Positions 1 through 64,000 of a DNA stretch of 64,000 nucleotides are shown here, one piece after another. The stretch covers positions 1,090,997 through 1,154,996 of the forward strand of contig NZ_KV917368.1 in the NCBI RefSeq assembly GCF_002019605.1, read 5' to 3'. Below the pieces are notes generated by a model. It worked only from the letters and a program-made list of their open reading frames with translations, did no database searches and was not told the DNA's origin. Numbering within the stretch: the stretch's first letter is position 1; every line of letters starts with the position of its first letter. The position numbers and the translations under genes are program-made. Source of the stretch: Alkalihalobacterium alkalinitrilicum (lineage in GTDB: Bacteria; Bacillota; Bacilli; Bacillales; Bacillaceae_F).

Positions 1-2
1 TT

Positions 3-377
3 CGTTCGTTTGGTTCAGAATCAGGCACTGTACCTTATACCGTATTTATGGCTAAGAAAAGCTTTATTAACAAAAATGAAGAGACAATTGAACAATTTAC
101 AAGGGCACTTTACCGTGGCCAGCAGTGGGTACAAAATCAACCGATTGAAGAGGTAGCAGAAGCTATTATGCCGTATTTTGATGATACGACGCTTGACATT
201 ATTGAGCAAGTAATTGACCGTTATAAGTCGCAAGGCTCTTATGCACCCACACCTCTTCTTAGTGAAGAAGCCTGGAATAACTTACAAGATATTATGGATA
301 ATGCTGGAGAATTACCACAACGTGTCAACTATGGCGAGTTAGTCAACACAACGATTGCTAATCGAGTATTACAATAG
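3..377 (+). CDS. NitT/TauT-type ABC transporter substrate-binding protein, C-terminal part (cut by left edge)
   Basis: The reading frame is open from the first bases, so the true start lies outside the window; the internal ATG at 48 is not the start. The visible residues (FGSESGTVPYTVFMAKKSF, then a helical C-terminus) resemble the last third of NMT1/SsuA-type periplasmic-binding proteins that feed nitrate/sulfonate/thiamine-precursor importers. The gene ends in a good terminator but is followed at once by the matching ATPase and permease. The ligand cannot be told from this fragment. The family call rests mainly on the neighbours and the conserved ending. Confidence 0.7.
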   Translation, partial: RSFGSESGTVPYTVFMAKKSFINKNEETIEQFTRALYRGQQWVQNQPIEEVAEAIMPYFDDTTLDIIEQVIDRYKSQGSYAPTPLLSEEAWNNLQDIMDNAGELPQRVNYGELVNTTIANRVLQ

Positions 378-384
378 ACATGCC

Positions 385-423
385 AACTCCGTATTACGGT
401 TAGAAGCTGTAATACGGAGTTTT
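385..423 (+). terminator. Hairpin terminator/attenuator between binding protein and ATPase genes
   Basis: A 13-bp perfect stem (AACTCCGTATTAC / GTAATACGGAGTT) with an 11-nt loop and a short T run. It lies inside the apparent importer operon, so it may lower ATPase and permease expression relative to the binding protein, a common arrangement in ABC importers. Confidence 0.75.
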
Positions 424-459
424 ATGCAAGATGAATAAAGAGGTGGAGGTGGATATTAT

Positions 460-1227
460 ATGTCTTATGTCACGTTAAAACATATCGACCTTACGTATTT
501 ATCAAAAGAGAGTGCTACAACAGCTTTGGAAAACATAAACCTCTCAATTGAAAAAGGAGAGTTTGTTTCTATTATAGGACCAAGTGGTTGTGGTAAAACT
601 ACTTTGTTATCCATTATTGCAGGACTTTTAAAACCAACAGCTGGTGATGTTTCAGTTGAAGGGTTATCTGTCACTGATCATCAAGCAAACATTGGATATA
701 TGCTCCAGCAAGATTATTTATTTCCATGGCTATCGATTGAGGAAAACATTACGATCGGTCTAAAGGTTATGGGTAAACTCTCGAATCAAACAAAAGCTTA
801 TGCTCTGTCACTGTTGGAGCAAATGGGCTTAGAAGACAAACGTAAGGAATATCCGAGTCAGCTTTCAGGTGGTATGAGGCAGAGAGTCGCACTTGTTCGT
901 ATGCTCGCTACCAAACCTAAAGTTATGCTATTAGACGAGCCATTTTCAGCACTAGATTATCAAACGAAATTGCGATTAGAAGATCTAGTTTTTGAAACGT
1001 TAAAAGAGCAAGAAAAAACAGCGGTCCTTGTTACCCATGATATCGGAGAAGCGATTTCAATGAGTGACCGTATCGTACTTTTGTCTGCAAAGCCAGGGAA
1101 AATCCATAAAATTTTTGAGGTACCAGAAGAACTTCGTCAATTACTGCCTTTTCATGTAAGAAATGAGAGTCTATATAATGAACTCTTTCAAGAGGTATGG
1201 AAGGAGTTGGAAACCCTTGAAACCTAA
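460..1227 (+). CDS. NitT/TauT-type ABC transporter ATP-binding protein
   Basis: A 255-residue single-domain ABC ATPase. Walker A is GPSGCGKTT (about residue 40), the signature is LSGGMRQR, Walker B is VMLLDEP, and the H-loop is LVTHD. This is the size and layout of SsuB/TauB/YtlC-type ATPases that power import at the inner face of the membrane. ATG at 460 follows a strong AGGTGGAGGTGG ribosome site. The gene is followed by an overlapping permease gene and preceded by the binding-protein end, so the three form one importer. Substrate class (sulfonate, nitrate, pyrimidine precursor) is not decided by sequence. Confidence 0.9.
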
Positions 1228-2017
1228 TGTAAGCAAGTTACACGACCAATATATACAACGGAAAAAGAAGGAACGTTTATACGTTTTTTTGTGTCAATTA
1301 TCGATTGTTGTCGCATTTTTTACTGTGTGGGAATTGGCTTCAAGACTTCGCTGGATCGATCCATTACTTTTTAGTATGCCGTCTAGAATATGGAACTTGT
1401 TGATAGCGAGGATCTCGGATGGAAGCTTGTTTCTCCATACATCTGTTACCTTATTTGAGACGATATTAGGATTTTTATTAGGAACTCTTTTTGGAACGCT
1501 TCTTGCAGCCATTTTGTGGTGGTCTCCTTTTGTTTCACGAGTAGTTGACCCATTTTTGGTTGTATTAAATTCAATGCCAAAAATTGCACTCGGTCCGATA
1601 TTAATCGTTGGTCTTGGTCCTGGCTTTGCCTCAATCATAGCCATGGGGGTACTTATTTCACTCATTATCACAACAATCGTTGTCTATACAGCATTTAAAG
1701 AAGTCGACCAAAATTACGTAAAAGTCATGCAAACATTCGGTGCAAATAAAAGGCAGATATTTCGAACCGCCATCTTACCCGCTTCATTTCCGACGATCAT
1801 TTCAACATTAAAAGTTAATGTTGGTCTAGCATGGGTAGGGGTGATGGTCGGAGAGTTTTTAGTATCAAAACAAGGATTAGGATACTTGATTATATATGGG
1901 TTCCAAGTGTTTAACTTCACACTCGTTTTAATGAGTCTGTTCGTGATTGCTATATTAGCGACGGTCATGTATCAACTTGTTGAATTAATTGAAAGAAAAC
2001 TAATTAAACATCATTAA
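1217..2017 (+). CDS. NitT/TauT-type ABC transporter permease
   Basis: An integral membrane protein of about 266 residues with roughly six hydrophobic segments and the permease EAA-type loop ([19 protein letters not shown]). It resembles SsuC/TauC/YtlD permeases. I chose the TTG at 1217 because AAGGAG at 1201-1206 stands at the right distance, giving [11 protein letters not shown]. The frame is open back to an ATG at 1163, but that start lacks a convincing ribosome site and would overlap the ATPase gene by 65 nt. The 11-nt overlap with the ATPase gene suggests translational coupling. Confidence 0.88.
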
Positions 2018-2140
2018 AAATCAGGTTAGATGAAGAATATCAAATTCTATTAAATGAGATTGTCCATCAGAAAAACTCGTTTTGGAGGCATCGACATCAC
2101 TGTCAATGCTTTCTTTTCGTTAGGGAACTTCTGAAAATTA

Positions 2141-2149
2141 TGGTATATT
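2141..2149 (+). promoter_or_regulatory. Possible extended -10 sigma-A promoter for the NrdH-like gene
   Basis: TGGTATATT fits the extended -10 form (TGnTATAAT, one mismatch) and lies about 40 nt before the start of the small redoxin gene. No good -35 hexamer is present. Weak, sequence-only call. Confidence 0.3.
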
Positions 2150-2190
2150 AATTTTTAAGTTGAAAAGTCATTTTAAGGAGGGGAAATTAT

Positions 2191-2430
2191 ATGAGTAAAC
2201 CAGTTATTGTCTATTCAACAGATGGGTGTGTGGAATGCACTTTTGTGAAACAAATGTTAGAGGATGAAGGGGTTCCATTTGAGGTAAGAGACGTGATGAC
2301 GCGTAGGGAGTACCAAATCGAAGTCGAAAAGTTTGGCTTTTTAGGGGTACCAGTTACAGTTGTTGGTGATAAAGCTGTCAAAGGATTTACGCCTGAACTT
2401 AAAGAGTTAATTGAGAGTGCAAAAAAATAA
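2191..2430 (+). CDS. Glutaredoxin/NrdH-like thioredoxin-fold protein
   Basis: A 79-residue cytoplasmic thioredoxin-fold protein with a CxxC redox site (GCVEC, residues 12-16), the cis-proline segment GVPVTVV, and a C-terminal helix. This matches the glutaredoxin-like NrdH family, which reduces disulfides using thioredoxin reductase or low-molecular-weight thiols. TTAAGGAGGGG precedes the ATG closely. The gene stands alone between terminators, with no ribonucleotide reductase nearby, so its partner is unknown. Confidence 0.85.
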   Translation: MSKPVIVYSTDGCVECTFVKQMLEDEGVPFEVRDVMTRREYQIEVEKFGFLGVPVTVVGDKAVKGFTPELKELIESAKK

Positions 2431-2435
2431 AAAGC

Positions 2436-2482
2436 AAGATGACTTTAGTAGTCGCACGTTGACGATAGAGTCATCTTTTTTT
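2436..2482 (+). terminator. Rho-independent terminator after NrdH-like gene
   Basis: A 9-bp stem AAGATGACT / AGTCATCTT with a T run, starting 6 nt after the stop codon. Confidence 0.8.
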
Positions 2483-2527
2483 ATAACAACAAAAAATAAT
2501 GAGTTCTAGGTTTTTTATCCTTTTTCG

Positions 2528-2556
2528 TTGAATATGCTAAACATAAATGCTATACA
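2528..2556 (+). promoter_or_regulatory. Sigma-A promoter of the kynUBA operon
   Basis: TTGAAT (2528-2533) and TATACA (2551-2556) are separated by exactly 17 nt, giving a predicted start near 2563 and a 5' leader of about 40 nt before kynU. No obvious operator palindrome was seen in the leader. Confidence 0.65.
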
Positions 2557-2601
2557 ACACCGATTTATAAAAGAAAACTTTCGGAAATTTAGGGGGCAAA
2601 C

Positions 2602-3888
2602 ATGACTGATCCTAATACAACATATACCCGTGAATATGCTCGCGAATTAGATCAAAAAGATCCATTAGCATCCTATCGAAGTGAATTTTATTTAATTGAA
2701 CAGATGATCTATCTTGATGGTAACTCACTCGGACTTTTATCAAAACGAGCGGAGAAAACGTTACTAGAATTGCTTCATTCTTGGAAAACACTAGGCATTG
2801 AAGGTTGGACAGAAGGTGACTATCCATGGTTTTATTTATCTGAAAGCTTGGGAGAAAAGATGGCCCCACTTTTAGGAGCTGATCGTGAGGAAGTTCTTAT
2901 AACGGGATCGACGACGTCAAATCTTCATCAATTAGTAGCCACATTTTTTAAACCAGATGAAAAGAAAAATAAAATTTTAGCCGATGAACTTGCATTTCCG
3001 ACGGATATTTATGCCCTGCAAAGTCAATTAAAACTACAAGGATTAGACCCACAAGAGCATCTATTTAAAGTAATAAGTGCTGACGGTCATACGATAGACG
3101 AAGAAGTGATTATTGATGCGATGACCGAAGACATTGCGCTTATCGTTTTACCGAGTATTTTATATAGAAGCGGCCAAATACTAGATATGGAAAGGCTGAC
3201 GAAAGAAGCACACAATCGCGATATTTTAATTGGGTTTGATTTATGTCATTCCATCGGTGCAATTCCTCACGAATTAAGTAAATGGGGTGTTGATTTTGCT
3301 TTTTGGTGCAATTATAAACATTTAAACGGGGGTCCAGGAGCGGTCGGTGGCTTGTATGTCAATCAACGTCACTTTGGTCAACAACCTGGGCTTGCGGGGT
3401 GGTTTAGTTCTAAGAAAGAAAAACAGTTCGATATGGCACATGAGCTAACACCAGCACTTCATGCGGGAGCATTTCAAATGGGGACACCTCATGTGTTAAG
3501 TATCGCTCCTTTAATCGGATCATTATCGATGTTTCATGAGGTTGGCATAGAAAAAATACGAACAAAATCATTACGCTTAACAAGCTATATGCTCGAACTC
3601 ATCGAACAAAAACTTAAGGAATACGAGTTTAAGATTAGAAATCCAAAAGAGGAAAAAAATCGCGGTGGGCATATCTTTTTGGAACATCCCGAAGCGGCAA
3701 GAATTTGTAAAGCATTAAAGGCTAATCAAATCATACCTGATTTTCGCTCACCCAATGGGATTCGTCTAGCGCCTGTAGCGTTATACAATACATTTGAAGA
3801 AGTGTGGTTGACGATTGACAAGCTAAAACAAATAATGGATGAGGAGCAATACAAAAAATTTGAAAATAAACGTGGAGTTGTCGCTTAA
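2602..3888 (+). CDS. kynU: Kynureninase
   Basis: A 428-residue PLP-dependent fold-type I hydrolase that cleaves L-kynurenine to anthranilate and alanine (3-hydroxykynurenine likewise). Seen in the sequence: the PLP lysine context [13 protein letters not shown], the FDLCHSIGA segment, and the N-terminal YLDGNSLG motif typical of kynureninases. Length is normal for the family. The ATG follows AGGGGGC. It is the first gene of a kynU-kynB-kynA operon, so the cluster converts tryptophan to anthranilate, for degradation or recycling. Confidence 0.95.
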
Positions 3889-3890
3889 CG

Positions 3891-4544
3891 ATGAAAAATA
3901 AAACAGATTTAGAAAAAAAGTGGATTGATATTTCACAACCATTAACAGGAACGATCGCGCATTGGCCTGAAGATACACCATATTCTTATAAAGTAAGTTA
4001 CACAAAAGAACAAACAGGCTCTGTAAATATTGGACAAATAACAACAAGTGTCCATATAGGCACCCATATTGATGCTCCATTTCACTTTAAGAATGACGGC
4101 GAAAAAGTGTTGGACCTGGACATAAACGTATATATCGGCCGATGTCGACTGATTGATGTGTCGGGTCATATGAAAATAACCGAGGACGTTTTAAAGCAAT
4201 ATGATTTAGACGGCGTGACTCGACTTTTACTAAAAACGTCGATCCCGAATAATCCAAGTTCGTTTCCAGAAGAAATTCCTTTTTTGACTAGTGACAGTGC
4301 CGCCTTTTTAAAAGAAAAAGGGATTATCCTAATTGGTGTCGATGTTCCTTCTGTCGACCCTTTAGATAGTAAAGACCTTGAAGGACATCACGCATTACAC
4401 GAAAATGGTATACACATTCTAGAAAATGTTATGCTTGACCATATCGAACCAGGAGATTATGAATTAATTGCCTTACCACTTCCACTAAAAGAAGCAGATG
4501 GGAGCCCCGTTCGAGCAGTAGTTAGACCGATTGAGCTAAAGTAA
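3891..4544 (+). CDS. kynB: Kynurenine formamidase (arylformamidase)
   Basis: A 217-residue cyclase-family metal hydrolase that removes formate from N-formylkynurenine. The metal-binding signature HxGTHxDxPxHF is present (HIGTHIDAPFHF), as is the second metal region GHHALHENGIHILENV. It starts 3 nt after the kynU stop and depends on a TGGAG inside the end of kynU, which points to tight coupling. Length and context are as expected for the bacterial KynB family. Confidence 0.95.
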   Translation: MKNKTDLEKKWIDISQPLTGTIAHWPEDTPYSYKVSYTKEQTGSVNIGQITTSVHIGTHIDAPFHFKNDGEKVLDLDINVYIGRCRLIDVSGHMKITEDVLKQYDLDGVTRLLLKTSIPNNPSSFPEEIPFLTSDSAAFLKEKGIILIGVDVPSVDPLDSKDLEGHHALHENGIHILENVMLDHIEPGDYELIALPLPLKEADGSPVRAVVRPIELK

Positions 4545-4579
4545 ATGTAAATTAAACGGTGTTATGGAGGGGTGCGATA

Positions 4580-5434
4580 ATGAAAAAAGATAATCAAAAC
4601 CACTACTCAACAACGGATACCGAAAAGAACATTCACACTGATTTTACCAACAATATGACGTACGGTGAATATTTACAACTTGATCAAATTTTATCTAGTC
4701 AAAAAAGGTTATCTGATCATCATGATGAGATGCTTTTTATTATCATCCATCAAGTTAGTGAATTATGGATGAAGCTCATTCTACATGAACTGAATGCCGC
4801 GATTGAATCGATTGAGAAGGACGATTTATCGACATCCTTCAAACAATTAGCGAGGGTTTCAAAAATTCAAACGCAAATTATACATGCTTGGGATGTCCTA
4901 TCAACACTGACACCGTCTGAATATATGGAATTTCGTGATTCTTTAGGCCAAGCTTCAGGCTTCCAATCGTTCCAATATAGAATGATCGAATTTGCGCTCG
5001 GGTATAAAACAGATCATGTCTTGAAGATTTATAAAAAAGAACCTGCACTTTATATTGAATTAGAAAAAGCATATAAGGCACCTGGACTTTATGATGTCGC
5101 TATTAAGCAACTAAAAAAAGCTGGATTTCCAATTCCTAATAAAATCCTCAACAGAGACTATTCTACACCCTATAAAGAAAATCAGACGGTGCGAGAAGCT
5201 TGGTTAGCGGTTTATCGAGATGTTGATCGATATTGGGATCTCTATGAGCTGGCTGAAAAGCTTGTCGATATTGAAGATTGGCTTCAGCAATGGCGGTTTC
5301 GTCATATGAAAACAGTAGAACGGATCATTGGATTTAAACAAGGAACAGGCGGATCATCCGGCGTTCATTATTTGAAAAAAGTATTAGACCAGCGTTTCTT
5401 TCCAGAATTGTGGGATTTGCGGACAGAATTATAA
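4580..5434 (+). CDS. kynA: Tryptophan 2,3-dioxygenase
   Basis: A 284-residue heme dioxygenase that opens the indole ring of L-tryptophan to N-formylkynurenine, the first pathway step although encoded last. Family hallmarks seen: [27 protein letters not shown] with the distal histidine, [15 protein letters not shown], and the substrate loop [11 protein letters not shown] near the C-terminus. I place the start at ATG 4580 after TGGAGGGG; an in-frame GTG at 4559 would put the ribosome site inside the coding region. A strong terminator follows. Confidence 0.95.
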
Positions 5435-5450
5435 ATCGTTGATTTTGCAG

Positions 5451-5486
5451 AAGAACCACCCAAGAGATACTAGTGGGTGGTTCTTT
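5451..5486 (+). terminator. Terminator of the kyn operon
   Basis: An 11-bp perfect stem AAGAACCACCC / GGGTGGTTCTT. It may also serve the convergent HAD gene on the other strand. Confidence 0.8.
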
Positions 5487-5510
5487 GTAGTTTATTAGGA
5501 CTTGCTAAAC

Positions 5511-6311
5511 TTACTCGATTTTTAATAATTGTCGGACCGCATATGCAAATCCATCTTCATCATTTGATTTCGTAATCATATCAGCTTCCTGTTGAATAAA
5601 GGAAGGAGCATTTCCCATTGCGACAGATGTCGTTGCTACTTTAAACTGGGCAATGTCATTACCTCCGTCTCCAAATGCATAAATTTCATCAAATTGAATA
5701 TTTGTCATCGTTTGATAACGTAGTAGAGCCTTTCCTTTCGTCGCTTCAATTGATGTAAACTCGACATTGTTTGGAAACGATGAAGCCATAGATACTTCTA
5801 ATTTTCCCGCAACTTCTTGCTTGGCTTGATCTATTTTATCGAGTTGATCTTCGCGAGTCACAGCCATAACTTTATAGATTTTGAGATTCTCTTTTTCAAG
5901 AACTTCATTATAATCATAAGAATCGAAAATGCGTTCAATTTCTTCAACACTTTTCCCTGCAAGCATTGGATATCTACAGGGGAAACCACCTTGATTGGTA
6001 TAGACCATAACCCAAAGACCCAATTTCTTTAAAACCTGAAACAACTCTTTATAAGTAGAAACAGGTAACGAAGCTTCAAATAGGATTTCTCTTGACTTTG
6101 AGTATAAAACCGTCCCATTAATACTAAAAACAGGTGCTTCTATTTTTCTCACTGAATCATATTTAATAACATCTTCAAAAGCTCGACCCGTGTTAAAAAT
6201 AATGCTGTGTCCTCGTTCTTCTAAGTATCTGAGAACTTTTAAATTTTCATCCGATATTTCATGTTTTGAGTTTAATAACGTCCCATCTAAATCAATTGAA
6301 AAACATTTCAT
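5511..6311 (-). CDS. Cof-type HAD-IIB family phosphatase
   Basis: A 266-residue HAD hydrolase with motif I SIDLDGTLLNS at the N-terminus, motif II FNTGR, and the late motif FGDGGNDIAQF. The C2-type cap places it in the Cof/YidA-like group, which dephosphorylates small sugar or cofactor phosphates in the cytoplasm. The start MKCFSIDLDG (codon at 6311-6309) is preceded by AAAGGA at proper spacing; a longer frame from 6341 lacks support. It stands alone and convergent to the kyn operon. The exact substrate is unknown. Confidence 0.85.
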   Translation of the reverse strand: MKCFSIDLDGTLLNSKHEISDENLKVLRYLEERGHSIIFNTGRAFEDVIKYDSVRKIEAPVFSINGTVLYSKSREILFEASLPVSTYKELFQVLKKLGLWVMVYTNQGGFPCRYPMLAGKSVEEIERIFDSYDYNEVLEKENLKIYKVMAVTREDQLDKIDQAKQEVAGKLEVSMASSFPNNVEFTSIEATKGKALLRYQTMTNIQFDEIYAFGDGGNDIAQFKVATTSVAMGNAPSFIQQEADMITKSNDEDGFAYAVRQLLKIE

Positions 6312-6447
6312 AGTTGATTTTGTCCTTTCTATTAGTTCCATATCTATTAATTACTTATCCAACTATATCAAATTTTACAGATAGAAAAAAACGATTTTAA
6401 TTGGAAGTTGAATGGCGTGATTAAATGCTCAACGATTTTTTATCTTG

Positions 6448-6456
6448 TGATATGAT
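6448..6456 (+). promoter_or_regulatory. Possible extended -10 promoter of the hpd cluster
   Basis: TGATATGAT (TGn plus TATGAT) lies just before the structured leader and would start transcription near 6463, some 300 nt upstream of hpd. The -35 region is poor. Confidence 0.4.
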
Positions 6457-6469
6457 TTTGTAAAGAGGT

Positions 6470-6646
6470 TACAGTACTACGGAGTAGTGGTATCTGTCAG
6501 GTGTCTAGGATCTTCTACAAAGCTGAGAAGGTACAAGGCATCGGTTAAAAAATGTTTTGACATGAATATACAAAAATTTTAGGGGCGTGTGGAGAAAGCC
6601 GTGCTTAAGGGGTTTAAACCATTTAAGGAAGTGAAACCTTTAACCG
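6470..6646 (+). promoter_or_regulatory. Structured, unassigned 5' leader of the hpd cluster
   Basis: Several complementary segments occur in order. First, a small TACT-ACGG-AGTA hairpin near 6477-6488. Second, a two-part stem GGTGTCT...AGGCATC enclosing ATCTTCT...AGAAGGT with a symmetric AGG/ACA internal loop (about 6500-6543). Third, a long-range exact pairing CGGTTAAA (6542-6549) with TTTAACCG (6639-6646); its first bases overlap the end of the second stem, so the two could be alternative structures. I do not recognise a known riboswitch class. It may be a regulatory RNA for aromatic amino acid catabolism, but this is inferred from pairing only. Confidence 0.35.
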
Positions 6647-6667
6647 TGTAAAGAATTTGTGCGTTAA

Positions 6668-6681
6668 TGTAAGCGTTTGCA
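6668..6681 (+). promoter_or_regulatory. cre-like site (CcpA operator) ahead of hpd
   Basis: TGTAAGCGTTTGCA matches the cre consensus TGWAANCGNTNWCA at 13 of 14 positions. It sits 82 nt before the hpd start, downstream of the proposed promoter, where bound CcpA could block elongation and give catabolite repression. Confidence 0.6.
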
Positions 6682-6762
6682 AAATAAAAAATATCATATT
6701 ATCATTCAATTAAATTGGTCTTTATTTGCAATTTTCAGATTAAAAGACAGGAGGCCTGGACT

Positions 6763-7881
6763 ATGGCTAAGAACGCTTTTGAAGTAAACCGAAATGAAAA
6801 AGAAGTTTTCCCAGTCGAAAGTATAAACCATCTCGAGTTATATGTGGGGAATGCAAAACAAGCTGCATATTACTTTTGTTATGCGTTTGGTTTTCGAATA
6901 AAGTCCTATCGTGGATTAGAAACGGGCTGTCGAGATCGGGTATCTTATGTACTTCAACAAGGGACGATTAACTTAGTCGTTACGGGGGCATTAACCGATC
7001 AAACCGAGGTTTCTACGTTTGTGAAGTTGCATGGGGATGGTGCGAAGGATATTGCTTTAAAAGTGTCTGATGTCGAAACGGCTTATCAAGGAGCCATAGA
7101 GCGTGGTGGAATTGCAATTCGACCTCCTTGGACGGAAAATGATGAAAATGGATCAGTGAAAAAAGCGATGATTGGGGCTTATGGAGATACCGTCCATACA
7201 TTAATCGAAATACAAGATTACAAAGGTAGCTTCTTACCAGGCTTTCAACCGTATGAAGATAAAATGAGTTCCTCTACTACTGGACTTGTCGGAATTGACC
7301 ATGTTGTCGGAAATGTCGAAAGGATGGAAGAGTGGACGACGTATTACGAAAAGGTTTTTGGATTTAAAGTTCTAAAACATTTTGATGATGAAGATATTTC
7401 AACCGATTATTCAGCGCTTATGTCAAAGGTAATGACAAATGGTACAGGAAGGATTAAGTTTCCTATCAATGAACCTGCGGAAGGGAAACGGAAATCACAA
7501 ATTCAAGAATACTTAGATTTCTATAATGGTCCAGGTGTTCAGCATTTAGCTTTATTAACAAATGACATCATTGCAACAGTTAAAACGCTTCGCGAAAACG
7601 GAGTTGAATTCCTTGGAACTCCTGCCGCTTATTACGAAGATCTCAGTGCAAGAGTTGGAAACATTGATGAAGATTTAAAGAAACTTCAAGAGCTGAGTAT
7701 TTTAGTTGATCGAGACGATGAAGGGTATCTTCTTCAAATATTTACGAAACCCATTGTCGATAGACCTACGCTATTTATTGAAATCATTCAACGAAAAGGA
7801 GCGAGAGGGTTCGGTGAAGGAAACTTTAAAGCCCTATTTGAATCAATAGAACGTGAGCAAGAACGACGAGGTAATATTTAA
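6763..7881 (+). CDS. hpd: 4-hydroxyphenylpyruvate dioxygenase
   Basis: A 372-residue Fe(II) enzyme with two VOC domains that converts 4-hydroxyphenylpyruvate to homogentisate. The iron ligands are visible in GIDHVVGNVE, GVQHLALLTNDI and FIEIIQRKGARGFGEGNFKALFE, the last being the typical C-terminal helix. ATG at 6763 follows a perfect AGGAGG; a TTG 48 nt upstream in the same frame has no site. It is the first gene of the tyrosine cluster. The tyrosine aminotransferase that would supply its substrate is not in this window. Confidence 0.95.
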   Translation: MAKNAFEVNRNEKEVFPVESINHLELYVGNAKQAAYYFCYAFGFRIKSYRGLETGCRDRVSYVLQQGTINLVVTGALTDQTEVSTFVKLHGDGAKDIALKVSDVETAYQGAIERGGIAIRPPWTENDENGSVKKAMIGAYGDTVHTLIEIQDYKGSFLPGFQPYEDKMSSSTTGLVGIDHVVGNVERMEEWTTYYEKVFGFKVLKHFDDEDISTDYSALMSKVMTNGTGRIKFPINEPAEGKRKSQIQEYLDFYNGPGVQHLALLTNDIIATVKTLRENGVEFLGTPAAYYEDLSARVGNIDEDLKKLQELSILVDRDDEGYLLQIFTKPIVDRPTLFIEIIQRKGARGFGEGNFKALFESIEREQERRGNI

Positions 7882-7915
7882 ACTCGTTTGAAACAGGCAG
7901 AGGGGGGAGGACAGT

Positions 7916-8896
7916 ATGGTAAAAAAGAATAAAAGATTAGGCAATGAAAATAAACGTTCTAGTACTTTTTATTTCTTTTCAAACATAATCGATTATGCAG
8001 GGTTATTCCCTCCTGCACAACTATCGCTAGAAGAAGCCATCCGAAATTATATAGCTTATCAAAGAGATAATGATGCTTGGATGCTTGGGCATTTTATTAT
8101 TCCTGTTACTAGATTGGATGAACTAACGCCTTATGCATCCCTTTTTTCAGAAAAAAACCCTTTAAACATTTCCGCGATCGGCCAACGAAGTCTAGATGCT
8201 GAAAGCTGTATTGACCTATTGACTTCCGACATGAAAAGAATCGCAGTATTTCTCAAAAAGCATAGGAAAGCTGTTAATGTTAAGGTCTTTGAGATGCCAC
8301 TTCCCCCTGCCGTCCCAAATCGTCGTTTACTTGATGAAATTTCTCAGAAAACGCAAAAGTATAACCTCCAAACGTTTTGTGAAGTTACGGTAGCGTTTAA
8401 TGATAAATGGAAACAACAAATGCTATTAACGCTGAATGAAATAGCTATTCACAATAACAATAACGATTCACGTCTCGGTTTAAAATTGCGAACGGGCGGC
8501 GTGACTGCAGATGCTTTCCCAACCCCTGAGCAGGTGGCGATAGTCCTTCATGGTTGCTGTGAACGAAGCATTCCCCAAAAGTTCACCGCGGGTTTGCATC
8601 ATCCGATTCGAATATACCGTGAAGAAGTGAAAACTAAGATGCACGGCTTTTTAAATGTTTTTACCGCTGGCATGTTAGCAAGAACTAGAGATTTGGATAG
8701 GTCTACGATATCTGAAATCCTTGCAGATGAAGATGCTTCCAACTTTACTTTTACAGACGAAGGAATTGCCTGGAAAAACATGGTTGTTAGTGTCGCTGAA
8801 CTACAACATCTCCGTAGGAATGCGCTTTCTTCTTATGGGAGCTGTAGTTTTGATGAACCGAGAGAAGATCTACGCGTACTGAACATTATTGAATAG
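7916..8896 (+). CDS. Unassigned protein of the homogentisate cluster (TIM-barrel-like)
   Basis: A 326-residue soluble protein with no signal peptide or membrane segment. I do not recognise the family. It alternates strand- and helix-like stretches: DYAGLFPPA near the N-terminus, then FCEVTVAF, LGLKLRTGG, KFTAGLHHP and NVFTAGML. These invariant-looking glycine/lysine/histidine patches suggest a TIM barrel. A conserved-looking tail SYGSCSFDEP ends the protein. It lies between hpd and fahA with tight spacing (34 and 18 nt), so it very probably acts in the same pathway. No maleylacetoacetate isomerase is recognisable in this cluster, which makes a glutathione-independent isomerase one possible role. 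That is inference only. Confidence 0.8.
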   Translation: MVKKNKRLGNENKRSSTFYFFSNIIDYAGLFPPAQLSLEEAIRNYIAYQRDNDAWMLGHFIIPVTRLDELTPYASLFSEKNPLNISAIGQRSLDAESCIDLLTSDMKRIAVFLKKHRKAVNVKVFEMPLPPAVPNRRLLDEISQKTQKYNLQTFCEVTVAFNDKWKQQMLLTLNEIAIHNNNNDSRLGLKLRTGGVTADAFPTPEQVAIVLHGCCERSIPQKFTAGLHHPIRIYREEVKTKMHGFLNVFTAGMLARTRDLDRSTISEILADEDASNFTFTDEGIAWKNMVVSVAELQHLRRNALSSYGSCSFDEPREDLRVLNIIE

Positions 8897-8914
8897 GAAA
8901 GGGGGCTAACTGGT

Positions 8915-10177
8915 ATGCTGAAGTCTTTTATAGATGTAGATGCTACATCCCATTTTCCAATCCAAAACTTGCCATATGGGATTTTTCGTCCACTAACTGG
9001 TGGAAAGCCACGTATTGGTGTAGCAATTGGAGACTACGTCTTGGACCTTTCCGAGTTAGAGGCAGCAGGACTACTTCAAGAAACTGGTTTCAATAAAAAC
9101 GGGGTATTTGATCAACCTTCTCTCAATATGTTCATGGCACTAGGAAAGGAAGTTTGGCAAAAGATTCGCCAAAAACTTCAAGAATTATTAAGCGAAGATG
9201 AACCAACGTTACGAGATAATCAAACACTACGCTCTGCAGCTTTAAGAAAACAAAACGAGGTCGAACTTTTACTTCCATCCCAAATCGGTGATTACACCGA
9301 CTTTTATGCATCAAAGGAACATGCTACAAATGTAGGAACGATGTTTAGAGGAAAAGAAAATGCCTTAATGCCAAACTGGACACACCTGCCTGTCGGGTAT
9401 CATGGGCGATCGAGCTCTGTCGTCATAAGTGGTACCGATGTGTATCGTCCTAAAGGACAGATGAAGCCGCCTGATCAGGCTACCCCAATTTTTGGACCAA
9501 GTAAGCAACTCGATATAGAATTAGAAATGGGTTGGTTTATTGGCCAAGGGAATGAGAGAGGAAAACCGATTTCTATTGATGACGCAGAAGAGCATATATT
9601 TGGTCTCGTGTTAGTCAATGATTGGAGTGCCCGTGATATTCAAGCTTGGGAATACCAGCCGCTCGGACCATTTTTGTCTAAAAGTTTTGCAACATCGATC
9701 TCCCCATGGGTCGTTCCGCTTGAAGCTCTTGAACCCTTTCGGATAGATGGTCCAAAACAGGACCCAACGCCATTACCATATCTTCAAAAAGATGGACCTA
9801 GTTCGTTTGATATCCATCTTGAAGTGTATCTGAAGGGAAAAGAAATGGAACAATCCCAAAAGATTATTACTACAAACTTTAGCTATCTTTACTGGAGTAT
9901 GGCTCAACAAATTAGCCATCATACGGTCGCTGGATGTAATTTACGCCCAGGAGACTTGCATGCTTCGGGAACAATCAGCGGTTCAAAAAAAGAACAGCGT
10001 GGGTGTTTACTTGAACTAACTTGGCGGGGAAAAGAGCCGATTGATCTACACAACGGCGAACAACGAATTTGGTTAGATGATGAAGATGTCATCACGATAA
10101 CGGGCTGGTGTCAAGGTGATGGCTACCGAATTGGGTTCGGAGAAGTAACAGGGAAAATCCTTCCAGCCGTTCACTAA
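8915..10177 (+). CDS. fahA: Fumarylacetoacetase
   Basis: A 420-residue FAH-family hydrolase that splits fumarylacetoacetate into fumarate and acetoacetate, the last step of tyrosine breakdown. Seen: the N-terminal FAH domain, then the metal/active-site segments [57 protein letters not shown] and HASGTISG. Length matches the long eukaryote-like FAH class. A good AAAGGGGG site precedes ATG 8915. It is placed before hmgA, unlike the pathway order. Confidence 0.95.
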
Positions 10178-10217
10178 TATAATGAGTACGATACCACTTG
10201 ATAAGGAGGTTTTATCT

Positions 10218-11369
10218 GTGCCATTTTATAGACAAATGGGAGAAATTCCTCGGAAGCGACACACGATGTTTCGAAAGGAGGACGGCACATTATATCGAGA
10301 ACAAGTAATGGGCACGAAAGGCTTCTCTGGGATTCAATCGATTTTATATCATCATCATCCACCAACGAGTATTATTAAATCCGAATTGTTAAAAGATTGT
10401 AGCGTTCATTATGAGGGCCAAAGTGACCTTTCGCATCGGCATTTTTATACACATCAGTATACAGAAACAACGGATGCTTTAACGGGTAGACATTATTTGC
10501 TAGGAAACGAAGATGTTCTCATTGGTGTCGTTAACCCTACCGAACCAATGGACTTCTTCTATCGAAACAGCGATGGGGATGAAGTCTTATTTGTTCATTA
10601 TGGTTCAGGTAAAGTTGAAACGATGTTTGGTACACTATCCTATAAGCCAGGTGATTATATTGTCATACCGATTGGAACAATTTATCGTGTCATACCAGAT
10701 GAAGGAGAGGCCAAGTTTTTAGTCATTGAAACGAACAGCTGGATAACAACTCCGAAGCGGTATCGTAATGCGCATGGACAATTACTTGAACATAGTCCAT
10801 TTTGCGAACGAGATCTTCATGGTCCAGAAAAACTCGAGACACATGTTGACCAAAATGAGTACGAAGTGAAAACGAAATCAAGAGGGTATATGCATTCTCA
10901 TACGTTCAATCATCACCCGTTGGATGTCGTCGGATGGGACGGATATTTGTACCCTTATATTTTTAATGTTGATGATTTCGAACCGATCACGGGTAGAATT
11001 CATATGCCTCCACCGATTCACCAAACGTTTGAAGGAAATAATTTTGTAATCTGTTCATTCGTGCCACGTATGTATGACTATCATCCAGAAGCAATACCTG
11101 CCCCTTATTATCATAGTAATGTGAATAGCGATGAAGTTCTTTATTATGTCAAAGGAAATTTTATGAGTCGAAAGGGAATCAGTGAAGGTTCGATTACTTT
11201 ACACCCTTCTGGAATTCCACATGGGCCTCATCCAGGAAAAATCGAAGCAAGTATCGGGAAGAAAGAAACGATGGAATTAGCAGTTATGATTGATACATTC
11301 AGACCATTACGAGTCGTAAAACAAGCCCAAACATATGAAGATAAAGGATATAAGTACAGTTGGAAGTAG
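10218..11369 (+). CDS. hmgA: Homogentisate 1,2-dioxygenase
   Basis: A 383-residue cupin dioxygenase that opens homogentisate to maleylacetoacetate. Iron ligand contexts are visible: PYYHSNVNSDE (His and Glu) and GIPHGPHPG (His). I place the start at GTG 10218, giving VPFYRQMGEIPRKRH, because AAGGAGG (10203-10209) stands 8 nt upstream. The in-frame ATG at 10182 has no ribosome site and would make that site part of the protein. The family usually begins near this residue. Confidence 0.93.
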   Translation: MPFYRQMGEIPRKRHTMFRKEDGTLYREQVMGTKGFSGIQSILYHHHPPTSIIKSELLKDCSVHYEGQSDLSHRHFYTHQYTETTDALTGRHYLLGNEDVLIGVVNPTEPMDFFYRNSDGDEVLFVHYGSGKVETMFGTLSYKPGDYIVIPIGTIYRVIPDEGEAKFLVIETNSWITTPKRYRNAHGQLLEHSPFCERDLHGPEKLETHVDQNEYEVKTKSRGYMHSHTFNHHPLDVVGWDGYLYPYIFNVDDFEPITGRIHMPPPIHQTFEGNNFVICSFVPRMYDYHPEAIPAPYYHSNVNSDEVLYYVKGNFMSRKGISEGSITLHPSGIPHGPHPGKIEASIGKKETMELAVMIDTFRPLRVVKQAQTYEDKGYKYSWK

Positions 11370-11447
11370 TTTATGCAGAGAGTTTATGGGTATATTAATT
11401 AGATAGTAGGAGCTACGAATATGAATAATTATAGTAGGAGGAGAGTC

Positions 11448-11747
11448 GTGGAAAAGTTAACAGTACAAGAAATCGAAATATTTTTAAACACGTACAAAGA
11501 TTGGAAGTTGGTAGATGAGAAATGGATTGAAAAAAAATATCGATTTCATGCTTATTTAGATGGCATTGAATTTGTTCAAAAAATTGCTCAAGTTTCAGAA
11601 GAAATGAATCATCACCCTTTCATTTCGATTGATTATAAATTAATCCGCGTAAAGCTATCATCTTGGAAAGAAAACGGTTTAACTGCTTTAGATACTAAAC
11701 TAGCAGAAGAATATGACGCCATCTATGAAACACTTAAAAATGTTTGA
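11448..11747 (+). CDS. phhB: Pterin-4a-carbinolamine dehydratase
   Basis: A 99-residue protein that dehydrates 4a-hydroxytetrahydrobiopterin so that the phenylalanine hydroxylase cofactor is recycled. The active-site pattern is present as [13 protein letters not shown] with two adjacent histidines, followed by VKLSSW. I prefer GTG 11448 (AGGAGGA 6 nt upstream, start MEKLTVQEI). ATG 11421 has a fair site too (TAGGAG) and would add nine residues rich in arginine. It lies directly before phhA, whose partner it is. Confidence 0.9.
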
Positions 11748-11772
11748 CATAAAGGTATGAAACCTATATGTT
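11744..11772 (+). promoter_or_regulatory. Sigma-A-type promoter for phhA
   Basis: TTGACA (11744-11749) overlaps the end of phhB; TATGTT (11767-11772) follows after 17 nt. It would give phhA its own transcript in addition to read-through. Confidence 0.5.
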
Positions 11773-11788
11773 ATAGTAGTATAACGCT

Positions 11789-11808
11789 TTAACACTAAAA
11801 AGTGTTAA
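11789..11808 (+). promoter_or_regulatory. Inverted repeat in the phhA leader
   Basis: TTAACACT-AAAA-AGTGTTAA is a perfect 8-bp inverted repeat just downstream of the proposed phhA promoter and 28 nt before the start codon. It could be an operator or a small leader hairpin; the sequence alone does not decide. Confidence 0.4.
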
Positions 11809-11835
11809 GGTGTGTTTCAGAAGGGTGTGTATAAT

Positions 11836-13563
11836 ATGACAACGAGAAAAGTGCCAAAGCATTTAAGAAAATATACGATAGAACAAAATTACGACAGTTA
11901 TACTGCTATTAATCATGCGGTGTGGAGATATGTGATGCGCCAAAATCATCACACGTTAAAAGATTTAGCGCATGAAGCGTATATAGAAGGGTTACAGGCA
12001 TCAGGAATATCAACCGAGAAAATTCCTGATGTGAATGAAATGAATCGGTGTTTAGCGCCCTTTGGTTGGGGAGCGGCAACTATCGATGGATTTATTCCTG
12101 GAGTCGCCTTTTTTGAATTTCAAGCAAACGGGATTCTCCCTGTAGTCGCAGAGATTCGGAAACTCGAAAATATTCAATATACACCAGCTCCGGATATGAT
12201 ACATGAAGCGGCAGGACATGCGCCCATTCTTTGTAATGAAAAATATTCTGAATATGTGAAGTTATTTGGTGAAATTGGGAAGAAAGCGATTGCAACGAAA
12301 GAAGAGCATGACGTATTTGAAGCTGTTCGTCACTACTCGAACCTTCTTGAAAAAGGAGAAGCAACGGAAACAGAAATCGCCAATGCAAAAAAGCAAATTG
12401 ATGAAAAATCAAAATTAATTAGCGGCGTTTCTGAAGCTGAGAAGATTGGTCGATTATACTGGTGGACGGTCGAATACGGATTAATCGGTAGTTTAGAAGA
12501 ACCAAAAATTTATGGAGCGGGCCTATTATCATCTGTTTCAGAAGGTGGCAATATTTTAAGTCCAGATGTAAAAAAAGTTCCTTTTGATTTAAAAACCATC
12601 ATTAATACAGGCTTTGACATTACTAAACCGCAACCACAATTGTTTGTTTGTAATCATTTTGAACAATTAATTGAAGGCCTCAAAGAATTTGCTAAGGAAA
12701 TGGCATTTATGAAGGGTGGAAGCGAAAGCTTAGAGAAGGCGATTCAATCCGCAAATGTTGCAACAGCTGTTTATAGTTCAGGCTTGCAAGTAACAGGAGT
12801 CATTCAAGACATGATCACGGATGAAGAAAATGAGCCGATCTATATTAAAACAAAAGGTGCAACCGCTTTAGCTCACAATGACAAGGAACTTAGTGAACAT
12901 GGAACACAAACGCATAAAGATGGGTTTGGTGCTCCTGTAGGGAAATTAAAAGGAATAAATCAGCCGTTAGAAACTTTATCTGACAGTGAAATGGAATCGT
13001 TAGGAATAGCAGTTGGTCAAAGTTGTGAGCTTCATTTTGAGAGTGGAGTAGAAGTAAAGGGGACGGTCGAACAAATCGTTAAGGAAGGTGCAAACGTCAT
13101 CCTGATTTCTTTTAAAAATTGTTTAGTAAAGTATAGAAATCAAGTTTTGTTTGAACCAAACTGGGGCATGTATGATATGGCCGTCGGTGAAAAGATTTCT
13201 TCCGTCTTCGCTGGAGCTGCCGATGGAGAAACGTATTATCCTAATGAAGAATCGAGTAGCAAAATCACTCATAACCAAGAACAAACAGAGCTTGATGATT
13301 TGTACCAAACTATCCGAAATGTCAGAGAAGGCATTGAAGAAAATACAATCGATGTGATTGAAAAAGTGTCAAAGGATCTCAACGATAAGTACCCAAATGA
13401 TTGGTTATTAAAACTAGAAATCATCGAGATCCTTCACCAACAACATTGGTTACCCAAATTAGAAGCGGAAATCCTTTCAGATTTGCAAAGACTAAGTAAA
13501 AATAACAGGACAATAACTGCACTGATTGAAAATGGCTTAAAGATTTATCAAACAAAAATCTAA
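11836..13563 (+). CDS. phhA: Phenylalanine 4-hydroxylase
   Basis: A 575-residue pterin-dependent aromatic amino acid hydroxylase, turning phenylalanine into tyrosine. The iron site is seen in PDMIHEAAGHAPIL (HxxxxH) and YWWTVEYGLIG (Glu). The catalytic domain fills about residues 1-330. A C-terminal extension of some 240 residues follows, as in the long form found in Bacillaceae; it is not a classical N-terminal ACT domain. ATG 11836 follows AGAAGGGTG; a GTG at 11812 in the same frame is less likely. It feeds tyrosine into the hpd-hmgA-fahA pathway upstream. Confidence 0.92.
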   Translation: MTTRKVPKHLRKYTIEQNYDSYTAINHAVWRYVMRQNHHTLKDLAHEAYIEGLQASGISTEKIPDVNEMNRCLAPFGWGAATIDGFIPGVAFFEFQANGILPVVAEIRKLENIQYTPAPDMIHEAAGHAPILCNEKYSEYVKLFGEIGKKAIATKEEHDVFEAVRHYSNLLEKGEATETEIANAKKQIDEKSKLISGVSEAEKIGRLYWWTVEYGLIGSLEEPKIYGAGLLSSVSEGGNILSPDVKKVPFDLKTIINTGFDITKPQPQLFVCNHFEQLIEGLKEFAKEMAFMKGGSESLEKAIQSANVATAVYSSGLQVTGVIQDMITDEENEPIYIKTKGATALAHNDKELSEHGTQTHKDGFGAPVGKLKGINQPLETLSDSEMESLGIAVGQSCELHFESGVEVKGTVEQIVKEGANVILISFKNCLVKYRNQVLFEPNWGMYDMAVGEKISSVFAGAADGETYYPNEESSSKITHNQEQTELDDLYQTIRNVREGIEENTIDVIEKVSKDLNDKYPNDWLLKLEIIEILHQQHWLPKLEAEILSDLQRLSKNNRTITALIENGLKIYQTKI

Positions 13564-13583
13564 ATTTATAAAATAAGAAATAG

Positions 13584-13615
13584 TAACATCATGGCTTAGC
13601 TATGGTGTTATTTTT
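13584..13615 (+). terminator. Terminator after phhA
   Basis: A 12-bp stem (TAACATCATGGC / GCTATGGTGTTA, two G-U pairs), 3-nt loop and five T residues, 21 nt after the stop codon. Confidence 0.85.
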
Positions 13616-13818
13616 GCGAAAAATAAATTTTTTTGAAACTAATTTTTACATGGATAACGTCTATCATATTGTGCTACAGATGATATTTCGTTTATTAAAA
13701 AGAAGAAATGTTTGAAACTATAAGGAAGTGATGGATAAATAGTATAGTAACAACTAACAATATTTGTGTATCTGTTTACTATAATCACCATAATATTAGA
13801 TACAAGGAGGGAAACGTA

Positions 13819-14097
13819 ATGACTGTTGAAATTGGAGAAGAATTATTATTTGGAGAAGAAGGTAGTGAACAGTTGTATGAAGTTCTATATACCGTTGATC
13901 TCAATACTAAACACTATTTAGTTGCGGGTTTAAGTACAGATTTAGCAGATAATGACAGTGATGCGAACATCATATCGTTTAGTTATACAGAAGACGAAGA
14001 AGGAACGCTTTTTTTTGATGAGATAAGTGATGAAGAATGGGAACAAGTTGAAGCTAAATTTAACACTTACATAGATAAAGTAGCGAACGAAGAATAG
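13819..14097 (+). CDS. DUF1292 family protein
   Basis: A 92-residue acidic cytoplasmic protein with the DUF1292 pattern: LLFGEEGSEQLYEVLYTVD, then NIISFSYTEDEEGTLFFDEISDEEWEQVEAKF. This family (YrzB-like) is common in Firmicutes and its function is not established. Here it is a single gene with a clean AAGGAGGG site, preceded by about 200 nt of AT-rich sequence, and followed by the hairpin element at 14121. Confidence 0.85.
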   Translation: MTVEIGEELLFGEEGSEQLYEVLYTVDLNTKHYLVAGLSTDLADNDSDANIISFSYTEDEEGTLFFDEISDEEWEQVEAKFNTYIDKVANEE

Positions 14098-14120
14098 AGT
14101 TCAAAGTTTAATTCGTCTAA

Positions 14121-14187
14121 CTGGTGCTAAAACTCCCACTCCAAGGCTTTGAGAAAACAGGAAAGTGGAGATGGGGGAGAGCACCAG
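14121..14187 (+). repeat. Imperfect hairpin element, copy 1
   Basis: Outer stem CTGGTGCT / AGCACCAG encloses an inner imperfect stem with CTCCCACTCC and GTGGAGATGGGGGAG. A diverged second copy lies at 26961-27022 with the same block order (CTGG, CCCACT, CAAG, TT, GAG, AA, CA, GAAAG, GTGGAG). The match in spacing argues for a dispersed element, perhaps a solo end of an IS200/IS605-type transposon or a shared RNA hairpin. The remaining bases to 14467 hold only a decayed reading frame on the minus strand (see findings). Confidence 0.5.
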
Positions 14188-14467
14188 TAATAAAGTCTAG
14201 GAGCCATGATACATTTCTTTCCAACTCTTCTATTTCTATTTTTTATTGTCTTTAACACTAATCATATGTTTTTCAATGATGACTTCAATTTTTTTACTTC
14301 CAGCTCTTTGACTATGTTGGATTAACTCATAAAGGAACGCAATATACTATCGTATACAACTCCACTTCTAATCTTCTTTGTATTGTCAAGTATAGGTATA
14401 AGTTCGTCTCAGTGCTTAGTTTTTTGTGTATATAGGTAAACTCTATACCAACAGTTTACCCGAAATG

Positions 14468-15088
14468 TTATTGTTTTAAAATTCCTTCCGCTTTTGAAAT
14501 GCCGCTGTTATATTTATCTTGACCCAAAGCGAAAGTTAATTCTCCCGACATGATTTTCATTTTATCTTCAGCATCAATACCATCTCTAATTTCCACCAAT
14601 CCTTCATGCAATGTTTTAAATGCATCCATAATGGATTGATGACTTTCTACATATCTTTCAGGAACTTCTCCACTTCCAGATTTCGTCATGCATTCAATAT
14701 AGTACATTCCAAAAATTTCTTTCACACCATTCAATGCTGCTAACCATTCATCATCAGAATATAAATGATTATCTTCTTTACCATCTTCTAATATTTCTTT
14801 AGAAAACGCTAAAAATTTAGTATACCCCTCTTGCGTCTCATTTAAAAAGAGCCAGTAATTATCTTCTAATCCTTTCTCTTCTTCACTTAATGGACTGTTA
14901 TTAATCTCTTCCTGTGCGGCTTCTTCTGCTGGAGCGTCAACCTCTACCAGCTCTGTACTTTCATTTGGTTCCACCTCACCACTTGCAACACTCTCATCAT
15001 TACTTGAACACCCTATTAACAATAGTGATGTTAAAGCAATAGAACTTATCCATTTAATATTCAAATTCCTTCTTTCCTTTCGTTTCAT
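14468..15088 (-). CDS. Putative lipoprotein, function unknown
   Basis: A 206-residue secreted lipoprotein: positively charged N-terminus, hydrophobic stretch IALTSLLLIG and lipobox LLIGC, so it should be anchored to the outer face of the membrane. Residues 25-65 are an acidic low-complexity linker. The rest is a helical, charged domain (EEKGLEDNYWLFLNETQEG, then SHQSIMDAFKTLHEGLVEI) that I do not recognise. AAAGGA lies about 13 nt before ATG. It is flanked by gene debris, so it may be part of a species-specific region. Confidence 0.75.
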   Translation of the reverse strand: MKRKERRNLNIKWISSIALTSLLLIGCSSNDESVASGEVEPNESTELVEVDAPAEEAAQEEINNSPLSEEEKGLEDNYWLFLNETQEGYTKFLAFSKEILEDGKEDNHLYSDDEWLAALNGVKEIFGMYYIECMTKSGSGEVPERYVESHQSIMDAFKTLHEGLVEIRDGIDAEDKMKIMSGELTFALGQDKYNSGISKAEGILKQ

Positions 15089-15332
15089 TAAAATATCACT
15101 GTCCTTTCTACCTAATATCCTTTATTATATATCCGCATCCTTTAAAAACATATAACAATATAATTTTTGGTCTTTATCAACAAACTTAATCTGCCTCGAA
15201 TAATACTGTTACTAAAACTACATGGTTTCCTAAGATTTTTTGTTATATTTTTTATCAACCATTGAGAAGTCGTGTTACCATCTAAAAGGAATAAATAACA
15301 ATAATTGAAACTTCAAAGAAGGAAGATCAAAA

Positions 15333-15579
15333 ATGTAAAAAGCGAAGGATTTTGGTATTAGACGTGAAGTGGAAACAATGTTGAATGAAACATTTAATAG
15401 GGCGTTGACAAAGAAACAAATTTGATGATGTGATGGAAACGATAGAATTGTACGACACCTTCGATAGCATCGTTGGTTTATTTGTCGCAAAAGGGATAAA
15501 AGAAACCGCAGAAAGAGATAAAATCCCTTTCGAAAGAGAGGTGTTAGAGTATCAACTTATTGTAAATATTTACTATTAA
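15333..15579 (+). pseudogene. Decayed small gene of unknown family
   Basis: A ribosome-site-like GAAGGA precedes an ATG at 15333 followed at once by a TAA codon. Beyond it the same frame reads KAKDFGIRREVETMLNE to a stop, and a second frame then reads DDVMETIELYDTFDSIVGLF and on to a TAA at 15577. Both halves have gene-like composition, so I read this as one gene of about 80 codons with a nonsense change and a frameshift. No family recognised. The surrounding 15089-15789 holds nothing else that I can support. Confidence 0.5.
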
Positions 15580-15789
15580 AATAGGTACACCTTTGTATAT
15601 GTTTTCTTCTAACACCTTTAGGGTAGTTGGAAATTGAATTATTCAGTACACTCTAACCCCTTCTTTCCGTGAAGTCATCCTACCATAATTAATTTACCCC
15701 CATGAAATTAGGTTTCACTTTATCAAACTCGTGGTAATATATACATAATAATCGATATTTATTTCTTATAGAAAGAATGGCGAACACGA

Positions 15790-17400
15790 ATGAAAAAAAC
15801 AAAAATTTTTTCTGGAAAAAGTATATTTGGAATGGTGTCAACCGCTTCGAAGCCAGCGACTGAAGCTGGAGTGAAAATGCTTGAAAAAGGGGGGAATGCA
15901 GTTGATGCCGCAGTTGCCGCAGCTTTATGTTTAGGAGTAACCGAACCACAAGCATCAGGTATAGGTGGACAATCGATGGCCTTACTGTATTTGAAAGAAG
16001 CGGATCGAGTGTTTGCTTTAGACGGCTCATCCCGAGCTCCTTTTAATATTCAGCCGATGAAAACACCAGAAAAGCCAATAACATTAGGCTTAAAATCATC
16101 GACAGTTCCATCTACACCTGCCACCCTAGGTTATATGCAAGAAACGTATGGTCGACTGACTTTCGCTGAAGTAGTAGAACCCGCTATCGAAGCTGCCCAA
16201 AACGGATTTGTTGTATCTTCGTTGGTCCATCGATTACTAAAAAAAGAATCCGAACATTTACGGAAAGATCCTTCTATTGTGAAAAACTTCTTTGAAAATA
16301 ATGAACCGAAACTTAAAGGTCAAGTTGTTCGTCAGCCCGAATTAGCTCATTGTTTACAGACAATAGCAGATCATGGATGGCAGGATTTTTATGTTGGTAG
16401 CATCGGAAGAAAAATCGTCAAAGATATGAAAAAAAGAGATGGTTTAATTACTGAAGCTGATCTTTGTCAAATTCCTCTCCCTGTCGAAAGAGAGGTTTTA
16501 TCGAGTAGTTATCGAGATTATGATATTTATACTTTTCCACCACCAGGAGCAGGAAGAGTATTGATCCAAATTTTAAATACATTAGAAGCTTTCCCACCTG
16601 AAATACTAAATACCGAAGAGCCCGTTGGAGCTGTCATTTCCGCTTTAGCTTTTCAATTTGCGATTACCGATCGACAAAGGTTACCTATCCATCCAGATTA
16701 TTATTTACAAACGGTGAATAAACTGATGTGTAACAAAGAGTATGCATCAGAAATTGCCCATTTAATTTCCATTTATAAATCTTCCATTGAAGAAAAGTAT
16801 TCACCACCACCGACTTCGGGTGAAACGACTCATTTGTCTGTGACGGATAAGGACGGGAATGCAGTTGGAATTACTCAGTCAATAGAACTTGTATTTGGAA
16901 GTAAGAGAATGGCAACCGACCTTGGCTTTTTTTACAATAATTATATGAGTGCGTTTGAATATAAAAATATGACACATCCATATTTTCTACTACCTGGTGG
17001 AAAACCGTGGAGTAGTGTGGCTCCCACGTTAATCTGTAAAAATGGCACTCCGAGATTTTTATTAGGAAGTCCTGGAAGTAGTCGAATTTCAACTTCTCTT
17101 GCTCAAGTCATTACTAGATTGGTCGATAGGAAAGAAAATTTAGATACTGCGATTGCTGCACCGAGATTCCATTCTGCAGATACAGCTAAGCTTTTGATTG
17201 AAAAATTACGCTTTAAACAGGATGTAATAGATGCCTTGACTTCAACTGGTTTTGATTTAAAGAAACGAGGGTCCTATAGTTTTTATTTAGGCTGCGTGCA
17301 AGGAATCCAATTTCCTGAAAAAGAGGGAGAACCATTTTTTGGTGTGGCTGATCCTAGACGAGACGGAACTGCTGAAGGTCCAAATAGGATAAAACAATAG
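15790..17400 (+). CDS. Gamma-glutamyltransferase family protein, cytoplasmic (YwrD-like)
   Basis: A 536-residue Ntn-hydrolase of the gamma-glutamyltranspeptidase family. The N-terminal region GGNAVDAAVAAALCLGVTEPQASGIGGQ is typical, and the autoprocessing nucleophile lies in SGETTHLSVTDKDGNAVGIT (about residue 345). There is no signal peptide, unlike secreted Ggt, so it should act inside the cell, as in the YwrD subgroup. It heads a three-gene set with an ATP-grasp/M20 fusion (16 nt away) and an N-formylglutamate amidohydrolase-like enzyme. The substrate is probably a gamma-glutamyl or N-acyl-glutamate compound. Confidence 0.88.
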   Translation: MKKTKIFSGKSIFGMVSTASKPATEAGVKMLEKGGNAVDAAVAAALCLGVTEPQASGIGGQSMALLYLKEADRVFALDGSSRAPFNIQPMKTPEKPITLGLKSSTVPSTPATLGYMQETYGRLTFAEVVEPAIEAAQNGFVVSSLVHRLLKKESEHLRKDPSIVKNFFENNEPKLKGQVVRQPELAHCLQTIADHGWQDFYVGSIGRKIVKDMKKRDGLITEADLCQIPLPVEREVLSSSYRDYDIYTFPPPGAGRVLIQILNTLEAFPPEILNTEEPVGAVISALAFQFAITDRQRLPIHPDYYLQTVNKLMCNKEYASEIAHLISIYKSSIEEKYSPPPTSGETTHLSVTDKDGNAVGITQSIELVFGSKRMATDLGFFYNNYMSAFEYKNMTHPYFLLPGGKPWSSVAPTLICKNGTPRFLLGSPGSSRISTSLAQVITRLVDRKENLDTAIAAPRFHSADTAKLLIEKLRFKQDVIDALTSTGFDLKKRGSYSFYLGCVQGIQFPEKEGEPFFGVADPRRDGTAEGPNRIKQ

Positions 17401-17416
17401 AAGGGTGAGGGTGTAA

Positions 17417-19558
17417 GTGAAGATAGCGGTTGTTTATAATCGTGAAAGTCAGGCTGTTATTAATTTATTCGGAAAGCAAAATCGTGAAAAATATGGTTTA
17501 GAAACAATCAAGAATATAAAGGAAGCTTTACTAGCAGGAGGCCATCAAGTTAAAACGTTTGAAGGAGATAAAAACATTATCGCCAAGCTTGAAGAATTTA
17601 TGCCTTCAGTCGTTTCTGGTGAACGCCCTGGGCTAGTGTTTAACTTAAGCTATGGAATTCAAGGAAAAGGACGTTATATGCACATCCCTGGAATCCTAGA
17701 GATGCTAGGGATTCCTTATGTTGGTTCTGGTCCAGAAACACATGCTTTAGCACTCGACAAAGTCGTTACCAAAATGATTTTAATTCAAAGAGGACTTCCT
17801 ACTCCTAAATTCACTGTGATGGATAAGCCTGATTCTCCAATTATGGATGAATTAAAATATCCTTTAATTGTAAAGCCGAAAGATGAAGCGGTTTCGTTTG
17901 GCCTCAAAGTCGTTCATAACGAAGAGGAACTAAGAGCTGGTGTACAGGTCATCTATGAAACATTCCAAGCTCCCACACTCGTTGAAGAATATATAGAAGG
18001 CCGAGAAGTGAACGTTGGTTTGCTTGGAAACAATCCTGTTGAGGCACTTTTGCCTGTTGAACTTGTCTTTGGAGAAGGAGAGCAAATTTATACATACGAA
18101 GACAAAAAGAATAAAAGCGGAAGAACTGTTGAAAAGGTTTGTCCAGCTCCTCTTTCTGAAGAACAGACGAAAGAAATTCAACAGCTTGCAATCGATACTT
18201 TTAATGCGTTAGGTTGCTATGATAGTGCTCGTGTTGACTTTCGAATTGATAAAGATGGCAAACCGTATATTTTAGAAGTCAATTCAATGGCCAGCTTAGG
18301 AGCTGACGGGTCGTTTGTTTATGCTGCACAAACGATGGGCTTAAGTTTTGCCGACTTAATGAACAAATTAATTGATATTACGAATGAGCGGTATTTCGGC
18401 CCCTACTTTGTTGACGGTCATGTTGAAGAAGGTAAAGAACAACAAGAGCTCATTACATCGATTACTCAAAAACGAGATAAAATCGAAGCTGATTTAAAAA
18501 GTTGGACGAATATATCAAGTTGGACACAAGACCCTGTTGGTTTGAGTTCGATCCGAAGAAGGCTCGAAGAACGATTGAAGGAACTTAACTTAAAGGTAGT
18601 TGAAGAACATACAAACGGACGATCTGCCTGGACGTATGAAACTGATGCTGGCTTTGAAGACGGGACATTACTCGTACTTCCAATTGATATACCGGGAGAA
18701 CGTTCAGGATTTCCGATTCCGTATCGTACTGAACAGGAGTGGATTTATGGTGAAGGAGTGGCTTCGAGTCGCGGTGGCCTTGTCACACTATTGAGTGCTT
18801 TAAGTGCTCTAGAGGAGCAACAGATACTATCCGATAAGAAGGTTGGCGTTTTCTTTTATTCTGATGAAGGAAGAGGGATGCGCTACAGTAATGGTACCTT
18901 AAGAAAAGCCGCGCAAAAATCCAAACAGGTAATCGTTCTTCAACCAGGATTTACTGGAGGCAAAATTGCCGATCAACGAAGAGGAGCAAAACTATATAGC
19001 ATTATTGTAGAAGGCGATCCGATGAGAATTGGTAAACAATTGAGTCAAACGGACGTTCTTAGTTACTTTATTCAAAAAGCAGAAAAGCTAAAGAAAATTA
19101 GTAGCCGTAATAAAAAATTAACAGTTGCCGTACAAGATGTACATTCTGAGCGGTATAGTGTTTTACTACCACACCGTGTACATGCGACAATTGTTGTTAC
19201 GTATTTAGATGAAAAATTTGCAGTGGACGTCGAAAAACAAATTAGAGAAGCTTTTACATCTAACTCAAGTGGAACGCGTGCCTATGTAGAAACGTTAGTA
19301 GAAAGACCGCCACTATTACGAAAAAATAGTAATCCGATCATACCGCACCTGAGGGAATTAAGTGAAAAGTGGAATTTACCCTTTGGGACTGAAGCCAGCC
19401 TTTTATCTTCTGCGGCAGGTGAAATTCCGATGAATATTCCTGTCGTGTGTGGATTTGCACCAAGCAGTAAAAATTTATATACACCAAACGAAGCTATCCA
19501 TCGAGGAGAATTGATCCAACGCTCTTTATTATTAGGTTTGTATTTATTGGAACAATAA
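17417..19558 (+). CDS. ATP-grasp ligase (D-Ala-D-Ala ligase-like) fused to a degenerate M20-peptidase-like domain
   Basis: A 713-residue two-domain protein starting at GTG 17417 after GAAGGGTGAGGG. Residues about 1-320 are an ATP-grasp ligase resembling D-Ala-D-Ala ligase: GIPYVGSGPETHALALDK, PLIVKPKDEAVSFG, and the Mg-binding end YILEVNSMASLG. Residues about 380-710 follow the M20 aminoacylase/peptidase pattern, but the usual metal ligands look lost: LPIDIPG in place of HxD, and GEGVASSRGG where the bridging Asp is expected. The DEG segment is kept. So the ligase half is probably active and the M20 half regulatory or altered. The gene lies between the GGT-like and formylglutamate-hydrolase genes. 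Confidence 0.8.
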   Translation: MKIAVVYNRESQAVINLFGKQNREKYGLETIKNIKEALLAGGHQVKTFEGDKNIIAKLEEFMPSVVSGERPGLVFNLSYGIQGKGRYMHIPGILEMLGIPYVGSGPETHALALDKVVTKMILIQRGLPTPKFTVMDKPDSPIMDELKYPLIVKPKDEAVSFGLKVVHNEEELRAGVQVIYETFQAPTLVEEYIEGREVNVGLLGNNPVEALLPVELVFGEGEQIYTYEDKKNKSGRTVEKVCPAPLSEEQTKEIQQLAIDTFNALGCYDSARVDFRIDKDGKPYILEVNSMASLGADGSFVYAAQTMGLSFADLMNKLIDITNERYFGPYFVDGHVEEGKEQQELITSITQKRDKIEADLKSWTNISSWTQDPVGLSSIRRRLEERLKELNLKVVEEHTNGRSAWTYETDAGFEDGTLLVLPIDIPGERSGFPIPYRTEQEWIYGEGVASSRGGLVTLLSALSALEEQQILSDKKVGVFFYSDEGRGMRYSNGTLRKAAQKSKQVIVLQPGFTGGKIADQRRGAKLYSIIVEGDPMRIGKQLSQTDVLSYFIQKAEKLKKISSRNKKLTVAVQDVHSERYSVLLPHRVHATIVVTYLDEKFAVDVEKQIREAFTSNSSGTRAYVETLVERPPLLRKNSNPIIPHLRELSEKWNLPFGTEASLLSSAAGEIPMNIPVVCGFAPSSKNLYTPNEAIHRGELIQRSLLLGLYLLEQ

Positions 19559-19559
19559 T

Positions 19560-20393
19560 ATGGTGGATGTAAATTCAAAACTTCCATTAGTTATTTCCGT
19601 TCCCCACGGGGGAGTGATGATCCCGACGCATTTAATAAAAAAATGCCTACTATCAAAAGCAGAAATTTTACTGGACTGTGATACATGGTCGCATGAACTT
19701 TATAAGTTTAAAGAGTTAGTAGAAGAATTTGTAGATACACCGATTGCTCGGATTGTCATTGATATGAACCGAGAAAAAAGTGATTTTCCACCCTATAATC
19801 CTGATGGGGTGGTCAAAACGCAATCTGTTGTGGAAAAGTCCGTTTGGAATAGTCCAGGTGGATTAACGACCAGTGAAATTCAGCAATTGTTTACGAATTA
19901 CTACACAATCTATCATCGTAAATTAGAGGCGGCTTCAAGCAACCCTAACGTTGTTTTAGGAATAGATTGTCACACGATGCTTGATGTAGGTCCAGTTCCT
20001 GGCCAGTCGAATTGGGAAAAACGACCGCTGTTTTGCTTAGGTAACAGAGGGTCAGATACAGGGCAACCTGTTGGTGAACCTATTACCGCTCCTACCGAAT
20101 TAATGATAAAGTTCAAACAATTACTCGAAAGTAAATTTAAAAATTATGCTAGTCCAAACGAAAATGTACCTTTAGTTACATTAAATCAACCGTTTGCAGG
20201 AGGGTACATTACAAAGTATCACGGAAATAAAGGTAACATCCCTTGGATTCAATTGGAGATTAACCGAAGATTATATTTACCAGGATCTGTAGATAAAATG
20301 CCGATATTACCGAGTAAAAAGGATGTAGCTAAAATGAGAAGTATTCGAAATGAATTATATGACGTTTTTAAAGAGTTACTTAAAGAATTATAG
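19560..20393 (+). CDS. N-formylglutamate amidohydrolase family protein
   Basis: A 277-residue metal-dependent amidohydrolase of the HutG/FGase family. Family motifs seen: ISVPHGG near the start, IDMNREKSD, the metal-binding DCHTM, NQPFAGGYI and QLEINRRLY. The family hydrolyses N-formyl or related N-acyl glutamates in histidine breakdown, but no hut genes are present here. Its ATG begins one base after the ATP-grasp gene's stop, so translation is coupled and the product likely acts on the same unknown glutamyl compound. Confidence 0.85.
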   Translation: MVDVNSKLPLVISVPHGGVMIPTHLIKKCLLSKAEILLDCDTWSHELYKFKELVEEFVDTPIARIVIDMNREKSDFPPYNPDGVVKTQSVVEKSVWNSPGGLTTSEIQQLFTNYYTIYHRKLEAASSNPNVVLGIDCHTMLDVGPVPGQSNWEKRPLFCLGNRGSDTGQPVGEPITAPTELMIKFKQLLESKFKNYASPNENVPLVTLNQPFAGGYITKYHGNKGNIPWIQLEINRRLYLPGSVDKMPILPSKKDVAKMRSIRNELYDVFKELLKEL

Positions 20394-20483
20394 TCATAAG
20401 CTAAGTGGAACGAAACCTAAGTCATAGTTCAATAGACTATCCTTTAGAATCACGGAACACTAACTTATTTAGGAGTGATAAAC

Positions 20484-22265
20484 ATGATGCGCAGTAATCG
20501 GAAATCAAGTGGAGGAGATCACAGTGTTCCGTGGACTGAAGAAAATCGTTGGAACAATCTATGTGAAATTGGAGAGCATCTTGAAGAATATAATGACTAC
20601 CAACTAGCGTCTTTTTTTAAAGGTTTGCAATCCTTCCTAAATGAATTCCCTTATCAAGTGAAATATTACGAGAAATCTCTTCACCTTTTAAAAAGAGTTA
20701 AAAATCGGTTTCAAAAATACAGTCGATTAAACTATGCTTCAATACAACTCAGCTTAAAAGAGTATAAATGGAAAGACCCTGAAATTAAGAAAAACAATAA
20801 CTTAAATCGGGATCAATATTATGAAATTCTTTTGGAATCTAGGAAACTTTTACGTTACCTTGAGAGTGAAGAAATACGTCATGACCAAGAATTTCATCCT
20901 GTTCCGAAAGAAGAAAAGAAAGAGTTACCTTTCATAACACCACAACATGTCCTAAAATCGGTAGGAGTTGTTTATCGTGCAACTCCTAATTTTGAACAAG
21001 AAATACAACCTGAAATTATTGCAGTGAAGATGAAATTGAAAACCTTGTATCAATATGATTCACGAATATGGGATATGATTCGCATTGAAAAGGAATTGTT
21101 TGATTATGGTGTGCAAAGTCCAGATGATTATATCTATTTTAATGTGGAACTAGTAAAGAACTTTTGGAATTGGATTCCGTTTATTACATTACAAGCTGAT
21201 CGAACACCTTACCATATAATGCTCAAGTGGATGGCAGGAATAATAAATTCTTCAAAACAAGTAGCCGAAAAATACTTGGTCGGTTCTACTCATTTATCGT
21301 TAGAACAAGAATACGGTTCAATATTGGAAGATGCTAAGATAGGTATAGCGACACCTGAAGGACTTTGGTTCTATTCTCAAGCGGAAGCTCAACTTGAGAG
21401 TGTGATGTACAATTCAGATGGTACTCATTTATTTCAAGTCGTAATTCAAGCAATTAAGGAAGAAGGTCTAGAAGAACTTTTGACGTATACGCCTCCACCT
21501 GCGGTTACACTTGAAGACATCGAGGAAGGTCCCTATCCAGTAGATAAAGAGGAAACATACGAACAATGGTGCCGCCGAAAAGAATTATATTTATCGTTGG
21601 TCCCTTCATTTCTTTCGGGGAATTCGAAAGACGACATTCATGTATCATTTTTAGCTGGTGAACGGAATGAATATTTCGCATTTTTATTTGAATTAATGAA
21701 ACAAGAGTTTGTCATTACGAGGCAGTTTTTCTTTGAAACATTAAAAGGCTATGAAACAAGTACAAATAATAAGAAGAAATTTTATATAGAAAGAACGAAA
21801 CAATGCTATTTACAATCATATGGTTTATTTGATCGAGTTGCTACTTTCATAAAAGAATACTTTGATCTAACACTTCCCAAAAAAGTGACATATCATGGAA
21901 TTTGGCATGAAAATGATGACCCTAAGTACGAAAATACAAGAAAGTCATTTAGAGAATCCATGAATTACAATCCATTTTTACAAACACTTTACAGCCTTTC
22001 GAGAGATATTTTTTATGAAAAAGAAAAAAGTCATCTTGCAGAGGAATACTCTGATCTAGCTAAAATCCGAAACTTAATAGCGCATTCTTTCATTTACATC
22101 AAGGTTGAGAATGACGGATCATCCGAACCTCATAATAAAATCGAAACCATCACTATTGAAGATCTTTTGAAAAAAACAGAAGCTCTCCTTACAAGAGTTA
22201 GAGATGTTTTAGTGTACTTAGTCTTGTTTTTATTAGCAGAAGAAAAAGTAAAAGCATTGGAATAG
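20484..22265 (+). CDS. LA2681-like HEPN domain protein
   Basis: A 593-residue soluble protein beginning at ATG 20484 after TAGGAGTGA. The N-terminal 450 residues are helical with no recognisable domain. The last 100 residues read NPFLQTLYSLSRDIFYEKEK, then IRNLIAHSF, which carries the HEPN RX4H motif (Arg529, His534), and end in a long hydrophobic helix. This pattern fits the LA2681-type HEPN group, whose members are predicted RNases often found in defence or stress islands. No partner nucleotidyltransferase is adjacent. It sits directly before a repeat array and tRNA operon, a typical site for acquired genes. Confidence 0.65.
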   Translation: MMRSNRKSSGGDHSVPWTEENRWNNLCEIGEHLEEYNDYQLASFFKGLQSFLNEFPYQVKYYEKSLHLLKRVKNRFQKYSRLNYASIQLSLKEYKWKDPEIKKNNNLNRDQYYEILLESRKLLRYLESEEIRHDQEFHPVPKEEKKELPFITPQHVLKSVGVVYRATPNFEQEIQPEIIAVKMKLKTLYQYDSRIWDMIRIEKELFDYGVQSPDDYIYFNVELVKNFWNWIPFITLQADRTPYHIMLKWMAGIINSSKQVAEKYLVGSTHLSLEQEYGSILEDAKIGIATPEGLWFYSQAEAQLESVMYNSDGTHLFQVVIQAIKEEGLEELLTYTPPPAVTLEDIEEGPYPVDKEETYEQWCRRKELYLSLVPSFLSGNSKDDIHVSFLAGERNEYFAFLFELMKQEFVITRQFFFETLKGYETSTNNKKKFYIERTKQCYLQSYGLFDRVATFIKEYFDLTLPKKVTYHGIWHENDDPKYENTRKSFRESMNYNPFLQTLYSLSRDIFYEKEKSHLAEEYSDLAKIRNLIAHSFIYIKVENDGSSEPHNKIETITIEDLLKKTEALLTRVRDVLVYLVLFLLAEEKVKALE

Positions 22266-22342
22266 ATCTTATTTTATAATAAGCACCTTTCTCTACCTTT
22301 TCTGAAGTAAATTTTTATTTTAAACACATATTTAAAACGGTC

Positions 22343-22421
22343 AAAAAGTGATTGATAAGAATGGTTGGATTAATATTCAAATTGTAGGGAAGAAAGAAAA
22401 AAACAAAATCAATCACTTTTT
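22343..22421. repeat. Long-armed inverted repeat
   Basis: A perfect 14-nt inverted repeat (AAAAAGTGATTGAT / ATCAATCACTTTTT) with a 51-nt AT-rich centre, between the HEPN gene and the tRNA-linked array. It could be a MITE-like remnant or a long hairpin. A shorter hairpin CTTATT-TTAT-AATAAG at 22268-22283 follows the HEPN stop and may help end that transcript. Confidence 0.55.
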
Positions 22422-22478
22422 CAACTTGTATTCCATAACTACTTATGATAATATATAAATCACGTCGCAAATAGACTT

Positions 22479-23150
22479 TGTCCACTAGGCATAACGAGCA
22501 AATCTACGATGAAAATACATCGAGTTGTCTCGACGCATACACTGCGAAGAATAAGCAAGTAGAGGAAGAGACAGTCTTGCTACGATGAGTAACATCATCC
22601 GTATGCTTTATAACCTCGCGGGGTGGAGCATGGAGCAAAGCTTCTTGATTTTACATCGACATGTCGTGACGCATCAAGCTACAAAGCGTTACGAGAAGAG
22701 GAAACGATGACCTCTTAGAAAAAACATCATCTGTAAGCTATATAACGTCGCGGGGTGGAGCAACGAGCAAAACTACGATGAAATAACATCGAGTTGTCTC
22801 GACGCATACACTGCGAAGAATAAGCAAGTAGAGGAAGAGACAGTCTTGCTACGATGAGTAACATCATCCGTAAGCGCTCATATTATCGCGGGGTGGAGCA
22901 TGGAGCAAAGCTTCTTGATTTTACATCGACATGTCGTGACGCATCAAGCTACAAAGCGTTACGAGAAGAGGAAACGATGACCTCTTAGAAAAAACATCAT
23001 CTGTAAGCTATATACCGTCGCGGGGTGGAGCATGGAGCAAAGCTTCTTGATTTTACATCGACATGTCGTGACGCATCAAGCTACAAAGCGTTACGAGAAG
23101 AGGAAACGATGACCTCTTAGAAAAAACATCATCTGTAAGCTATATAACGT
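22479..23150 (+). repeat. Tandem array of five 132-138 bp modules carrying the 5' end of tRNA-fMet
   Basis: The modules run in the order B (22479-22616), A (22617-22748), B (22749-22886), A (22887-23018), A (23019-23150) and then meet tRNA-fMet at 23151. From the second module on, each begins with CGCGGGGTGGAGCA, identical to tRNA-fMet nucleotides 1-14 (acceptor strand plus 5' D-stem). The first B module has a degraded start. A modules differ from each other by one base at most; A and B are distant relatives. Each ends with TATATAAC or a similar AT-rich stretch and encodes short hairpins (in A, AAGAGG/CCTCTT; in B, TCGAG/CTCGA). No protein coding is apparent. Confidence 0.9.
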
Positions 23151-23227
<77 letters not shown>

Positions 23228-23314
23228 AAATAATTACCGCACCTACGTCGAGCATCAGCTGAGATAGCGAGTATCAGTAATATTTGAAGAGTGCAACCAA
23301 ATTTGTTCATATAT

Positions 23315-23390
23315 GGTCCCGTGGTGTAGCGGTTAACATGCCTGCCTGTCACGCAGGAGATCGCGGGTTCGATTCCCGTCGGGACCGCCA
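23315..23390 (+). tRNA. tRNA-Asp (GTC)
   Basis: A complete cloverleaf with encoded CCA, GTC in the loop CCTGTCACG. The 87 nt before it are unusually long for this operon and contain a second GCAACCAAA, as at the 3' end of tRNA-fMet. Confidence 0.95.
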
Positions 23391-23430
23391 TTCTTATTCA
23401 GTAGTTTTACTACTGTTGTAATAGATTTGT

Positions 23431-23506
23431 GGCTCGGTAGCTCAGTCGGTAGAGCAATGGACTGAAAATCCATGTGTCGGCGGTTCGATTCCGTCCCGAG
23501 CCACCA
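23431..23506 (+). tRNA. tRNA-Phe (GAA)
   Basis: Acceptor GGCTCGG/CCGAGCC, anticodon GAA in CTGAAAATC, encoded CCA. Confidence 0.95.
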
Positions 23507-23514
23507 TTGATTCT

Positions 23515-23588
23515 AGGGGCATAGTTTAAAGGTAGAACTACGGTCTCCAAAACCGTCAGTGTGGGTTCAATTCCTACTGCCCCTGCCA
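23515..23588 (+). tRNA. tRNA-Trp (CCA)
   Basis: Acceptor AGGGGCA/TGCCCCT, anticodon CCA in CTCCAAAAC, encoded 3' CCA. Eight nt after tRNA-Phe. Confidence 0.95.
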
Positions 23589-23608
23589 TAAAGAAAGCCT
23601 TATATTAT

Positions 23609-23685
23609 GGCGGTTGTGGCGAAGTGGTTAACGCACCGGATTGTGGTTCCGGCATTCGTGGGTTCGATTCCCATCAGCCGCCCCA
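23609..23685 (+). tRNA. tRNA-His (GTG)
   Basis: Acceptor GGCGGTT with pairing partner near the 3' end, anticodon GTG in TTGTGGTT, T-loop GGTTCGATTCC, encoded CCA. Confidence 0.95.
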
Positions 23686-23707
23686 TTTTGTAAGATTAAA
23701 AAGTTTT

Positions 23708-23782
23708 TGGGCTATAGCCAAGCGGTAAGGCAACGGACTTTGACTCCGTCATGCGTAGGTTCGAATCCTGCTAGCCCAGCCA
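23708..23782 (+). tRNA. tRNA-Gln (TTG)
   Basis: Acceptor TGGGCTA/TAGCCCA, anticodon TTG in CTTTGACT, encoded CCA. Confidence 0.95.
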
Positions 23783-23786
23783 TTTT

Positions 23787-23861
23787 GCGGAAGTAGTTCA
23801 GTGGTAGAACATCACCTTGCCAAGGTGAGGGTCGCGGGTTCGAGTCCCGTCTTCCGCTCCA
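23787..23861 (+). tRNA. tRNA-Gly (GCC)
   Basis: Acceptor GCGGAAG/CTTCCGC, anticodon GCC in TTGCCAAG, encoded CCA. Four nt after tRNA-Gln. Confidence 0.95.
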
Positions 23862-23878
23862 AGTAAATAGTCTGCTAT

Positions 23879-23967
23879 GCCGGGGTGGTGGAATTGGCAG
23901 ACACACAGGACTTAAAATCCTGCGGTAGGTGACTACCGTGCCGGTTCAAGTCCGGCCCTCGGCACCA
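23879..23967 (+). tRNA. tRNA-Leu (TAA)
   Basis: A class II tRNA with a long variable arm (GGTAGGTGACTACC), acceptor GCCGGGG, anticodon TAA in CTTAAAAT, encoded CCA. Confidence 0.95.
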
Positions 23968-23970
23968 TTT

Positions 23971-24047
23971 GCGCCCTTAGCTCAGCTGGATAGAGTGTTT
24001 GACTACGAATCAAAAGGTCGGGAGTTCGAATCTCTCAGGGCGCGCCA
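23971..24047 (+). tRNA. tRNA-Arg (ACG)
   Basis: Acceptor GCGCCCT/AGGGCGC, anticodon ACG (read as ICG) in CTACGAAT, encoded CCA. Last gene of the operon. The order resembles the second half of B. subtilis trnD, with some members missing and no rRNA genes upstream. Confidence 0.95.
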
Positions 24048-24098
24048 TTATTTTTTTATGAAGAGAGACATGAATAAATTAACTATACATAACGTGTT

Positions 24099-24130
24099 AA
24101 GCCATTCAGAAAAATCTGAATGGCTTTTAT
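24099..24130 (+). terminator. Terminator of the tRNA operon
   Basis: A 12-bp perfect stem AAGCCATTCAGA / TCTGAATGGCTT with an AAAA loop, followed by a short TTAT stretch. Confidence 0.85.
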
Positions 24131-24165
24131 GATTTTAAAAAAAAATTGTATTTTAATTAACTTGA

Positions 24166-24208
24166 AGTGAATATTATCACATATTTATTTTTTAATTTCT
24201 CTTACAAT
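24166..24208 (+). promoter_or_regulatory. Fnr-type box and promoter of the Fnr-like gene (probable autoregulation)
   Basis: AGTGA-ATATTA-TCACA (24166-24181) matches the Bacillus Fnr site TGTGA-N6-TCACA at 9 of 10 half-site positions. TACAAT (24203-24208) is a good -10, placing the start near 24215. The box centre then falls at about -41.5, the class II activator position. Confidence 0.6.
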
Positions 24209-24294
24209 TAAAATAGAAAATTACTAGTCCGTTAATATGGTTATAAAATTTCAAGGAATCTATTTAAAATTAGAATTAAAGTGAGGTGATCATC

Positions 24295-25002
24295 ATGGAT
24301 AATTTATGTGAGCGAACCCCTTTCCCAGGACATCATCCCTTACATCAACTTAAAGGTCTAATTTGTCACACAATGCACATAAAGAAAGGAGATCATCTTT
24401 TTCAAGAAGGGGTACAGGCTAAAGAAATTTATTTAATTAAGTCAGGAAAGGTTCAAATTAGTAAAATAGTATCTGGTGGCAAAGAACTGATATTACGAAT
24501 ATGTGCTAAGGAAGAAATTATTGGTGAGCTAACCCTCCTTGCAGAAGATCCGAAGTACTTATTAAATGCAAAAGTCATTGAGGATACTGAAGTAGGCGTA
24601 ATTAATAGAGAGATATTAGAAGAAGCCTTTCTTCGGGATAGTCGTTTAGCTTTTGAATATATGAAATGGATGGGTGACCATTTTCGCAGAACGCAAACAA
24701 GGTTTCACGATTTAATTTTATCAGGAAAAAAAGGTGCCGTAATTACAACATTAATTCGCTTATCCAATAGTTTTGGCCGCACTCTTAAAAACGGGATACT
24801 AATTGAACTATATTTAACCAATCAAACATTAGGGAAGTTTTGCGGTACCACAAGAGAACAAGTCAATCGTATTCTAAGTGAATTACGAAAAGACAATATT
24901 ATCAGTATTGAAATGGGATATATTACGATTCACGATATGAAATATTTAAGAGATGAAGTAGGCTGTGACAATTGTGCAATGGATTTATGTACGATTGGCT
25001 AA
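24295..25002 (+). CDS. fnr: Fnr-like Crp/Fnr family regulator with C-terminal iron-sulfur cysteines
   Basis: A 235-residue Crp/Fnr regulator. The N-terminal half is a cyclic-nucleotide-type beta barrel (KKGDHLFQEGVQAKEIYLIKSG...), followed by a dimer helix and a winged helix (LGKFCGTTREQVNRILSELR). The extreme C-terminus is GCDNCAMDLC, a CX2CX4C cluster at residues 224-232, the same spacing as the [4Fe-4S] ligands of B. subtilis Fnr, so it is probably an oxygen sensor for anaerobic gene control. ATG 24295 follows GTGAGGTGA. A matching site upstream suggests autoregulation. ArcR-type regulators lack this cluster. Confidence 0.82.
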   Translation: MDNLCERTPFPGHHPLHQLKGLICHTMHIKKGDHLFQEGVQAKEIYLIKSGKVQISKIVSGGKELILRICAKEEIIGELTLLAEDPKYLLNAKVIEDTEVGVINREILEEAFLRDSRLAFEYMKWMGDHFRRTQTRFHDLILSGKKGAVITTLIRLSNSFGRTLKNGILIELYLTNQTLGKFCGTTREQVNRILSELRKDNIISIEMGYITIHDMKYLRDEVGCDNCAMDLCTIG

Positions 25003-25030
25003 ATGAATTATATGAATTAGGAGTGAGTTT

Positions 25031-25423
25031 ATGAAAAGAATGGAGTTACCTCTTGTTTATTCATGCTCTGGATGTTCTTCAGCAGCACAAACGGCAAACA
25101 TGGTTGCGATAAAAATGGACCGTGAAAACTTCGCCGAAATGTCCTGCATTGCTGGTGTTGGTGGCGATGTAAAACCACTAGTACGAACAGCAAAATCTGG
25201 TCGAAACACCATTGCTATTGACGGTTGTCCCTTATCCTGTTGCAAAAGTTGCCTAGCTAGACATGATGTTGAACCTGCGCATCATTTCGTCCTTTCTAAC
25301 TTAGACATACCAAAAATTAATGGAGAAGACCCTAACCACGTAATGAATGCGTACAATCAGATTTTAGAACTTACTAACACACCATCATTATATATAAGAC
25401 AAGATAAGAAGAGTACACTATGA
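25031..25423 (+). CDS. DGC-domain putative zinc-binding protein
   Basis: A 130-residue cysteine-rich protein with the DGC family pattern: YSCSGCSSAAQTAN at the start, AIDGCPLSCCKSCL in the middle and GVEP/HHF-like spacing after it (DVEPAHHFVLSNLDI). Eight cysteines suggest bound metal, zinc or iron. Function is not established. It lies 28 nt after the Fnr-like gene and shares its terminator-bounded unit, so oxygen-linked regulation is plausible. Confidence 0.8.
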   Translation: MKRMELPLVYSCSGCSSAAQTANMVAIKMDRENFAEMSCIAGVGGDVKPLVRTAKSGRNTIAIDGCPLSCCKSCLARHDVEPAHHFVLSNLDIPKINGEDPNHVMNAYNQILELTNTPSLYIRQDKKSTL

Positions 25424-25448
25424 GAAGAACTTGTGTACTCTTCTTTTT
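25406..25448 (+). terminator. Terminator of the fnr-DGC unit
   Basis: A 13-bp stem AAGAAGAGTACAC / GTGTACTCTTCTT and a T run. The 5' arm overlaps the end of the DGC gene. Confidence 0.85.
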
Positions 25449-25552
25449 CATTCAGTTAATGAGCAATTATTTAAATAAATACTTGTTATGGTGCAGTGCT
25501 AATATCAACATTTCTTCTAGACTACTTTCCTACAAATTAGAAGAGTTGCAGT

Positions 25553-25575
25553 AAAATTCTTAAACGAAGTAAAAA
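25553..25575 (+). promoter_or_regulatory. Shared upstream box 1 (candidate activator site)
   Basis: AAAATTCTTAAACGAAG followed by an A-rich tract, 73 bp upstream of the sigma-54 -24 GG. It is nearly identical to the box at 30647 and similar to that at 38505. It contains a TTC-N6-GAA dyad and is a candidate binding site for the AcoR-like activator. Confidence 0.55.
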
Positions 25576-25624
25576 AATATATTAATTAATTTGTAAAACC
25601 TTATGATATCAGCAGAAGATGTAT

Positions 25625-25640
25625 TGGCATGAATTTTGCA
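25625..25640 (+). promoter_or_regulatory. Sigma-54 promoter 1 (alcohol dehydrogenase/E1 block)
   Basis: TGGCATGAATTTTGCA: the -24 GG and -12 GC are 12 nt apart and both elements match the TGGCAY-N5-TTGCW consensus. It lies 242 nt before the alcohol dehydrogenase start. Confidence 0.8.
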
Positions 25641-25695
25641 AATAAAAGTGAAAGTAGATTAGTTAAACTATTTTTCCATGCAAACTATTTAATAA

Positions 25696-25709
25696 TGTAA
25701 GCGTTTTCT
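25696..25709 (+). promoter_or_regulatory. cre-like site after sigma-54 promoter 1
   Basis: TGTAAGCGTTTTCT, 13 of 14 positions of the cre consensus, in the transcribed leader. Consistent with CcpA roadblock repression. Confidence 0.6.
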
Positions 25710-25881
25710 AGCAAACACGACACTAGAGGAGGGTCCAATGCGATAGCAGATTATGAGCAACACGATAGTATTGGTTTCTCTTACAATTTTGTGAATGTAT
25801 GTTGATTCATTGGTTTGATACAACTAAATCATGAAACGAGCACAATAAAAGCTTGTTTTAAAAAAGGAGTGATATTAACGT

Positions 25882-26937
25882 ATGGGTAAAATGAAAGCAG
25901 CAGTATATTATGGTCCGCGAGATATTAGAGTCGAAAGTATTGACATTCCAGAAGTTGGCCCAACAGACATTTTATTAAAGGTGGATGCATGTGGCATCTG
26001 TGGCTCAGACGTCCATAGTTATGGAACAGGATTATATATTCAAAAAGGTCAAGTGATGGGCCACGAATATTCTGGAGAAGTGATTCAGGTTGGTAATGAA
26101 GTAGAAGGTATCGAAGTAGGACAAAGAGGAACAGCTTTTCATTCTGGTGTATGTGGCAGTTGTTTCTGGTGTAAAAAAGCCCAATATACTCTTTGTCCAA
26201 ACTTATTTAAAGCTTCAACGGGGTATGGACTTCCAGGTGCTTTTGCAGAATATATTAAAATCTCAAATGCACAACGTGGGATTAGCTTCCATCCCATTCC
26301 AATGGATATGGATAAGTTTACAGCAGCAACGATTGAACCAGTTGGAGTCGCAGCTTATACGGTTAATCAATGTAATCCGCAACCAGGGGACAAAGTTGTC
26401 GTACTCGGTGCTGGTTTGATAGGAAACGCTGTTATGCAAGTGTTTAAAGCGAAAGGAATTGAAACGGTAATCGTAACCGAAGTATCGGAACCTCGATTAG
26501 AATTAGCAAAGCAATTAGGTGCAACCCAAACAATTAATGCGGCAAAAGAAGATGTGTTAGAAAGAATAAAAGATTTAGTCGGTGTCGGTCCTTACCATTT
26601 TAATGAAGGAGCGATGGCTGATATCGTTGTTGATGCAGCAGGTGCACCAGCAGCAGTTGAACAAACATTTGAGATTGTCCGTAGTGGAGGGGTTATTGCT
26701 TTTGTTGGGCTACCAGAAAAAAAGGCATCCATTGATACTACAAAAATTGTCCATAAAGCTCCTAAGATTTTAGGATGTTTAGGAGGCGATATGCAAGAAT
26801 CGATCGAGCTCCTAAGTACTAAAAAGGTCGAAACCAAATCTCTAATTACTCATGTATTTTCAATTGACCATGCTAAGGAAGCGTTTGAAACACAAATGAA
26901 TGCAAGTGAATCAGTCAAAGTAATGATAGAGTATTAA
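25882..26937 (+). CDS. Zinc-dependent alcohol dehydrogenase (2,3-butanediol/threonine dehydrogenase-like)
   Basis: A 351-residue medium-chain dehydrogenase. Catalytic zinc ligands are seen in CGICGSDVH and GHEYSGEV, structural zinc cysteines in CGSCFWCKKAQYTLC, and the NAD-binding turn in VLGAGLIGNAVMQ. The subgroup oxidises secondary alcohols, including 2,3-butanediol and polyols. AAGGAGTG precedes the ATG. It is the first gene after a sigma-54 promoter and cre site, so it likely makes the ketone that enters the island's pathway. The exact substrate is unknown. Confidence 0.88.
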   Translation: MGKMKAAVYYGPRDIRVESIDIPEVGPTDILLKVDACGICGSDVHSYGTGLYIQKGQVMGHEYSGEVIQVGNEVEGIEVGQRGTAFHSGVCGSCFWCKKAQYTLCPNLFKASTGYGLPGAFAEYIKISNAQRGISFHPIPMDMDKFTAATIEPVGVAAYTVNQCNPQPGDKVVVLGAGLIGNAVMQVFKAKGIETVIVTEVSEPRLELAKQLGATQTINAAKEDVLERIKDLVGVGPYHFNEGAMADIVVDAAGAPAAVEQTFEIVRSGGVIAFVGLPEKKASIDTTKIVHKAPKILGCLGGDMQESIELLSTKKVETKSLITHVFSIDHAKEAFETQMNASESVKVMIEY

Positions 26938-26960
26938 AGTTTTCTTTTATCCCACAACAA

Positions 26961-27022
26961 CTGGCAGTAATACCCCCACTTCAAGATTTCGAGTAATCAA
27001 GAAAGATAGTGGAGGGAGAGGA
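26961..27022 (+). repeat. Imperfect hairpin element, copy 2
   Basis: A diverged relative of the element at 14121-14187, keeping the same blocks in the same spacing: CTGG, CCCCACTTCAAG, GAG, CAAGAAAG and AGTGGAGGGAGAGG. It can fold as CCCCCACT against AGTGGAGGG. It lies just after the alcohol dehydrogenase stop. Confidence 0.5.
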
Positions 27023-27066
27023 AAACCCCTTACTAATGGAAGTTTCACTTTATGGGAGGTGAGAAA

Positions 27067-27532
27067 ATGCGCTTAAAAGAAAAAGTAGCCATCATTACTG
27101 GCGCAGGAAGTGGTCAAGGAAAGGCCGCTGCCACGTTGTTTGCAAAAGAAGGCGCAAAAGTTATCATAGCCGAATGGAACGAAAACAATGGAAAGTGGCA
27201 GTATTGTTAATACTTCTTCGTTAAGTGGGTTAAAAGGAGTTACAGGATGTGATGCGTATACTGCTTCGAAAGGGGGGATGATTTCTTTAACGAGAGTGAT
27301 GGCAATCGATTATGGAAAATACAATATACGAGTCAATTGTATATGTCCTGGTGGGATCGCAACTCCAATGATTGAGGTTGCGATGAAGGATGTGACGAAC
27401 TATGACTTTATTCCACTTAAGAGAATAGGAGAATCAGAGGAAGTTGCCAAAACTGCATTATTTTTAGCATCGGATGAATCGAGTTATATAACTGGTGTAA
27501 TTTTGCCTGTAGATGGTGGATTAACCGCGTAA
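27067..27532 (+). pseudogene. Short-chain dehydrogenase with large internal deletion
   Basis: It begins MRLKEKVAIITGAGSGQG after GGGAGGTGAG, reads as a normal SDR for 41 codons, then hits a stop. A second frame at 27188 continues as SGSIVNTSSLSGLKGVTG, with active-site YTASKGG and a normal C-terminus. Compared with the intact paralogues at 29750 and 45856, about 100 codons of the middle are missing and the frame is shifted. The gene is therefore inactive. It may have had the role now served by the 29750 copy. Confidence 0.85.
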
Positions 27533-27700
27533 ACTATCACCACTTAGCTAACGCTTGAAGAGAGCTACTTCTTTTGGGGAAACGTTAAAACTATTGTTAT
27601 TGATTAAATGAATAAAACAGTCCTTTATAAGTGTTAGTTATATTTTCTGAATTTAAATTATTTTTAAGTTTTTAAATTATTCATGGGAGAGTGATTGGAA

Positions 27701-28702
27701 ATGGCCGATATTTACAAAAAAGAAATAAATATTCAAAGCTATGATAAAGATTTTTTAGTTAACTTACTTAGAACAATGGTTAGTATTCGGAGGTTTGATG
27801 AAAATTTAATCCGATTGATGCAAGAAGGGAAAGTTTCTGGTTTTTATCATTCTGGAATTGGTTCAGAAGGTTTATCCGCAGGGTCTATCAATATGTTACG
27901 CGATAGTGACGTCATCTTTTACAATCATAGAGGGTGTAACCAAAAAATTGCTAAAGGCGTTCCTCTTTCTAAACTTTACGGAGATTTTCTTGGTACGACA
28001 CACGGAACAACACGAGGGCTAGGAGCTGGAATTGTTCATAGCGCCGACCCTTCAAGAGGTGTTTTAGGGCAGTGTGGAACAATTGGTTCGCAGTTTAATA
28101 TTGTAGTAGGTACTGGTTATGCATCGAAGGTAAAAGGTACAGATGATGTTAGTGTTTGTTATTTTGGAGACGGTGCAGCTTCAAGAGAACCTCTACATGG
28201 TTCATTAAACTGGGCAAGCATATATAAATTACCGATCGTTTATATTTGTGAAAACAATCAGTATGCGATTTCAAGTCATTATAAAGAAACACATGGTATT
28301 AGAGAACATATCGCTGACTGGGCTTATGGTTATGGAATTCCGAATTATGTTGTCGATGGAAATGATGTACTGCTTATGAATGAAATTACGAAAGAAGCAG
28401 TAGAGAGAGCAAGAAGAGGTGAAGGACCAACATTTATAGAAGCAGAGACTTTCCGTCATCGCGGCCATTATGAAGGTGATCCATATGATTATGTTAATGC
28501 TGAAGAATTAAAGTATTGGAAAGAACAGCGTGATCCAATTAAGAACTTTAAACGTGATTTACAACAAGCAGGTATCATAACAGAAGCTGAGATAGATAAT
28601 TTAGAAAAAGAAATTCAAGATGAAATCCTTGCAGCGATTGAACTAGCAGAATCTGCGCCTGTACCAGGACGCGAAAGAATTTTCGAAGGACTATTTTCAT
28701 AA
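27701..28702 (+). CDS. TPP-dependent dehydrogenase E1 component, alpha subunit (AcoA-like)
   Basis: A 333-residue E1 alpha of the 2-oxo acid/acetoin dehydrogenase type. The thiamine diphosphate motif runs from FGDGAASREPLHG to CENNQYAIS (GDG...NN), and the substrate channel histidine segment is YNHRGCNQKIAKG. Length matches AcoA rather than the longer pyruvate E1 of Gram-negatives. ATG 27701 follows GGGAGAG; a TTG six nt upstream is less likely. With the next gene it forms an alpha2beta2 E1. The E2 and E3 partners are encoded 22-27 kb downstream in the same island. Confidence 0.9.
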   Translation: MADIYKKEINIQSYDKDFLVNLLRTMVSIRRFDENLIRLMQEGKVSGFYHSGIGSEGLSAGSINMLRDSDVIFYNHRGCNQKIAKGVPLSKLYGDFLGTTHGTTRGLGAGIVHSADPSRGVLGQCGTIGSQFNIVVGTGYASKVKGTDDVSVCYFGDGAASREPLHGSLNWASIYKLPIVYICENNQYAISSHYKETHGIREHIADWAYGYGIPNYVVDGNDVLLMNEITKEAVERARRGEGPTFIEAETFRHRGHYEGDPYDYVNAEELKYWKEQRDPIKNFKRDLQQAGIITEAEIDNLEKEIQDEILAAIELAESAPVPGRERIFEGLFS

Positions 28703-28719
28703 GGGGAGGGAATTGTATT

Positions 28720-29697
28720 ATGGCAAAAATTACGATGCGACAAGCAATTATAGATGCAATGCAAGAAGAAATGGCTCATGACGATACAATGGTTGTGTTT
28801 GGAGAAGATGTTGCGAAATTTGGTGGAGCATTTAGTATGACAAAAGGGTTATACGAAGAATTTGGTGGAGTAAGGGTTTTTGATACTCCTATTACCGAGT
28901 CGACAATCGTAGGAGCTGCGCTCGGGTTAGCACTTAGTGGACTTCGGCCAGTGCCTGAGCTTCAGTTTGGAGATTTTGTCGGGGTTGCATTTGATGAAAT
29001 CTACAATAAGTTAGGAAAATGGAAATGGATGCACGGTGGAACGATGGAAGTTCCAGTTACCTTAAGGCTACCAATTGGAATTGCAGGTGGAGCTGGACCT
29101 GAACACTCTCAAAGTCCACAAGCATTATTTATGCATGCTCCTGGTCTATACATTGCGATCCCATCAACTCCTTATGAAGCAAAAGGTCTATTAAAAACAG
29201 CGATTCGTGATAATAACCCTGTGTTATTTTTTGAACATAAGGTGTTGTACGATATGAAAGGCGAAGTACCTGAAGAAGAGTATTTCCTTCCATTAGGAAA
29301 AGCAGATATTAAGCGTGAAGGAACAGATGTCACCATTATTGCGACAGCGTTGCAAGTTCATACTGCTTTAAATGCAGCTAAAGAGTTAGAAAAAGAGGGT
29401 ATTAGTGTTGAGGTTGTAGATCCTAGAACTTTAGCTCCACTTGATAAAGATACGATTTTAAGTTCGGTTAGAAAAACAGGACGCGTCATTATGGTTCATG
29501 AAGAACCGAAAACGGGTGGTATGGGAGCAGAATTATCAGGGATTATCGGTGAGGAAGCATTATTTGACTTACAAGCTCCGTTCCGTAGAATTGGTAGCCC
29601 TGATGTACCAATTGCTCAAAATATTCATTTGGAACAGTATTACCGTCCAAGTGAAGAGCAAATCATTGAAACTGTTAAAGAATTAATGGAGTACTAG
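28720..29697 (+). CDS. TPP-dependent dehydrogenase E1 component, beta subunit (AcoB-like)
   Basis: A 325-residue E1 beta subunit. Family segments seen: VFGEDVAKFGGAFSMTKGL, FDTPITESTIVGAALGLA, PEHSQSPQALFMHAPGL and VDPRTLAPLDKDTI. It starts 17 nt after E1 alpha with an AAGGGGAGG site. Together the subunits would decarboxylate or cleave a 2-oxo acid, acyloin or diketone and pass the acyl group to a lipoyl E2. Confidence 0.92.
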   Translation: MAKITMRQAIIDAMQEEMAHDDTMVVFGEDVAKFGGAFSMTKGLYEEFGGVRVFDTPITESTIVGAALGLALSGLRPVPELQFGDFVGVAFDEIYNKLGKWKWMHGGTMEVPVTLRLPIGIAGGAGPEHSQSPQALFMHAPGLYIAIPSTPYEAKGLLKTAIRDNNPVLFFEHKVLYDMKGEVPEEEYFLPLGKADIKREGTDVTIIATALQVHTALNAAKELEKEGISVEVVDPRTLAPLDKDTILSSVRKTGRVIMVHEEPKTGGMGAELSGIIGEEALFDLQAPFRRIGSPDVPIAQNIHLEQYYRPSEEQIIETVKELMEY

Positions 29698-29749
29698 AAA
29701 TTAAAAACTTAACGTACAACAATCTATTAAGTAAAGACGGAGGTAAATT

Positions 29750-30517
29750 ATGAAATTAAAAGACAAAGTAGCGATCATCACTGGAGCTGGAAGTGGACAA
29801 GGGGCAGCTTCTGCTAGGCTGTTTGCTAGTGAAGGAGCAAAAGTTGTTATTGTAGAATGGAATGAAGAAAACGGGAAAAAGGTGGAGGAAGAAATTTCTC
29901 AAGCTGGTCAAGAAGCTTTATTTATCAAAACAGATATTTCTAAGGAAGAAGATGTCGTGGCAGTCGTTCAACAGGTTATGGATAAATATGGGGGAATTGA
30001 TATTTTATTTAATAATGCGTCGGTTGGATTTTCGGAGCGAAACAAATACAAGATGGCTGCGATTCAAGACACTCCGTTAGAAGATTGGAATAATATTATC
30101 GGAATTAATTTAAATGGTGCTTACTTATTGTGTAGGCATATCCTCCCAATTATGATCAAACAAAATAGTGGAAATATCATTAATAATTCTTCGATGAATG
30201 GTTTAGTCGGAGTAACGGGAGCAGATGCTTATACGGCAGCAAAAGGTGGGATCGTTTCATTAACGAGAGTTATGGCAGTAGATAACGGGAAACACAATAT
30301 TCGTGTAAATTGTATTTGTCCTGGTGCAATCGATACCCCAATGATCGCAGAAGTATTGGAAGATCGGAATATCTCAGAAAACTTTAATGGAAATCCACTC
30401 GGTAGGGTTGGAAAACCAGAGGAAATTGCAACGGCTGCTTTATTTCTAGCATCAGATGATTCAAGTTTTATTACTGGATTAATTATGCCTGTTGATGGCG
30501 GATGGGGTGCACTCTAA
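29750..30517 (+). CDS. Short-chain dehydrogenase/reductase (SDR)
   Basis: A 255-residue classical SDR: cofactor turn TGAGSGQG, structural ILFNNAS, catalytic Ser in INNSSMNG, and YTAAKGG (Tyr-x3-Lys). An acidic residue after strand 2 (VEWNEENGK) suggests NAD(H) preference. It is closely similar to the broken SDR at 27067 and to the SDR at 45856, so these arose by duplication within the island. Likely an alcohol/ketone interconversion in the pathway. Confidence 0.9.
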   Translation: MKLKDKVAIITGAGSGQGAASARLFASEGAKVVIVEWNEENGKKVEEEISQAGQEALFIKTDISKEEDVVAVVQQVMDKYGGIDILFNNASVGFSERNKYKMAAIQDTPLEDWNNIIGINLNGAYLLCRHILPIMIKQNSGNIINNSSMNGLVGVTGADAYTAAKGGIVSLTRVMAVDNGKHNIRVNCICPGAIDTPMIAEVLEDRNISENFNGNPLGRVGKPEEIATAALFLASDDSSFITGLIMPVDGGWGAL

Positions 30518-30562
30518 CATCACGCAAAAACCTACTTTTTTAAATTCTAAATATTAGGGGAC

Positions 30563-30606
30563 AAAAGTCGTTAGTCAAGAGGATTACTTGATTTCGACTT
30601 TTTCTT
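30563..30606 (+). terminator. Terminator after the E1/SDR block
   Basis: AAAGTCG / CGACTTT outer stem with inner TCAAG / CTTGA, followed by TTTTCTTTT. Confidence 0.75.
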
Positions 30607-30646
30607 TTAAAGTGATCATTTTTTCAAAAGTAGGAAGAGTAGTAAT

Positions 30647-30669
30647 AAAATTCTTAAACGAAATAAAAA
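30647..30669 (+). promoter_or_regulatory. Shared upstream box 2 (candidate activator site)
   Basis: AAAATTCTTAAACGAAA plus an A-rich tract, 71 bp upstream of the second sigma-54 -24 GG. It matches box 1 in all but about one position, with similarity extending about 15 bp further upstream (GAAGAGT). Confidence 0.55.
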
Positions 30670-30716
30670 TATAAGAAAAATAGTCTAGAAACCTTTGAAA
30701 ACCGACTACTTTATTT

Positions 30717-30732
30717 TGGCATAAATATTGCA
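30717..30732 (+). promoter_or_regulatory. Sigma-54 promoter 2 (ABC importer block)
   Basis: TGGCATAAATATTGCA with GG and GC 12 nt apart, 208 nt before the first ABC ATPase gene. Confidence 0.8.
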
Positions 30733-30802
30733 ATTCTTACTGTAAGCTTGGTACAAGTAAGTTCACCATTGGAAAGTGCGTTTCCTATTCTGCACAGCGT
30801 AA

Positions 30803-30816
30803 TGAAAGCGCATACA
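30803..30816 (+). promoter_or_regulatory. cre-like site after sigma-54 promoter 2
   Basis: TGAAAGCGCATACA, 13 of 14 consensus positions, in the leader of the transporter operon. Confidence 0.55.
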
Positions 30817-30939
30817 AACTAATGCCGCCTAAGGAGGTGCTTCAACAAAAAATAAAAGAACACGTAATTCCTGATTAATAATGAACTGTGATGAAATGAA
30901 ATCCCCTTGAGATTAATGAGAAAAGGAGGCGGGATATTA

Positions 30940-31902
30940 ATGGGAACTGTATTGGAGGTCCAAGATCTGCGAGTAGGTCGTGGTAATAAGGAACAGTTTA
31001 CTGCCATTTTAGATAACATTAGTTTTAAAGTAAATCATGGAGAATCCTTGGCTGTAGTAGGAGAAAGTGGTTGTGGAAAAAGTATGACTGCTCTATCTAT
31101 TATGGGTCTACTTCCGCAAAATATTGAAGTTGGATCTGGAAATATTCAGTTTGATGCAAAAGATTTAACGACGCTTACATCAAATGATATGAACAATATA
31201 CGAGGAAAAGACATTTCGATGATCTTTCAGGAACCAATGACTTCGTTAAACCCGTCTTTCACCATTGGCAATCAACTAGCAGAAGTGTTTAAATACCATA
31301 CCAACTATAGTGCCAAAGAAATTAAAGAGCGTTCTATTGATGTATTAAAAAAAGTACGGATACCAGATCCAGCAGAAAAGCTAGAAGTGTATCCACATCA
31401 GCTATCGGGTGGAATGCGTCAACGCGTAATGATTGCGATGGCATTGGCGTGTAACCCAAAAATTCTCATTGCAGATGAACCGACAACGGCTCTTGATGTA
31501 ACAATACAAGCTCAAATCTTGGACTTATTAAACGAAATCCAAGAAACAGAACAGATGACGATTATTATGATCACTCATGACCTGGGTGTAGTCGCTGAAA
31601 CTTGCCATCGTGCGGTTGTCATGTATGCGGGTCAGGTAATTGAGGAAGGAACGGTTGAAGAAATATTCGAATCACCACATCATCCATATACGAGAGGCTT
31701 AATGCTTTCTGCGCCTCGATTAGGAGATAAAAAGGAGAAGCTTCATGTTATCCCTGGATCAGTTCCTGATATCGACAATATGCCAATTGGATGCCGATTT
31801 GCGCCTCGGTGTGAGTTTGTAACGGATATTTGTCGAGAGGAGCCACCATTGCTAGAAGAAGTAGGAGATGAGAGGAGGGTTCGTTGTTGGAACAAACTGT
31901 AG
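30940..31902 (+). CDS. Peptide/nickel-type ABC importer ATPase (DppD/OppD-like)
   Basis: A 320-residue ABC ATPase with Walker A GESGCGKS, signature LSGGMRQR, Walker B ILIADEP, and the C-terminal oligopeptide-importer tail with cysteines (CRFAPRCEFVTDIC), which in this family can carry an iron-sulfur cluster. ATG 30940 follows AAGGAGG; an upstream TTG in frame is not supported. It is the first gene of a complete importer (two ATPases, binding protein, two permeases). In this island it probably imports the pathway substrate rather than peptides. Confidence 0.9.
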   Translation: MGTVLEVQDLRVGRGNKEQFTAILDNISFKVNHGESLAVVGESGCGKSMTALSIMGLLPQNIEVGSGNIQFDAKDLTTLTSNDMNNIRGKDISMIFQEPMTSLNPSFTIGNQLAEVFKYHTNYSAKEIKERSIDVLKKVRIPDPAEKLEVYPHQLSGGMRQRVMIAMALACNPKILIADEPTTALDVTIQAQILDLLNEIQETEQMTIIMITHDLGVVAETCHRAVVMYAGQVIEEGTVEEIFESPHHPYTRGLMLSAPRLGDKKEKLHVIPGSVPDIDNMPIGCRFAPRCEFVTDICREEPPLLEEVGDERRVRCWNKL

Positions 31903-32909
31903 TTAAAGAAGAAAGAGTTCCCAAAAAAGAACAAGCTGAAGACATGTTGTTAGTTGTAAAAGATTTAAAGAAACATTATCCAGTAAAAAATGGCTTTTTT
32001 GGTGGACAGACAAACACGATTAAAGCAGTTGACGGAGTTAACTTTGAAGTTAAAAAAGGTGAAACATTTAGTATTGTAGGAGAATCAGGTTGTGGGAAAA
32101 GTACGACAGGAATGTGCTTAAATCATTTAATTAGTCCCACTTCAGGAGAAATCCATTTCAATGGCCAGACGTTTAAAAATAGTAATAAGACACAAATCAA
32201 AGAGCTTCGTAGACAAATGCAGGTGATCTTCCAGGACCCTTATAGTTCGCTTAACCCGAAACATACAATTAAGCGGATCATTAGTGAACCGTTAGTTATT
32301 AATCGCATGGGAACTAAATCGGAAATTGAAGATCGAGTGAAATCACTTGTGAGCTTAGTAGGCTTAGGTTCCCATCATTTAAATCGGTATCCACATGAAC
32401 TTTCTGGAGGTCAGAAGCAACGCATTGGCATTGCCCGCGCACTTGCATTAAATCCAGAGTTAATCATTTGCGATGAACCAGTTTCAGCATTAGATGTCTC
32501 TATTCAATCGCAAATTCTGAATTTATTTGAAGAGTTACAGCAGAAATTAAACTTAACGTATATATTTATATCCCATGATTTAAGTGTTGTTGAGCATATT
32601 AGTGATCGAGTAGCAGTTATGTATTTGGGGAAAATTGTTGAGCAAGGGACAAGAGAAGAAATTTTTTCTAATCCACAGCACCCTTATACCCAAGCGTTAT
32701 TATCTTCGGTCCCAATTGCCGAACCAAAATTAAAAAACAAGAAAAATCGCATTATCTTAAAAGGAGATCCACCTAGCCCTAAAAATCCACCAAAAGGATG
32801 TCATTTCCATACTCGATGTCCACATAAAGTAGCCGCATGCGAAGCTTCTTATCCTGAAATGAAAAAAGTATCTGATGAGCATCAGGCCGCATGTCATTTA
32901 TTAGCTTAG
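31887..32909 (+). CDS. Peptide/nickel-type ABC importer ATPase (DppF/OppF-like)
   Basis: The second ATPase, about 340 residues: Walker A GESGCGKST, Q-loop VIFQDPYSSLNPK, signature LSGGQKQR, Walker B LIICDEP, and tail CPHKVAACEASYP. Starts TTG-TTG at 31884/31887 after AGGAGG; 31887 has the better spacing. It overlaps the end of the first ATPase gene by some 16 nt, so the two are co-translated and would act as a heterodimer. Confidence 0.9.
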   Translation: MEQTVVKEERVPKKEQAEDMLLVVKDLKKHYPVKNGFFGGQTNTIKAVDGVNFEVKKGETFSIVGESGCGKSTTGMCLNHLISPTSGEIHFNGQTFKNSNKTQIKELRRQMQVIFQDPYSSLNPKHTIKRIISEPLVINRMGTKSEIEDRVKSLVSLVGLGSHHLNRYPHELSGGQKQRIGIARALALNPELIICDEPVSALDVSIQSQILNLFEELQQKLNLTYIFISHDLSVVEHISDRVAVMYLGKIVEQGTREEIFSNPQHPYTQALLSSVPIAEPKLKNKKNRIILKGDPPSPKNPPKGCHFHTRCPHKVAACEASYPEMKKVSDEHQAACHLLA

Positions 32910-33126
32910 GTATTATTTAGAAACGTTAAAGTGGAGGAATAAAAGCGCTCGCTTCATTATTAATAGTCTAAGCAAAAAAATAAAAGAGTGTGTATGAATT
33001 TCTCTTCCTAAAGTATTCGAAGCAGAAGCAATACATTCCATGTGCAAGAATGACTTCCATTCAGAAGCTATGATTCTATTATTTAAACATTAACCTATAA
33101 AACCAACGATATAAGGGGGCAATAAA

Positions 33127-34731
33127 ATGAATAAACAGGCAAGCTTATTTAAATTACTCGTTCTATGTTTCAGCTTTATCTTCATACTAGCAGCATGTAC
33201 GTCTACAGAAACTGAAACATCGCCAACAAATGATTCAAACGATTCTTCTACACCAACAGAAGAGAACACAGGGGAAAAAGTGTTAAGAGTATCAATGACT
33301 GCAGCACCAGGTAATTTAGACCCGCATTTTGCAGGAACACATGCAGAATTTGAAATTATTCAGCCTATTTTCAATGGTTTATTACGATATAAACCTGGGA
33401 CAGCTGACTTTGAAACGATTGAAGGTGACTTAGCTGAGAGTTGGGATATCAGTGAGGACGGACTTACTTGGACATTCCATTTACATGAAGGTGTTCAATG
33501 GCATAAAGGTTTTGGTGAACTTACATCTGAAGATGTGAAATGGTCACTTGAAAGAGTCATGGATCCAGAAGTTGGTTCTCCACGTGCCTCATCCTTTAAA
33601 TTTGTAGACAGCGTAGAAGCTCCAGATCCGTATACGGTTGTCATTACGTTAAAAGAACCGAATCCGAGTTTTATCCTTAGTTTAGTTGCTTATGGCGTAA
33701 CTGGTGGTGCTATTGTAAACAAAGAGGCAATTGAAGCTGGTGGTGAGGATGCGGACAAACTAATCGGAACTGGTCCTTTTGAGCTAGAGTCTTATACTCC
33801 GGGAGAAAGTGCTATTTTAGTGAAGCATGCAGATTATTTCCGTGGTGAGCCAAAAATTGATAGAGTCGAAAGATACATTATGAGAGACTTAGCTGCTCGT
33901 GAAGTAGCGATGGACAGAGGAGATATTGATTTCTCATATGGAGAACCTGATGGAATGTGGTTTAACCAAAGAAGTCAAAATCAAGATTTAACTGTACAAA
34001 CTTCTGGATTACCAATGGTATGGTCTATTCAATTAAATACGACGATCGAACCGTTAAATGATATTCGTGTGCGTCAAGCCATTGCTCATGCGATGAATCC
34101 AGAAGATTTGGTCGCGTCTTTAGGTGAGGAAGTTGCCAAGTCGATGACTTCTGTTCTTACGCATAATGTTTTTGGTCATACCGATCTTGGCGGGTACGAT
34201 TATAATCCAGAAAAATCGAAACAATTGCTTGCAGAAGCAGGCTACCCTAATGGATTAACATTACCAGAATCACTTGGTCCAAACATCCCTGCCTATGTAC
34301 CAGTAAACAGTTATATTGTGGAACAACTAAGACAAGTAGGAATTGAAATGCCATTCCAAACAGTAGATACGCCAACATGGATTACTGCTTTATATGGTGA
34401 TCAAAGTGCTGTAACGTTAACGATAGGACTACAGGCCCTTCATGGTTCTGTCCAATTATATAATTCGTATCATTCAGATGGTGCTGGGAACTTTACTCAC
34501 TACAGTGGATCTGATGCTTTAATTGAACAAGCAGAAAGAGAACTAGATGAGACTAAATCGCTAGAGTTGATGAAACAGATCCAAGAAGAAATTCTTGCTG
34601 ATTACGTAAATGTTCCATTACTTGAAACCGTACAAGTTAATGCTTACCGAAATAACGTGGACCTAGGTTACGAATTAAATTCTACTCCTCTTTATGTCGC
34701 TCCAATTTTTGAAACAACAGATATTAAGTAA
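33127..34731 (+). CDS. ABC importer substrate-binding lipoprotein (family 5, DppA/OppA-like)
   Basis: A 534-residue extracellular lipoprotein with lipobox ILAAC, a Ser/Thr/Glu linker, then the family 5 solute-binding fold (NLDPHFAGTHAEFEIIQPIFNGLLRY; LAESWDISEDGLTWTFHL). It binds the ligand and delivers it to the DppBC-like permeases encoded next. It is closely related to the second binding protein at 47943. Similar family 5 proteins bind peptides, nickel, glutathione or sugars, so ligand type is open. Confidence 0.9.
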   Translation: MNKQASLFKLLVLCFSFIFILAACTSTETETSPTNDSNDSSTPTEENTGEKVLRVSMTAAPGNLDPHFAGTHAEFEIIQPIFNGLLRYKPGTADFETIEGDLAESWDISEDGLTWTFHLHEGVQWHKGFGELTSEDVKWSLERVMDPEVGSPRASSFKFVDSVEAPDPYTVVITLKEPNPSFILSLVAYGVTGGAIVNKEAIEAGGEDADKLIGTGPFELESYTPGESAILVKHADYFRGEPKIDRVERYIMRDLAAREVAMDRGDIDFSYGEPDGMWFNQRSQNQDLTVQTSGLPMVWSIQLNTTIEPLNDIRVRQAIAHAMNPEDLVASLGEEVAKSMTSVLTHNVFGHTDLGGYDYNPEKSKQLLAEAGYPNGLTLPESLGPNIPAYVPVNSYIVEQLRQVGIEMPFQTVDTPTWITALYGDQSAVTLTIGLQALHGSVQLYNSYHSDGAGNFTHYSGSDALIEQAERELDETKSLELMKQIQEEILADYVNVPLLETVQVNAYRNNVDLGYELNSTPLYVAPIFETTDIK

Positions 34732-34806
34732 ATTAACAAGATGATATGGAGGAGATGGCTCCTTCATATCATTTCTAATAATTAAGACCAGAAAGGAGAG
34801 AGCCAA

Positions 34807-35742
34807 TTGTTTAAATACATTATTCGCCGTATTTTAATAGCAATCCCGACCATTTTTATAACCATTTCAATGATTTTCTTTGGTCTTCGCATACTTCCTG
34901 GAGATCCTGCCGTCCAAATTCTAGGACCAGAAGCGAGTGAACAGGCTCTTAATGCTCTTCGAGAACAAATGGGACTGAATCTTCCACTATGGCAACAATA
35001 TTTTATATTTTTAAAGGATACAGTTCAAGGTGATTTTGGTGTTTCGGCAATGTCAGGGAAATCTGTAACAGGACAGTTATTAGCGAACTTCCCTAACACC
35101 GTTGAATTAGCCATTTTCAGTGTTATTATAGGATGTGCGATCGGTATCCCACTAGGAATTTTAGCGGCAAGAAAACAAAGTACAAAAATAGATTCTGGAA
35201 TTAGACTTCTTTCGCTAATTGGGATATCAGCACCTCCATTTCTGTTCGGGATTATTATGATCTTAATTTTCTCATTACGAATTCCTATTTTTCCGTCTAT
35301 GGGATTAGGAGAAGGACTTTGGGGACGGTTTTATCACTTATTCCTTCCATCCTTAACCATTGGACTTATTTTAGCCGCAGTAATGATGAGGTTTACCCGA
35401 GCGAGTATGTTAGATGAAATTAATCGAGAGTATATCCGTACAGCAAGAGCTAAGGGAATTCCTGAAAAGGTTGTTATCTACAAGCATGTACTACGTAATT
35501 CACTAATTCCAGTTATTACAGTGATAGGTTTATATATTACATCACTCATTAGTGGAGCGGTATTAATCGAAACGATCTTTAGTCGTCCTGGTTTAGGGAC
35601 ATTGGCGATTGATGCCATTAGTTCACGTGATTTCCCAATTCTCCAAGGTTGTTTGATCTTATTTACACTTGTTGTTCAATTCGTAAATATCATTGTAGAC
35701 ATCAGTTACTCATTCATAAATCCAAAAATTCGTCCAGAATAA
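34807..35742 (+). CDS. ABC importer permease (DppB-like)
   Basis: A 311-residue permease with about six membrane helices, N-terminal FKYIIRRILIAIPTIFITI, the GDPA loop typical of DppB (RILPGDPAVQ), and the EAA loop RTARAKGIPEKVVIYKHVLRNS. It starts at TTG 34807 after AAAGGAGAG. Confidence 0.92.
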   Translation: MFKYIIRRILIAIPTIFITISMIFFGLRILPGDPAVQILGPEASEQALNALREQMGLNLPLWQQYFIFLKDTVQGDFGVSAMSGKSVTGQLLANFPNTVELAIFSVIIGCAIGIPLGILAARKQSTKIDSGIRLLSLIGISAPPFLFGIIMILIFSLRIPIFPSMGLGEGLWGRFYHLFLPSLTIGLILAAVMMRFTRASMLDEINREYIRTARAKGIPEKVVIYKHVLRNSLIPVITVIGLYITSLISGAVLIETIFSRPGLGTLAIDAISSRDFPILQGCLILFTLVVQFVNIIVDISYSFINPKIRPE

Positions 35743-35763
35743 AACAAGAAAGGAGGAATAGAA

Positions 35764-36660
35764 TTGCCAGAACCAGTGTTGAATAATGTAGGTCAGGAAA
35801 CGGTAGCCCCAGTTAATAAAAAATCATCGGAATGGGAAGCTTTTAAAAAAAATACACTCGGAATGATTGCCTTGTGGATTTTAATCATAATATGCCTCAT
35901 TGCTTTATTGGCACCACTGTTAATGCCACATGATCCGTTAGCTCAAAATGTGGTAAACCGAATGGCAGGACCATCAGGTGAAAATTGGTTAGGAACGGAT
36001 CCGAACGGTCGGGATATTTTCAGCCGAATTTTATTGGGATCACAAATCTCTTTAATCGTTGGCTTTGCTGCCGTTGCAATTAGTAGTATCGTAGGTTTTG
36101 CAATTGGGATGATTGCAGGGTATAAAGGTGGGAAAGTGGATGATATCATCATGCGTTTTATGGAAGCGATTATGTCCATTCCGCTCCTACTATTAGGTCT
36201 TATGGTGTTAGTAGCAGTCAGCTCTAATATGATTACTCTCATATTAATTATTAGTATCGGTCTTATGCCTAGTTGTGCTCGTATCGCTCGCGGATCGACG
36301 TTAGAGTTAAAGGAAAAAGAATTTATAAAAGCAGCGATATCAATGGGAGCGGGAAGCACTCGGATTTTGTTAACTCATATACTACCGAATATCATTGGAC
36401 CGTTACTCGTTATTTCCACATTAAATATGACCGTTGTAATCATGGTTGAAGCCGCTTTAAGTTTTTTAGGGATGGGAATTCAACCTCCAACACCAACATG
36501 GGGAAATATGATCCAAGATGGGTTTAGGTATATTACAACACAGCCAGGAGTAGCAATTTATCCAGGAATCGCACTTATGATCGTATCTGTATGTTTTAAT
36601 CTCGTCGGTGATGCTCTTCGCGACGCAGTAGATCCTCATATTAAACAAAAAAGAAAATAA
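35764..36660 (+). CDS. ABC importer permease (DppC-like)
   Basis: A 298-residue permease with the DppC hallmark near the start of the periplasmic loop (HDPLAQN, then GTDPNGRDIFSRILLGS), six membrane segments and EAA loop AAISMGAGSTRILLTHILPN. It starts at TTG 35764 after AAAGGAGGA. It completes the ABC importer. Confidence 0.92.
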   Translation: MPEPVLNNVGQETVAPVNKKSSEWEAFKKNTLGMIALWILIIICLIALLAPLLMPHDPLAQNVVNRMAGPSGENWLGTDPNGRDIFSRILLGSQISLIVGFAAVAISSIVGFAIGMIAGYKGGKVDDIIMRFMEAIMSIPLLLLGLMVLVAVSSNMITLILIISIGLMPSCARIARGSTLELKEKEFIKAAISMGAGSTRILLTHILPNIIGPLLVISTLNMTVVIMVEAALSFLGMGIQPPTPTWGNMIQDGFRYITTQPGVAIYPGIALMIVSVCFNLVGDALRDAVDPHIKQKRK

Positions 36661-36677
36661 TGAGCGAGTGATGACTT

Positions 36678-36706
36678 ACCCCTGTATTTCGCGTAAATAC
36701 AGGGGT
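36678..36706 (+). terminator. Hairpin after the ABC importer operon
   Basis: A 12-bp stem ACCCCTGTATTT / AAATACAGGGGT with a 5-nt loop. No immediate T run, so termination may be partial and allow some read-through into the MFS gene. Confidence 0.55.
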
Positions 36707-36832
36707 GGTTCATGCTTTTTAATCTTTATCGATCACGATTTTTAAGAATAAGTTCGAATACATGAAATATAGTAGAAGGATTAAGAACAGGTCCATACGT
36801 TCTTTCGAAGTTCAATTTAGGAGTGTAACAAA

Positions 36833-38242
36833 ATGACAACCATTTCAAACGTCGAAGCTGAAGTGAAAGGATCCCATATTCGTTTATCGAAATCAGATCA
36901 GAAGAAGTTGATCGGTGTATTGTCGATCTTACTTTTATTTTCAGTTCTGAACAATACGATGTTTATCGTGTCCCTACCAGATATTACTGCTCACTTTAAT
37001 CTATTACCATCGACAGGAAGTTGGATAATAACGGGTTATACGATTTTCTTTGCGATCGGGGCACTATTATATGGAAAACTAGGGGATATATATCCAATTA
37101 AAACTCTTTTGCTAGTGGGGGTAACTGTATTTGCTTTAGGATCTTTTCTAGGATTTTTTGCGCAAAACTATATGATGGTTATTTTCGCTCGGATGTTACA
37201 AGCCGCAGGCGCCGCTGCTATTCCTGCCGTTGTTTTTATTATTCCATCCCGATATTTTCCGAATGAAAGAGGAAAAATGTTAAGCGTATTTTCAACAATG
37301 ATGGTCATTGGTTCGGGCATTGGGCCTGTGATGGGCGGCTTTATTGCAGGCGTATTGAATTGGCAATATATCTTTTTGATTTCTACCGTTTCGTTAATAA
37401 CAATCCCTTTTTTAAAATTATTACTTCCGAAAGAGGAAAAAAGAGAGGGGAAGACAGACCTACCAGGGGCTGTTCTTATGGCCCTAGGTGTTGCATTGTT
37501 TATCTTGTTTATTACCACATTTAATTGGCATTTCCTTTATTCTAGTATTTTTATGTTAGCATTTTTCGTATGGTGGATATTACGGGCAAAAAATCCATTC
37601 ATTCTTCCATCCATGTTTAAAAACAAACGATTTCGTATCGCGATCATCGTCAGTTTCTTTGGAATGATTATTATGTTTAGTAATATGTTTACCACTCCAC
37701 TTCTCCTCAGGGAGGTTTATAATTTAAACACGATCTTTATTGGACTCATCATGTTTCCAGGCGCGATTTTCAGTGCACTGTTTGCTCGTTTTGCAGGAAA
37801 TTCTACTGATCGCTGGGGTAGTGAACCTGTATGTATTTTTGCGTTATCATTAATTTTGCTTGGCGCAATTTTATTGTCTAGTTTTACTGGATATTCTCCA
37901 TGGTTAATAAGTTTTGCCTTTATTTTTGGCTATGTAGCATTCCCGTTCTTTCAAACGGCGATGGCAAGTTTAATCTCTTGGGTTCTTCCAGATGACCAAA
38001 TCGGGATTGGGATGGGAATTTTTAATTTGTTTAATTTTATGTCATCGGCCATTGGAGCGGCTGTTATAGGAAAAATTCTTGACTATTCAACGGATGGAGC
38101 GCCAATTAATCCGATTGTTCATTCAACTGGTGTAATTGCCAGCTATAGTAATATTTTTATTGGAATGGGCGGCCTTGTTATTTTAAATGGTCTTTACTTT
38201 TTACTTTCCACTAGAAAATTCCGTCCACTATCGAGAAATTAA
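36833..38242 (+). CDS. MFS transporter, DHA2-like
   Basis: A 469-residue integral membrane protein with about 12-14 hydrophobic helices and the MFS loop GKLGDIYPIKTLLLVG (motif A form) and motif C-like GSGIGPVMGGFIAG. The pattern fits drug:H+ antiporters of the 14-TM DHA2 class. Its place between the importer and monooxygenase genes suggests export of a toxic intermediate, or substrate uptake. TAGGAGTG precedes the ATG. Confidence 0.85.
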   Translation: MTTISNVEAEVKGSHIRLSKSDQKKLIGVLSILLLFSVLNNTMFIVSLPDITAHFNLLPSTGSWIITGYTIFFAIGALLYGKLGDIYPIKTLLLVGVTVFALGSFLGFFAQNYMMVIFARMLQAAGAAAIPAVVFIIPSRYFPNERGKMLSVFSTMMVIGSGIGPVMGGFIAGVLNWQYIFLISTVSLITIPFLKLLLPKEEKREGKTDLPGAVLMALGVALFILFITTFNWHFLYSSIFMLAFFVWWILRAKNPFILPSMFKNKRFRIAIIVSFFGMIIMFSNMFTTPLLLREVYNLNTIFIGLIMFPGAIFSALFARFAGNSTDRWGSEPVCIFALSLILLGAILLSSFTGYSPWLISFAFIFGYVAFPFFQTAMASLISWVLPDDQIGIGMGIFNLFNFMSSAIGAAVIGKILDYSTDGAPINPIVHSTGVIASYSNIFIGMGGLVILNGLYFLLSTRKFRPLSRN

Positions 38243-38323
38243 GGTACCCAAAATAGATAAGAAAACTTTAATAACTAGACCAGTTAGGAGCAAAACATAT
38301 TGTATACGTAGCGGTTCTTAATA

Positions 38324-38367
38324 AACTTCCATTATTAAGTTTTAAACCTTATTAATGGAAGTTTTTT
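38324..38367 (+). terminator. Terminator after the MFS gene
   Basis: An 11-bp perfect stem AACTTCCATTA / TAATGGAAGTT followed by TTTTT. Confidence 0.8.
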
Positions 38368-38504
38368 GATTCAAGTCGAAATTTCATCTGCTATGAAGTC
38401 TCAGAATTCTTCCCACATAGCCTTCCGAATAAGAGCGAACCATAAGTCACCTTTCCACATGATAATGTGAATAATATTTTATAAAAAGTAATAATCTACC
38501 TTTC

Positions 38505-38527
38505 AAAATTCTTACAAGTAATAAAAA
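38505..38527 (+). promoter_or_regulatory. Shared upstream box 3 (candidate activator site)
   Basis: AAAATTCTTACAAGTAATAA, a diverged form of boxes 1 and 2, 74 bp upstream of the third sigma-54 -24 GG. Confidence 0.4.
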
Positions 38528-38577
38528 AGGTTAGAAAAAAGTAGATAAAACCCCTTGATTTATATGGAATTTAATCT

Positions 38578-38593
38578 TGGCATGTTAATTGCA
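38578..38593 (+). promoter_or_regulatory. Sigma-54 promoter 3 (monooxygenase/TRAP block)
   Basis: TGGCATGTTAATTGCA with GG and GC 12 nt apart, 87 nt before the Dabb gene. Confidence 0.8.
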
Positions 38594-38679
38594 TTAATTT
38601 AATATACAGGTCCTAAAAAATGGTTACTCACCTTTAGGATTGGATAACTAAATTATATTTTTAAATGGAGGTAAAGAAA

Positions 38680-38967
38680 ATGATAGAACATATCGTGTTA
38701 ATTAATTTTGTCGAGGGTGTACAACAAAATCAGTTAGAAGAGGTAATACAAAAAGTCCATAGGATTAAGGAGGAAATCCCAGGAATTATAGAGGCACAAG
38801 CAGGTACAAATATTAATGATAATGGGTATCAATTTGGGATTTACATGCGTTTTGAAGATAAGGCTGCTCTTGATGGGTACTTGCCTCATCCAAAACATAT
38901 TGAAGCAGTGAATTTATTGAAAGAAATTGGTCTAGTTGATATTACATCCATAGATTTTGAGATTTAG
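38680..38967 (+). CDS. Dabb family protein (stress-responsive alpha-beta barrel)
   Basis: A 95-residue dimeric alpha-beta barrel protein: MIEHIVLINFVEG at the start, IPGIIEAQAGTN, and the HPKHIEAVNLL segment seen in the family. Some members are cyclases or monooxygenase-like enzymes of small hydrophobic substrates, others have no known role. I start it at ATG 38680, since the upstream ATG 38665 is part of the ribosome site (GGAGGT). First gene after sigma-54 promoter 3, directly before a flavin monooxygenase. Confidence 0.85.
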   Translation: MIEHIVLINFVEGVQQNQLEEVIQKVHRIKEEIPGIIEAQAGTNINDNGYQFGIYMRFEDKAALDGYLPHPKHIEAVNLLKEIGLVDITSIDFEI

Positions 38968-39029
38968 TTTCGTAGATTTGTCGTAGATTTCATGTAGCAT
39001 GATTTAGTTTGAAAAGAGGAGGGCTTTTC

Positions 39030-40274
39030 ATGGCTCTAAAAATAATAGGTTTTAGTTTTATGCCCTATATGGATTTGCCTAAGGACTTTGACCAAAAATA
39101 TTCGAGTATCTGGGTCGATATCCCAAAATCTTTGTATGATCCAGAAAAGGGTCATCGGATGTACAACGAATTTCTAGATGAATTTGAACTCATGGTCGAT
39201 ATGGGCTTTGATGGAATTGGAGTTAATGAACATCATAGTGACGGTGGTTGCCTGATGCCTTCGCCCAATTTAATGGCATCGATCTTAGCCCGTAAAGTGA
39301 GAGATACGAACACGGCGTTACTCGTATTAGGAAATAGTATCGCGCTCTATAATCCAGCGATTCGAATTGCGGAAGAAGGAGCAATGCTAGATGTATTAAG
39401 TGGTGGAAGGTTTATTCAAGGTTTTCCTGTCGGCACGTCCATGGATACGAACTATACGTATGGAGTTAGTCCCGCAGAATTACGCGAGCGTTACCAAGAA
39501 GCTCATGATTTAATACTTAAAGCTTGGAAAGAAGAAGAAATATTTTCATGGAATGGGAAGTACAATCAATTACGGTATGTTAACCCATGGCCAAGACCGA
39601 TGCAAAATCCTCATCCGCCTGTATGGATTCCAGGTGGTGGAAGTGTCGAAACGTATGATTTTACGATCCAAAATAATTACCAGTTTTCTTACTTAAGTTT
39701 TAGTGGTTGGGAAAGAGCAAAGAAAGTATTGGGTCCATACTGGGATCTTGTCCAAGAACATGGTGCAGAAATGAACCCTCATAGGGTAGGACTTACTCAG
39801 GCTATTTTTGTCTCAGAAACAGATGAGAGTGCGAAACGTGAATATGAAGAACATTATCGATATTTCTTACGTACAGCGTCACATGTTCACCCTCATTTTG
39901 CTGAAGCACCAGGGTATCGAACCGAAAAAAGTTTGCGAGCAGGTTTGAACTCGCAATATTTAAAAGGTGGGGGCTCTGCATTTAATCCAAAAGAAGCAAC
40001 ATGGGAAGAGTTAATTGAAAAAGGAGTTATTATCGCTGGTTCACCAAGTACTGTTCGTGATCGGTTAATAGCTGCTGCAAAAGACCTAAGAGTTGGGACA
40101 ATCTTTGCGATGATGCACATTGGATCAATGCCACGTTGGTTAACGATGAAAAATATTCAAATGTTTGCTCAAGAAGTCAAACCGCATCTGCAAGATTTAT
40201 GGAGTGAGTGGGATGCGTCACCATATTGGCCAACTGGTGTAAACGCAAATAACGAGGTATTAACGAAGCGTTAA
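39030..40274 (+). CDS. LLM class flavin-dependent monooxygenase 1
   Basis: A 414-residue luciferase-like TIM barrel. Seen: GVNEHHS at the barrel's active-site edge, the flavin-binding RIAEEGAMLDVLSGGRFIQGFPVG, AWKEEEIFSWNGKY and the C-terminal AGSPSTVRDRL. Such enzymes use reduced FMN and O2 to hydroxylate or perform Baeyer-Villiger oxidation; the FMN reductase is not in this window. ATG 39030 follows GAGGAGG. About two thirds of its residues match the second copy at 42596, so the pair arose by duplication. Confidence 0.88.
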   Translation: MALKIIGFSFMPYMDLPKDFDQKYSSIWVDIPKSLYDPEKGHRMYNEFLDEFELMVDMGFDGIGVNEHHSDGGCLMPSPNLMASILARKVRDTNTALLVLGNSIALYNPAIRIAEEGAMLDVLSGGRFIQGFPVGTSMDTNYTYGVSPAELRERYQEAHDLILKAWKEEEIFSWNGKYNQLRYVNPWPRPMQNPHPPVWIPGGGSVETYDFTIQNNYQFSYLSFSGWERAKKVLGPYWDLVQEHGAEMNPHRVGLTQAIFVSETDESAKREYEEHYRYFLRTASHVHPHFAEAPGYRTEKSLRAGLNSQYLKGGGSAFNPKEATWEELIEKGVIIAGSPSTVRDRLIAAAKDLRVGTIFAMMHIGSMPRWLTMKNIQMFAQEVKPHLQDLWSEWDASPYWPTGVNANNEVLTKR

Positions 40275-40346
40275 TTCCCTAAATCAAATTATGACAGGTT
40301 TAACCCGAAGATGATTTAACTGTCGCTAGTGAATAGGACAAATTGT

Positions 40347-40360
40347 TGAAAGCGTTTTCT
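40347..40360 (+). promoter_or_regulatory. cre-like site ahead of the TRAP transporter genes
   Basis: TGAAAGCGTTTTCT, 13 of 14 cre positions, in the 251-nt gap between the first monooxygenase and the TRAP genes. Confidence 0.6.
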
Positions 40361-40525
40361 ACAAGGGGCAATATGTGGAATTCATCAGTTATAGGACATA
40401 CGAGTAGATTTCACATAAAAGTATCAGGGCTATAACACAATCTATCGATGCAGTATATCTGAGTAGCTCAGGCACTTGTGAAACAGTTTTAACTTACCTG
40501 AAGCGGAAAGTGGAGGGGAAATCTT

Positions 40526-41041
40526 GTGAAAGTATTAAAAACTATTATTAATAATATCGATCGCTTTTTAGCTGTGATTTCAAGCTGTGCACTCATTGCA
40601 TTAATGCTATTAGTTACGGCCAACGTACTAGGAAGGTGGCTTTTTAGTTCACCCATTGTTTCTACCATTGAAATTTCAAGTGAATATTTAATGGTAATCA
40701 TTGTATTCCTGGCTTTAAGTTATACACATTCTTACAAAGATCATATTAGTGTTAATATTTTGCAACAGAAATTTAAAGGAATATGGGCGAAAATCAATCG
40801 AATTATCATTAACGTTGTTGGTGTTACAGTCTGTTTCACCATTACGTATGTTTATTTTTTACGCACGATTGAATTTTATGAAAAAAGTATCGTGTCGTCT
40901 AGTTTACTAGCTTATCCATTATACCCAGTAATGCTCATGATTGCAGTAGGCACATTTTTATTTGGATTAAGAATGCTACTCGAATTAGTAGAAATGATCT
41001 TAGGAAAAGATGTTCAGGAGGAAGATGCTAATAAACTATAA
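40526..41041 (+). CDS. TRAP transporter small permease (DctQ-like)
   Basis: A 171-residue protein with four membrane helices and the DctQ pattern (ISSCALIALMLLVTANVLGRWLFSSPI; YTHSYKDHISVNIL). It pairs with the large permease to import carboxylate-type substrates using a sodium or proton gradient. It starts at GTG 40526 after GGAGGGG. Confidence 0.9.
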   Translation: MKVLKTIINNIDRFLAVISSCALIALMLLVTANVLGRWLFSSPIVSTIEISSEYLMVIIVFLALSYTHSYKDHISVNILQQKFKGIWAKINRIIINVVGVTVCFTITYVYFLRTIEFYEKSIVSSSLLAYPLYPVMLMIAVGTFLFGLRMLLELVEMILGKDVQEEDANKL

Positions 41042-41073
41042 AAATTGAGTATGATCAAAAGGGAATGAAGAAA

Positions 41074-42354
41074 ATGATGGCATTAAGTTTTATCATATTA
41101 CTTTTAATTCTGTTATTTACAGGGATGCCCGTAGCGTTTGCGCTAATAACTGTAGGCGCATTAGGGATCATTTTCAATTCAGGGTTCGATATTCTCTTAT
41201 CTGTTATATCAACTACTGTCTTTCGAAGTGTGAATAGTTTTAGTTTTATTACAATCCCTCTATTCATACTTATGGCTGAATTAATCTCGAGAAGTAGAAT
41301 AGCAGAAGACCTATTTGACGCTTTGAGAAAATGGATTGGCCAATTACCTGGTGGGATTGGTGTTACAACGGTCTTTTCAAGTGCAGGATTCGGGGCATTG
41401 TCAGGATCAAGCTTAGCTGCGACATCTATCATGTCTAAAATAGCAATTCCACAAATGATCCGGGTTGGGTATAAAGATACGTTTTCTGCAGGTCTTGTCG
41501 CCTCGTCAACAGGTACTTTAGCAGTGATGATTCCGCCGAGTATTCCGCTAATTATTTATGGCATTCAAACCGAAACATCGATCGGTCAACTACTCATTGC
41601 GGGAATTGTTCCAGGACTATTGTTAGCCCTCTTATTATCGATCTATGTTACGGTAGCAGCCTTAAGAAGTGATAGAGTAGTTGAAAAATTTACGTGGAAA
41701 GAAAGATTTCAATCGATTACTTACATTTGGCCCATTGCTTTACTTATCATCGCTGTCTTACTAGTCATTTATACAGGAATTGGAACATCAACTGAAGCAG
41801 CAGCCATCGGTGCATTAGGTGCCCTTATTATTGGCGTTCTTGCGAAGCGATTAAATGGAAGGTTGATCGTTGAATCTCTATTAATTACAGTAAGGCAAAC
41901 ATCGATGCTATTTTTCATCGTGGTTGGTGCCTACCTTTTCTCTTATTTCATCACGATGACAAGAATCGGTGTCTACATCGTAGATACGATCGAAGCAAGT
42001 AATTTATCTCCTATCACCATTTTACTTTTAGTTATCCTTTTATATTTAGTTTTGGGGTGTTTCCTAGACTTACTGAGTGCCATGTTACTTACATTACCAG
42101 TAGTGCTCCCATTAATGATGGGATTAGGCTATGATCCGATATGGTTCGGAATTCTAGTCGTTTTATTGCTCGAAATTGGCTTAGTCACTCCGCCATTAGG
42201 AATCAATTTATTTATAACGAGTAGTAGCTCAGGCGTTCCGATTCACAAAGTTTTCTATGGCTCAGCACCGTTTTTACTAGTCATCATGTTAGTCGTCATC
42301 TTAATTATTTTATTCCCACAACTCGTACTGTTTTTACCAAATAGTAGTTTTTAA
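41074..42354 (+). CDS. TRAP transporter large permease (DctM-like)
   Basis: A membrane protein of about 426 residues with 12 or so helices. DctM features: GMPVAFALITVGALG, SGSSLAATSIMSKIAIPQMIRVGY, TGTLAVMIPPSIPLIIYG, and TPPLGINLF near the end. I choose ATG 41074, spaced 9 nt from AAGGGA; ATG 41065 is too close to that site. The matching binding protein lies at 46680. Confidence 0.9.
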   Translation: MMALSFIILLLILLFTGMPVAFALITVGALGIIFNSGFDILLSVISTTVFRSVNSFSFITIPLFILMAELISRSRIAEDLFDALRKWIGQLPGGIGVTTVFSSAGFGALSGSSLAATSIMSKIAIPQMIRVGYKDTFSAGLVASSTGTLAVMIPPSIPLIIYGIQTETSIGQLLIAGIVPGLLLALLLSIYVTVAALRSDRVVEKFTWKERFQSITYIWPIALLIIAVLLVIYTGIGTSTEAAAIGALGALIIGVLAKRLNGRLIVESLLITVRQTSMLFFIVVGAYLFSYFITMTRIGVYIVDTIEASNLSPITILLLVILLYLVLGCFLDLLSAMLLTLPVVLPLMMGLGYDPIWFGILVVLLLEIGLVTPPLGINLFITSSSSGVPIHKVFYGSAPFLLVIMLVVILIILFPQLVLFLPNSSF

Positions 42355-42595
42355 CTACTTTTCTAAGTGAAAAGTTGCAGAACTAAAATACTGAATATTC
42401 GTATTTTTTTGTAAATTCATTACATTGTTGTTATTCCATTAAGGGAGGTGGTCGTTTTACTGAAACCTTTCGACCCATAAAATTTCTTCTACACAGTTAA
42501 CAAAAGGGGCCCGCGTAGGTACGTTTTTAGTTTTTTGATGAAAGAAGTATTTGGATTATTCCATCCCATCTGAAATTTTAAAGGAGGAAAAAGAA

Positions 42596-43864
42596 ATGTC
42601 GTTAAAGTTTGTTGGTTTTCATTTAATGCCATACCAAGATTTACCTGATGATTTTGAGAAGGTGTATCCGAGTATGCACGTAACAGTCCCAAAAAAGTTG
42701 TATGATCCAGAAAAGGGGTACACGATGTACCATGATTACCTTGATGAATTAGAATACATGGTTGAGGTCGGTCTAGACGGTGTCGGAGTCAATGAACATC
42801 ATAATTGTGCGTATGGAATGATGCCTTCACCTAATTTAATGGCTTCGGTTTTAGCACGAAAAGTTCGAGACACAAATACAGCTCTCGTCGTTTTAGGTAA
42901 TAGTATCGCTCTATATAATCCTGCCGTACGAGTTGCTGAAGAAGGTGCGATGTTAGATGTGTTGAGTGGCGGTAGACTCGTTCAAGGTTTCCCAGTCGGA
43001 ACATCAGCAGATACGAATTATGTATATGGTGTCATACCAGCTGAATTAAGAGAGCGCTATCAGGAAGCGCATGACTTAATTATTAAAAGTTGGAAAGAAG
43101 AAGAGATGTTTTCATGGAATGGGAAGTATAATCAGCTTCGCTACGTGAATCCATGGCCAAAACCAATGCAAAAACCACATCCGCCGATATGGATCCCAGG
43201 CGGTGGTAGTGTGGAAACGTATGATTTAACGATCGAAAATAATTATCAATTTTCATACTTAAGTTTATATGGTGGCAATCATGCGAAAAAAGTTATGAAC
43301 TCATTCTGGAACCGTGTCGAAGAATTAGGTGCGGATATGAATCCATACCGAGTAGGATATACGCAAATTATTTTTGTTTCGGAAACAGATGAAAGTGCGA
43401 AGCGAGATTATGAACAACATGTAAGGTATTTCTATGAGAAGTTACAACATTCGGATCCTCGAACGGCTGATGCGCCAGGGTACCGTACAATTAAAAGTTT
43501 ACGAGCGGGGTTAAATTCTCAACTTGCTGCACAAGCGCAAGGAGTGAAATCTGCAGCTCAACTTGCTCAATCAGGAGAACTGACGTGGGAAGATTTAATC
43601 GAACAAGGGTATATCGTCGCAGGTTCACCACAAACAGTCAGAGATCGATTAAGAGAGATCGCTAAAGATTTACGAGTCGGTACGATATTTGCTTTATTAC
43701 ATTTAGGTGCAATGCCTCGTTGGTTAACAATGAAAAATATTCAAATGTTTGGGGAAGAAGTTTTACCTCATCTACAAGATGTTTGGAGCGATTGGGACGC
43801 ATCTGAATACTGGCCGAAAGGTGTAATAAGCAATTCTCAACAAGAAATTAGCGAACGAAAATAG
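42596..43864 (+). CDS. LLM class flavin-dependent monooxygenase 2
   Basis: A 422-residue paralogue of the enzyme at 39030, with the same active-site GVNEHHN and flavin segment RVAEEGAMLDVLSGGRLVQGFPVG. An extra stretch of about 10 residues occurs near residue 330 (AAQAQGVKSAAQLAQSG). A clean AAAGGAGG site precedes ATG 42596. The two copies may act on successive intermediates or different isomers. The 241-nt gap before it shows no promoter that I can support. Confidence 0.88.
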   Translation: MSLKFVGFHLMPYQDLPDDFEKVYPSMHVTVPKKLYDPEKGYTMYHDYLDELEYMVEVGLDGVGVNEHHNCAYGMMPSPNLMASVLARKVRDTNTALVVLGNSIALYNPAVRVAEEGAMLDVLSGGRLVQGFPVGTSADTNYVYGVIPAELRERYQEAHDLIIKSWKEEEMFSWNGKYNQLRYVNPWPKPMQKPHPPIWIPGGGSVETYDLTIENNYQFSYLSLYGGNHAKKVMNSFWNRVEELGADMNPYRVGYTQIIFVSETDESAKRDYEQHVRYFYEKLQHSDPRTADAPGYRTIKSLRAGLNSQLAAQAQGVKSAAQLAQSGELTWEDLIEQGYIVAGSPQTVRDRLREIAKDLRVGTIFALLHLGAMPRWLTMKNIQMFGEEVLPHLQDVWSDWDASEYWPKGVISNSQQEISERK

Positions 43865-43922
43865 TAGAACTTTCTGTCTATTGTAATTAGCATTTTTATT
43901 CCAATAAAGAAAGAGGGATCCT

Positions 43923-44687
43923 ATGAAATTAGAGAATAAAGTTGCCATTATTACTGGGGCTGGTGGTGGGCTGGGTCGTGAAATGAGTTTAGAATTCATT
44001 AACCAGGGAGCTTCTGTTGTTGTAGCTGACATTAATATTGAAGCAGCTAATGAAACAGTACAACTTCTTGAAGAAATAGTTGGGCAAGGAAAAGCAATTA
44101 GTGTTGAGGTGGATTGCACAAATGTAGGAATGGTCGATTCGATGATCAAAAAAACGATTGATGAATTTGGAAAAATTGATATTTTAATCAATAATGCTGG
44201 CGGTAAGGCGGATCGTTCTCTTGCTATTGATACAACCGAAGAATCGTGGGACGAAACGATAGCAATTAATCTGAAAGGAACGTTTATCGTATCTCGTCAA
44301 GTGATACCCATTATGTTGAATGCAGGAAAAGGAGTAATCGTTAATACAGCCTCTGCATCAGCGATTATTGCTAGTGCAGCAGGTGTAGCGTATACAGCTG
44401 CGAAACACGGTGTTATTGGATTAACGAAACAATTAGCTTATGAATTTGGACAAAAAGGCGTTCGCGTAAATGCTGTTTGTCCTGGAGTAACTGCAACTCC
44501 AAAATTAATAGAAAATAACATGGCTGAAGATGGCGGACCATGGCATGAATTAACGATGGCTGCTCCTGCTGGTAGATATGGGAAACCAGCAGATATTGCT
44601 AAAGTAACCGCATTTTTAGCAAGTGATGATGCCGACTTTATTCACGGAAGTGCTATACAAGTTGATGGTGGTTCAACTGTTATATAA
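43923..44687 (+). CDS. Short-chain dehydrogenase/reductase (SDR)
   Basis: A 254-residue classical SDR: TGAGGGLG, ILINNAGG, catalytic YTAAKHG, and C-terminal GSAIQVDGGSTVI. ADINIEAAN after strand 2 suggests NAD(H). It differs clearly from the 29750/45856 pair, so it probably handles another intermediate. It lies between the second monooxygenase and the alpha/beta hydrolase. Confidence 0.9.
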   Translation: MKLENKVAIITGAGGGLGREMSLEFINQGASVVVADINIEAANETVQLLEEIVGQGKAISVEVDCTNVGMVDSMIKKTIDEFGKIDILINNAGGKADRSLAIDTTEESWDETIAINLKGTFIVSRQVIPIMLNAGKGVIVNTASASAIIASAAGVAYTAAKHGVIGLTKQLAYEFGQKGVRVNAVCPGVTATPKLIENNMAEDGGPWHELTMAAPAGRYGKPADIAKVTAFLASDDADFIHGSAIQVDGGSTVI

Positions 44688-44741
44688 GAAAGTAATATAA
44701 TTTGAGATTTTAAATGAACGAATGATGAAAGGATGAGAAGT

Positions 44742-45554
44742 ATGATAAATCCAATAAAAAAAACGTACACGATCAATAATAAAGTAACTTTTGCAGTAGA
44801 AATAGCAGGTGAAGGAGAACCACTCGTTTATCTACATGGAGCAGGTGGCGTGGCGTGGGATCCATTTTTAGAAGGATTAGCACAAAAATATCAAGTAATT
44901 GTCCCTTATTTACCTGGTACAGGTGAGTCAACAGGATTAGAACATATTGATGGCGTATGGGATTTAGTATTGTATTATTACGACTTATTTGAAGCGATGG
45001 GCTTAGAATCCGTGAACATCATCGGTCATTCGCTCGGTGGAATGATCGCCACTGAGCTAGCAGCAACCGATCAAAAGCGTATCAAGAACTTAGTGGTAGC
45101 TTGTCCAGTTGGGTTATGGTTAGATGAACATCCAATCCCAGATGTGTTATCGATGTTACCTGATGAAGCACTTGAACATGCATTTGCAGATCCAAACTCT
45201 CCTTATGTTCAAGCGATGAAAGAGAAAGCAAATACAGACGATGTGAACGAAAAAATTGAGTTAACGATCGAGAGAGTTAAAAACTTGAATGCAGCTGGAA
45301 AATTTTTATGGCCTATTCCTGATCGTGGCTTAAAGAAGCGAATTCATCGCGTTAAAGCACCTACCCTTATTATATGGGGAGATAAGGATAAAATGGTCGC
45401 TCCAATTTATGGAGAAGAATTCCAAAAATCCATCCCACAATCAAAATTGGTCACACTTGAAGACGCTTCTCATATGGTTCTCTTAGAAAAACACGAAGAA
45501 GCAATCAATTCCGTACTCACTTTTTTTGAGATGAACTTAGCTAAGGAAGCTTAA
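44742..45554 (+). CDS. Alpha/beta hydrolase
   Basis: A 270-residue alpha/beta hydrolase: oxyanion HGAGGVAWDP, nucleophile elbow GHSLGG, acid in IWGDKDKMV and histidine in DASHMVLLEKH. The fold includes C-C hydrolases, lactonases and esterases. Next to luciferase-like monooxygenases, it would fit opening a lactone or ester made by Baeyer-Villiger oxidation. ATG 44742 has AAAGGA at 9 nt; ATG 44733 is too close. Confidence 0.88.
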   Translation: MINPIKKTYTINNKVTFAVEIAGEGEPLVYLHGAGGVAWDPFLEGLAQKYQVIVPYLPGTGESTGLEHIDGVWDLVLYYYDLFEAMGLESVNIIGHSLGGMIATELAATDQKRIKNLVVACPVGLWLDEHPIPDVLSMLPDEALEHAFADPNSPYVQAMKEKANTDDVNEKIELTIERVKNLNAAGKFLWPIPDRGLKKRIHRVKAPTLIIWGDKDKMVAPIYGEEFQKSIPQSKLVTLEDASHMVLLEKHEEAINSVLTFFEMNLAKEA

Positions 45555-45594
45555 AAAAATACCGAACTAAAACTATTAATCTAATCAAACCTCA

Positions 45595-45825
45595 TTGCAT
45601 TTACTAGTGATTAATTTGGGTTCAACAAGAAACTCGAATGAGCTACATTATGAAGTTCATATTTTAAATTTTAATGAGATGATCTATGGTCAAGCTCTTA
45701 ATGTTAAAGTTTGCTTTTATTTAAGAGAAGAAATCGCTTTTCCAAGTTTTAATGACTTGATCTCACAAATCAATCGAGACATTGATTCAGTAGTGAATCG
45801 ATTTCACTTAATAAAGACCCATTAA
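45595..45825 (+). pseudogene. Fragment resembling the C-terminal half of a riboflavin kinase domain
   Basis: A 76-codon frame with the pattern of RibF/riboflavin kinase C-termini: LGSTRNSNELHYEVHIL, LNFNEMIYGQALNVKV, then FYLREEIAFPSFNDLISQI. The N-terminal part of the domain, including the flavin/ATP-binding loop, is absent, and the frame is closed just upstream. There is no good ribosome site. I read it as a remnant. Its presence among FMN-using monooxygenases is suggestive. Confidence 0.55.
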
Positions 45826-45855
45826 AACAAAACTAATTAAAAAAGGTGATCATTT

Positions 45856-46620
45856 ATGAAATTAAAAGGTAAAGTAGCCATCATCACAGGCGGTGGAAGC
45901 GGGCAAGGAAGAGCGGCAGCTGAACTATTCGCACAAGAAGGCGCAAAGGTTGTTGTGGCAGAATGGAATGAAGCAGCTGGAAGCGAAGCGGTACAAGAGA
46001 TCAAAGCGCAAGGAAGAGACGCATTATTTATCAAACTGGATGTCTCCAAAGAAGATGAAGTTCGTGCCATGGTGGACCAAGTAGTCGATCATTATGGAAC
46101 GATAGATATTTTATTTAATAATGCGGGTATCGGTTATTCTGCTAGATCAAAATTCAAAATGGAGCCCGTATTAGAAACTCCACTCGAAGATTGGAATGCG
46201 ATCTTAAACATTAACTTAACAGGCGTCTTTCTCGTATCAAAATATGTACTACCTATCATGATTAAACAAAATAGTGGCAATATCATTAATAATTCCTCCT
46301 TAGCAGGTCTAAAAGGTGGAGAAGTAGTGTGTGCTTATACGGTAGCCAAAACAGGTGTAACGGCTTTAACCCGAGTCATGTCCCTCAGCTATGGAAAAAA
46401 CAATATTCGCGTCAATTGTATTTGTCCAGGTGCTATTGATACGCCGATGATGGCTGACCATATTGATGGGATGAAAGAAAGAAGCAGTGAACTTTGGCCA
46501 TTGGCCCGAGTAGGGGTGCCAAAAGATATTGCCCAAGCAGCATTATTTCTAGCCTCTGATGAATCTAGCTATATTACAGGTGTAATGTTACCTGTTGATG
46601 GCGGATGGCATCAATCCTAA
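45856..46620 (+). CDS. Short-chain dehydrogenase/reductase (SDR)
   Basis: A 254-residue SDR closely similar to 29750: TGGGSGQG, ILFNNAGIGYSARSKFKM, INNSSLAGLKGG, catalytic YTVAKTG, CPGAIDTPMMADH. It begins after AAAAGGTGATC. Probably an alcohol dehydrogenase for a related intermediate. Confidence 0.9.
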   Translation: MKLKGKVAIITGGGSGQGRAAAELFAQEGAKVVVAEWNEAAGSEAVQEIKAQGRDALFIKLDVSKEDEVRAMVDQVVDHYGTIDILFNNAGIGYSARSKFKMEPVLETPLEDWNAILNINLTGVFLVSKYVLPIMIKQNSGNIINNSSLAGLKGGEVVCAYTVAKTGVTALTRVMSLSYGKNNIRVNCICPGAIDTPMMADHIDGMKERSSELWPLARVGVPKDIAQAALFLASDESSYITGVMLPVDGGWHQS

Positions 46621-46679
46621 ACACAACTGTTGTTGTACAAATTTGTTCAAATATTATTTAAGGTTAGGAGTTGATCATC

Positions 46680-47777
46680 ATGATGAGAAAAGGAATATCT
46701 TTTCTTCTGCTTGTGTTCTTAATGGCCATCGTCATCGTTGGATGCGGTAATGAGCCAACGTCACAATCGGATAATACAGAAGGTTCTTCTGAAACACCTT
46801 CTGAAAATGGTACTACAGCGGATAACGACCAAACATGGACGCTCACATTTGCTTCAAGTGGAGGACCTAATGATCCGTATACGAGGGATACTATTTATCC
46901 ATGGATGGAAAAGGTAACTGAATTAACTAACGGTCGAGTCGATTTTGATTTTTACCCATCTGGACAATTAGGTAGTTTAGTAGACCATTATCAAATAGTA
47001 CGTGACGGTATTGCAGATATTGCTAGTTATGCGGCAGTTTATATTCCGAATGACATGCCAATTAGTAGTTCGGTTTTACCATTACCTGGATTAAGTCAAT
47101 CTGGTTATGACGGAACAATGGCCTATAAAGACATCGTTCATCAAAGTCCGCTATTGGAAACTGACTTCACGAATAGTGGCGTGTATCCAGTTTATGTACA
47201 GGTAACCGAAACATTTGACTTCTATACAAAAGGGGATGAAATTAGAGTTCCTGAAGATTTAAAAGGGAAACAAGTACAAGGTCTTGGCGGAGTGTTAACC
47301 GAATTAATTAGCTTTATCGGTGCGACACCGATTTCTGTCACACAAAATGAAATGTTTGAAGCGTTCGACCGCGGAATCATTGAAGTGGCCCATATTTATC
47401 CATCGACCGCCGATACGTATGGAATTACAGACCTCGTAAAATACGCAACAGTAGGTGCAAGAGCAGGTACAGGTCCAGTAGGTTTTGTCATAAATCTCGA
47501 TTTGTGGAATGAGTTTCCAGAAGACATCAGAGAAGCTATTCTTCAAGCTTCAGATGAAGTAGCCGAAGGGGGAAGTAAAGGAAACTATGAAGATTCTCTC
47601 AGAACGCTAGGAGAATGGGAAGAACAAGGTAAGGCGATCCATACTTTAACTGCCGAAGAGCAAGCCGAGTGGGATAAAGTATATGAAGAATTTAGAGAAC
47701 ACTACCTCTCAGATGTAAGTGATGACCATAGAAAAGTCCTCGAAATGTTTCAAGAAGCTCTTAAAAACTATCAATAA
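46680..47777 (+). CDS. TRAP transporter solute-binding lipoprotein (DctP-like)
   Basis: A 365-residue lipoprotein (lipobox VIVGC, acidic Ser-rich linker) with the DctP fold: LTFASSGGPNDPYTRDTIYPWMEKV, then LKGKQVQGLGGVLTELISFIGATP, where the conserved Arg of many DctP ligand sites is not obvious. That may mean a ligand other than a simple carboxylate. ATG 46680 is 9 nt from TAGGAG. It is separated from its permeases by five genes. Confidence 0.85.
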   Translation: MMRKGISFLLLVFLMAIVIVGCGNEPTSQSDNTEGSSETPSENGTTADNDQTWTLTFASSGGPNDPYTRDTIYPWMEKVTELTNGRVDFDFYPSGQLGSLVDHYQIVRDGIADIASYAAVYIPNDMPISSSVLPLPGLSQSGYDGTMAYKDIVHQSPLLETDFTNSGVYPVYVQVTETFDFYTKGDEIRVPEDLKGKQVQGLGGVLTELISFIGATPISVTQNEMFEAFDRGIIEVAHIYPSTADTYGITDLVKYATVGARAGTGPVGFVINLDLWNEFPEDIREAILQASDEVAEGGSKGNYEDSLRTLGEWEEQGKAIHTLTAEEQAEWDKVYEEFREHYLSDVSDDHRKVLEMFQEALKNYQ

Positions 47778-47792
47778 ATTTGAAACGTTATT

Positions 47793-47847
47793 CAGTGGGG
47801 GTTTTCCTACATCCCCACTGGATAACAGGTTGAACCAACCTGTTATT
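47793..47847 (+). terminator. Double hairpin terminator region after DctP
   Basis: CAGTGGGG/CCCCACTG followed by ATAACAGGTTG/CAACCTGTTAT; neither has a long T run. Confidence 0.6.
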
Positions 47848-47890
47848 GTATCGACACTCCTTATAGATAAGTTTTAGAGTCATATTTTTT

Positions 47891-47904
47891 TGTAAGCGTT
47901 TACA
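47891..47904 (+). promoter_or_regulatory. cre site ahead of the second binding protein
   Basis: TGTAAGCGTTTACA fits all 14 positions of the cre consensus and is itself nearly palindromic. It stands 39 nt before the start codon. Confidence 0.75.
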
Positions 47905-47942
47905 AATAAAAAATAATTTTCATTTCTTAAGGAGGCATTCAT

Positions 47943-49556
47943 TTGAAAAACCAGATCGGCTTAACTAAGTTTTGCCTACTCATTTTCAGTTTGATTTTTA
48001 TTTTAGCGGCTTGTACATCTCCGTCAACTTCAGAACCAACATCAAATGACTCATCTGAAAAAGAAGGTTCACCTACTTCCGAGGCATTAGAAGGAGAAAA
48101 AGTATTAAAAGTAGCACTACCTGCACCTCCTGGGAACCTTGATCCTCATTTTGTCGCGACTCACTCGGAGATGGAAATTGTCCAGCCCATTTTCAATGGG
48201 TTATTACGTTATCAACCAGGAACGGCTAGCTTTGATACGATAGAAGGAGACTTAGCTGAAAATTGGGAAGTTAGTGACGACGGATTAACCTGGACGTTTC
48301 AATTACGAGAAGGTGTTCAATGGCACAAAGGATATGGCGAGTTCACTTCTGACGATGTTAAATGGTCCATTGAAAGGGTTATGGACCCTGAAGTAGGGTC
48401 ACCACAAGCGTCAATGTTTAAGTTTGTAGAAAGTGTAGAAGCTCCTGACAAATACACCGTCGAAATTACATTAAAACAACCGTATCCAGCGTTTATATTA
48501 AGTTTAGTCGTAGATGGAGTTGGTGGCGGTGCAATAATGAAAAGAGAAGCAGTAGAAGGTGGTGGAGAAGATCCTGAGAAACTAGTAGGAACGGGACCTT
48601 TTATGCTAGAAGCACATTCACCAGGTGAAAGTGCCATTTTAATTAAAAACACCGAATACTTCCGAGGCGAGCCAAAACTAGATCAAATTGAATTATATGT
48701 GATGAGAGATAATGCGGCTCGTGAGGTGGCGATGGATCGCGGTGATATTCATATGACGTACGGTGAACCCGATGGTATGTGGGTTCAACAGCGAAGCCAA
48801 AACGAAGATCTTGATATTCTAATTTCAGGACAGTCGATGATTTGGACGATTCACCTCAATAAAGAGATGGCACCAATGGATAATATTCTCGTTAGAAAAG
48901 CGATTTCCTATGCGATCGACTACGATAGTCTCATGCATTCTCTCGGGACGGATGTCGCAAGGCCCGCAAAATCCATTCTTAGTGATGGCGTTTTTGGTCA
49001 TATAGAAACAGGTCAATATGAGTATAACCCTGAAAAAGCAAAAGAATTATTAGCCGAGGCAGGGTATCCTGATGGACTCACTCTTCCAGAAACATTAACA
49101 CCTAATTTACCTGCTTATATACCAGTGAACAGCTTCATTCAGGAACAATTAAGACAAGTTGGTATTGAAGCCCCAATGCAGCAAGTCGATTTACCAACAT
49201 GGATGCCAGCTCTTTATGGTGGACAAAATCCTTTTAACTTCCAAATAGGTGTTCAAAGGCCTCATGGAGTTCCAAATTTATTTCGAGTTTGGCATTCAGA
49301 GGGCCCTGCAAACTTTACTAAATATAGTGGATCTGACCAACTCATAGAGCAAGCGGAATTAGAGTTAGATGAGCAAAGGTCATTAGAACTAATGGCGCAA
49401 ATTCAACAAGAAATAAAGGATGATTATATCTCTTTACCAATGATTGAAACAGTAATGACAAATGCCGTTAGAAAAGAAGTTGAGCTAGGGTATGAATTAA
49501 TCGATACAGCTATTTATATGGCTCCAAAGTATGAAACAACCGATTTATTAAAATAA
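47943..49556 (+). CDS. ABC importer substrate-binding lipoprotein (family 5), second copy
   Basis: A 537-residue lipoprotein (lipobox ILAAC) very similar to that at 33127 along its whole length (NLDPHFVATHSEMEIVQPIFNGLLRY). No permease or ATPase follows, so it probably feeds the importer at 30940-36660 with a second ligand. It starts at TTG 47943 after AAGGAGG and is controlled by a perfect cre site. Confidence 0.9.
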   Translation: MKNQIGLTKFCLLIFSLIFILAACTSPSTSEPTSNDSSEKEGSPTSEALEGEKVLKVALPAPPGNLDPHFVATHSEMEIVQPIFNGLLRYQPGTASFDTIEGDLAENWEVSDDGLTWTFQLREGVQWHKGYGEFTSDDVKWSIERVMDPEVGSPQASMFKFVESVEAPDKYTVEITLKQPYPAFILSLVVDGVGGGAIMKREAVEGGGEDPEKLVGTGPFMLEAHSPGESAILIKNTEYFRGEPKLDQIELYVMRDNAAREVAMDRGDIHMTYGEPDGMWVQQRSQNEDLDILISGQSMIWTIHLNKEMAPMDNILVRKAISYAIDYDSLMHSLGTDVARPAKSILSDGVFGHIETGQYEYNPEKAKELLAEAGYPDGLTLPETLTPNLPAYIPVNSFIQEQLRQVGIEAPMQQVDLPTWMPALYGGQNPFNFQIGVQRPHGVPNLFRVWHSEGPANFTKYSGSDQLIEQAELELDEQRSLELMAQIQQEIKDDYISLPMIETVMTNAVRKEVELGYELIDTAIYMAPKYETTDLLK

Positions 49557-49631
49557 AGATGAAAGAATGAGGAGGAGGAAAAGCTCTCCTTCTCTTTTTC
49601 TCTTAACTAGCGAGCATAATCCGTCCAATAA

Positions 49632-49659
49632 ATAAGAAATTTATTAGTAAATTTCTTAT
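49632..49659. repeat. Perfect inverted repeat in the intergenic region
   Basis: ATAAGAAATTTA-TTAG-TAAATTTCTTAT, 12-bp arms, 63 bp before the fourth sigma-54 promoter. No clear copy of the shared upstream box is present here, so this may be the activator site or a terminator remnant. Confidence 0.45.
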
Positions 49660-49721
49660 ATTTGAGCAATCACAAACTCTTAGTTTTACAATAATTCCTA
49701 AATTCTCAATATAGTTGATTT

Positions 49722-49737
49722 TGGCATGAAAAATGCA
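49722..49737 (+). promoter_or_regulatory. Sigma-54 promoter 4 (MBL/E2/regulator/E3 block)
   Basis: TGGCATGAAAAATGCA: the -24 element is identical to promoter 1 and GG/GC are 12 nt apart; the -12 has ATGCA instead of TTGCA. It lies 177 nt before the MBL gene. Confidence 0.7.
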
Positions 49738-49913
49738 ATTAAGTTTAGTAAGGGGATGACTGAAATGACAGGAGCTGAAAAAGTCCTGGAATAGCAAAAC
49801 TCTCAAATTTATTTTGAAAAAATTTATTTAATTTGATTTAGTGAATTCTCAAAAGCCACTCGAAATGCTTAATAAAACAGGGAGGAATTAAATGAATTAA
49901 GGAGGAAGTTATA

Positions 49914-50546
49914 GTGAAGCCGTTAATTATAAAAAAATACGTCAATGGTGAAATGAAGACAAACAGTTATGTGATTACAGATAGTGAAAAGTCCTTCTGT
50001 ATAGTAATTGACCCTGGTGGAAATCCAGAAAACATTCTCAATTACATCGGTAACCAAAAAGTTGACTATATATTACTAACCCATTGTCACTTTGAACATA
50101 TTTCTGGTTTAAAACAATTAAAGCGACATACAGATGCTTCAGTGATCGTTCATCATTCAGAAGCAGAATGGTTGTTGAGTCCTTCTTTAAATCTTTCAGA
50201 TCAAAATGAAAATCCTTTAATCTGCGACTGGCCAGATGTAATGTTAAATGGTGATGAGTTAATAAAGTGTAGTAATTCTACGATTAAAGCCATTCACACT
50301 CCTGGTCATTCACCTGGAAGTACATGTTTTCTGTTAAATGATATGTATTTGTTTTCTGGTGATACATTATTAGCAGGGCTAGTTGGACATACGAATGGTC
50401 CGTATGGTGATAGCGTCTTATTAAAAAAATCTATTAAAACTAAATTACTCCAACTTGACGAAAGTATCATAGTATATCCAGGTCATGGGCATGAGACAAC
50501 TATGCAAACAGAAAAGAAAAATAATCTATGTTCAACTATTTCTTGA
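49914..50546 (+). CDS. Metallo-beta-lactamase fold hydrolase (GloB-like)
   Basis: A 210-residue MBL hydrolase with metal motif THCHFEHISG (HxHxEH, Glu replacing the usual Asp), HTPGHSPGSTCF, FSGDTL and PGHGHET. The group includes thioesterase/glyoxalase II-like enzymes. It starts at GTG 49914 after AAGGAGG. As the first gene of the E2/E3 block it may hydrolyse a thioester or lactone intermediate. Confidence 0.82.
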   Translation: MKPLIIKKYVNGEMKTNSYVITDSEKSFCIVIDPGGNPENILNYIGNQKVDYILLTHCHFEHISGLKQLKRHTDASVIVHHSEAEWLLSPSLNLSDQNENPLICDWPDVMLNGDELIKCSNSTIKAIHTPGHSPGSTCFLLNDMYLFSGDTLLAGLVGHTNGPYGDSVLLKKSIKTKLLQLDESIIVYPGHGHETTMQTEKKNNLCSTIS

Positions 50547-50670
50547 CCTAAAATGGTTTCTTGAAATAAAGGGATATCAAAGAACATTAACACAATAATA
50601 GAACTTACATGATATACCTTTTTAACATATAAAAATAGAATGAAAAATTAATCTAAAGGTGGAAAAAACA

Positions 50671-51408
50671 ATGAATGTTCTCGTCATAGGTGGTTCGAAG
50701 GGGATTGGGAAAGCAACAGCGCTTCGTTTTAGCGAAAAGGATAATAATATATTCATTAATTATGCTAGTGATGATCATGCGGCAAAAGAAACGTTCGAAG
50801 AGGTAAAGCAAAAAGGGGCAAATGTTCATTTGTTAAAGGCTGATGTTGGTGATTCAGTCGCTATTAAAACAATGATGGATAAAATTAAGAATGAAGTAGA
50901 TCAGCTTGATTTAATTGTTCATTGTGCAGTAGCTGTAATTCCTGGGAATGCTTTAGATTTATCGAAAGAAGAATGGGATCGGGCAGTTGCTGTTAGTAAT
51001 TTTTCGATCATTGAAATAATAAAAGAAGCGATGCCTTTACTTCGTTATGGTTCGACCTTTTTAGCATTATCAAGCCGAGGAGCGACACATGCGATTGGAA
51101 ATTATGCTGCGTTAGGGACAACGAAAGCTTTTACGGAAGCATTAGTTCGTTATTTAATGCTTGAACTAGCACCAAAAGGGATCCGAATTAATGTTGTATC
51201 CCCAGGCACACTTTATACGGATGCTTTGGAAAAAGTATTTCCAGGGCGAGCAGAAGAGCTCGTTAAAATGGTAAACGAAAAAAATCCTAGTAATCGTGGA
51301 ATTTCGTTTGAAGATGTAACAGATACGATTGCATTTTTAGCCAGTCCACAAGCTCAAATGATTCAAGGAAGAGTTATTCATATTGATGGAGGGATTGGAC
51401 TTATATAA
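50671..51408 (+). CDS. SDR family oxidoreductase (FabL-like)
   Basis: A 245-residue SDR with cofactor loop GGSKGIGKATA and the spaced catalytic pair NYAALGTTKAFTEALVRYL, which with VSPGTLYTDALEKVFPGR recalls FabL-type enoyl reductases. It lacks the standard NNAG (HCAVAV instead). ATG 50671 is 8 nt after AAAGGTGG; GTG 50659 is part of that site. In this context it may reduce an enoyl or keto intermediate rather than serve fatty acid synthesis. Confidence 0.8.
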   Translation: MNVLVIGGSKGIGKATALRFSEKDNNIFINYASDDHAAKETFEEVKQKGANVHLLKADVGDSVAIKTMMDKIKNEVDQLDLIVHCAVAVIPGNALDLSKEEWDRAVAVSNFSIIEIIKEAMPLLRYGSTFLALSSRGATHAIGNYAALGTTKAFTEALVRYLMLELAPKGIRINVVSPGTLYTDALEKVFPGRAEELVKMVNEKNPSNRGISFEDVTDTIAFLASPQAQMIQGRVIHIDGGIGLI

Positions 51409-51565
51409 ATTGAAGTAGTAGGTAGAGTATTTTCTAAGTCAAAAGCTATAATTTATGCCTTTAATTTTTTCAATATTCACTTATTTAACCTTTTATTTAA
51501 AAAAAAGACTAGATTTAATCCTTAAAAAGGTTCAATATATAATTTATAAGATTGGAGTGGGAGTC

Positions 51566-52732
51566 ATGATTGAAGTTAAAATGCCAAGATTAGGAGTAAC
51601 AATGCAAAATGGTACGGTTTCAACTTGGTTAGTTGAAGAAGGGGATGAAGTTAATAAAGGGGATTATTTATTTGAATTAGAAACCGAAAAGTCAACTTTA
51701 GAAATTGAAGCACAAGCTTCTGGAGTTTTAAGAAAGATTATTGTTCCTGAAGATCAAGAAGTTCCTGTGAATACCGTCATTGCGATTATGACAGAAACAG
51801 CAACTGATGACTTAGATCTTTCCATTTATGAAAATGCAGTCGATACTAATGAAGCAAAAGAACAACCAAATAATAAAAACCCAGAAACAAACAGTACTTC
51901 AACACAACCTAATACTATTAGAAGAGGAAGTATTTCACCTAGAGCACGTAAGTTAGCTAAAGAACTAGGAGTAGCGATTGAAAGTATTACAGGTACTGGG
52001 AAAGATGGACTAATTACAGAAGATGATGTTCGAAATGCTGGAGGTTCAAATCATGCTATCCCGATTAAAGAAAAGATAGCATTAAATCATGTCAAAAAAG
52101 CGATGTCAGAAAATATGTCAAAGAGTTGGACAACTACTCCACAGTTCACGCAAATGGTCTCAGTTAATATGAAAAATGTATTAAGAGTTAAAAAAGAATG
52201 GAGTGACGTTTCACTTAATGATATTTTTGTAAAAGTGGTTGGAAATATAGCAAAAGAAAATTCGATTGTTAATAGTAAATTAGAGGGACAAGAAATTGTA
52301 ATCTACGATGAGGTTAATGTTTCAGTAGCCGTTAATAGTCAATACGGACTTGTTGTTCCTGTTGTAAAGAACACAGAAACAAAATCAGTTTCAGACATCT
52401 CTAAAGAAATTAATCAACTTGCGAAAAAAGCCGAGACTAATCAATTAACATTAGATGACTATGCCAATGGCACAATCACTGTTTCCAATCTCGGTAGCTT
52501 AGGTATTGAAATGGGTACACCTATCATTAACATACCTCAATCGACCATTGTATTTGTAGGCAGTATTGTAAAGAAACCGATTGTAACTGATGATGACAAG
52601 ATTGTAGTTGCGCCGATGATGACGCTATCGATATGTTATGATCATAGATTTATTGATGGTGTTACGGGAGCAAAGTTTACGAATGATCTTAAAAGAGCAT
52701 TAGAAAATCTTGAAAGTAATGATTTAATGTAA
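51566..52732 (+). CDS. Dihydrolipoamide acyltransferase E2 (AcoC/PdhC-like)
   Basis: A 388-residue E2: lipoyl domain at residues 1-77 with the lipoylated lysine in ETEKSTLE (Lys42), an Asn/Thr-rich linker, a peripheral subunit-binding domain (ISPRARKLAKELGVAIESITGTGKDGLITEDDV), and the acyltransferase core ending in YDHRFIDG. It starts at ATG 51566 after GGAGTGGGA; the frame runs open further upstream without a site. It would join E1 (27701-29697) and E3 (54796). Confidence 0.92.
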   Translation: MIEVKMPRLGVTMQNGTVSTWLVEEGDEVNKGDYLFELETEKSTLEIEAQASGVLRKIIVPEDQEVPVNTVIAIMTETATDDLDLSIYENAVDTNEAKEQPNNKNPETNSTSTQPNTIRRGSISPRARKLAKELGVAIESITGTGKDGLITEDDVRNAGGSNHAIPIKEKIALNHVKKAMSENMSKSWTTTPQFTQMVSVNMKNVLRVKKEWSDVSLNDIFVKVVGNIAKENSIVNSKLEGQEIVIYDEVNVSVAVNSQYGLVVPVVKNTETKSVSDISKEINQLAKKAETNQLTLDDYANGTITVSNLGSLGIEMGTPIINIPQSTIVFVGSIVKKPIVTDDDKIVVAPMMTLSICYDHRFIDGVTGAKFTNDLKRALENLESNDLM

Positions 52733-52780
52733 GAGGACTGATCTTGTCCTCTTCTATCCTATGAATTAGGAGGGACTCGG

Positions 52781-54775
52781 TTGAAAAACAATCATTATTC
52801 TAAAAAGCATTTTCGATCTTTTAACATCTCAGAAGAAGAAAAAGTATTAAAAAATACTTGGAGAAATTACTTTAAAAAGGGAATAGACTTAGGCGAAGTA
52901 AGACCTGTTATTATGGATTCTTGGAAGCGTTCTCAAAGCTATAATATTAACCCAAACTGGGATCAAGCTACAACCATTTGTAAACAAAAAGAAATCTTGA
53001 AAAGAAGAGAAACGAATAAAGATATATTAACGTTAATCCGTCCATTTATGGATGACCTGTTTGAGATAGTTAAAGGGACAGATAGTATCATAGCTTTTGC
53101 TGATAAGGACGGCATTGTACTAGAGTTATTTGGGGATAGTGAAATTGCCTTAAATGCCGCTTCTGTTAATTTTAAAGTTGGTGTAGATATGTGCGAAAAA
53201 TCTAGTGGTACCAATTCGATAGCGTTATCACTAGTACATGGGAAGGCCATACAAGTTGTTGGACCAGAACATTATTGTGTAGTCTGGCATACATCTCATT
53301 GCTCAAGTGCACCAATTAAAGATCCATATAGTAATGAAATTATCGGCGTTATAACATTAGTAGGCTACTACCGTTCAACCCACCCTCATTCATTTGGCTT
53401 GGTGCGAACGGCTGCTGATACGATTATGAGATTAATCGAACAAAATGGAATGAAAAAAGAAAAGTATATGATTAACAATTATTTTAGTGCCGCATTAAAT
53501 TCAGTATCGGACGGCATTTTAATTGTTAATCGCCTAGGTGAAATCATTCGAATTAATAAAATTGCTGCTCACCTATTGAAAATTTCACTAGTAGAAAATA
53601 AAAAATATCAAATAAGCGATATTCCTCAATTAGAGCCACTTTCTAAATACATTGAAGACTCCATTTCAGGTAATGAAATTATTCTTCAAGACGAGTTAAA
53701 TATGTTATATGAAGAGAAGTTCAAGTTATTATTTACTTCACGAAAAATCGTCGTTGAAGGTCAATATCTCGGAAATATTATTATTTTGAAGAAGAAAGTG
53801 AATAAAGAGCTAAAACAGCATTCAGCAAAATATAATTTCACTTCACTAATCGGTAAAGATCAAGATTTTATTAAAGCAATCAAACTAGCTTCAAAAGCTG
53901 CTAAGACTGATAAAAGCATACTCATTATCGGGGAAAGTGGTACAGGAAAGGAACTTTTCGCACAAGCCATCCATAATGAAAGTGAGAGACAATTTGAAAG
54001 TTTTGTTGCCATTAATTGTGCTGCAATTCCAAAAGATTTAATTTCAAGTGAATTGTTTGGTTATGCCGAAGGTGCCTTTACAAGTGCGGTTAAGGGTGGA
54101 AAGATGGGGAAATTTGAGGCAGCTAACGGCGGAACTATCTTCCTAGATGAAATTGGTGATATGGCTTTAGAGTTACAGGCACACCTTCTCCGAGTCTTAG
54201 AGGAAAGAGAAATTACGCCAGTCGGTTCTAATGTTTCAAAGCCCATTGATGTTAGAGTCATTGCAGCAACGAATAAAGATTTATTTTCATTAGTCGAAGA
54301 AAATAAATTCCGGTTAGACCTATTATATCGATTAAATGTCATTTCTATAAAAGTTCCACCTTTGCGAAAAAGAAAACAAGATATTGAGTTATTTATTAAA
54401 CACTATTTACCTACAAAAAAGATATGTCCAAATGTTTTAAACTATTTTTATGAATATGATTGGCCAGGAAACCTTCGTGAGATGCGAAATGTTATGGAAC
54501 AACTAGATATTTTTTGTGAGGAAGAAATGGTTACTGAGGAATATTTACCAGAATACATTAGAGCAGATTTTCTTGAAAAAGAAGAAAATACAAGTCTCTA
54601 TCAATCCGTAGCAAATGAAACAAAGAAAGAAACGATGGTTATTGCCTTAGAGAATAGTAGTAGTGTTTCAGATGTCGCAAAAAAACTTGGAGTTTCACCA
54701 AGTACATTATATAGATGGGCAAGCGAATATCAAATTAACATGAAAGATTATTTCAAAAAAACAAAACAAGCTTAG
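52781..54775 (+). CDS. Sigma-54-dependent transcriptional activator (AcoR-like)
   Basis: A 664-residue enhancer-binding protein. The N-terminal region has a GAF sensor (GVDMCEKSSGTNSIALSL; GPEHYCVVWHTSHCSSAPI), then a PAS-like segment. The AAA+ domain has Walker A GESGTGKE (about residue 384), the sigma-54 contact loop as GAFTSA rather than GAFTGA (about 431), and Walker B GGTIFLDEIGDM. A Fis-type helix-turn-helix ends the protein (VAKKLGVSPSTLYRWA). It starts at TTG 52781 after AGGAGGG. It lies between E2 and E3 genes, as in aco loci, and is the likely activator of the four sigma-54 promoters. Confidence 0.92.
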   Translation: MKNNHYSKKHFRSFNISEEEKVLKNTWRNYFKKGIDLGEVRPVIMDSWKRSQSYNINPNWDQATTICKQKEILKRRETNKDILTLIRPFMDDLFEIVKGTDSIIAFADKDGIVLELFGDSEIALNAASVNFKVGVDMCEKSSGTNSIALSLVHGKAIQVVGPEHYCVVWHTSHCSSAPIKDPYSNEIIGVITLVGYYRSTHPHSFGLVRTAADTIMRLIEQNGMKKEKYMINNYFSAALNSVSDGILIVNRLGEIIRINKIAAHLLKISLVENKKYQISDIPQLEPLSKYIEDSISGNEIILQDELNMLYEEKFKLLFTSRKIVVEGQYLGNIIILKKKVNKELKQHSAKYNFTSLIGKDQDFIKAIKLASKAAKTDKSILIIGESGTGKELFAQAIHNESERQFESFVAINCAAIPKDLISSELFGYAEGAFTSAVKGGKMGKFEAANGGTIFLDEIGDMALELQAHLLRVLEEREITPVGSNVSKPIDVRVIAATNKDLFSLVEENKFRLDLLYRLNVISIKVPPLRKRKQDIELFIKHYLPTKKICPNVLNYFYEYDWPGNLREMRNVMEQLDIFCEEEMVTEEYLPEYIRADFLEKEENTSLYQSVANETKKETMVIALENSSSVSDVAKKLGVSPSTLYRWASEYQINMKDYFKKTKQA

Positions 54776-54795
54776 ATGTTAAAGGAGATACACTA

Positions 54796-56211
54796 ATGGA
54801 TAATAATTATGATTTGACCATCCTTGGCGGCGGAACAGGTGGATATGTTGCAGCAATTCGCGCATCACAGTTCGGTCTAAAAGTAGCTATTATTGAAAAA
54901 GGAAAGTTAGGAGGGACATGCCTTCATCGTGGATGTATACCTAGTAAATCATTGTTAAGGAGTGCTGAAGTATATTCTCATGCGAAAACAATGGATAGTT
55001 TCGGGGTTAGCGCCTCTGATGTAACATTAGACTTTTCAAAAGTCCAGGAACGAAAAGAGATGATTGTGAATCAATTATACCAAGGCGTTCAATACTTAAT
55101 GAAAAAAGGACAAATTACTGTCTATAATGGGACAGGTAAAATCGTTAGTCCAAACGCTGGTGCTAGTAAATCGGTCATTCTAGAAGTTCAAAAACAAAAC
55201 GGTGAAATAGTAGAACTGATTTCAAAAAACTTAATCATTGCTACGGGGTCAAGTCCAAGGGACCTCCCTGGTTTAGTAACGGATGAGGAATTTATTATTA
55301 ATTCCGATCATGCACTACAACTTGAACAATTACCTTCCTCTATAGCGATTATTGGTGGAGGAGTGATTGGTATCGAGTGGGCATCGATGCTTGCTGATTT
55401 TGGTGTAGAAGTATCTGTTATTGAAACGATGGATCGAATTTTACCTCAAGAAGATCAAGAAATTTCTAAAGAAGTACAAAGAATATTAAAGAAAAAAGGG
55501 ATCAAAGTGCTAACTAGTGCTAAAGTTCAAGATATTTCAAAGCAAGATGGTGAAGTAGAAGTATCATTAGACGTAAAAGGGAAAAGCAAATCTTTATCTT
55601 CAGAGAAAGTCCTACTATCTGTGGGTCGTAAAGCAAATATTGAAAATATTGGACTTGAAACTACAAGAATTGATGTTCAAAAAGGTGTAATCCAAACGAA
55701 TGAATTTTGCCAAACATCGAAACCGAATGTCTATGCGATCGGGGATGTTATTGGAGGGTTACAATTAGCTCATGTAGCTTCTCATGAAGGCTTGCTTGCA
55801 GTTGAGCATATTACGAATAATAACCCTGTACCGATAGATTATAGTTCAATTCCGAAATGTGTATATAGCCAACCTCAAGTAGCAAGTGTAGGTTTAACCG
55901 AAGAGGAAGCCGTTATAAATGGTTACTCGATAAAAACTGGTAAATTTCCATTTAAAGCGATTGGAAAGGCGTTAGTTTACGGGGAAGCTGATGGATTTGC
56001 CAAAGTAGTTATTGATAATGAAACCAATAAACTATTAGGCGTCCACATGGTTGGACCAAGTGTAACAGATCTAATTTCAGAAGCAGGGCTGGCAAAGTTT
56101 CTCAATGCTACCCATTTGGACTTAGCGCACTCTATACATCCACACCCTTCGTTGAGTGAAATATTTGGTGAAGTTGCTCTAATATCAGATAATATTCCAA
56201 TTCATATGTAA
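54796..56211 (+). CDS. Dihydrolipoyl dehydrogenase E3
   Basis: A 471-residue FAD disulfide reductase: FAD motif GGGTGGYVAA, redox disulfide GGTCLHRGCIPSKS, NAD motif GGGVIGIEWASMLAD, second FAD segment YAIGDVIGG, and the dimer-interface IHPHPSLSE. It reoxidises the lipoyl groups of E2. It follows the regulator gene by 20 nt with AAAGGAGA. Confidence 0.95.
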   Translation: MDNNYDLTILGGGTGGYVAAIRASQFGLKVAIIEKGKLGGTCLHRGCIPSKSLLRSAEVYSHAKTMDSFGVSASDVTLDFSKVQERKEMIVNQLYQGVQYLMKKGQITVYNGTGKIVSPNAGASKSVILEVQKQNGEIVELISKNLIIATGSSPRDLPGLVTDEEFIINSDHALQLEQLPSSIAIIGGGVIGIEWASMLADFGVEVSVIETMDRILPQEDQEISKEVQRILKKKGIKVLTSAKVQDISKQDGEVEVSLDVKGKSKSLSSEKVLLSVGRKANIENIGLETTRIDVQKGVIQTNEFCQTSKPNVYAIGDVIGGLQLAHVASHEGLLAVEHITNNNPVPIDYSSIPKCVYSQPQVASVGLTEEEAVINGYSIKTGKFPFKAIGKALVYGEADGFAKVVIDNETNKLLGVHMVGPSVTDLISEAGLAKFLNATHLDLAHSIHPHPSLSEIFGEVALISDNIPIHM

Positions 56212-56406
56212 AAGGATGTGCTTCGTTGCCATCCTTTGATGGATTCGTCACGGTCTAACATAAAAGACTGTGATTTTCTTTTTGTACAGAAGAATTTTTT
56301 AAGAAAAACTTTACGGAAGCTACTGATTAAAAAAGGAAGTAGAAATCTGGTAAAGGCTTGAACATTTCGATAAAATGGATAAAAAACGAAGAAGAAGGTT
56401 TTTTTC

Positions 56407-57066
56407 ATGATCGTAATTGGTATTGATCTATCTGGTCCAAGTAATCATAAAGATACGGTATTGACTGTATTTAAAAGACAAAAGGATCAATTAAAATTTA
56501 TAAAACTCATTAGTAATTTAAGCGACGAAAGTCTACTACAGGAAATTTTGGAACAAAGTGAATTGGATGAAGTCGTAATTGGTATTGATGCACCTTTATC
56601 ATATGAAGATGGTGGGGGCGACAGGAAGGGGGATAAGCTTCTTAGACAGTTTATCGTTTCCTTAGGAATGAAGTCTGGATCCATCATGCCACCTACATTG
56701 AATCGAATGGTTTACCTTACTTTAAGAGGAATTAAACTAACGCGAGAAATCGAAAGTCTTCACACTCGTTACCCTATTTCAATTATAGAAGTTCATCCTG
56801 GTGCAGTGATAGGATCAAGGTTTTCTCGAAGTGATATTGAGCATGTTTTATGCTACAAGCAAAATTTAACAGCGAGACAATTTATTAGAGATTGGTTAAG
56901 TAAGCAGCGCTTATCCGATCTTCCTGTTTTCATTGAAGAAGAAAGTCATTCTATTGATGCATGTGCAGCCGCATTAGGTGCGTGGCATTGTAAAGATCCT
57001 TCGTTCGGGCCTAAATGGCAACTTTCCGCTAATCCACCTCTTCATCCGTATGACTATTGCTGTTAA
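56407..57066 (+). CDS. DUF429 family protein
   Basis: A 219-residue protein with the DUF429 pattern, a predicted RNase H-like fold: IGIDLSG at the start, VIGIDAPLS, SIIEVHPGA and HSIDACAAALGAWHC. Acidic residues in these motifs suggest metal binding, and the family is predicted to be a nuclease, unproven. It stands alone after the catabolic island. The 56212-56406 gap has a short AAAGGATG/CATCCTTT hairpin. Confidence 0.8.
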   Translation: MIVIGIDLSGPSNHKDTVLTVFKRQKDQLKFIKLISNLSDESLLQEILEQSELDEVVIGIDAPLSYEDGGGDRKGDKLLRQFIVSLGMKSGSIMPPTLNRMVYLTLRGIKLTREIESLHTRYPISIIEVHPGAVIGSRFSRSDIEHVLCYKQNLTARQFIRDWLSKQRLSDLPVFIEEESHSIDACAAALGAWHCKDPSFGPKWQLSANPPLHPYDYCC

Positions 57067-57167
57067 ATAGTGTGAAAGTCATAGGTAGTTTTCTTATTTT
57101 ATTAAAACGTTACATCAGTACAAAATTAATAGAGTTAATTAAGCCATTTAAGGTAAGATAAGTTATA

Positions 57168-57216
57168 ATCCCGTCTCTTAGACTTTTTCTTTCAAAGGCT
57201 AGTGATGGGACTTTTT
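57168..57216 (+). terminator. Terminator after the DUF429 gene
   Basis: TCCCGTC pairs with GATGGGA, an inner stem is possible, and CTTTTTTC follows. The rest of 57067-57444 holds only AT-rich sequence. Confidence 0.6.
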
Positions 57217-57444
57217 TCTGTTTGCTCCTTTATCCGCAGATGAAAATTTCCCAAGAAGTTTACTATTCTATTTAATAGATTTTATTATATATATTAACCT
57301 GTTCGTGATATCATTGTAGTTTGAAAGTTGTACTATTATGATAAAATTAATCTGAAACTTCTTAAGCTAGAAATTAAAGTTTAGTACGAACTAACAGATT
57401 GGAAGTAGATTATTTATATTTTTTTCAAAAGGGTTGATTATTCT

Positions 57445-58987
57445 ATGTTACATGAATATTTTGCTGAGGTAAGAAAACGATGCCTTGAGTACGGTTTAAA
57501 CCCGAATGTAATTCCTGTATTCTCAAACAGATGAACTGGCTAAAATTCAAGAAGATTATCAGGATATTTTGTCTGTTATTACGTTTTTTATTAATAAATA
57601 TATAAAAAAGAATGTAGGAATCCCAATATTAGTTACGATAACAGATGATAAAGGAACGTTTATTGAATATATGGGAGACAAAAGTCTAGAACATACGGTT
57701 GTAGAGGAAGCTGGTTTACAAAAAGGTATACAGTTTACGGAAAGAAAAGCAGGGATTAGTTCAGTCCTTGCTGTAATCGATCTAGAAAGACCTGTAGAAG
57801 TAATCGGAACTGACCATTACCACCATTTTCTCCATTCTGCTGCTTGTTACAGTGCTCCATTATTTGTCAATAGAAAGTTAGTTGGTACTGTTTCCATTAT
57901 GACGTTTTTGGATTTTGCTCATCCGATGATTATGACTTCTCTAGAAACGGTAGTTGATTGTATTGAAAGAGAGTTAAGCCTACTCGAACGAAACCGTTAT
58001 TTAGATCAAATGAATCAAATGATGTTAGAACAGTCTACTATTGGTTATATCGTTATTGAAAAAAATGGAGAGATTGTAAGTTTAAACCCAAAAGCAAAAA
58101 CAATCTTATCCGTAGTTCAACAAGAATGTAAGTTTATTCATGATATAGAACCATTTAATCATCTATTTCAACGTTTTACACAAGGTGAAATTATACAAGA
58201 TTATGAGGTTGTCCTTCAAAATTCTAAAAATCTCATATGTTTAGTCGACTATTTTTCATTTTTAGATGGATGTTTAATTCAGCTTCATGATATTACAGAA
58301 TATAAAAAAACAGAATCCTATATCCAAAACTCCGAAAAGCTATCGATTCTAGGACAGCTAGCTGCATAAGTCGCACATGAAATCAAGAATCCACTAACAA
58401 CACTCAAGGGATTCATTCAGCTCATGCAGGAGAATCGGTATGATCAATCGTTTACTCCCGTTATGCTTAATGAAATTGAAAGAATTAACCAAATTACAAA
58501 CGAATTTTTAGTTCTTTCACGACCGACTGTTCTTTCTAAAGATTGGTACGATTTTAAAAAACTATTTGTTGAAATTGAGGTTATTTTTTCAAGTTTAGCG
58601 ATTTCGAAAAATATTGAAATTATACAAACCTATACCGATATCCCTCGTATCTACTGTGATGGTAACCAGTTAAAGCAAGTATTTATAAACATTGTTAAAA
58701 ATAGTGCAGAAGCAGTAGGTCACAATGGGAAAATTCACTTGAAATTTCAATCATACGATGAAGAACACATTCTCATTCGTATCGAGGATAATGGGAAAGG
58801 GTTTCCAAACCATATACTCAACAAAGTCGGCCAACCATTTGTGACAACAAAGGAGAATGGGAACGGGTTAGGAATTATGGTTTGTAAACGGATCATTGAA
58901 ACTATTCATTTTGGTCAATTGAATATGTACAATAATGAAAGTAACGGAGCGGTAGTAGATATTATTCTTCCTTATGCTGCAAAATAG
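57445..58987 (+). pseudogene. Sensor histidine kinase broken by a frameshift and a stop codon
   Basis: ATG 57445 opens a frame (LHEYFAEVRKRCLEYGL) that stops at 57532; the downstream frame continues as QTDELAKIQEDYQDILSV, so one frameshift lies near 57520. A soluble sensor region follows (GIQFTERKAGISSVLAV; DHYHHFLHSAACYSAPLF), alike in motif order to the GAF domain of the AcoR-like activator. Then a PAS-like segment. At 58367 a TAA interrupts LGQLAA*VAHEIKNPLTTLKG, immediately before the phospho-acceptor His. ATPase motifs NIVKNSAEAV, DNGKGF and NGLGI follow. No response regulator is adjacent. Confidence 0.85.
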
Positions 58988-59060
58988 TAGGTCGTTAATC
59001 TAAGTTTAGTATTTTCCATTATTTTATTTGTCATCTAAAAGTTACCTTTAAATTACAAAA

Positions 59061-59095
59061 TCCAGAACTAATCGGAGCGATCCATTAGTTCTGGA
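59061..59095 (+). terminator. Hairpin after the broken kinase
   Basis: A perfect 12-bp stem TCCAGAACTAAT / ATTAGTTCTGGA with an 11-nt loop; no T run. Confidence 0.5.
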
Positions 59096-59107
59096 TTAAC
59101 TAAGAAT

Positions 59108-59239
59108 GAATTCGTACCTGAAAACGCAAGAGAGACGTACTTAGAGAGACTTCAAACAGAACCGTTTAATGCGATGACCATCTTTTGTGAGTTTCTACAA
59201 CACGAAGAAAGAATAAAAAAAATGAAAGGTATTCTTTAA
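59108..59239 (+). pseudogene. C-terminal gene fragment, unknown family
   Basis: A frame reading NEFVPENARETYLERLQTE, then FNAMTIFCEFLQHEERIKK to a TAA, with no start or ribosome site and a closed frame upstream. A strong terminator follows, which fits the end of a once longer gene. Family not recognised. Confidence 0.35.
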
Positions 59240-59259
59240 TAGAACATACGTACTTTAAA

Positions 59260-59292
59260 AATCTGTACACAATTTTTGTGTACAGATTTTTT
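59260..59292 (+). terminator. Rho-independent terminator
   Basis: AATCTGTACAC / GTGTACAGATT 11-bp stem, 7-nt loop and T run, ending the fragment upstream. Confidence 0.85.
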
Positions 59293-59621
59293 ATTATGAA
59301 ACTATTAAAGAAACTTATCAGGTTAATAAAAGGTTTCACTGATTATACTATATTATCTTTATTATACACCTTGATATTAAAGTAAATGGCTAAAATGATG
59401 AGTATTGCGGACAGATTGAGCCATTAGTGCGGAGATTTGAGCCACTATTTGCGGTCAACTGAGCCATTAAGTGTGGGGGCGAGAGCCACTTTTATCAAAG
59501 TAGTTAATAATATAAACAACCACTGGAACTTCACTTGCTCCAATGGCTGTTTATATTATTATTTAAATCTCTTATCTCTTATCTCTTAATTCCTTATCAA
59601 TAATCTCAATAGCCCGGCTAA

Positions 59622-59759
59622 CTAGTTCATCCTATCCTCTTCGTCGTTCCAAATGCAGGAGGGTAATAGTGTTGCCTCTAGAGCCTTCTGTATCTCATCA
59701 GGTAAATACCTATGAAGAAAATATCCAGCTGTACGATTTTCAACTTCTAGTGGAATCAT
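59622..59759 (-). CDS. Small third reading frame of the IS21 element
   Basis: A 45-codon frame (MIPLEVENRTAGYFLHRYLP...) whose ATG overlaps the istB stop codon as ATGA. After its own stop a second frame reads DELVSRAIEIIDKELRDKR to about 59573, so it may be a frameshifted 60-65-residue protein. No family recognised. Coupled translation and gene-like composition support it being, or having been, real. Confidence 0.35.
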   Translation of the reverse strand: MIPLEVENRTAGYFLHRYLPDEIQKALEATLLPSCIWNDEEDRMN

Positions 59760-60508
59760 TTTGATACCCTCAATCCATGACGTTCCCTCATCGAAACTTC
59801 ACCATCAACTAGAATCTTATATGAATCATGAACGATTCTGTCAAGAATCGCATCTGCTATTTGTGCCTGTCCTAGTTTTGAATGCCATCCCTCAGGTGAG
59901 AATTGGGAACAGAAAATAGTAGAGGCTCTTTTGAGCCTTGCTTCAATAATCTCCAACACATGCAGTATATTTTCCTCTGAAAGCTCTGTTAGTAGCCACT
60001 CATCCAGGATTAATAAATCAATCTTTTTGTATTTCTGAATTAACTTACGGAAGCTGCCATCTGCTTCATACTTTGCTACAGCTAATTCATCTAGTAATTC
60101 TGGTAACCTTATATATTTCACTTTATAAAATTGGCGACATGCATGTACCCCAAAGGCATTGGATATCCATGTCTTTCCGTTCCCAGAGGCGCCCATTAAA
60201 ATGATGTTATGGTGATTTTGAAGGTAATTCCCAGTTGCTAACTCTAATATTTGATTCTTATCCAAATTACGATCCGGATGATATTCGATATCTTCAATAG
60301 CTGCTGTTGGTTCGCTGAGTGTAGCCTGTTTAATTAGTCGTTCAAGTCGATTCGATTTACGTCTATCATATTCATAATCTACCAGGAGATTGAACCTATC
60401 ATCAAAATCCATGTCCCTATAATCGTTATTCTGCTTTTGCTGCTGATATAATTCCGCCATCGCACCCATTTTCATTTCTACTAGTTTACGTAAAGTTTCT
60501 TGGTTCAT
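59756..60508 (-). CDS. istB: IS21-family helper ATPase IstB
   Basis: A 250-residue DnaC-like AAA+ ATPase that helps IstA choose and activate target DNA. Walker A is GASGNGKT and Walker B LLILDEWLL; the N-terminal helix bundle (RKLVEMKMGAMAELYQQQ) is typical. Its start overlaps the istA stop (TAATG). Confidence 0.95.
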   Translation of the reverse strand: MNQETLRKLVEMKMGAMAELYQQQKQNNDYRDMDFDDRFNLLVDYEYDRRKSNRLERLIKQATLSEPTAAIEDIEYHPDRNLDKNQILELATGNYLQNHHNIILMGASGNGKTWISNAFGVHACRQFYKVKYIRLPELLDELAVAKYEADGSFRKLIQKYKKIDLLILDEWLLTELSEENILHVLEIIEARLKRASTIFCSQFSPEGWHSKLGQAQIADAILDRIVHDSYKILVDGEVSMRERHGLRVSK

Positions 60509-62055
60509 TATTTTGTATCCCTCCCAAAGTATTTAGCTCCACGGACAAATCCATAGTCGTCAGATGTAGTGCGAGGTCTGTTAATATCCGTTTTTTTAGT
60601 TTGTTTTTTCTTCTTATTTCTTTCTACTACACTTTTAAAGACAGAAACCGTTGGGTTTGTTGAAATTTCAAGTAAGGTTTCTGTTGCTTTCTCTATTTCT
60701 TCATTTGGGTATTTCTTAGCTATATTCCTCAGTGTGCTAAGGCTATTTAATGCTTTTTTCTCTACATTCATTTCTAAGATATGAGAGACAAATTGAGTCA
60801 TAGATGGTCCAATTGTTTCTGCCCACTTCCGGTTATTTTCTGGATTATGATCTAAATATAATCGGTGATTGTCAGGCATGTGATCTGGATTGGTCTCTAA
60901 CTGGCCAATTTCACCATGTTGTCGTTTATGGGATGCAATCCGTACTTCTTTGAAGTAAACTTCAATTAAATCCGTAGTCAGTCGAACATCGACATTCTCT
61001 CGGACATAATCATATGGAACGGAATAATACATTCGATCAACTTGGATGTGGTAGTTCAGTTGAACTTTTGCTGTTTTCCATTCCGCAAGTTTATACCTTG
61101 TTTGAGGAAGCTGTTGAAGGTAGGATTTCTCTTCTTCCTCAAACACCTTTTTACGCGAACCTGGTCGCTTTTGAAATTCAGTGGTATTGATTTCTTCTAA
61201 TTTTTCAAAGATTTTCTGGTTTAAATCTTGAAGATGAAAACACTGATAGTTTCTTAGTGGAGCGATAATCTGTCTGGAAATATATCCAACAGTGCCTTCG
61301 ACACTCGCTTTATCTTTTGGCCTTCGAACACGGCTTGGAACAATGACAGTACGGTAGTAATCTGCCATTTCACGATAGGCTTCATTTAGAAGAGGCTCTT
61401 CCCGATGTGCTTTCGTAACCCCTGTTTTCAAATTATCAGGAACCATTGTTTCAGGAACTCCATCAAAATACTCCAATGCATGAATATGAGCGATAAGCCA
61501 ATTAGCTGATTTCATATCTAAAAAAGCTTCAACATAACTGAACTGGCTATAAGGTAAGGTCGCAATAAAAACATACGCTGGAATCGTTTCGCCTGTAGAA
61601 CGATCATTTATCTTTAGTGTCGTCCCAGCCCAATCTACTTCCATGACTTCACCTGGCTTTCTACGAATAGGCATAGTTAACTTATACTTTTTCGCATATT
61701 TCCCATAGTTTTCACAAAATGTACGATAGGCATAGGGAATCTTGCCGCCTTCCCGTGCCTCTGTGGAATACTCGTGATGTAACAGGGACAGGGTTACATT
61801 CTTCTTTTGTAGTTCCTTATGCACTCTTTCCCAATCAATTGGGAAGTACCCTTTCTCAACAGCCTGTTTCTCTGGGAAGAGAAACGCTTCTAGCCATGGA
61901 TTGGTCATGGTGTCATTCAAGCTTTCTACACCAAGTTTTTTGGCACGTTGAACAACATCTGAAACTGTATTCCTTGAGTGCCCAGTGCTAGAACTAATCG
62001 TTCTTTGACTAACTTCTTCAAGATAAAGTTCCAGAATCTTACGGTAATTAACCAT
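60508..62055 (-). CDS. istA: IS21-family transposase IstA
   Basis: A 515-residue transposase. Helix-turn-helix RTISSSTGHSRNTVSDVV at the N-terminus, DDE/RNase H core with MEVDWAGTTLKI (first Asp), MVPDNLKTG (second Asp) and a Glu in KDKASVEGTVGYISRQI, then a beta-barrel C-terminus. Start at codon 62055-62053 (MVNYRKILELY) with AGGAGGC just upstream; the frame extends 13 codons further without a site. Confidence 0.95.
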   Translation of the reverse strand: MVNYRKILELYLEEVSQRTISSSTGHSRNTVSDVVQRAKKLGVESLNDTMTNPWLEAFLFPEKQAVEKGYFPIDWERVHKELQKKNVTLSLLHHEYSTEAREGGKIPYAYRTFCENYGKYAKKYKLTMPIRRKPGEVMEVDWAGTTLKINDRSTGETIPAYVFIATLPYSQFSYVEAFLDMKSANWLIAHIHALEYFDGVPETMVPDNLKTGVTKAHREEPLLNEAYREMADYYRTVIVPSRVRRPKDKASVEGTVGYISRQIIAPLRNYQCFHLQDLNQKIFEKLEEINTTEFQKRPGSRKKVFEEEEKSYLQQLPQTRYKLAEWKTAKVQLNYHIQVDRMYYSVPYDYVRENVDVRLTTDLIEVYFKEVRIASHKRQHGEIGQLETNPDHMPDNHRLYLDHNPENNRKWAETIGPSMTQFVSHILEMNVEKKALNSLSTLRNIAKKYPNEEIEKATETLLEISTNPTVSVFKSVVERNKKKKQTKKTDINRPRTTSDDYGFVRGAKYFGRDTK

Positions 62056-62368
62056 AAAAAGCCTCCTGTATAATAATGTCATGCTTGCTAGCATGCAAGG
62101 TTATTATACAGGAGGCTTTTCTTTATTCTATTTATAGTGGCGCAGCATTCCGCAAAGGGTGGCTCTTTACGCCGCAATGACTGGCTCAAAACTCCGCATA
62201 AGTGGCTCATTTTCTCTGCAATAATCAAAAATGAAAATGATTACATAGAAGATCACCCCAGTTGGGGAATTTGCAGAGAAAAATTCTAACATCTCTATCT
62301 TCACCACCTTTTATTTTAACTTTATCATTTATCCGCATAGAATTAAACGAAAATTCAGATAATTGTCA

Positions 62369-62447
62369 CAAATAAAACTTGACAAACTTATCTATCAAAG
62401 TTTTATTTGTTAAGGCTGTAGAAAATGATTTCGTTTTCTACAGCCTT
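62369..62447. terminator. Two hairpins at the 3' side of the ABC exporter
   Basis: ACAAATAAAACT/AGTTTTATTTGT (arms 62369-62380 and 62400-62411) and AAGGCTGTAGAAAA / TTTTCTACAGCCTT (62412-62447). Read on the minus strand they lie within 30 nt of the exporter stop codon. The rest of 62228-62368 shows nothing I can support. Confidence 0.6.
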
Positions 62448-62476
62448 TGCAAATTCATCTTCTAAATTATCAAATT

Positions 62477-64000
62477 CTACAATAATTGTTGTTCAGCATA
62501 TTCTCTATACAATTGGTGAGTATTTACTAATTGTTCGTGACTTCCCATTCCAGTTATTTTACCTTTTTCAATGAAAATAATCGTATCGGCATTAATAATT
62601 GTCGACAAGCGATGAGCGATAACGAAGGTCGTTCGTCCTTGCATAAGTCGTGATAGCGCTTGCTGAACAATTCCTTCCGATTGACTATCTAAACTTGCAG
62701 TAGCTTCGTCCATCATTAATATTTTCGGATCTCTTAAAAAAGCACGAGCAATCGCGATTCGTTGGCGTTGCCCACCTGACAATTTCACCCCGCGTTCTCC
62801 AACTTCAGTTTCTAATTGTTTCGGGAACTCTTTAATAAATTGATCAGCAAACGCCATCCTTGCGACTTCCCACAATTTTTCATCAGAAATTGCTTCCGAA
62901 TTAGTTAGTCCATAACAAAGATTTTCACGGATCGTACCTGCCATCATCGGACTATCTTGAGAAACATAACCAATTTGCTTCCGCCAAGTTTTCATCGATA
63001 AATCATGAATCAATGTATTTCCAATCCGAATTTCGCCTGATGTTGGTTCATAAAATCGTTCTAACAATGCGAACATCGTCGTTTTTCCTCCACCGCTAGG
63101 TCCAGCAAAAGCGATCATCTGACCTGGTTGTACATCAAATGAAATACTTTTAAGTACAGGCTCTTCCTCACTATAAGCAAACGAAACATTGACTACATGA
63201 AGCGGCTTCTCTTTGATGTCTATTTCAATTCCTTCTTGACCTTCTTCGTCTTTCAAACCTAATATATCAATAATTCGTTCAGTTGCACCTTTTGCTTTTT
63301 GTAGTTGAGTAAAAAACATCATAAACGAAGTAATCGGAAAAATAATTTGAAACAAATATAGTAAAAAGGCGACTAATGATCCTGTAGACATCGAACCTTC
63401 AGCAACACGAATTCCACCATAACCAATTATTAAGACGATCACAACCATAATAATCAAATAGATAAGTGGTCCGATTAGAGCAAAGATTTTTGCTTCTTTT
63501 AAACCAAATGATAAAAGTTTTTCAATACCTGTTTTGCCTTTCGATTCTTCGACTTTTTCGGCATTTGAAGCTTTCATTAAGCGAATTTCACCAAGGGTTT
63601 GCTGAATAGACCCCGAAAACGTTGCAGTTGCATCTTGTAAACCACGTGCTATTTTGGACATTTTTCTACCTAAGGGAAACATGATCCCCAGTGTTATTGG
63701 CACAGAAAGTAGCATTAGTAACGTCATTTGCCAATCCATAATAAATAGGATAATAAGTGCGCCAATTATTGTAATTATCCCAGTGATAAACCGTGGGAAA
63801 TGTTGAGAAATTAAATCTTTTACAATACCAGTGTCGTTGACAACGCGACTGACGGATTCGCCACTTGTTTTTTTATCAAAGTAATATACAGGTAAGTGGA
63901 TCAGTTTAAACCACATCCGTTCTCTCAACTTAGCTACTATTTTTTGACCAACGTAAGCTAGTAAAAAAGTGGATACACCATCAATCAAAGCTTGAACAAT
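62477..64000 (-). CDS. ABC multidrug exporter, membrane-ATPase fusion (BmrA/LmrA-like; cut by right edge)
   Basis: The frame stays open to the right edge, so the N-terminus is outside the window. The visible 507 residues hold the later part of a six-helix exporter domain (GQKIVAKLRERMWFKLIHLPVYYFDKKTSGE) and a full ATPase: Walker A AGPSGGGKTT, signature KLSGGQRQR, Walker B ILMMDEATASLD, H-loop IAHRLST. Half-transporters of this type form homodimers and export drugs or lipids. Confidence 0.9.
   Translation of the reverse strand: MVQALIDGVSTFLLAYVGQKIVAKLRERMWFKLIHLPVYYFDKKTSGESVSRVVNDTGIVKDLISQHFPRFITGIITIIGALIILFIMDWQMTLLMLLSVPITLGIMFPLGRKMSKIARGLQDATATFSGSIQQTLGEIRLMKASNAEKVEESKGKTGIEKLLSFGLKEAKIFALIGPLIYLIIMVVIVLIIGYGGIRVAEGSMSTGSLVAFLLYLFQIIFPITSFMMFFTQLQKAKGATERIIDILGLKDEEGQEGIEIDIKEKPLHVVNVSFAYSEEEPVLKSISFDVQPGQMIAFAGPSGGGKTTMFALLERFYEPTSGEIRIGNTLIHDLSMKTWRKQIGYVSQDSPMMAGTIRENLCYGLTNSEAISDEKLWEVARMAFADQFIKEFPKQLETEVGERGVKLSGGQRQRIAIARAFLRDPKILMMDEATASLDSQSEGIVQQALSRLMQGRTTFVIAHRLSTIINADTIIFIEKGKITGMGSHEQLVNTHQLYREYAEQQLL

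Follow-up and report, generated by a model that had tools for sequence, protein, structure and literature searches.

A candidate AcoR/sigma-54 regulon in Alkalihalobacterium alkalinitrilicum that pairs luciferase-like monooxygenases with an E1/E2/E3 complex whose E1 alpha is divergent

The described systems that come closest to the locus presented here are aco operons and luciferase-like monooxygenases (LLMs) with their partner genes. In the description available for B. thuringiensis, the AcoR promoter is TTGGCACGGTACTTGCA (PMC4428206), and a sigma-54 promoter of this type is also found in the aco operon used as reference, which lies on an Enterococcus plasmid (L045). In Sphingobium sp. AntQ-1, an LLM and a contiguous alpha/beta hydrolase are described as strongly induced on anthraquinone, and the metabolites fit ring opening via a lactone, which the authors read as the action of a type II Baeyer–Villiger monooxygenase (BVMO) and lactone hydrolysis (PMC9836352). 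The progesterone LLM of the Caenibius tardaugens pdc cluster is reported to carry out Baeyer–Villiger oxidation (PMC12239570). The accessible part of a Rhodococcus opacus 1CP paper merely lists LLM genes (PMC13101518), and that of a SAR202 paper predicts many type II BVMOs, with no closer link found there (PMC5395668). Within the literature searched, mostly titles and the beginnings of abstracts, no locus with the gene set reported below has been described, as the initial annotation of this DNA had also stated.

The window analysed is a stretch of 64,000 nucleotides from A. alkalinitrilicum, in which an island of about 30 kb (25882–56211) consists of four predicted operons (Table 1). ORF lists and Pfam/NCBIfam scans recovered every gene type that had been named in the initial annotation, all on the plus strand, including four intact SDRs, two proteins of the Bac_luciferase family and three kinds of transporter (Opp/Dpp ABC, MFS and TRAP). 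The E1 alpha/beta, E2 and E3 set is complete and carries the motifs for ThDP binding (E1 alpha), the lipoyl lysine and acyltransferase (E2) and the redox disulfide (E3); a nucleophile elbow is present in the alpha/beta hydrolase and a zinc-binding motif in ADH. The SDR at 50659 is not called FabL because its 214.3 bits fall short of the cut-off (328). The best PDB matches of ADH are of the threonine and sorbitol type, and PDB searches with ADH, SDR1, DctP and the MBL-fold hydrolase pointed to no substrate. The earlier list lacked a broken SDR, a further lipoprotein of the SBP_bac_5 family at 47943, the activator at 52781 with its GAF-PAS-AAA-HTH architecture, and four sigma-54 promoter matches that have an upstream element in common. 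A recent mobile island was rejected: no island gene had an integrase or transposase family as its best match, and GC content is 0.34–0.39 throughout. A terminator scan did not rise above shuffles (9 vs 10.9; 13 vs 9.2) and flagged only two of five named stems.

Table 1. Features of the island and its predicted promoters (window coordinates).
Feature	Position	Strand	Evidence or remark
Upstream element 1 AAAATTCTTA	25553..25562	+	start 72 bp before -24 element
Predicted sigma-54 promoter 1 TGGCATGAATTTTGCA	25625..25640	+	precedes ADH-E1-SDR operon; matching site in congener L033
Zinc-dependent medium-chain dehydrogenase ADH (threonine/sorbitol/butanediol dehydrogenase type)	25882..26937	+	family scan, PDB search
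Broken SDR	about 27067..27532	+	N and C parts in different frames; ~290 bp short of SDR1
E1 alpha (ThDP), divergent clade	27701..28702	+	family scan, tree, motif
E1 beta	28720..29697	+	family scan
SDR1	29750..30517	+	family scan, PDB search
Upstream element 2 AAAATTCTTA	30647..30656	+	start 70 bp before -24 element
Predicted sigma-54 promoter 2 TGGCATAAATATTGCA	30717..30732	+	precedes Opp-MFS operon; matching site in congener L033
Two Opp/Dpp-type ABC ATPases	30907..31902, 31884..32909	+	family scan
SBP_bac_5 lipoprotein OppA1	33127..34731	+	family scan
Two permeases	34807..35742, 35764..36660	+	family scan
MFS transporter	36833..38242	+	family scan
Upstream element 3 AAAATTCTTA	38505..38514	+	start 73 bp before -24 element
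Predicted sigma-54 promoter 3 TGGCATGTTAATTGCA	38578..38593	+	precedes monooxygenase operon
Dabb-domain protein	38665..38967	+	family scan
Luciferase-like monooxygenase LLM1	39030..40274	+	family scan, PDB/profile searches, fold model
TRAP transporter DctQ	40526..41041	+	family scan
TRAP transporter DctM	41065..42354	+	family scan
Luciferase-like monooxygenase LLM2	42596..43864	+	family scan; 71% identity to LLM1
SDR2	43923..44687	+	family scan
Alpha/beta hydrolase, GHSLGG motif	44733..45554	+	family scan, motif
SDR3	45856..46620	+	family scan
TRAP solute-binding protein DctP	46671..47777	+	family scan, PDB search
Second SBP_bac_5 lipoprotein OppA2	47943..49556	+	family scan
Upstream element 4, palindromic TAAGAAATTTATTAGTAAATTTCTTA	49633..49658	+	second half starts 73 bp before -24 element; identical 26 bases in congener G001
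Predicted sigma-54 promoter 4 TGGCATGAAAAATGCA	49722..49737	+	precedes MBL-E2-AcoR-E3 operon; matching site in congener L033
MBL-fold hydrolase, glyoxalase-II-like	49914..50546	+	family scan, PDB search
FabL-like SDR, Y-x6-K motif	50659..51408	+	family scan
E2: one lipoyl domain, E3-binding domain, acyltransferase	51566..52732	+	family scan, motifs
AcoR-like sigma-54 activator: GAF, PAS, AAA+, HTH	52781..54775	+	family scan, motifs
E3 dihydrolipoyl dehydrogenase	54796..56211	+	TIGR01350 572.8 bits, over cut-off

The island probably breaks down some ketone or alcohol, and our best reading is a module for cleaving acyloins or vicinal diols that has been extended by a branch of type II Baeyer–Villiger-like monooxygenase and esterase. 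Judging from the gene families, ADH and the SDRs of the core would produce a ketol from an alcohol or vicinal diol by oxidation, and E1/E2/E3, with ThDP and lipoate, would split the ketol or a derived diketone into an acyl-CoA plus a smaller carbonyl compound. The fold, the partner genes and the published analogue suggest that LLM1 and LLM2 may be FMN monooxygenases of the luciferase/diketocamphane type that insert oxygen next to a ketone, with reduced FMN supplied by a reductase encoded elsewhere, and that the alpha/beta hydrolase may open the ester or lactone. The ABC, TRAP and MFS systems would transport substrates, the branch may feed into the carbon flow of the core, and the island's own AcoR-like activator would bind the upstream elements and switch on the four operons via sigma-54. 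We judge the case for this catabolic regulon, with its ketol-cleaving core and added branch, to be about evenly balanced.

The promoters and elements that underlie the proposed regulon are present in the sequence itself. The exact sigma-54 pattern TGGCATN5WTGCA occurs at the four positions in Table 1 (4 found vs 0.06 expected), and none of 100 shuffles held four matches; when loosened to two mismatches, the scan was not above chance (27 found vs 21.6 expected). The element AAAWTTCTTA lies 70–73 bp upstream of each promoter, and all five of its copies in the 64 kb fall within the four promoter regions. The element was itself derived from these regions, and in 7 of 100 shuffles its copy number was equalled; what tests it is where the copies lie, that it is missing elsewhere and that congener G001 conserves it. 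The 5.5-Mb genome has four copies of the composite of promoter and element, all in the island, and G001 has three, all in the sister island; G003 and G012 have one each and 17 other genomes none, and the reversed pattern, used as a control, is absent from all 21 genomes. Since, within the own genome and G001, the composite is confined to the island and its sister, the operons for the monooxygenases and for E1/E2/E3 look, from their sequence, like one AcoR/sigma-54 regulon, and the earlier grouping of these genes as one unit is supported. Chance co-location of the four operons was rejected, since the rest of the genome lacks the composite. In line with a sigma-54 regulon, the genome encodes rpoN; a point against it is the sigma-54-contact loop of the activator, which reads GAFTSA (GAFTNA in G001) and not the usual GAFTGA.

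A first alternative concerns the branch: LLM1 and LLM2 could cleave C–N or C–S bonds or oxidise aldehydes, as do RutA, SsuD and luciferase, and not perform Baeyer–Villiger oxidation. All these enzymes have a common fold, and RutA systems, too, have an alpha/beta hydrolase and a flavin reductase as partners. The profile margin is modest, with 3,6-diketocamphane monooxygenase at 58.1 bits compared with 114.3 for 7bip, 71.2 for luciferase, 46.0 for MsuD, 38.7 for SsuD and 30.0 for RutA. Foldseek with the LLM1 model (nine-row alignment, mean pLDDT 73.8, pTM 0.82) placed diketocamphane type II BVMO at ranks 4–7, with 19% identity over the fold alignment, below a top-ranked Agrobacterium monooxygenase without stated function, and 2i7g, RslO1 and luciferases scored close to it; the diketocamphane enzyme was absent from the 10 PDB matches obtained with the single LLM1 sequence. 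As modelled, the fold of LLM1 is that of bacterial luciferase, near diketocamphane monooxygenase, and other luciferase-fold enzymes score similarly. Against the alternative, the LLM–hydrolase pair of Sphingobium AntQ-1, likened here by description and not by sequence, fits a lactone route as far as that account goes (PMC9836352), and LLMs at two Rhodococcus loci have ring-cleavage genes as neighbours, consistent with aryl ketones. We regard a chemistry other than Baeyer–Villiger as unlikely.

The proposed sequence of oxygen insertion and hydrolysis, already part of the initial annotation, agrees with the anthraquinone case as described (PMC9836352) and with the LLM loci of other genomes and plasmids. 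At 25 loci, all 27 LLM genes counted have an alpha/beta hydrolase on the same strand beside them or one gene away (one has an intervening gene); these are not 27 independent events, because several loci are close kin (L004/L075, L006/L007, L008/L009/L013 and four paralogues of genome G127). Three genes are outside this count: the LLM gene of L012, which is cut off by the end of its contig; the LLM at 16281 in L011, which is only distantly related (25% identity); and a gene in L003 (7341–8339) that is annotated as LLM-class but has no match to the window LLMs. The survey covered 10 of 18 plasmid records. Genes at fetched loci were called by a longest-ORF script, and a few were lost (L004, L011) though matches or record annotation show them. 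A flavin reductase, riboflavin kinase or ribB/ribBA is found at 8 of the 12 LLM loci inspected for them, and E1, E2 or E3 matched at none of the 12 loci L003–L014, several of which are contigs of only 3–6 kb. Points against the proposed branch are that in the island itself SDR2 sits between LLM2 and the hydrolase, that LLM1 is not adjacent to the latter, and that no flavin reductase is present; a genome search for reductases of the Flavin_Reduct type found four genes, all elsewhere. LLM2 had no match in a phage collection at E 1e-20.

What is not supported is the idea of a single obligatory chain ending at the E1 complex. The congener keeps the ADH-E1-transporter-E2-AcoR-E3 island, the core as observed without the branch, and lacks the 11.4-kb monooxygenase/TRAP block; the block is also absent from five other loci with the E1 cassette. 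Because of this, and because LLMs elsewhere occur with a hydrolase and no E1 seen nearby, one obligatory linear pathway is disfavoured, so that of the initial pathway interpretation the grouping, the oxygen insertion and hydrolysis and the lack of a described counterpart are supported and the obligatory chain to E1 is not. The monooxygenase branch may be a gained or lost 11.4-kb unit with its own candidate activator site; the whole reading to which this belongs is tentative.

The congener's core without the LLM block could also be taken to favour an ordinary acetoin/2,3-butanediol regulon, in which the complex is the organism's acetoin dehydrogenase and the LLM block an unrelated hitch-hiker. 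An AcoR-like activator, dehydrogenases, E1/E2/E3 and sigma-54 promoters make up the textbook aco set. The Enterococcus Aco E1 alpha finds matches at E 1e-70 in 15 of 61 genomes (in 8 of these at 62–75% identity) and none in this genome, so the island could be a replacement acetoin dehydrogenase. However, the LLM operon is itself preceded by the shared element and promoter, ADH is 28% identical to the Enterococcus butanediol dehydrogenase, and the ABC importer, MBL-fold hydrolase and FabL-like SDR of the core are missing from the Enterococcus aco operon. Moreover, E1 alpha and six relatives form a separate clade (support 100/100) outside the canonical AcoA clade, with identities to the 24 other E1 alphas of the comparison, canonical and near-canonical Aco included, that do not exceed 42%; on this evidence E1 alpha is not a canonical acetoin dehydrogenase. 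We regard an ordinary acetoin regulon as rather doubtful. E1 alpha also carries G where all 24 others carry E, which makes even its cleavage chemistry putative.

It is improbable that the complex is instead a 2-oxo acid dehydrogenase acting by oxidative decarboxylation on an acid imported by the TRAP system. In its favour, TRAP genes, an acyl-CoA ligase, a thiolase and, by eye, a CoA transferase are found close to the paralogous cassette L032, and all 28 PDB matches of E1 alpha are oxo acid dehydrogenases, matches that cannot discriminate because no acetoin enzyme is named among them. Against it, a midpoint-rooted tree (with long-branch warnings) separates PDH and BKD from both the window clade and the Aco-like rows, and no transaminase was found among the island genes by family scans. 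The nine diagnostic E1 alpha columns, of which one is oxo-acid-like, three Aco-like and five like neither, do not decide between ketol and oxo acid.

The fixed promoter and element signature makes the proposed regulon directly testable, and the compounds that induce it would point to the substrate. If our preferred reading of a ketol-cleaving core with an added branch is correct, ketol-cleaving E1 enzymes would comprise a second subfamily, and the island would provide a candidate type II Baeyer–Villiger system linked by regulation to a ketol-cleaving E1 complex. LLM1 resembles the diketocamphane monooxygenases in fold and profile score but differs at the level of identity given above. As in the island, the flavin reductase for the Caenibius tardaugens LLM is presumably encoded elsewhere, a comparison by description only, and its context is a steroid one (PMC12239570). 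The AntQ-1 system likewise pairs a luciferase-like monooxygenase with an alpha/beta hydrolase, a likeness drawn from gene type, but its available description has no E1/E2/E3 (PMC9836352). The aco operons of the Enterococcus plasmid and, as described, of B. thuringiensis (PMC4428206) share with the island the sigma-54 promoter type and activator, E1 alpha/beta, E2, E3 and an alcohol dehydrogenase; here, in contrast, E2-AcoR-E3 form a separate predicted operon, E1 alpha is 37% identical to that of Enterococcus, and the island adds ABC, TRAP and MFS transporters, an MBL-fold hydrolase, a FabL-like SDR and the monooxygenases.

The region at 25882-56211 carries, on a single strand, every gene type that the initial annotation had named there (ORF lists and family scans), and it can be deduced that these genes form four putative transcription units. 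E1 alpha, E2, E3, the hydrolase and ADH all have their catalytic motifs.

Positions of the island, its putative units and neighbouring features
Feature	Position	Description
Nine-tRNA gene array	23151-24047	Short distance upstream of the island
Unit 1	Exact sigma-54 match 25625	ADH, broken SDR, E1 alpha, E1 beta, SDR1 (29750)
Broken SDR	27067-27532	Between ADH and E1 alpha; intact at that place in L032, the own genome's second E1 cassette; intact SDR1 of the window lies 3' of E1 beta instead
Unit 2	Exact sigma-54 match 30717	OppD, OppF, OppA1 (33127), OppB, OppC, MFS
11.4-kb block	38217-49629	MFS end to palindrome
Unit 3	Exact sigma-54 match 38578	Dabb, LLM1 (39030-40274), TRAP DctQ, DctM, LLM2 (42596-43864), SDR2 (43923), alpha/beta hydrolase, SDR3 (45856), DctP, OppA2 (47943)
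Unit 4	Exact sigma-54 match 49722	MBL, FabL-like SDR, E2, AcoR-like activator (52781-54775), E3
Sensor histidine kinase	57569-58987	Two ORFs with an in-frame stop between them, just ahead of the apparent histidine motif

Exact matches to the sigma-54 pattern TGGCATN5WTGCA number four in the window against 0.06 expected, all on the plus strand, with one ahead of the leading gene of every unit; none of 100 shuffles reached four. The promoter claim rests on these exact sites because a scan allowing two mismatches was no better than chance (27 in the window, 21.6 expected). When the upstream regions were compared, three promoters were seen to share AAAATTCTTA, with its start 70-73 bp ahead of the -24 element, and the fourth has AAATTTCTTA at 73 bp, within a 26-bp inverted repeat. 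All five copies of AAAWTTCTTA in the 64 kb lie in the four promoter regions; this copy number is unremarkable by itself (2.1 expected; 7 of 100 shuffles reached five) and, as the element was derived from those regions, fair tests of it lie outside them. The composite pattern, a sigma-54 match with AAAWTTCTTA 70-73 bp upstream, occurs four times in the own 5.5-Mb genome, always in the island, and three times in the congener G001, always at the matching promoters of a sister island. Two other genomes, G003 and G012, have one occurrence each, away from their E1 cassettes, and the remaining 17 of the 21 genomes searched have none; a reversed-pattern control was absent from all 21. Sigma-54-like sites, searched for by themselves, are commoner (30 in the own genome against four with the reversed pattern), so specificity comes from the upstream element. 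RpoN is encoded in the own genome. Inverted repeats with T-rich tails stand ahead of each of the four promoters and 3' of E3, with folds of -7.7 (weak), -17.9, -18.7, -17.8 and -14.1 kcal/mol; a generic terminator scan flagged two of these five stems, its total being no higher than in its shuffles.

The initial annotation had proposed that the whole island serves one joint pathway. Shared promoters and a composite confined to the island within the own genome make it well supported, by sequence, that the four units would act as one regulon, but a single obligatory linear pathway is not supported, as G001 has the core without the LLM block. The order in G001 is ADH, E1 alpha, E1 beta, SDR1, OppDFABC, MFS, MBL, FabL-like SDR, E2, AcoR and E3 (identity to the window 92% for E1 alpha, 96% for E1 beta, 82% for AcoR and 77% for E3), the LLM block being absent between MFS and MBL. 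DNA similarity to G001 breaks off at 38217 and returns at 49629, so the 11.4 kb in between, equipped with a separate promoter and element, were gained in the window genome or lost in G001. The block holds relatives of core genes: G001 OppA1 and SDR1 are each 64% identical to OppA2 and SDR3 respectively. The chromosomal neighbourhood of the sister island differs from that of the window and includes, by eye, homogentisate- and kynurenine-degradation-like genes.

Relatives of the E1 alpha were found in five of 199 related genomes, and in the same five among 397 genomes of the order (own genome included). Seven cassette loci were found in total, the other six at 72-92% identity to the window E1 alpha. 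ADH, E1 beta and E2 accompany E1 alpha at all seven (E2 in a distant operon in the window and G001), an SDR1-like gene at five, MBL at five (the contig ends at one of the two without it) and an AcoR-like gene at three. The seven E1 alphas group together with 100/100 support, on a long branch of a kind about which the tree program warns, and identity to the 24 other E1 alphas in the comparison is at most 42%. As a query at E 1e-70, the Aco E1 alpha of Enterococcus matched 15 of 61 genomes, eight at 62-75% identity, and gave no match in the own genome. Nine columns that distinguish Aco from oxo-acid enzymes are three Aco-like, one oxo-acid-like and five neither. L032 lies near TRAP, SDR, acyl-CoA ligase and thiolase genes. 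Two further E1/E2/E3 sets, at ~0.93 Mb (L039) and ~1.78 Mb (L040), have TRAP-like and SDR genes beside them and, by eye, acyl-CoA genes; thus the own genome holds several unusual ThDP complexes.

LLM1 and LLM2, luciferase-like monooxygenases, are 71% identical. A profile search ranked 7bip (114.3 bits), luciferase (71.2) and 3,6-diketocamphane monooxygenase (58.1) modestly above MsuD (46.0), SsuD (38.7) and RutA (30.0); a single-sequence LLM1 search gave 10 matches, none of them the diketocamphane enzyme. The predicted LLM1 model has 2i7g, RslO1 and 3,6-diketocamphane monooxygenase as best fold neighbours, luciferases following closely. In the sampled genomes, LLM1 at E 1e-40 was confined to the own genome among 120 relatives and LLM2 at E 1e-60 to five of 397 genomes sampled from the order, with 39-43% in the four besides the own; a separate collection supplied two Cytobacillus species whose LLMs reach 62-63%. 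Loci were drawn from a genome-contig scan (nine) and a plasmid search (18 records, ten of them examined). An alpha/beta hydrolase adjoins 27 of 27 LLM genes at 25 loci outside the own genome, close kin included, once with an intervening gene; the count leaves out L012, a distant LLM in L011 and an annotated LLM-class gene in L003, and the hydrolase at the haloarchaeon locus and at the second LLM gene of L081 is taken from record annotation. Hosts include Cytobacillus, Immundisolibacteraceae, actinobacteria, rhizobia, Caballeronia and a haloarchaeon. Eight of the 12 LLM loci inspected for flavin supply have genes for flavin reductase, riboflavin kinase or ribB/ribBA, which points to FMN; at the remaining four there is a gene whose annotation goes no further than NAD(P)H-dependent oxidoreductase. 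No E1, E2 or E3 showed up at the 12 LLM loci L003-L014, several of which are short contigs. Two Rhodococcus loci run on into catechol 1,2-dioxygenase and a Caballeronia locus has maleylacetate reductase ~4 kb away, neighbours that would fit conversion of an aryl ketone to a phenol ester and its hydrolysis. A different context is seen in Cytobacillus (L006/L007, families scanned mainly in L006), where LLM, hydrolase, riboflavin kinase, flavin reductase and FMN reductase adjoin a CoA transferase and acyl-CoA carboxylase. Neorhizobium plasmids (L005 and L081) carry two LLM-hydrolase pairs near annotated thiamine pyrophosphate-requiring proteins and succinate-semialdehyde dehydrogenase.

We propose that the core module most likely oxidises a ketol-type substrate and then cleaves it, and that an oxygenase-esterase branch would most likely turn a ketone into a compound usable by the core or by central metabolism. 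Literature searches, at the level of titles, abstract openings and passages, yielded no described locus with this gene combination. In Sphingobium AntQ-1 on anthraquinone, a paired LLM led the most up-regulated genes in transcript count, and the LLM and hydrolase are interpreted in that report as a type II BVMO plus hydrolase (PMC9836352); an LLM is reported to perform Baeyer-Villiger oxidation of progesterone in Caenibius (PMC12239570). The sigma-54 contact loop of the AcoR-like activator is GAFTSA in the window, GAFTNA in G001 (L049 10343-12346) and GSFTGA in G012 (L037 5410-7401), variation that calls for caution over putative sigma-54 activation, whereas the Enterococcus aco regulator has GAFTGA. 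TTGGCACGGTACTTGCA is the reported sequence of the AcoR promoter tested in B. thuringiensis (PMC4428206), and the Enterococcus plasmid aco operon has the same promoter type as the island.
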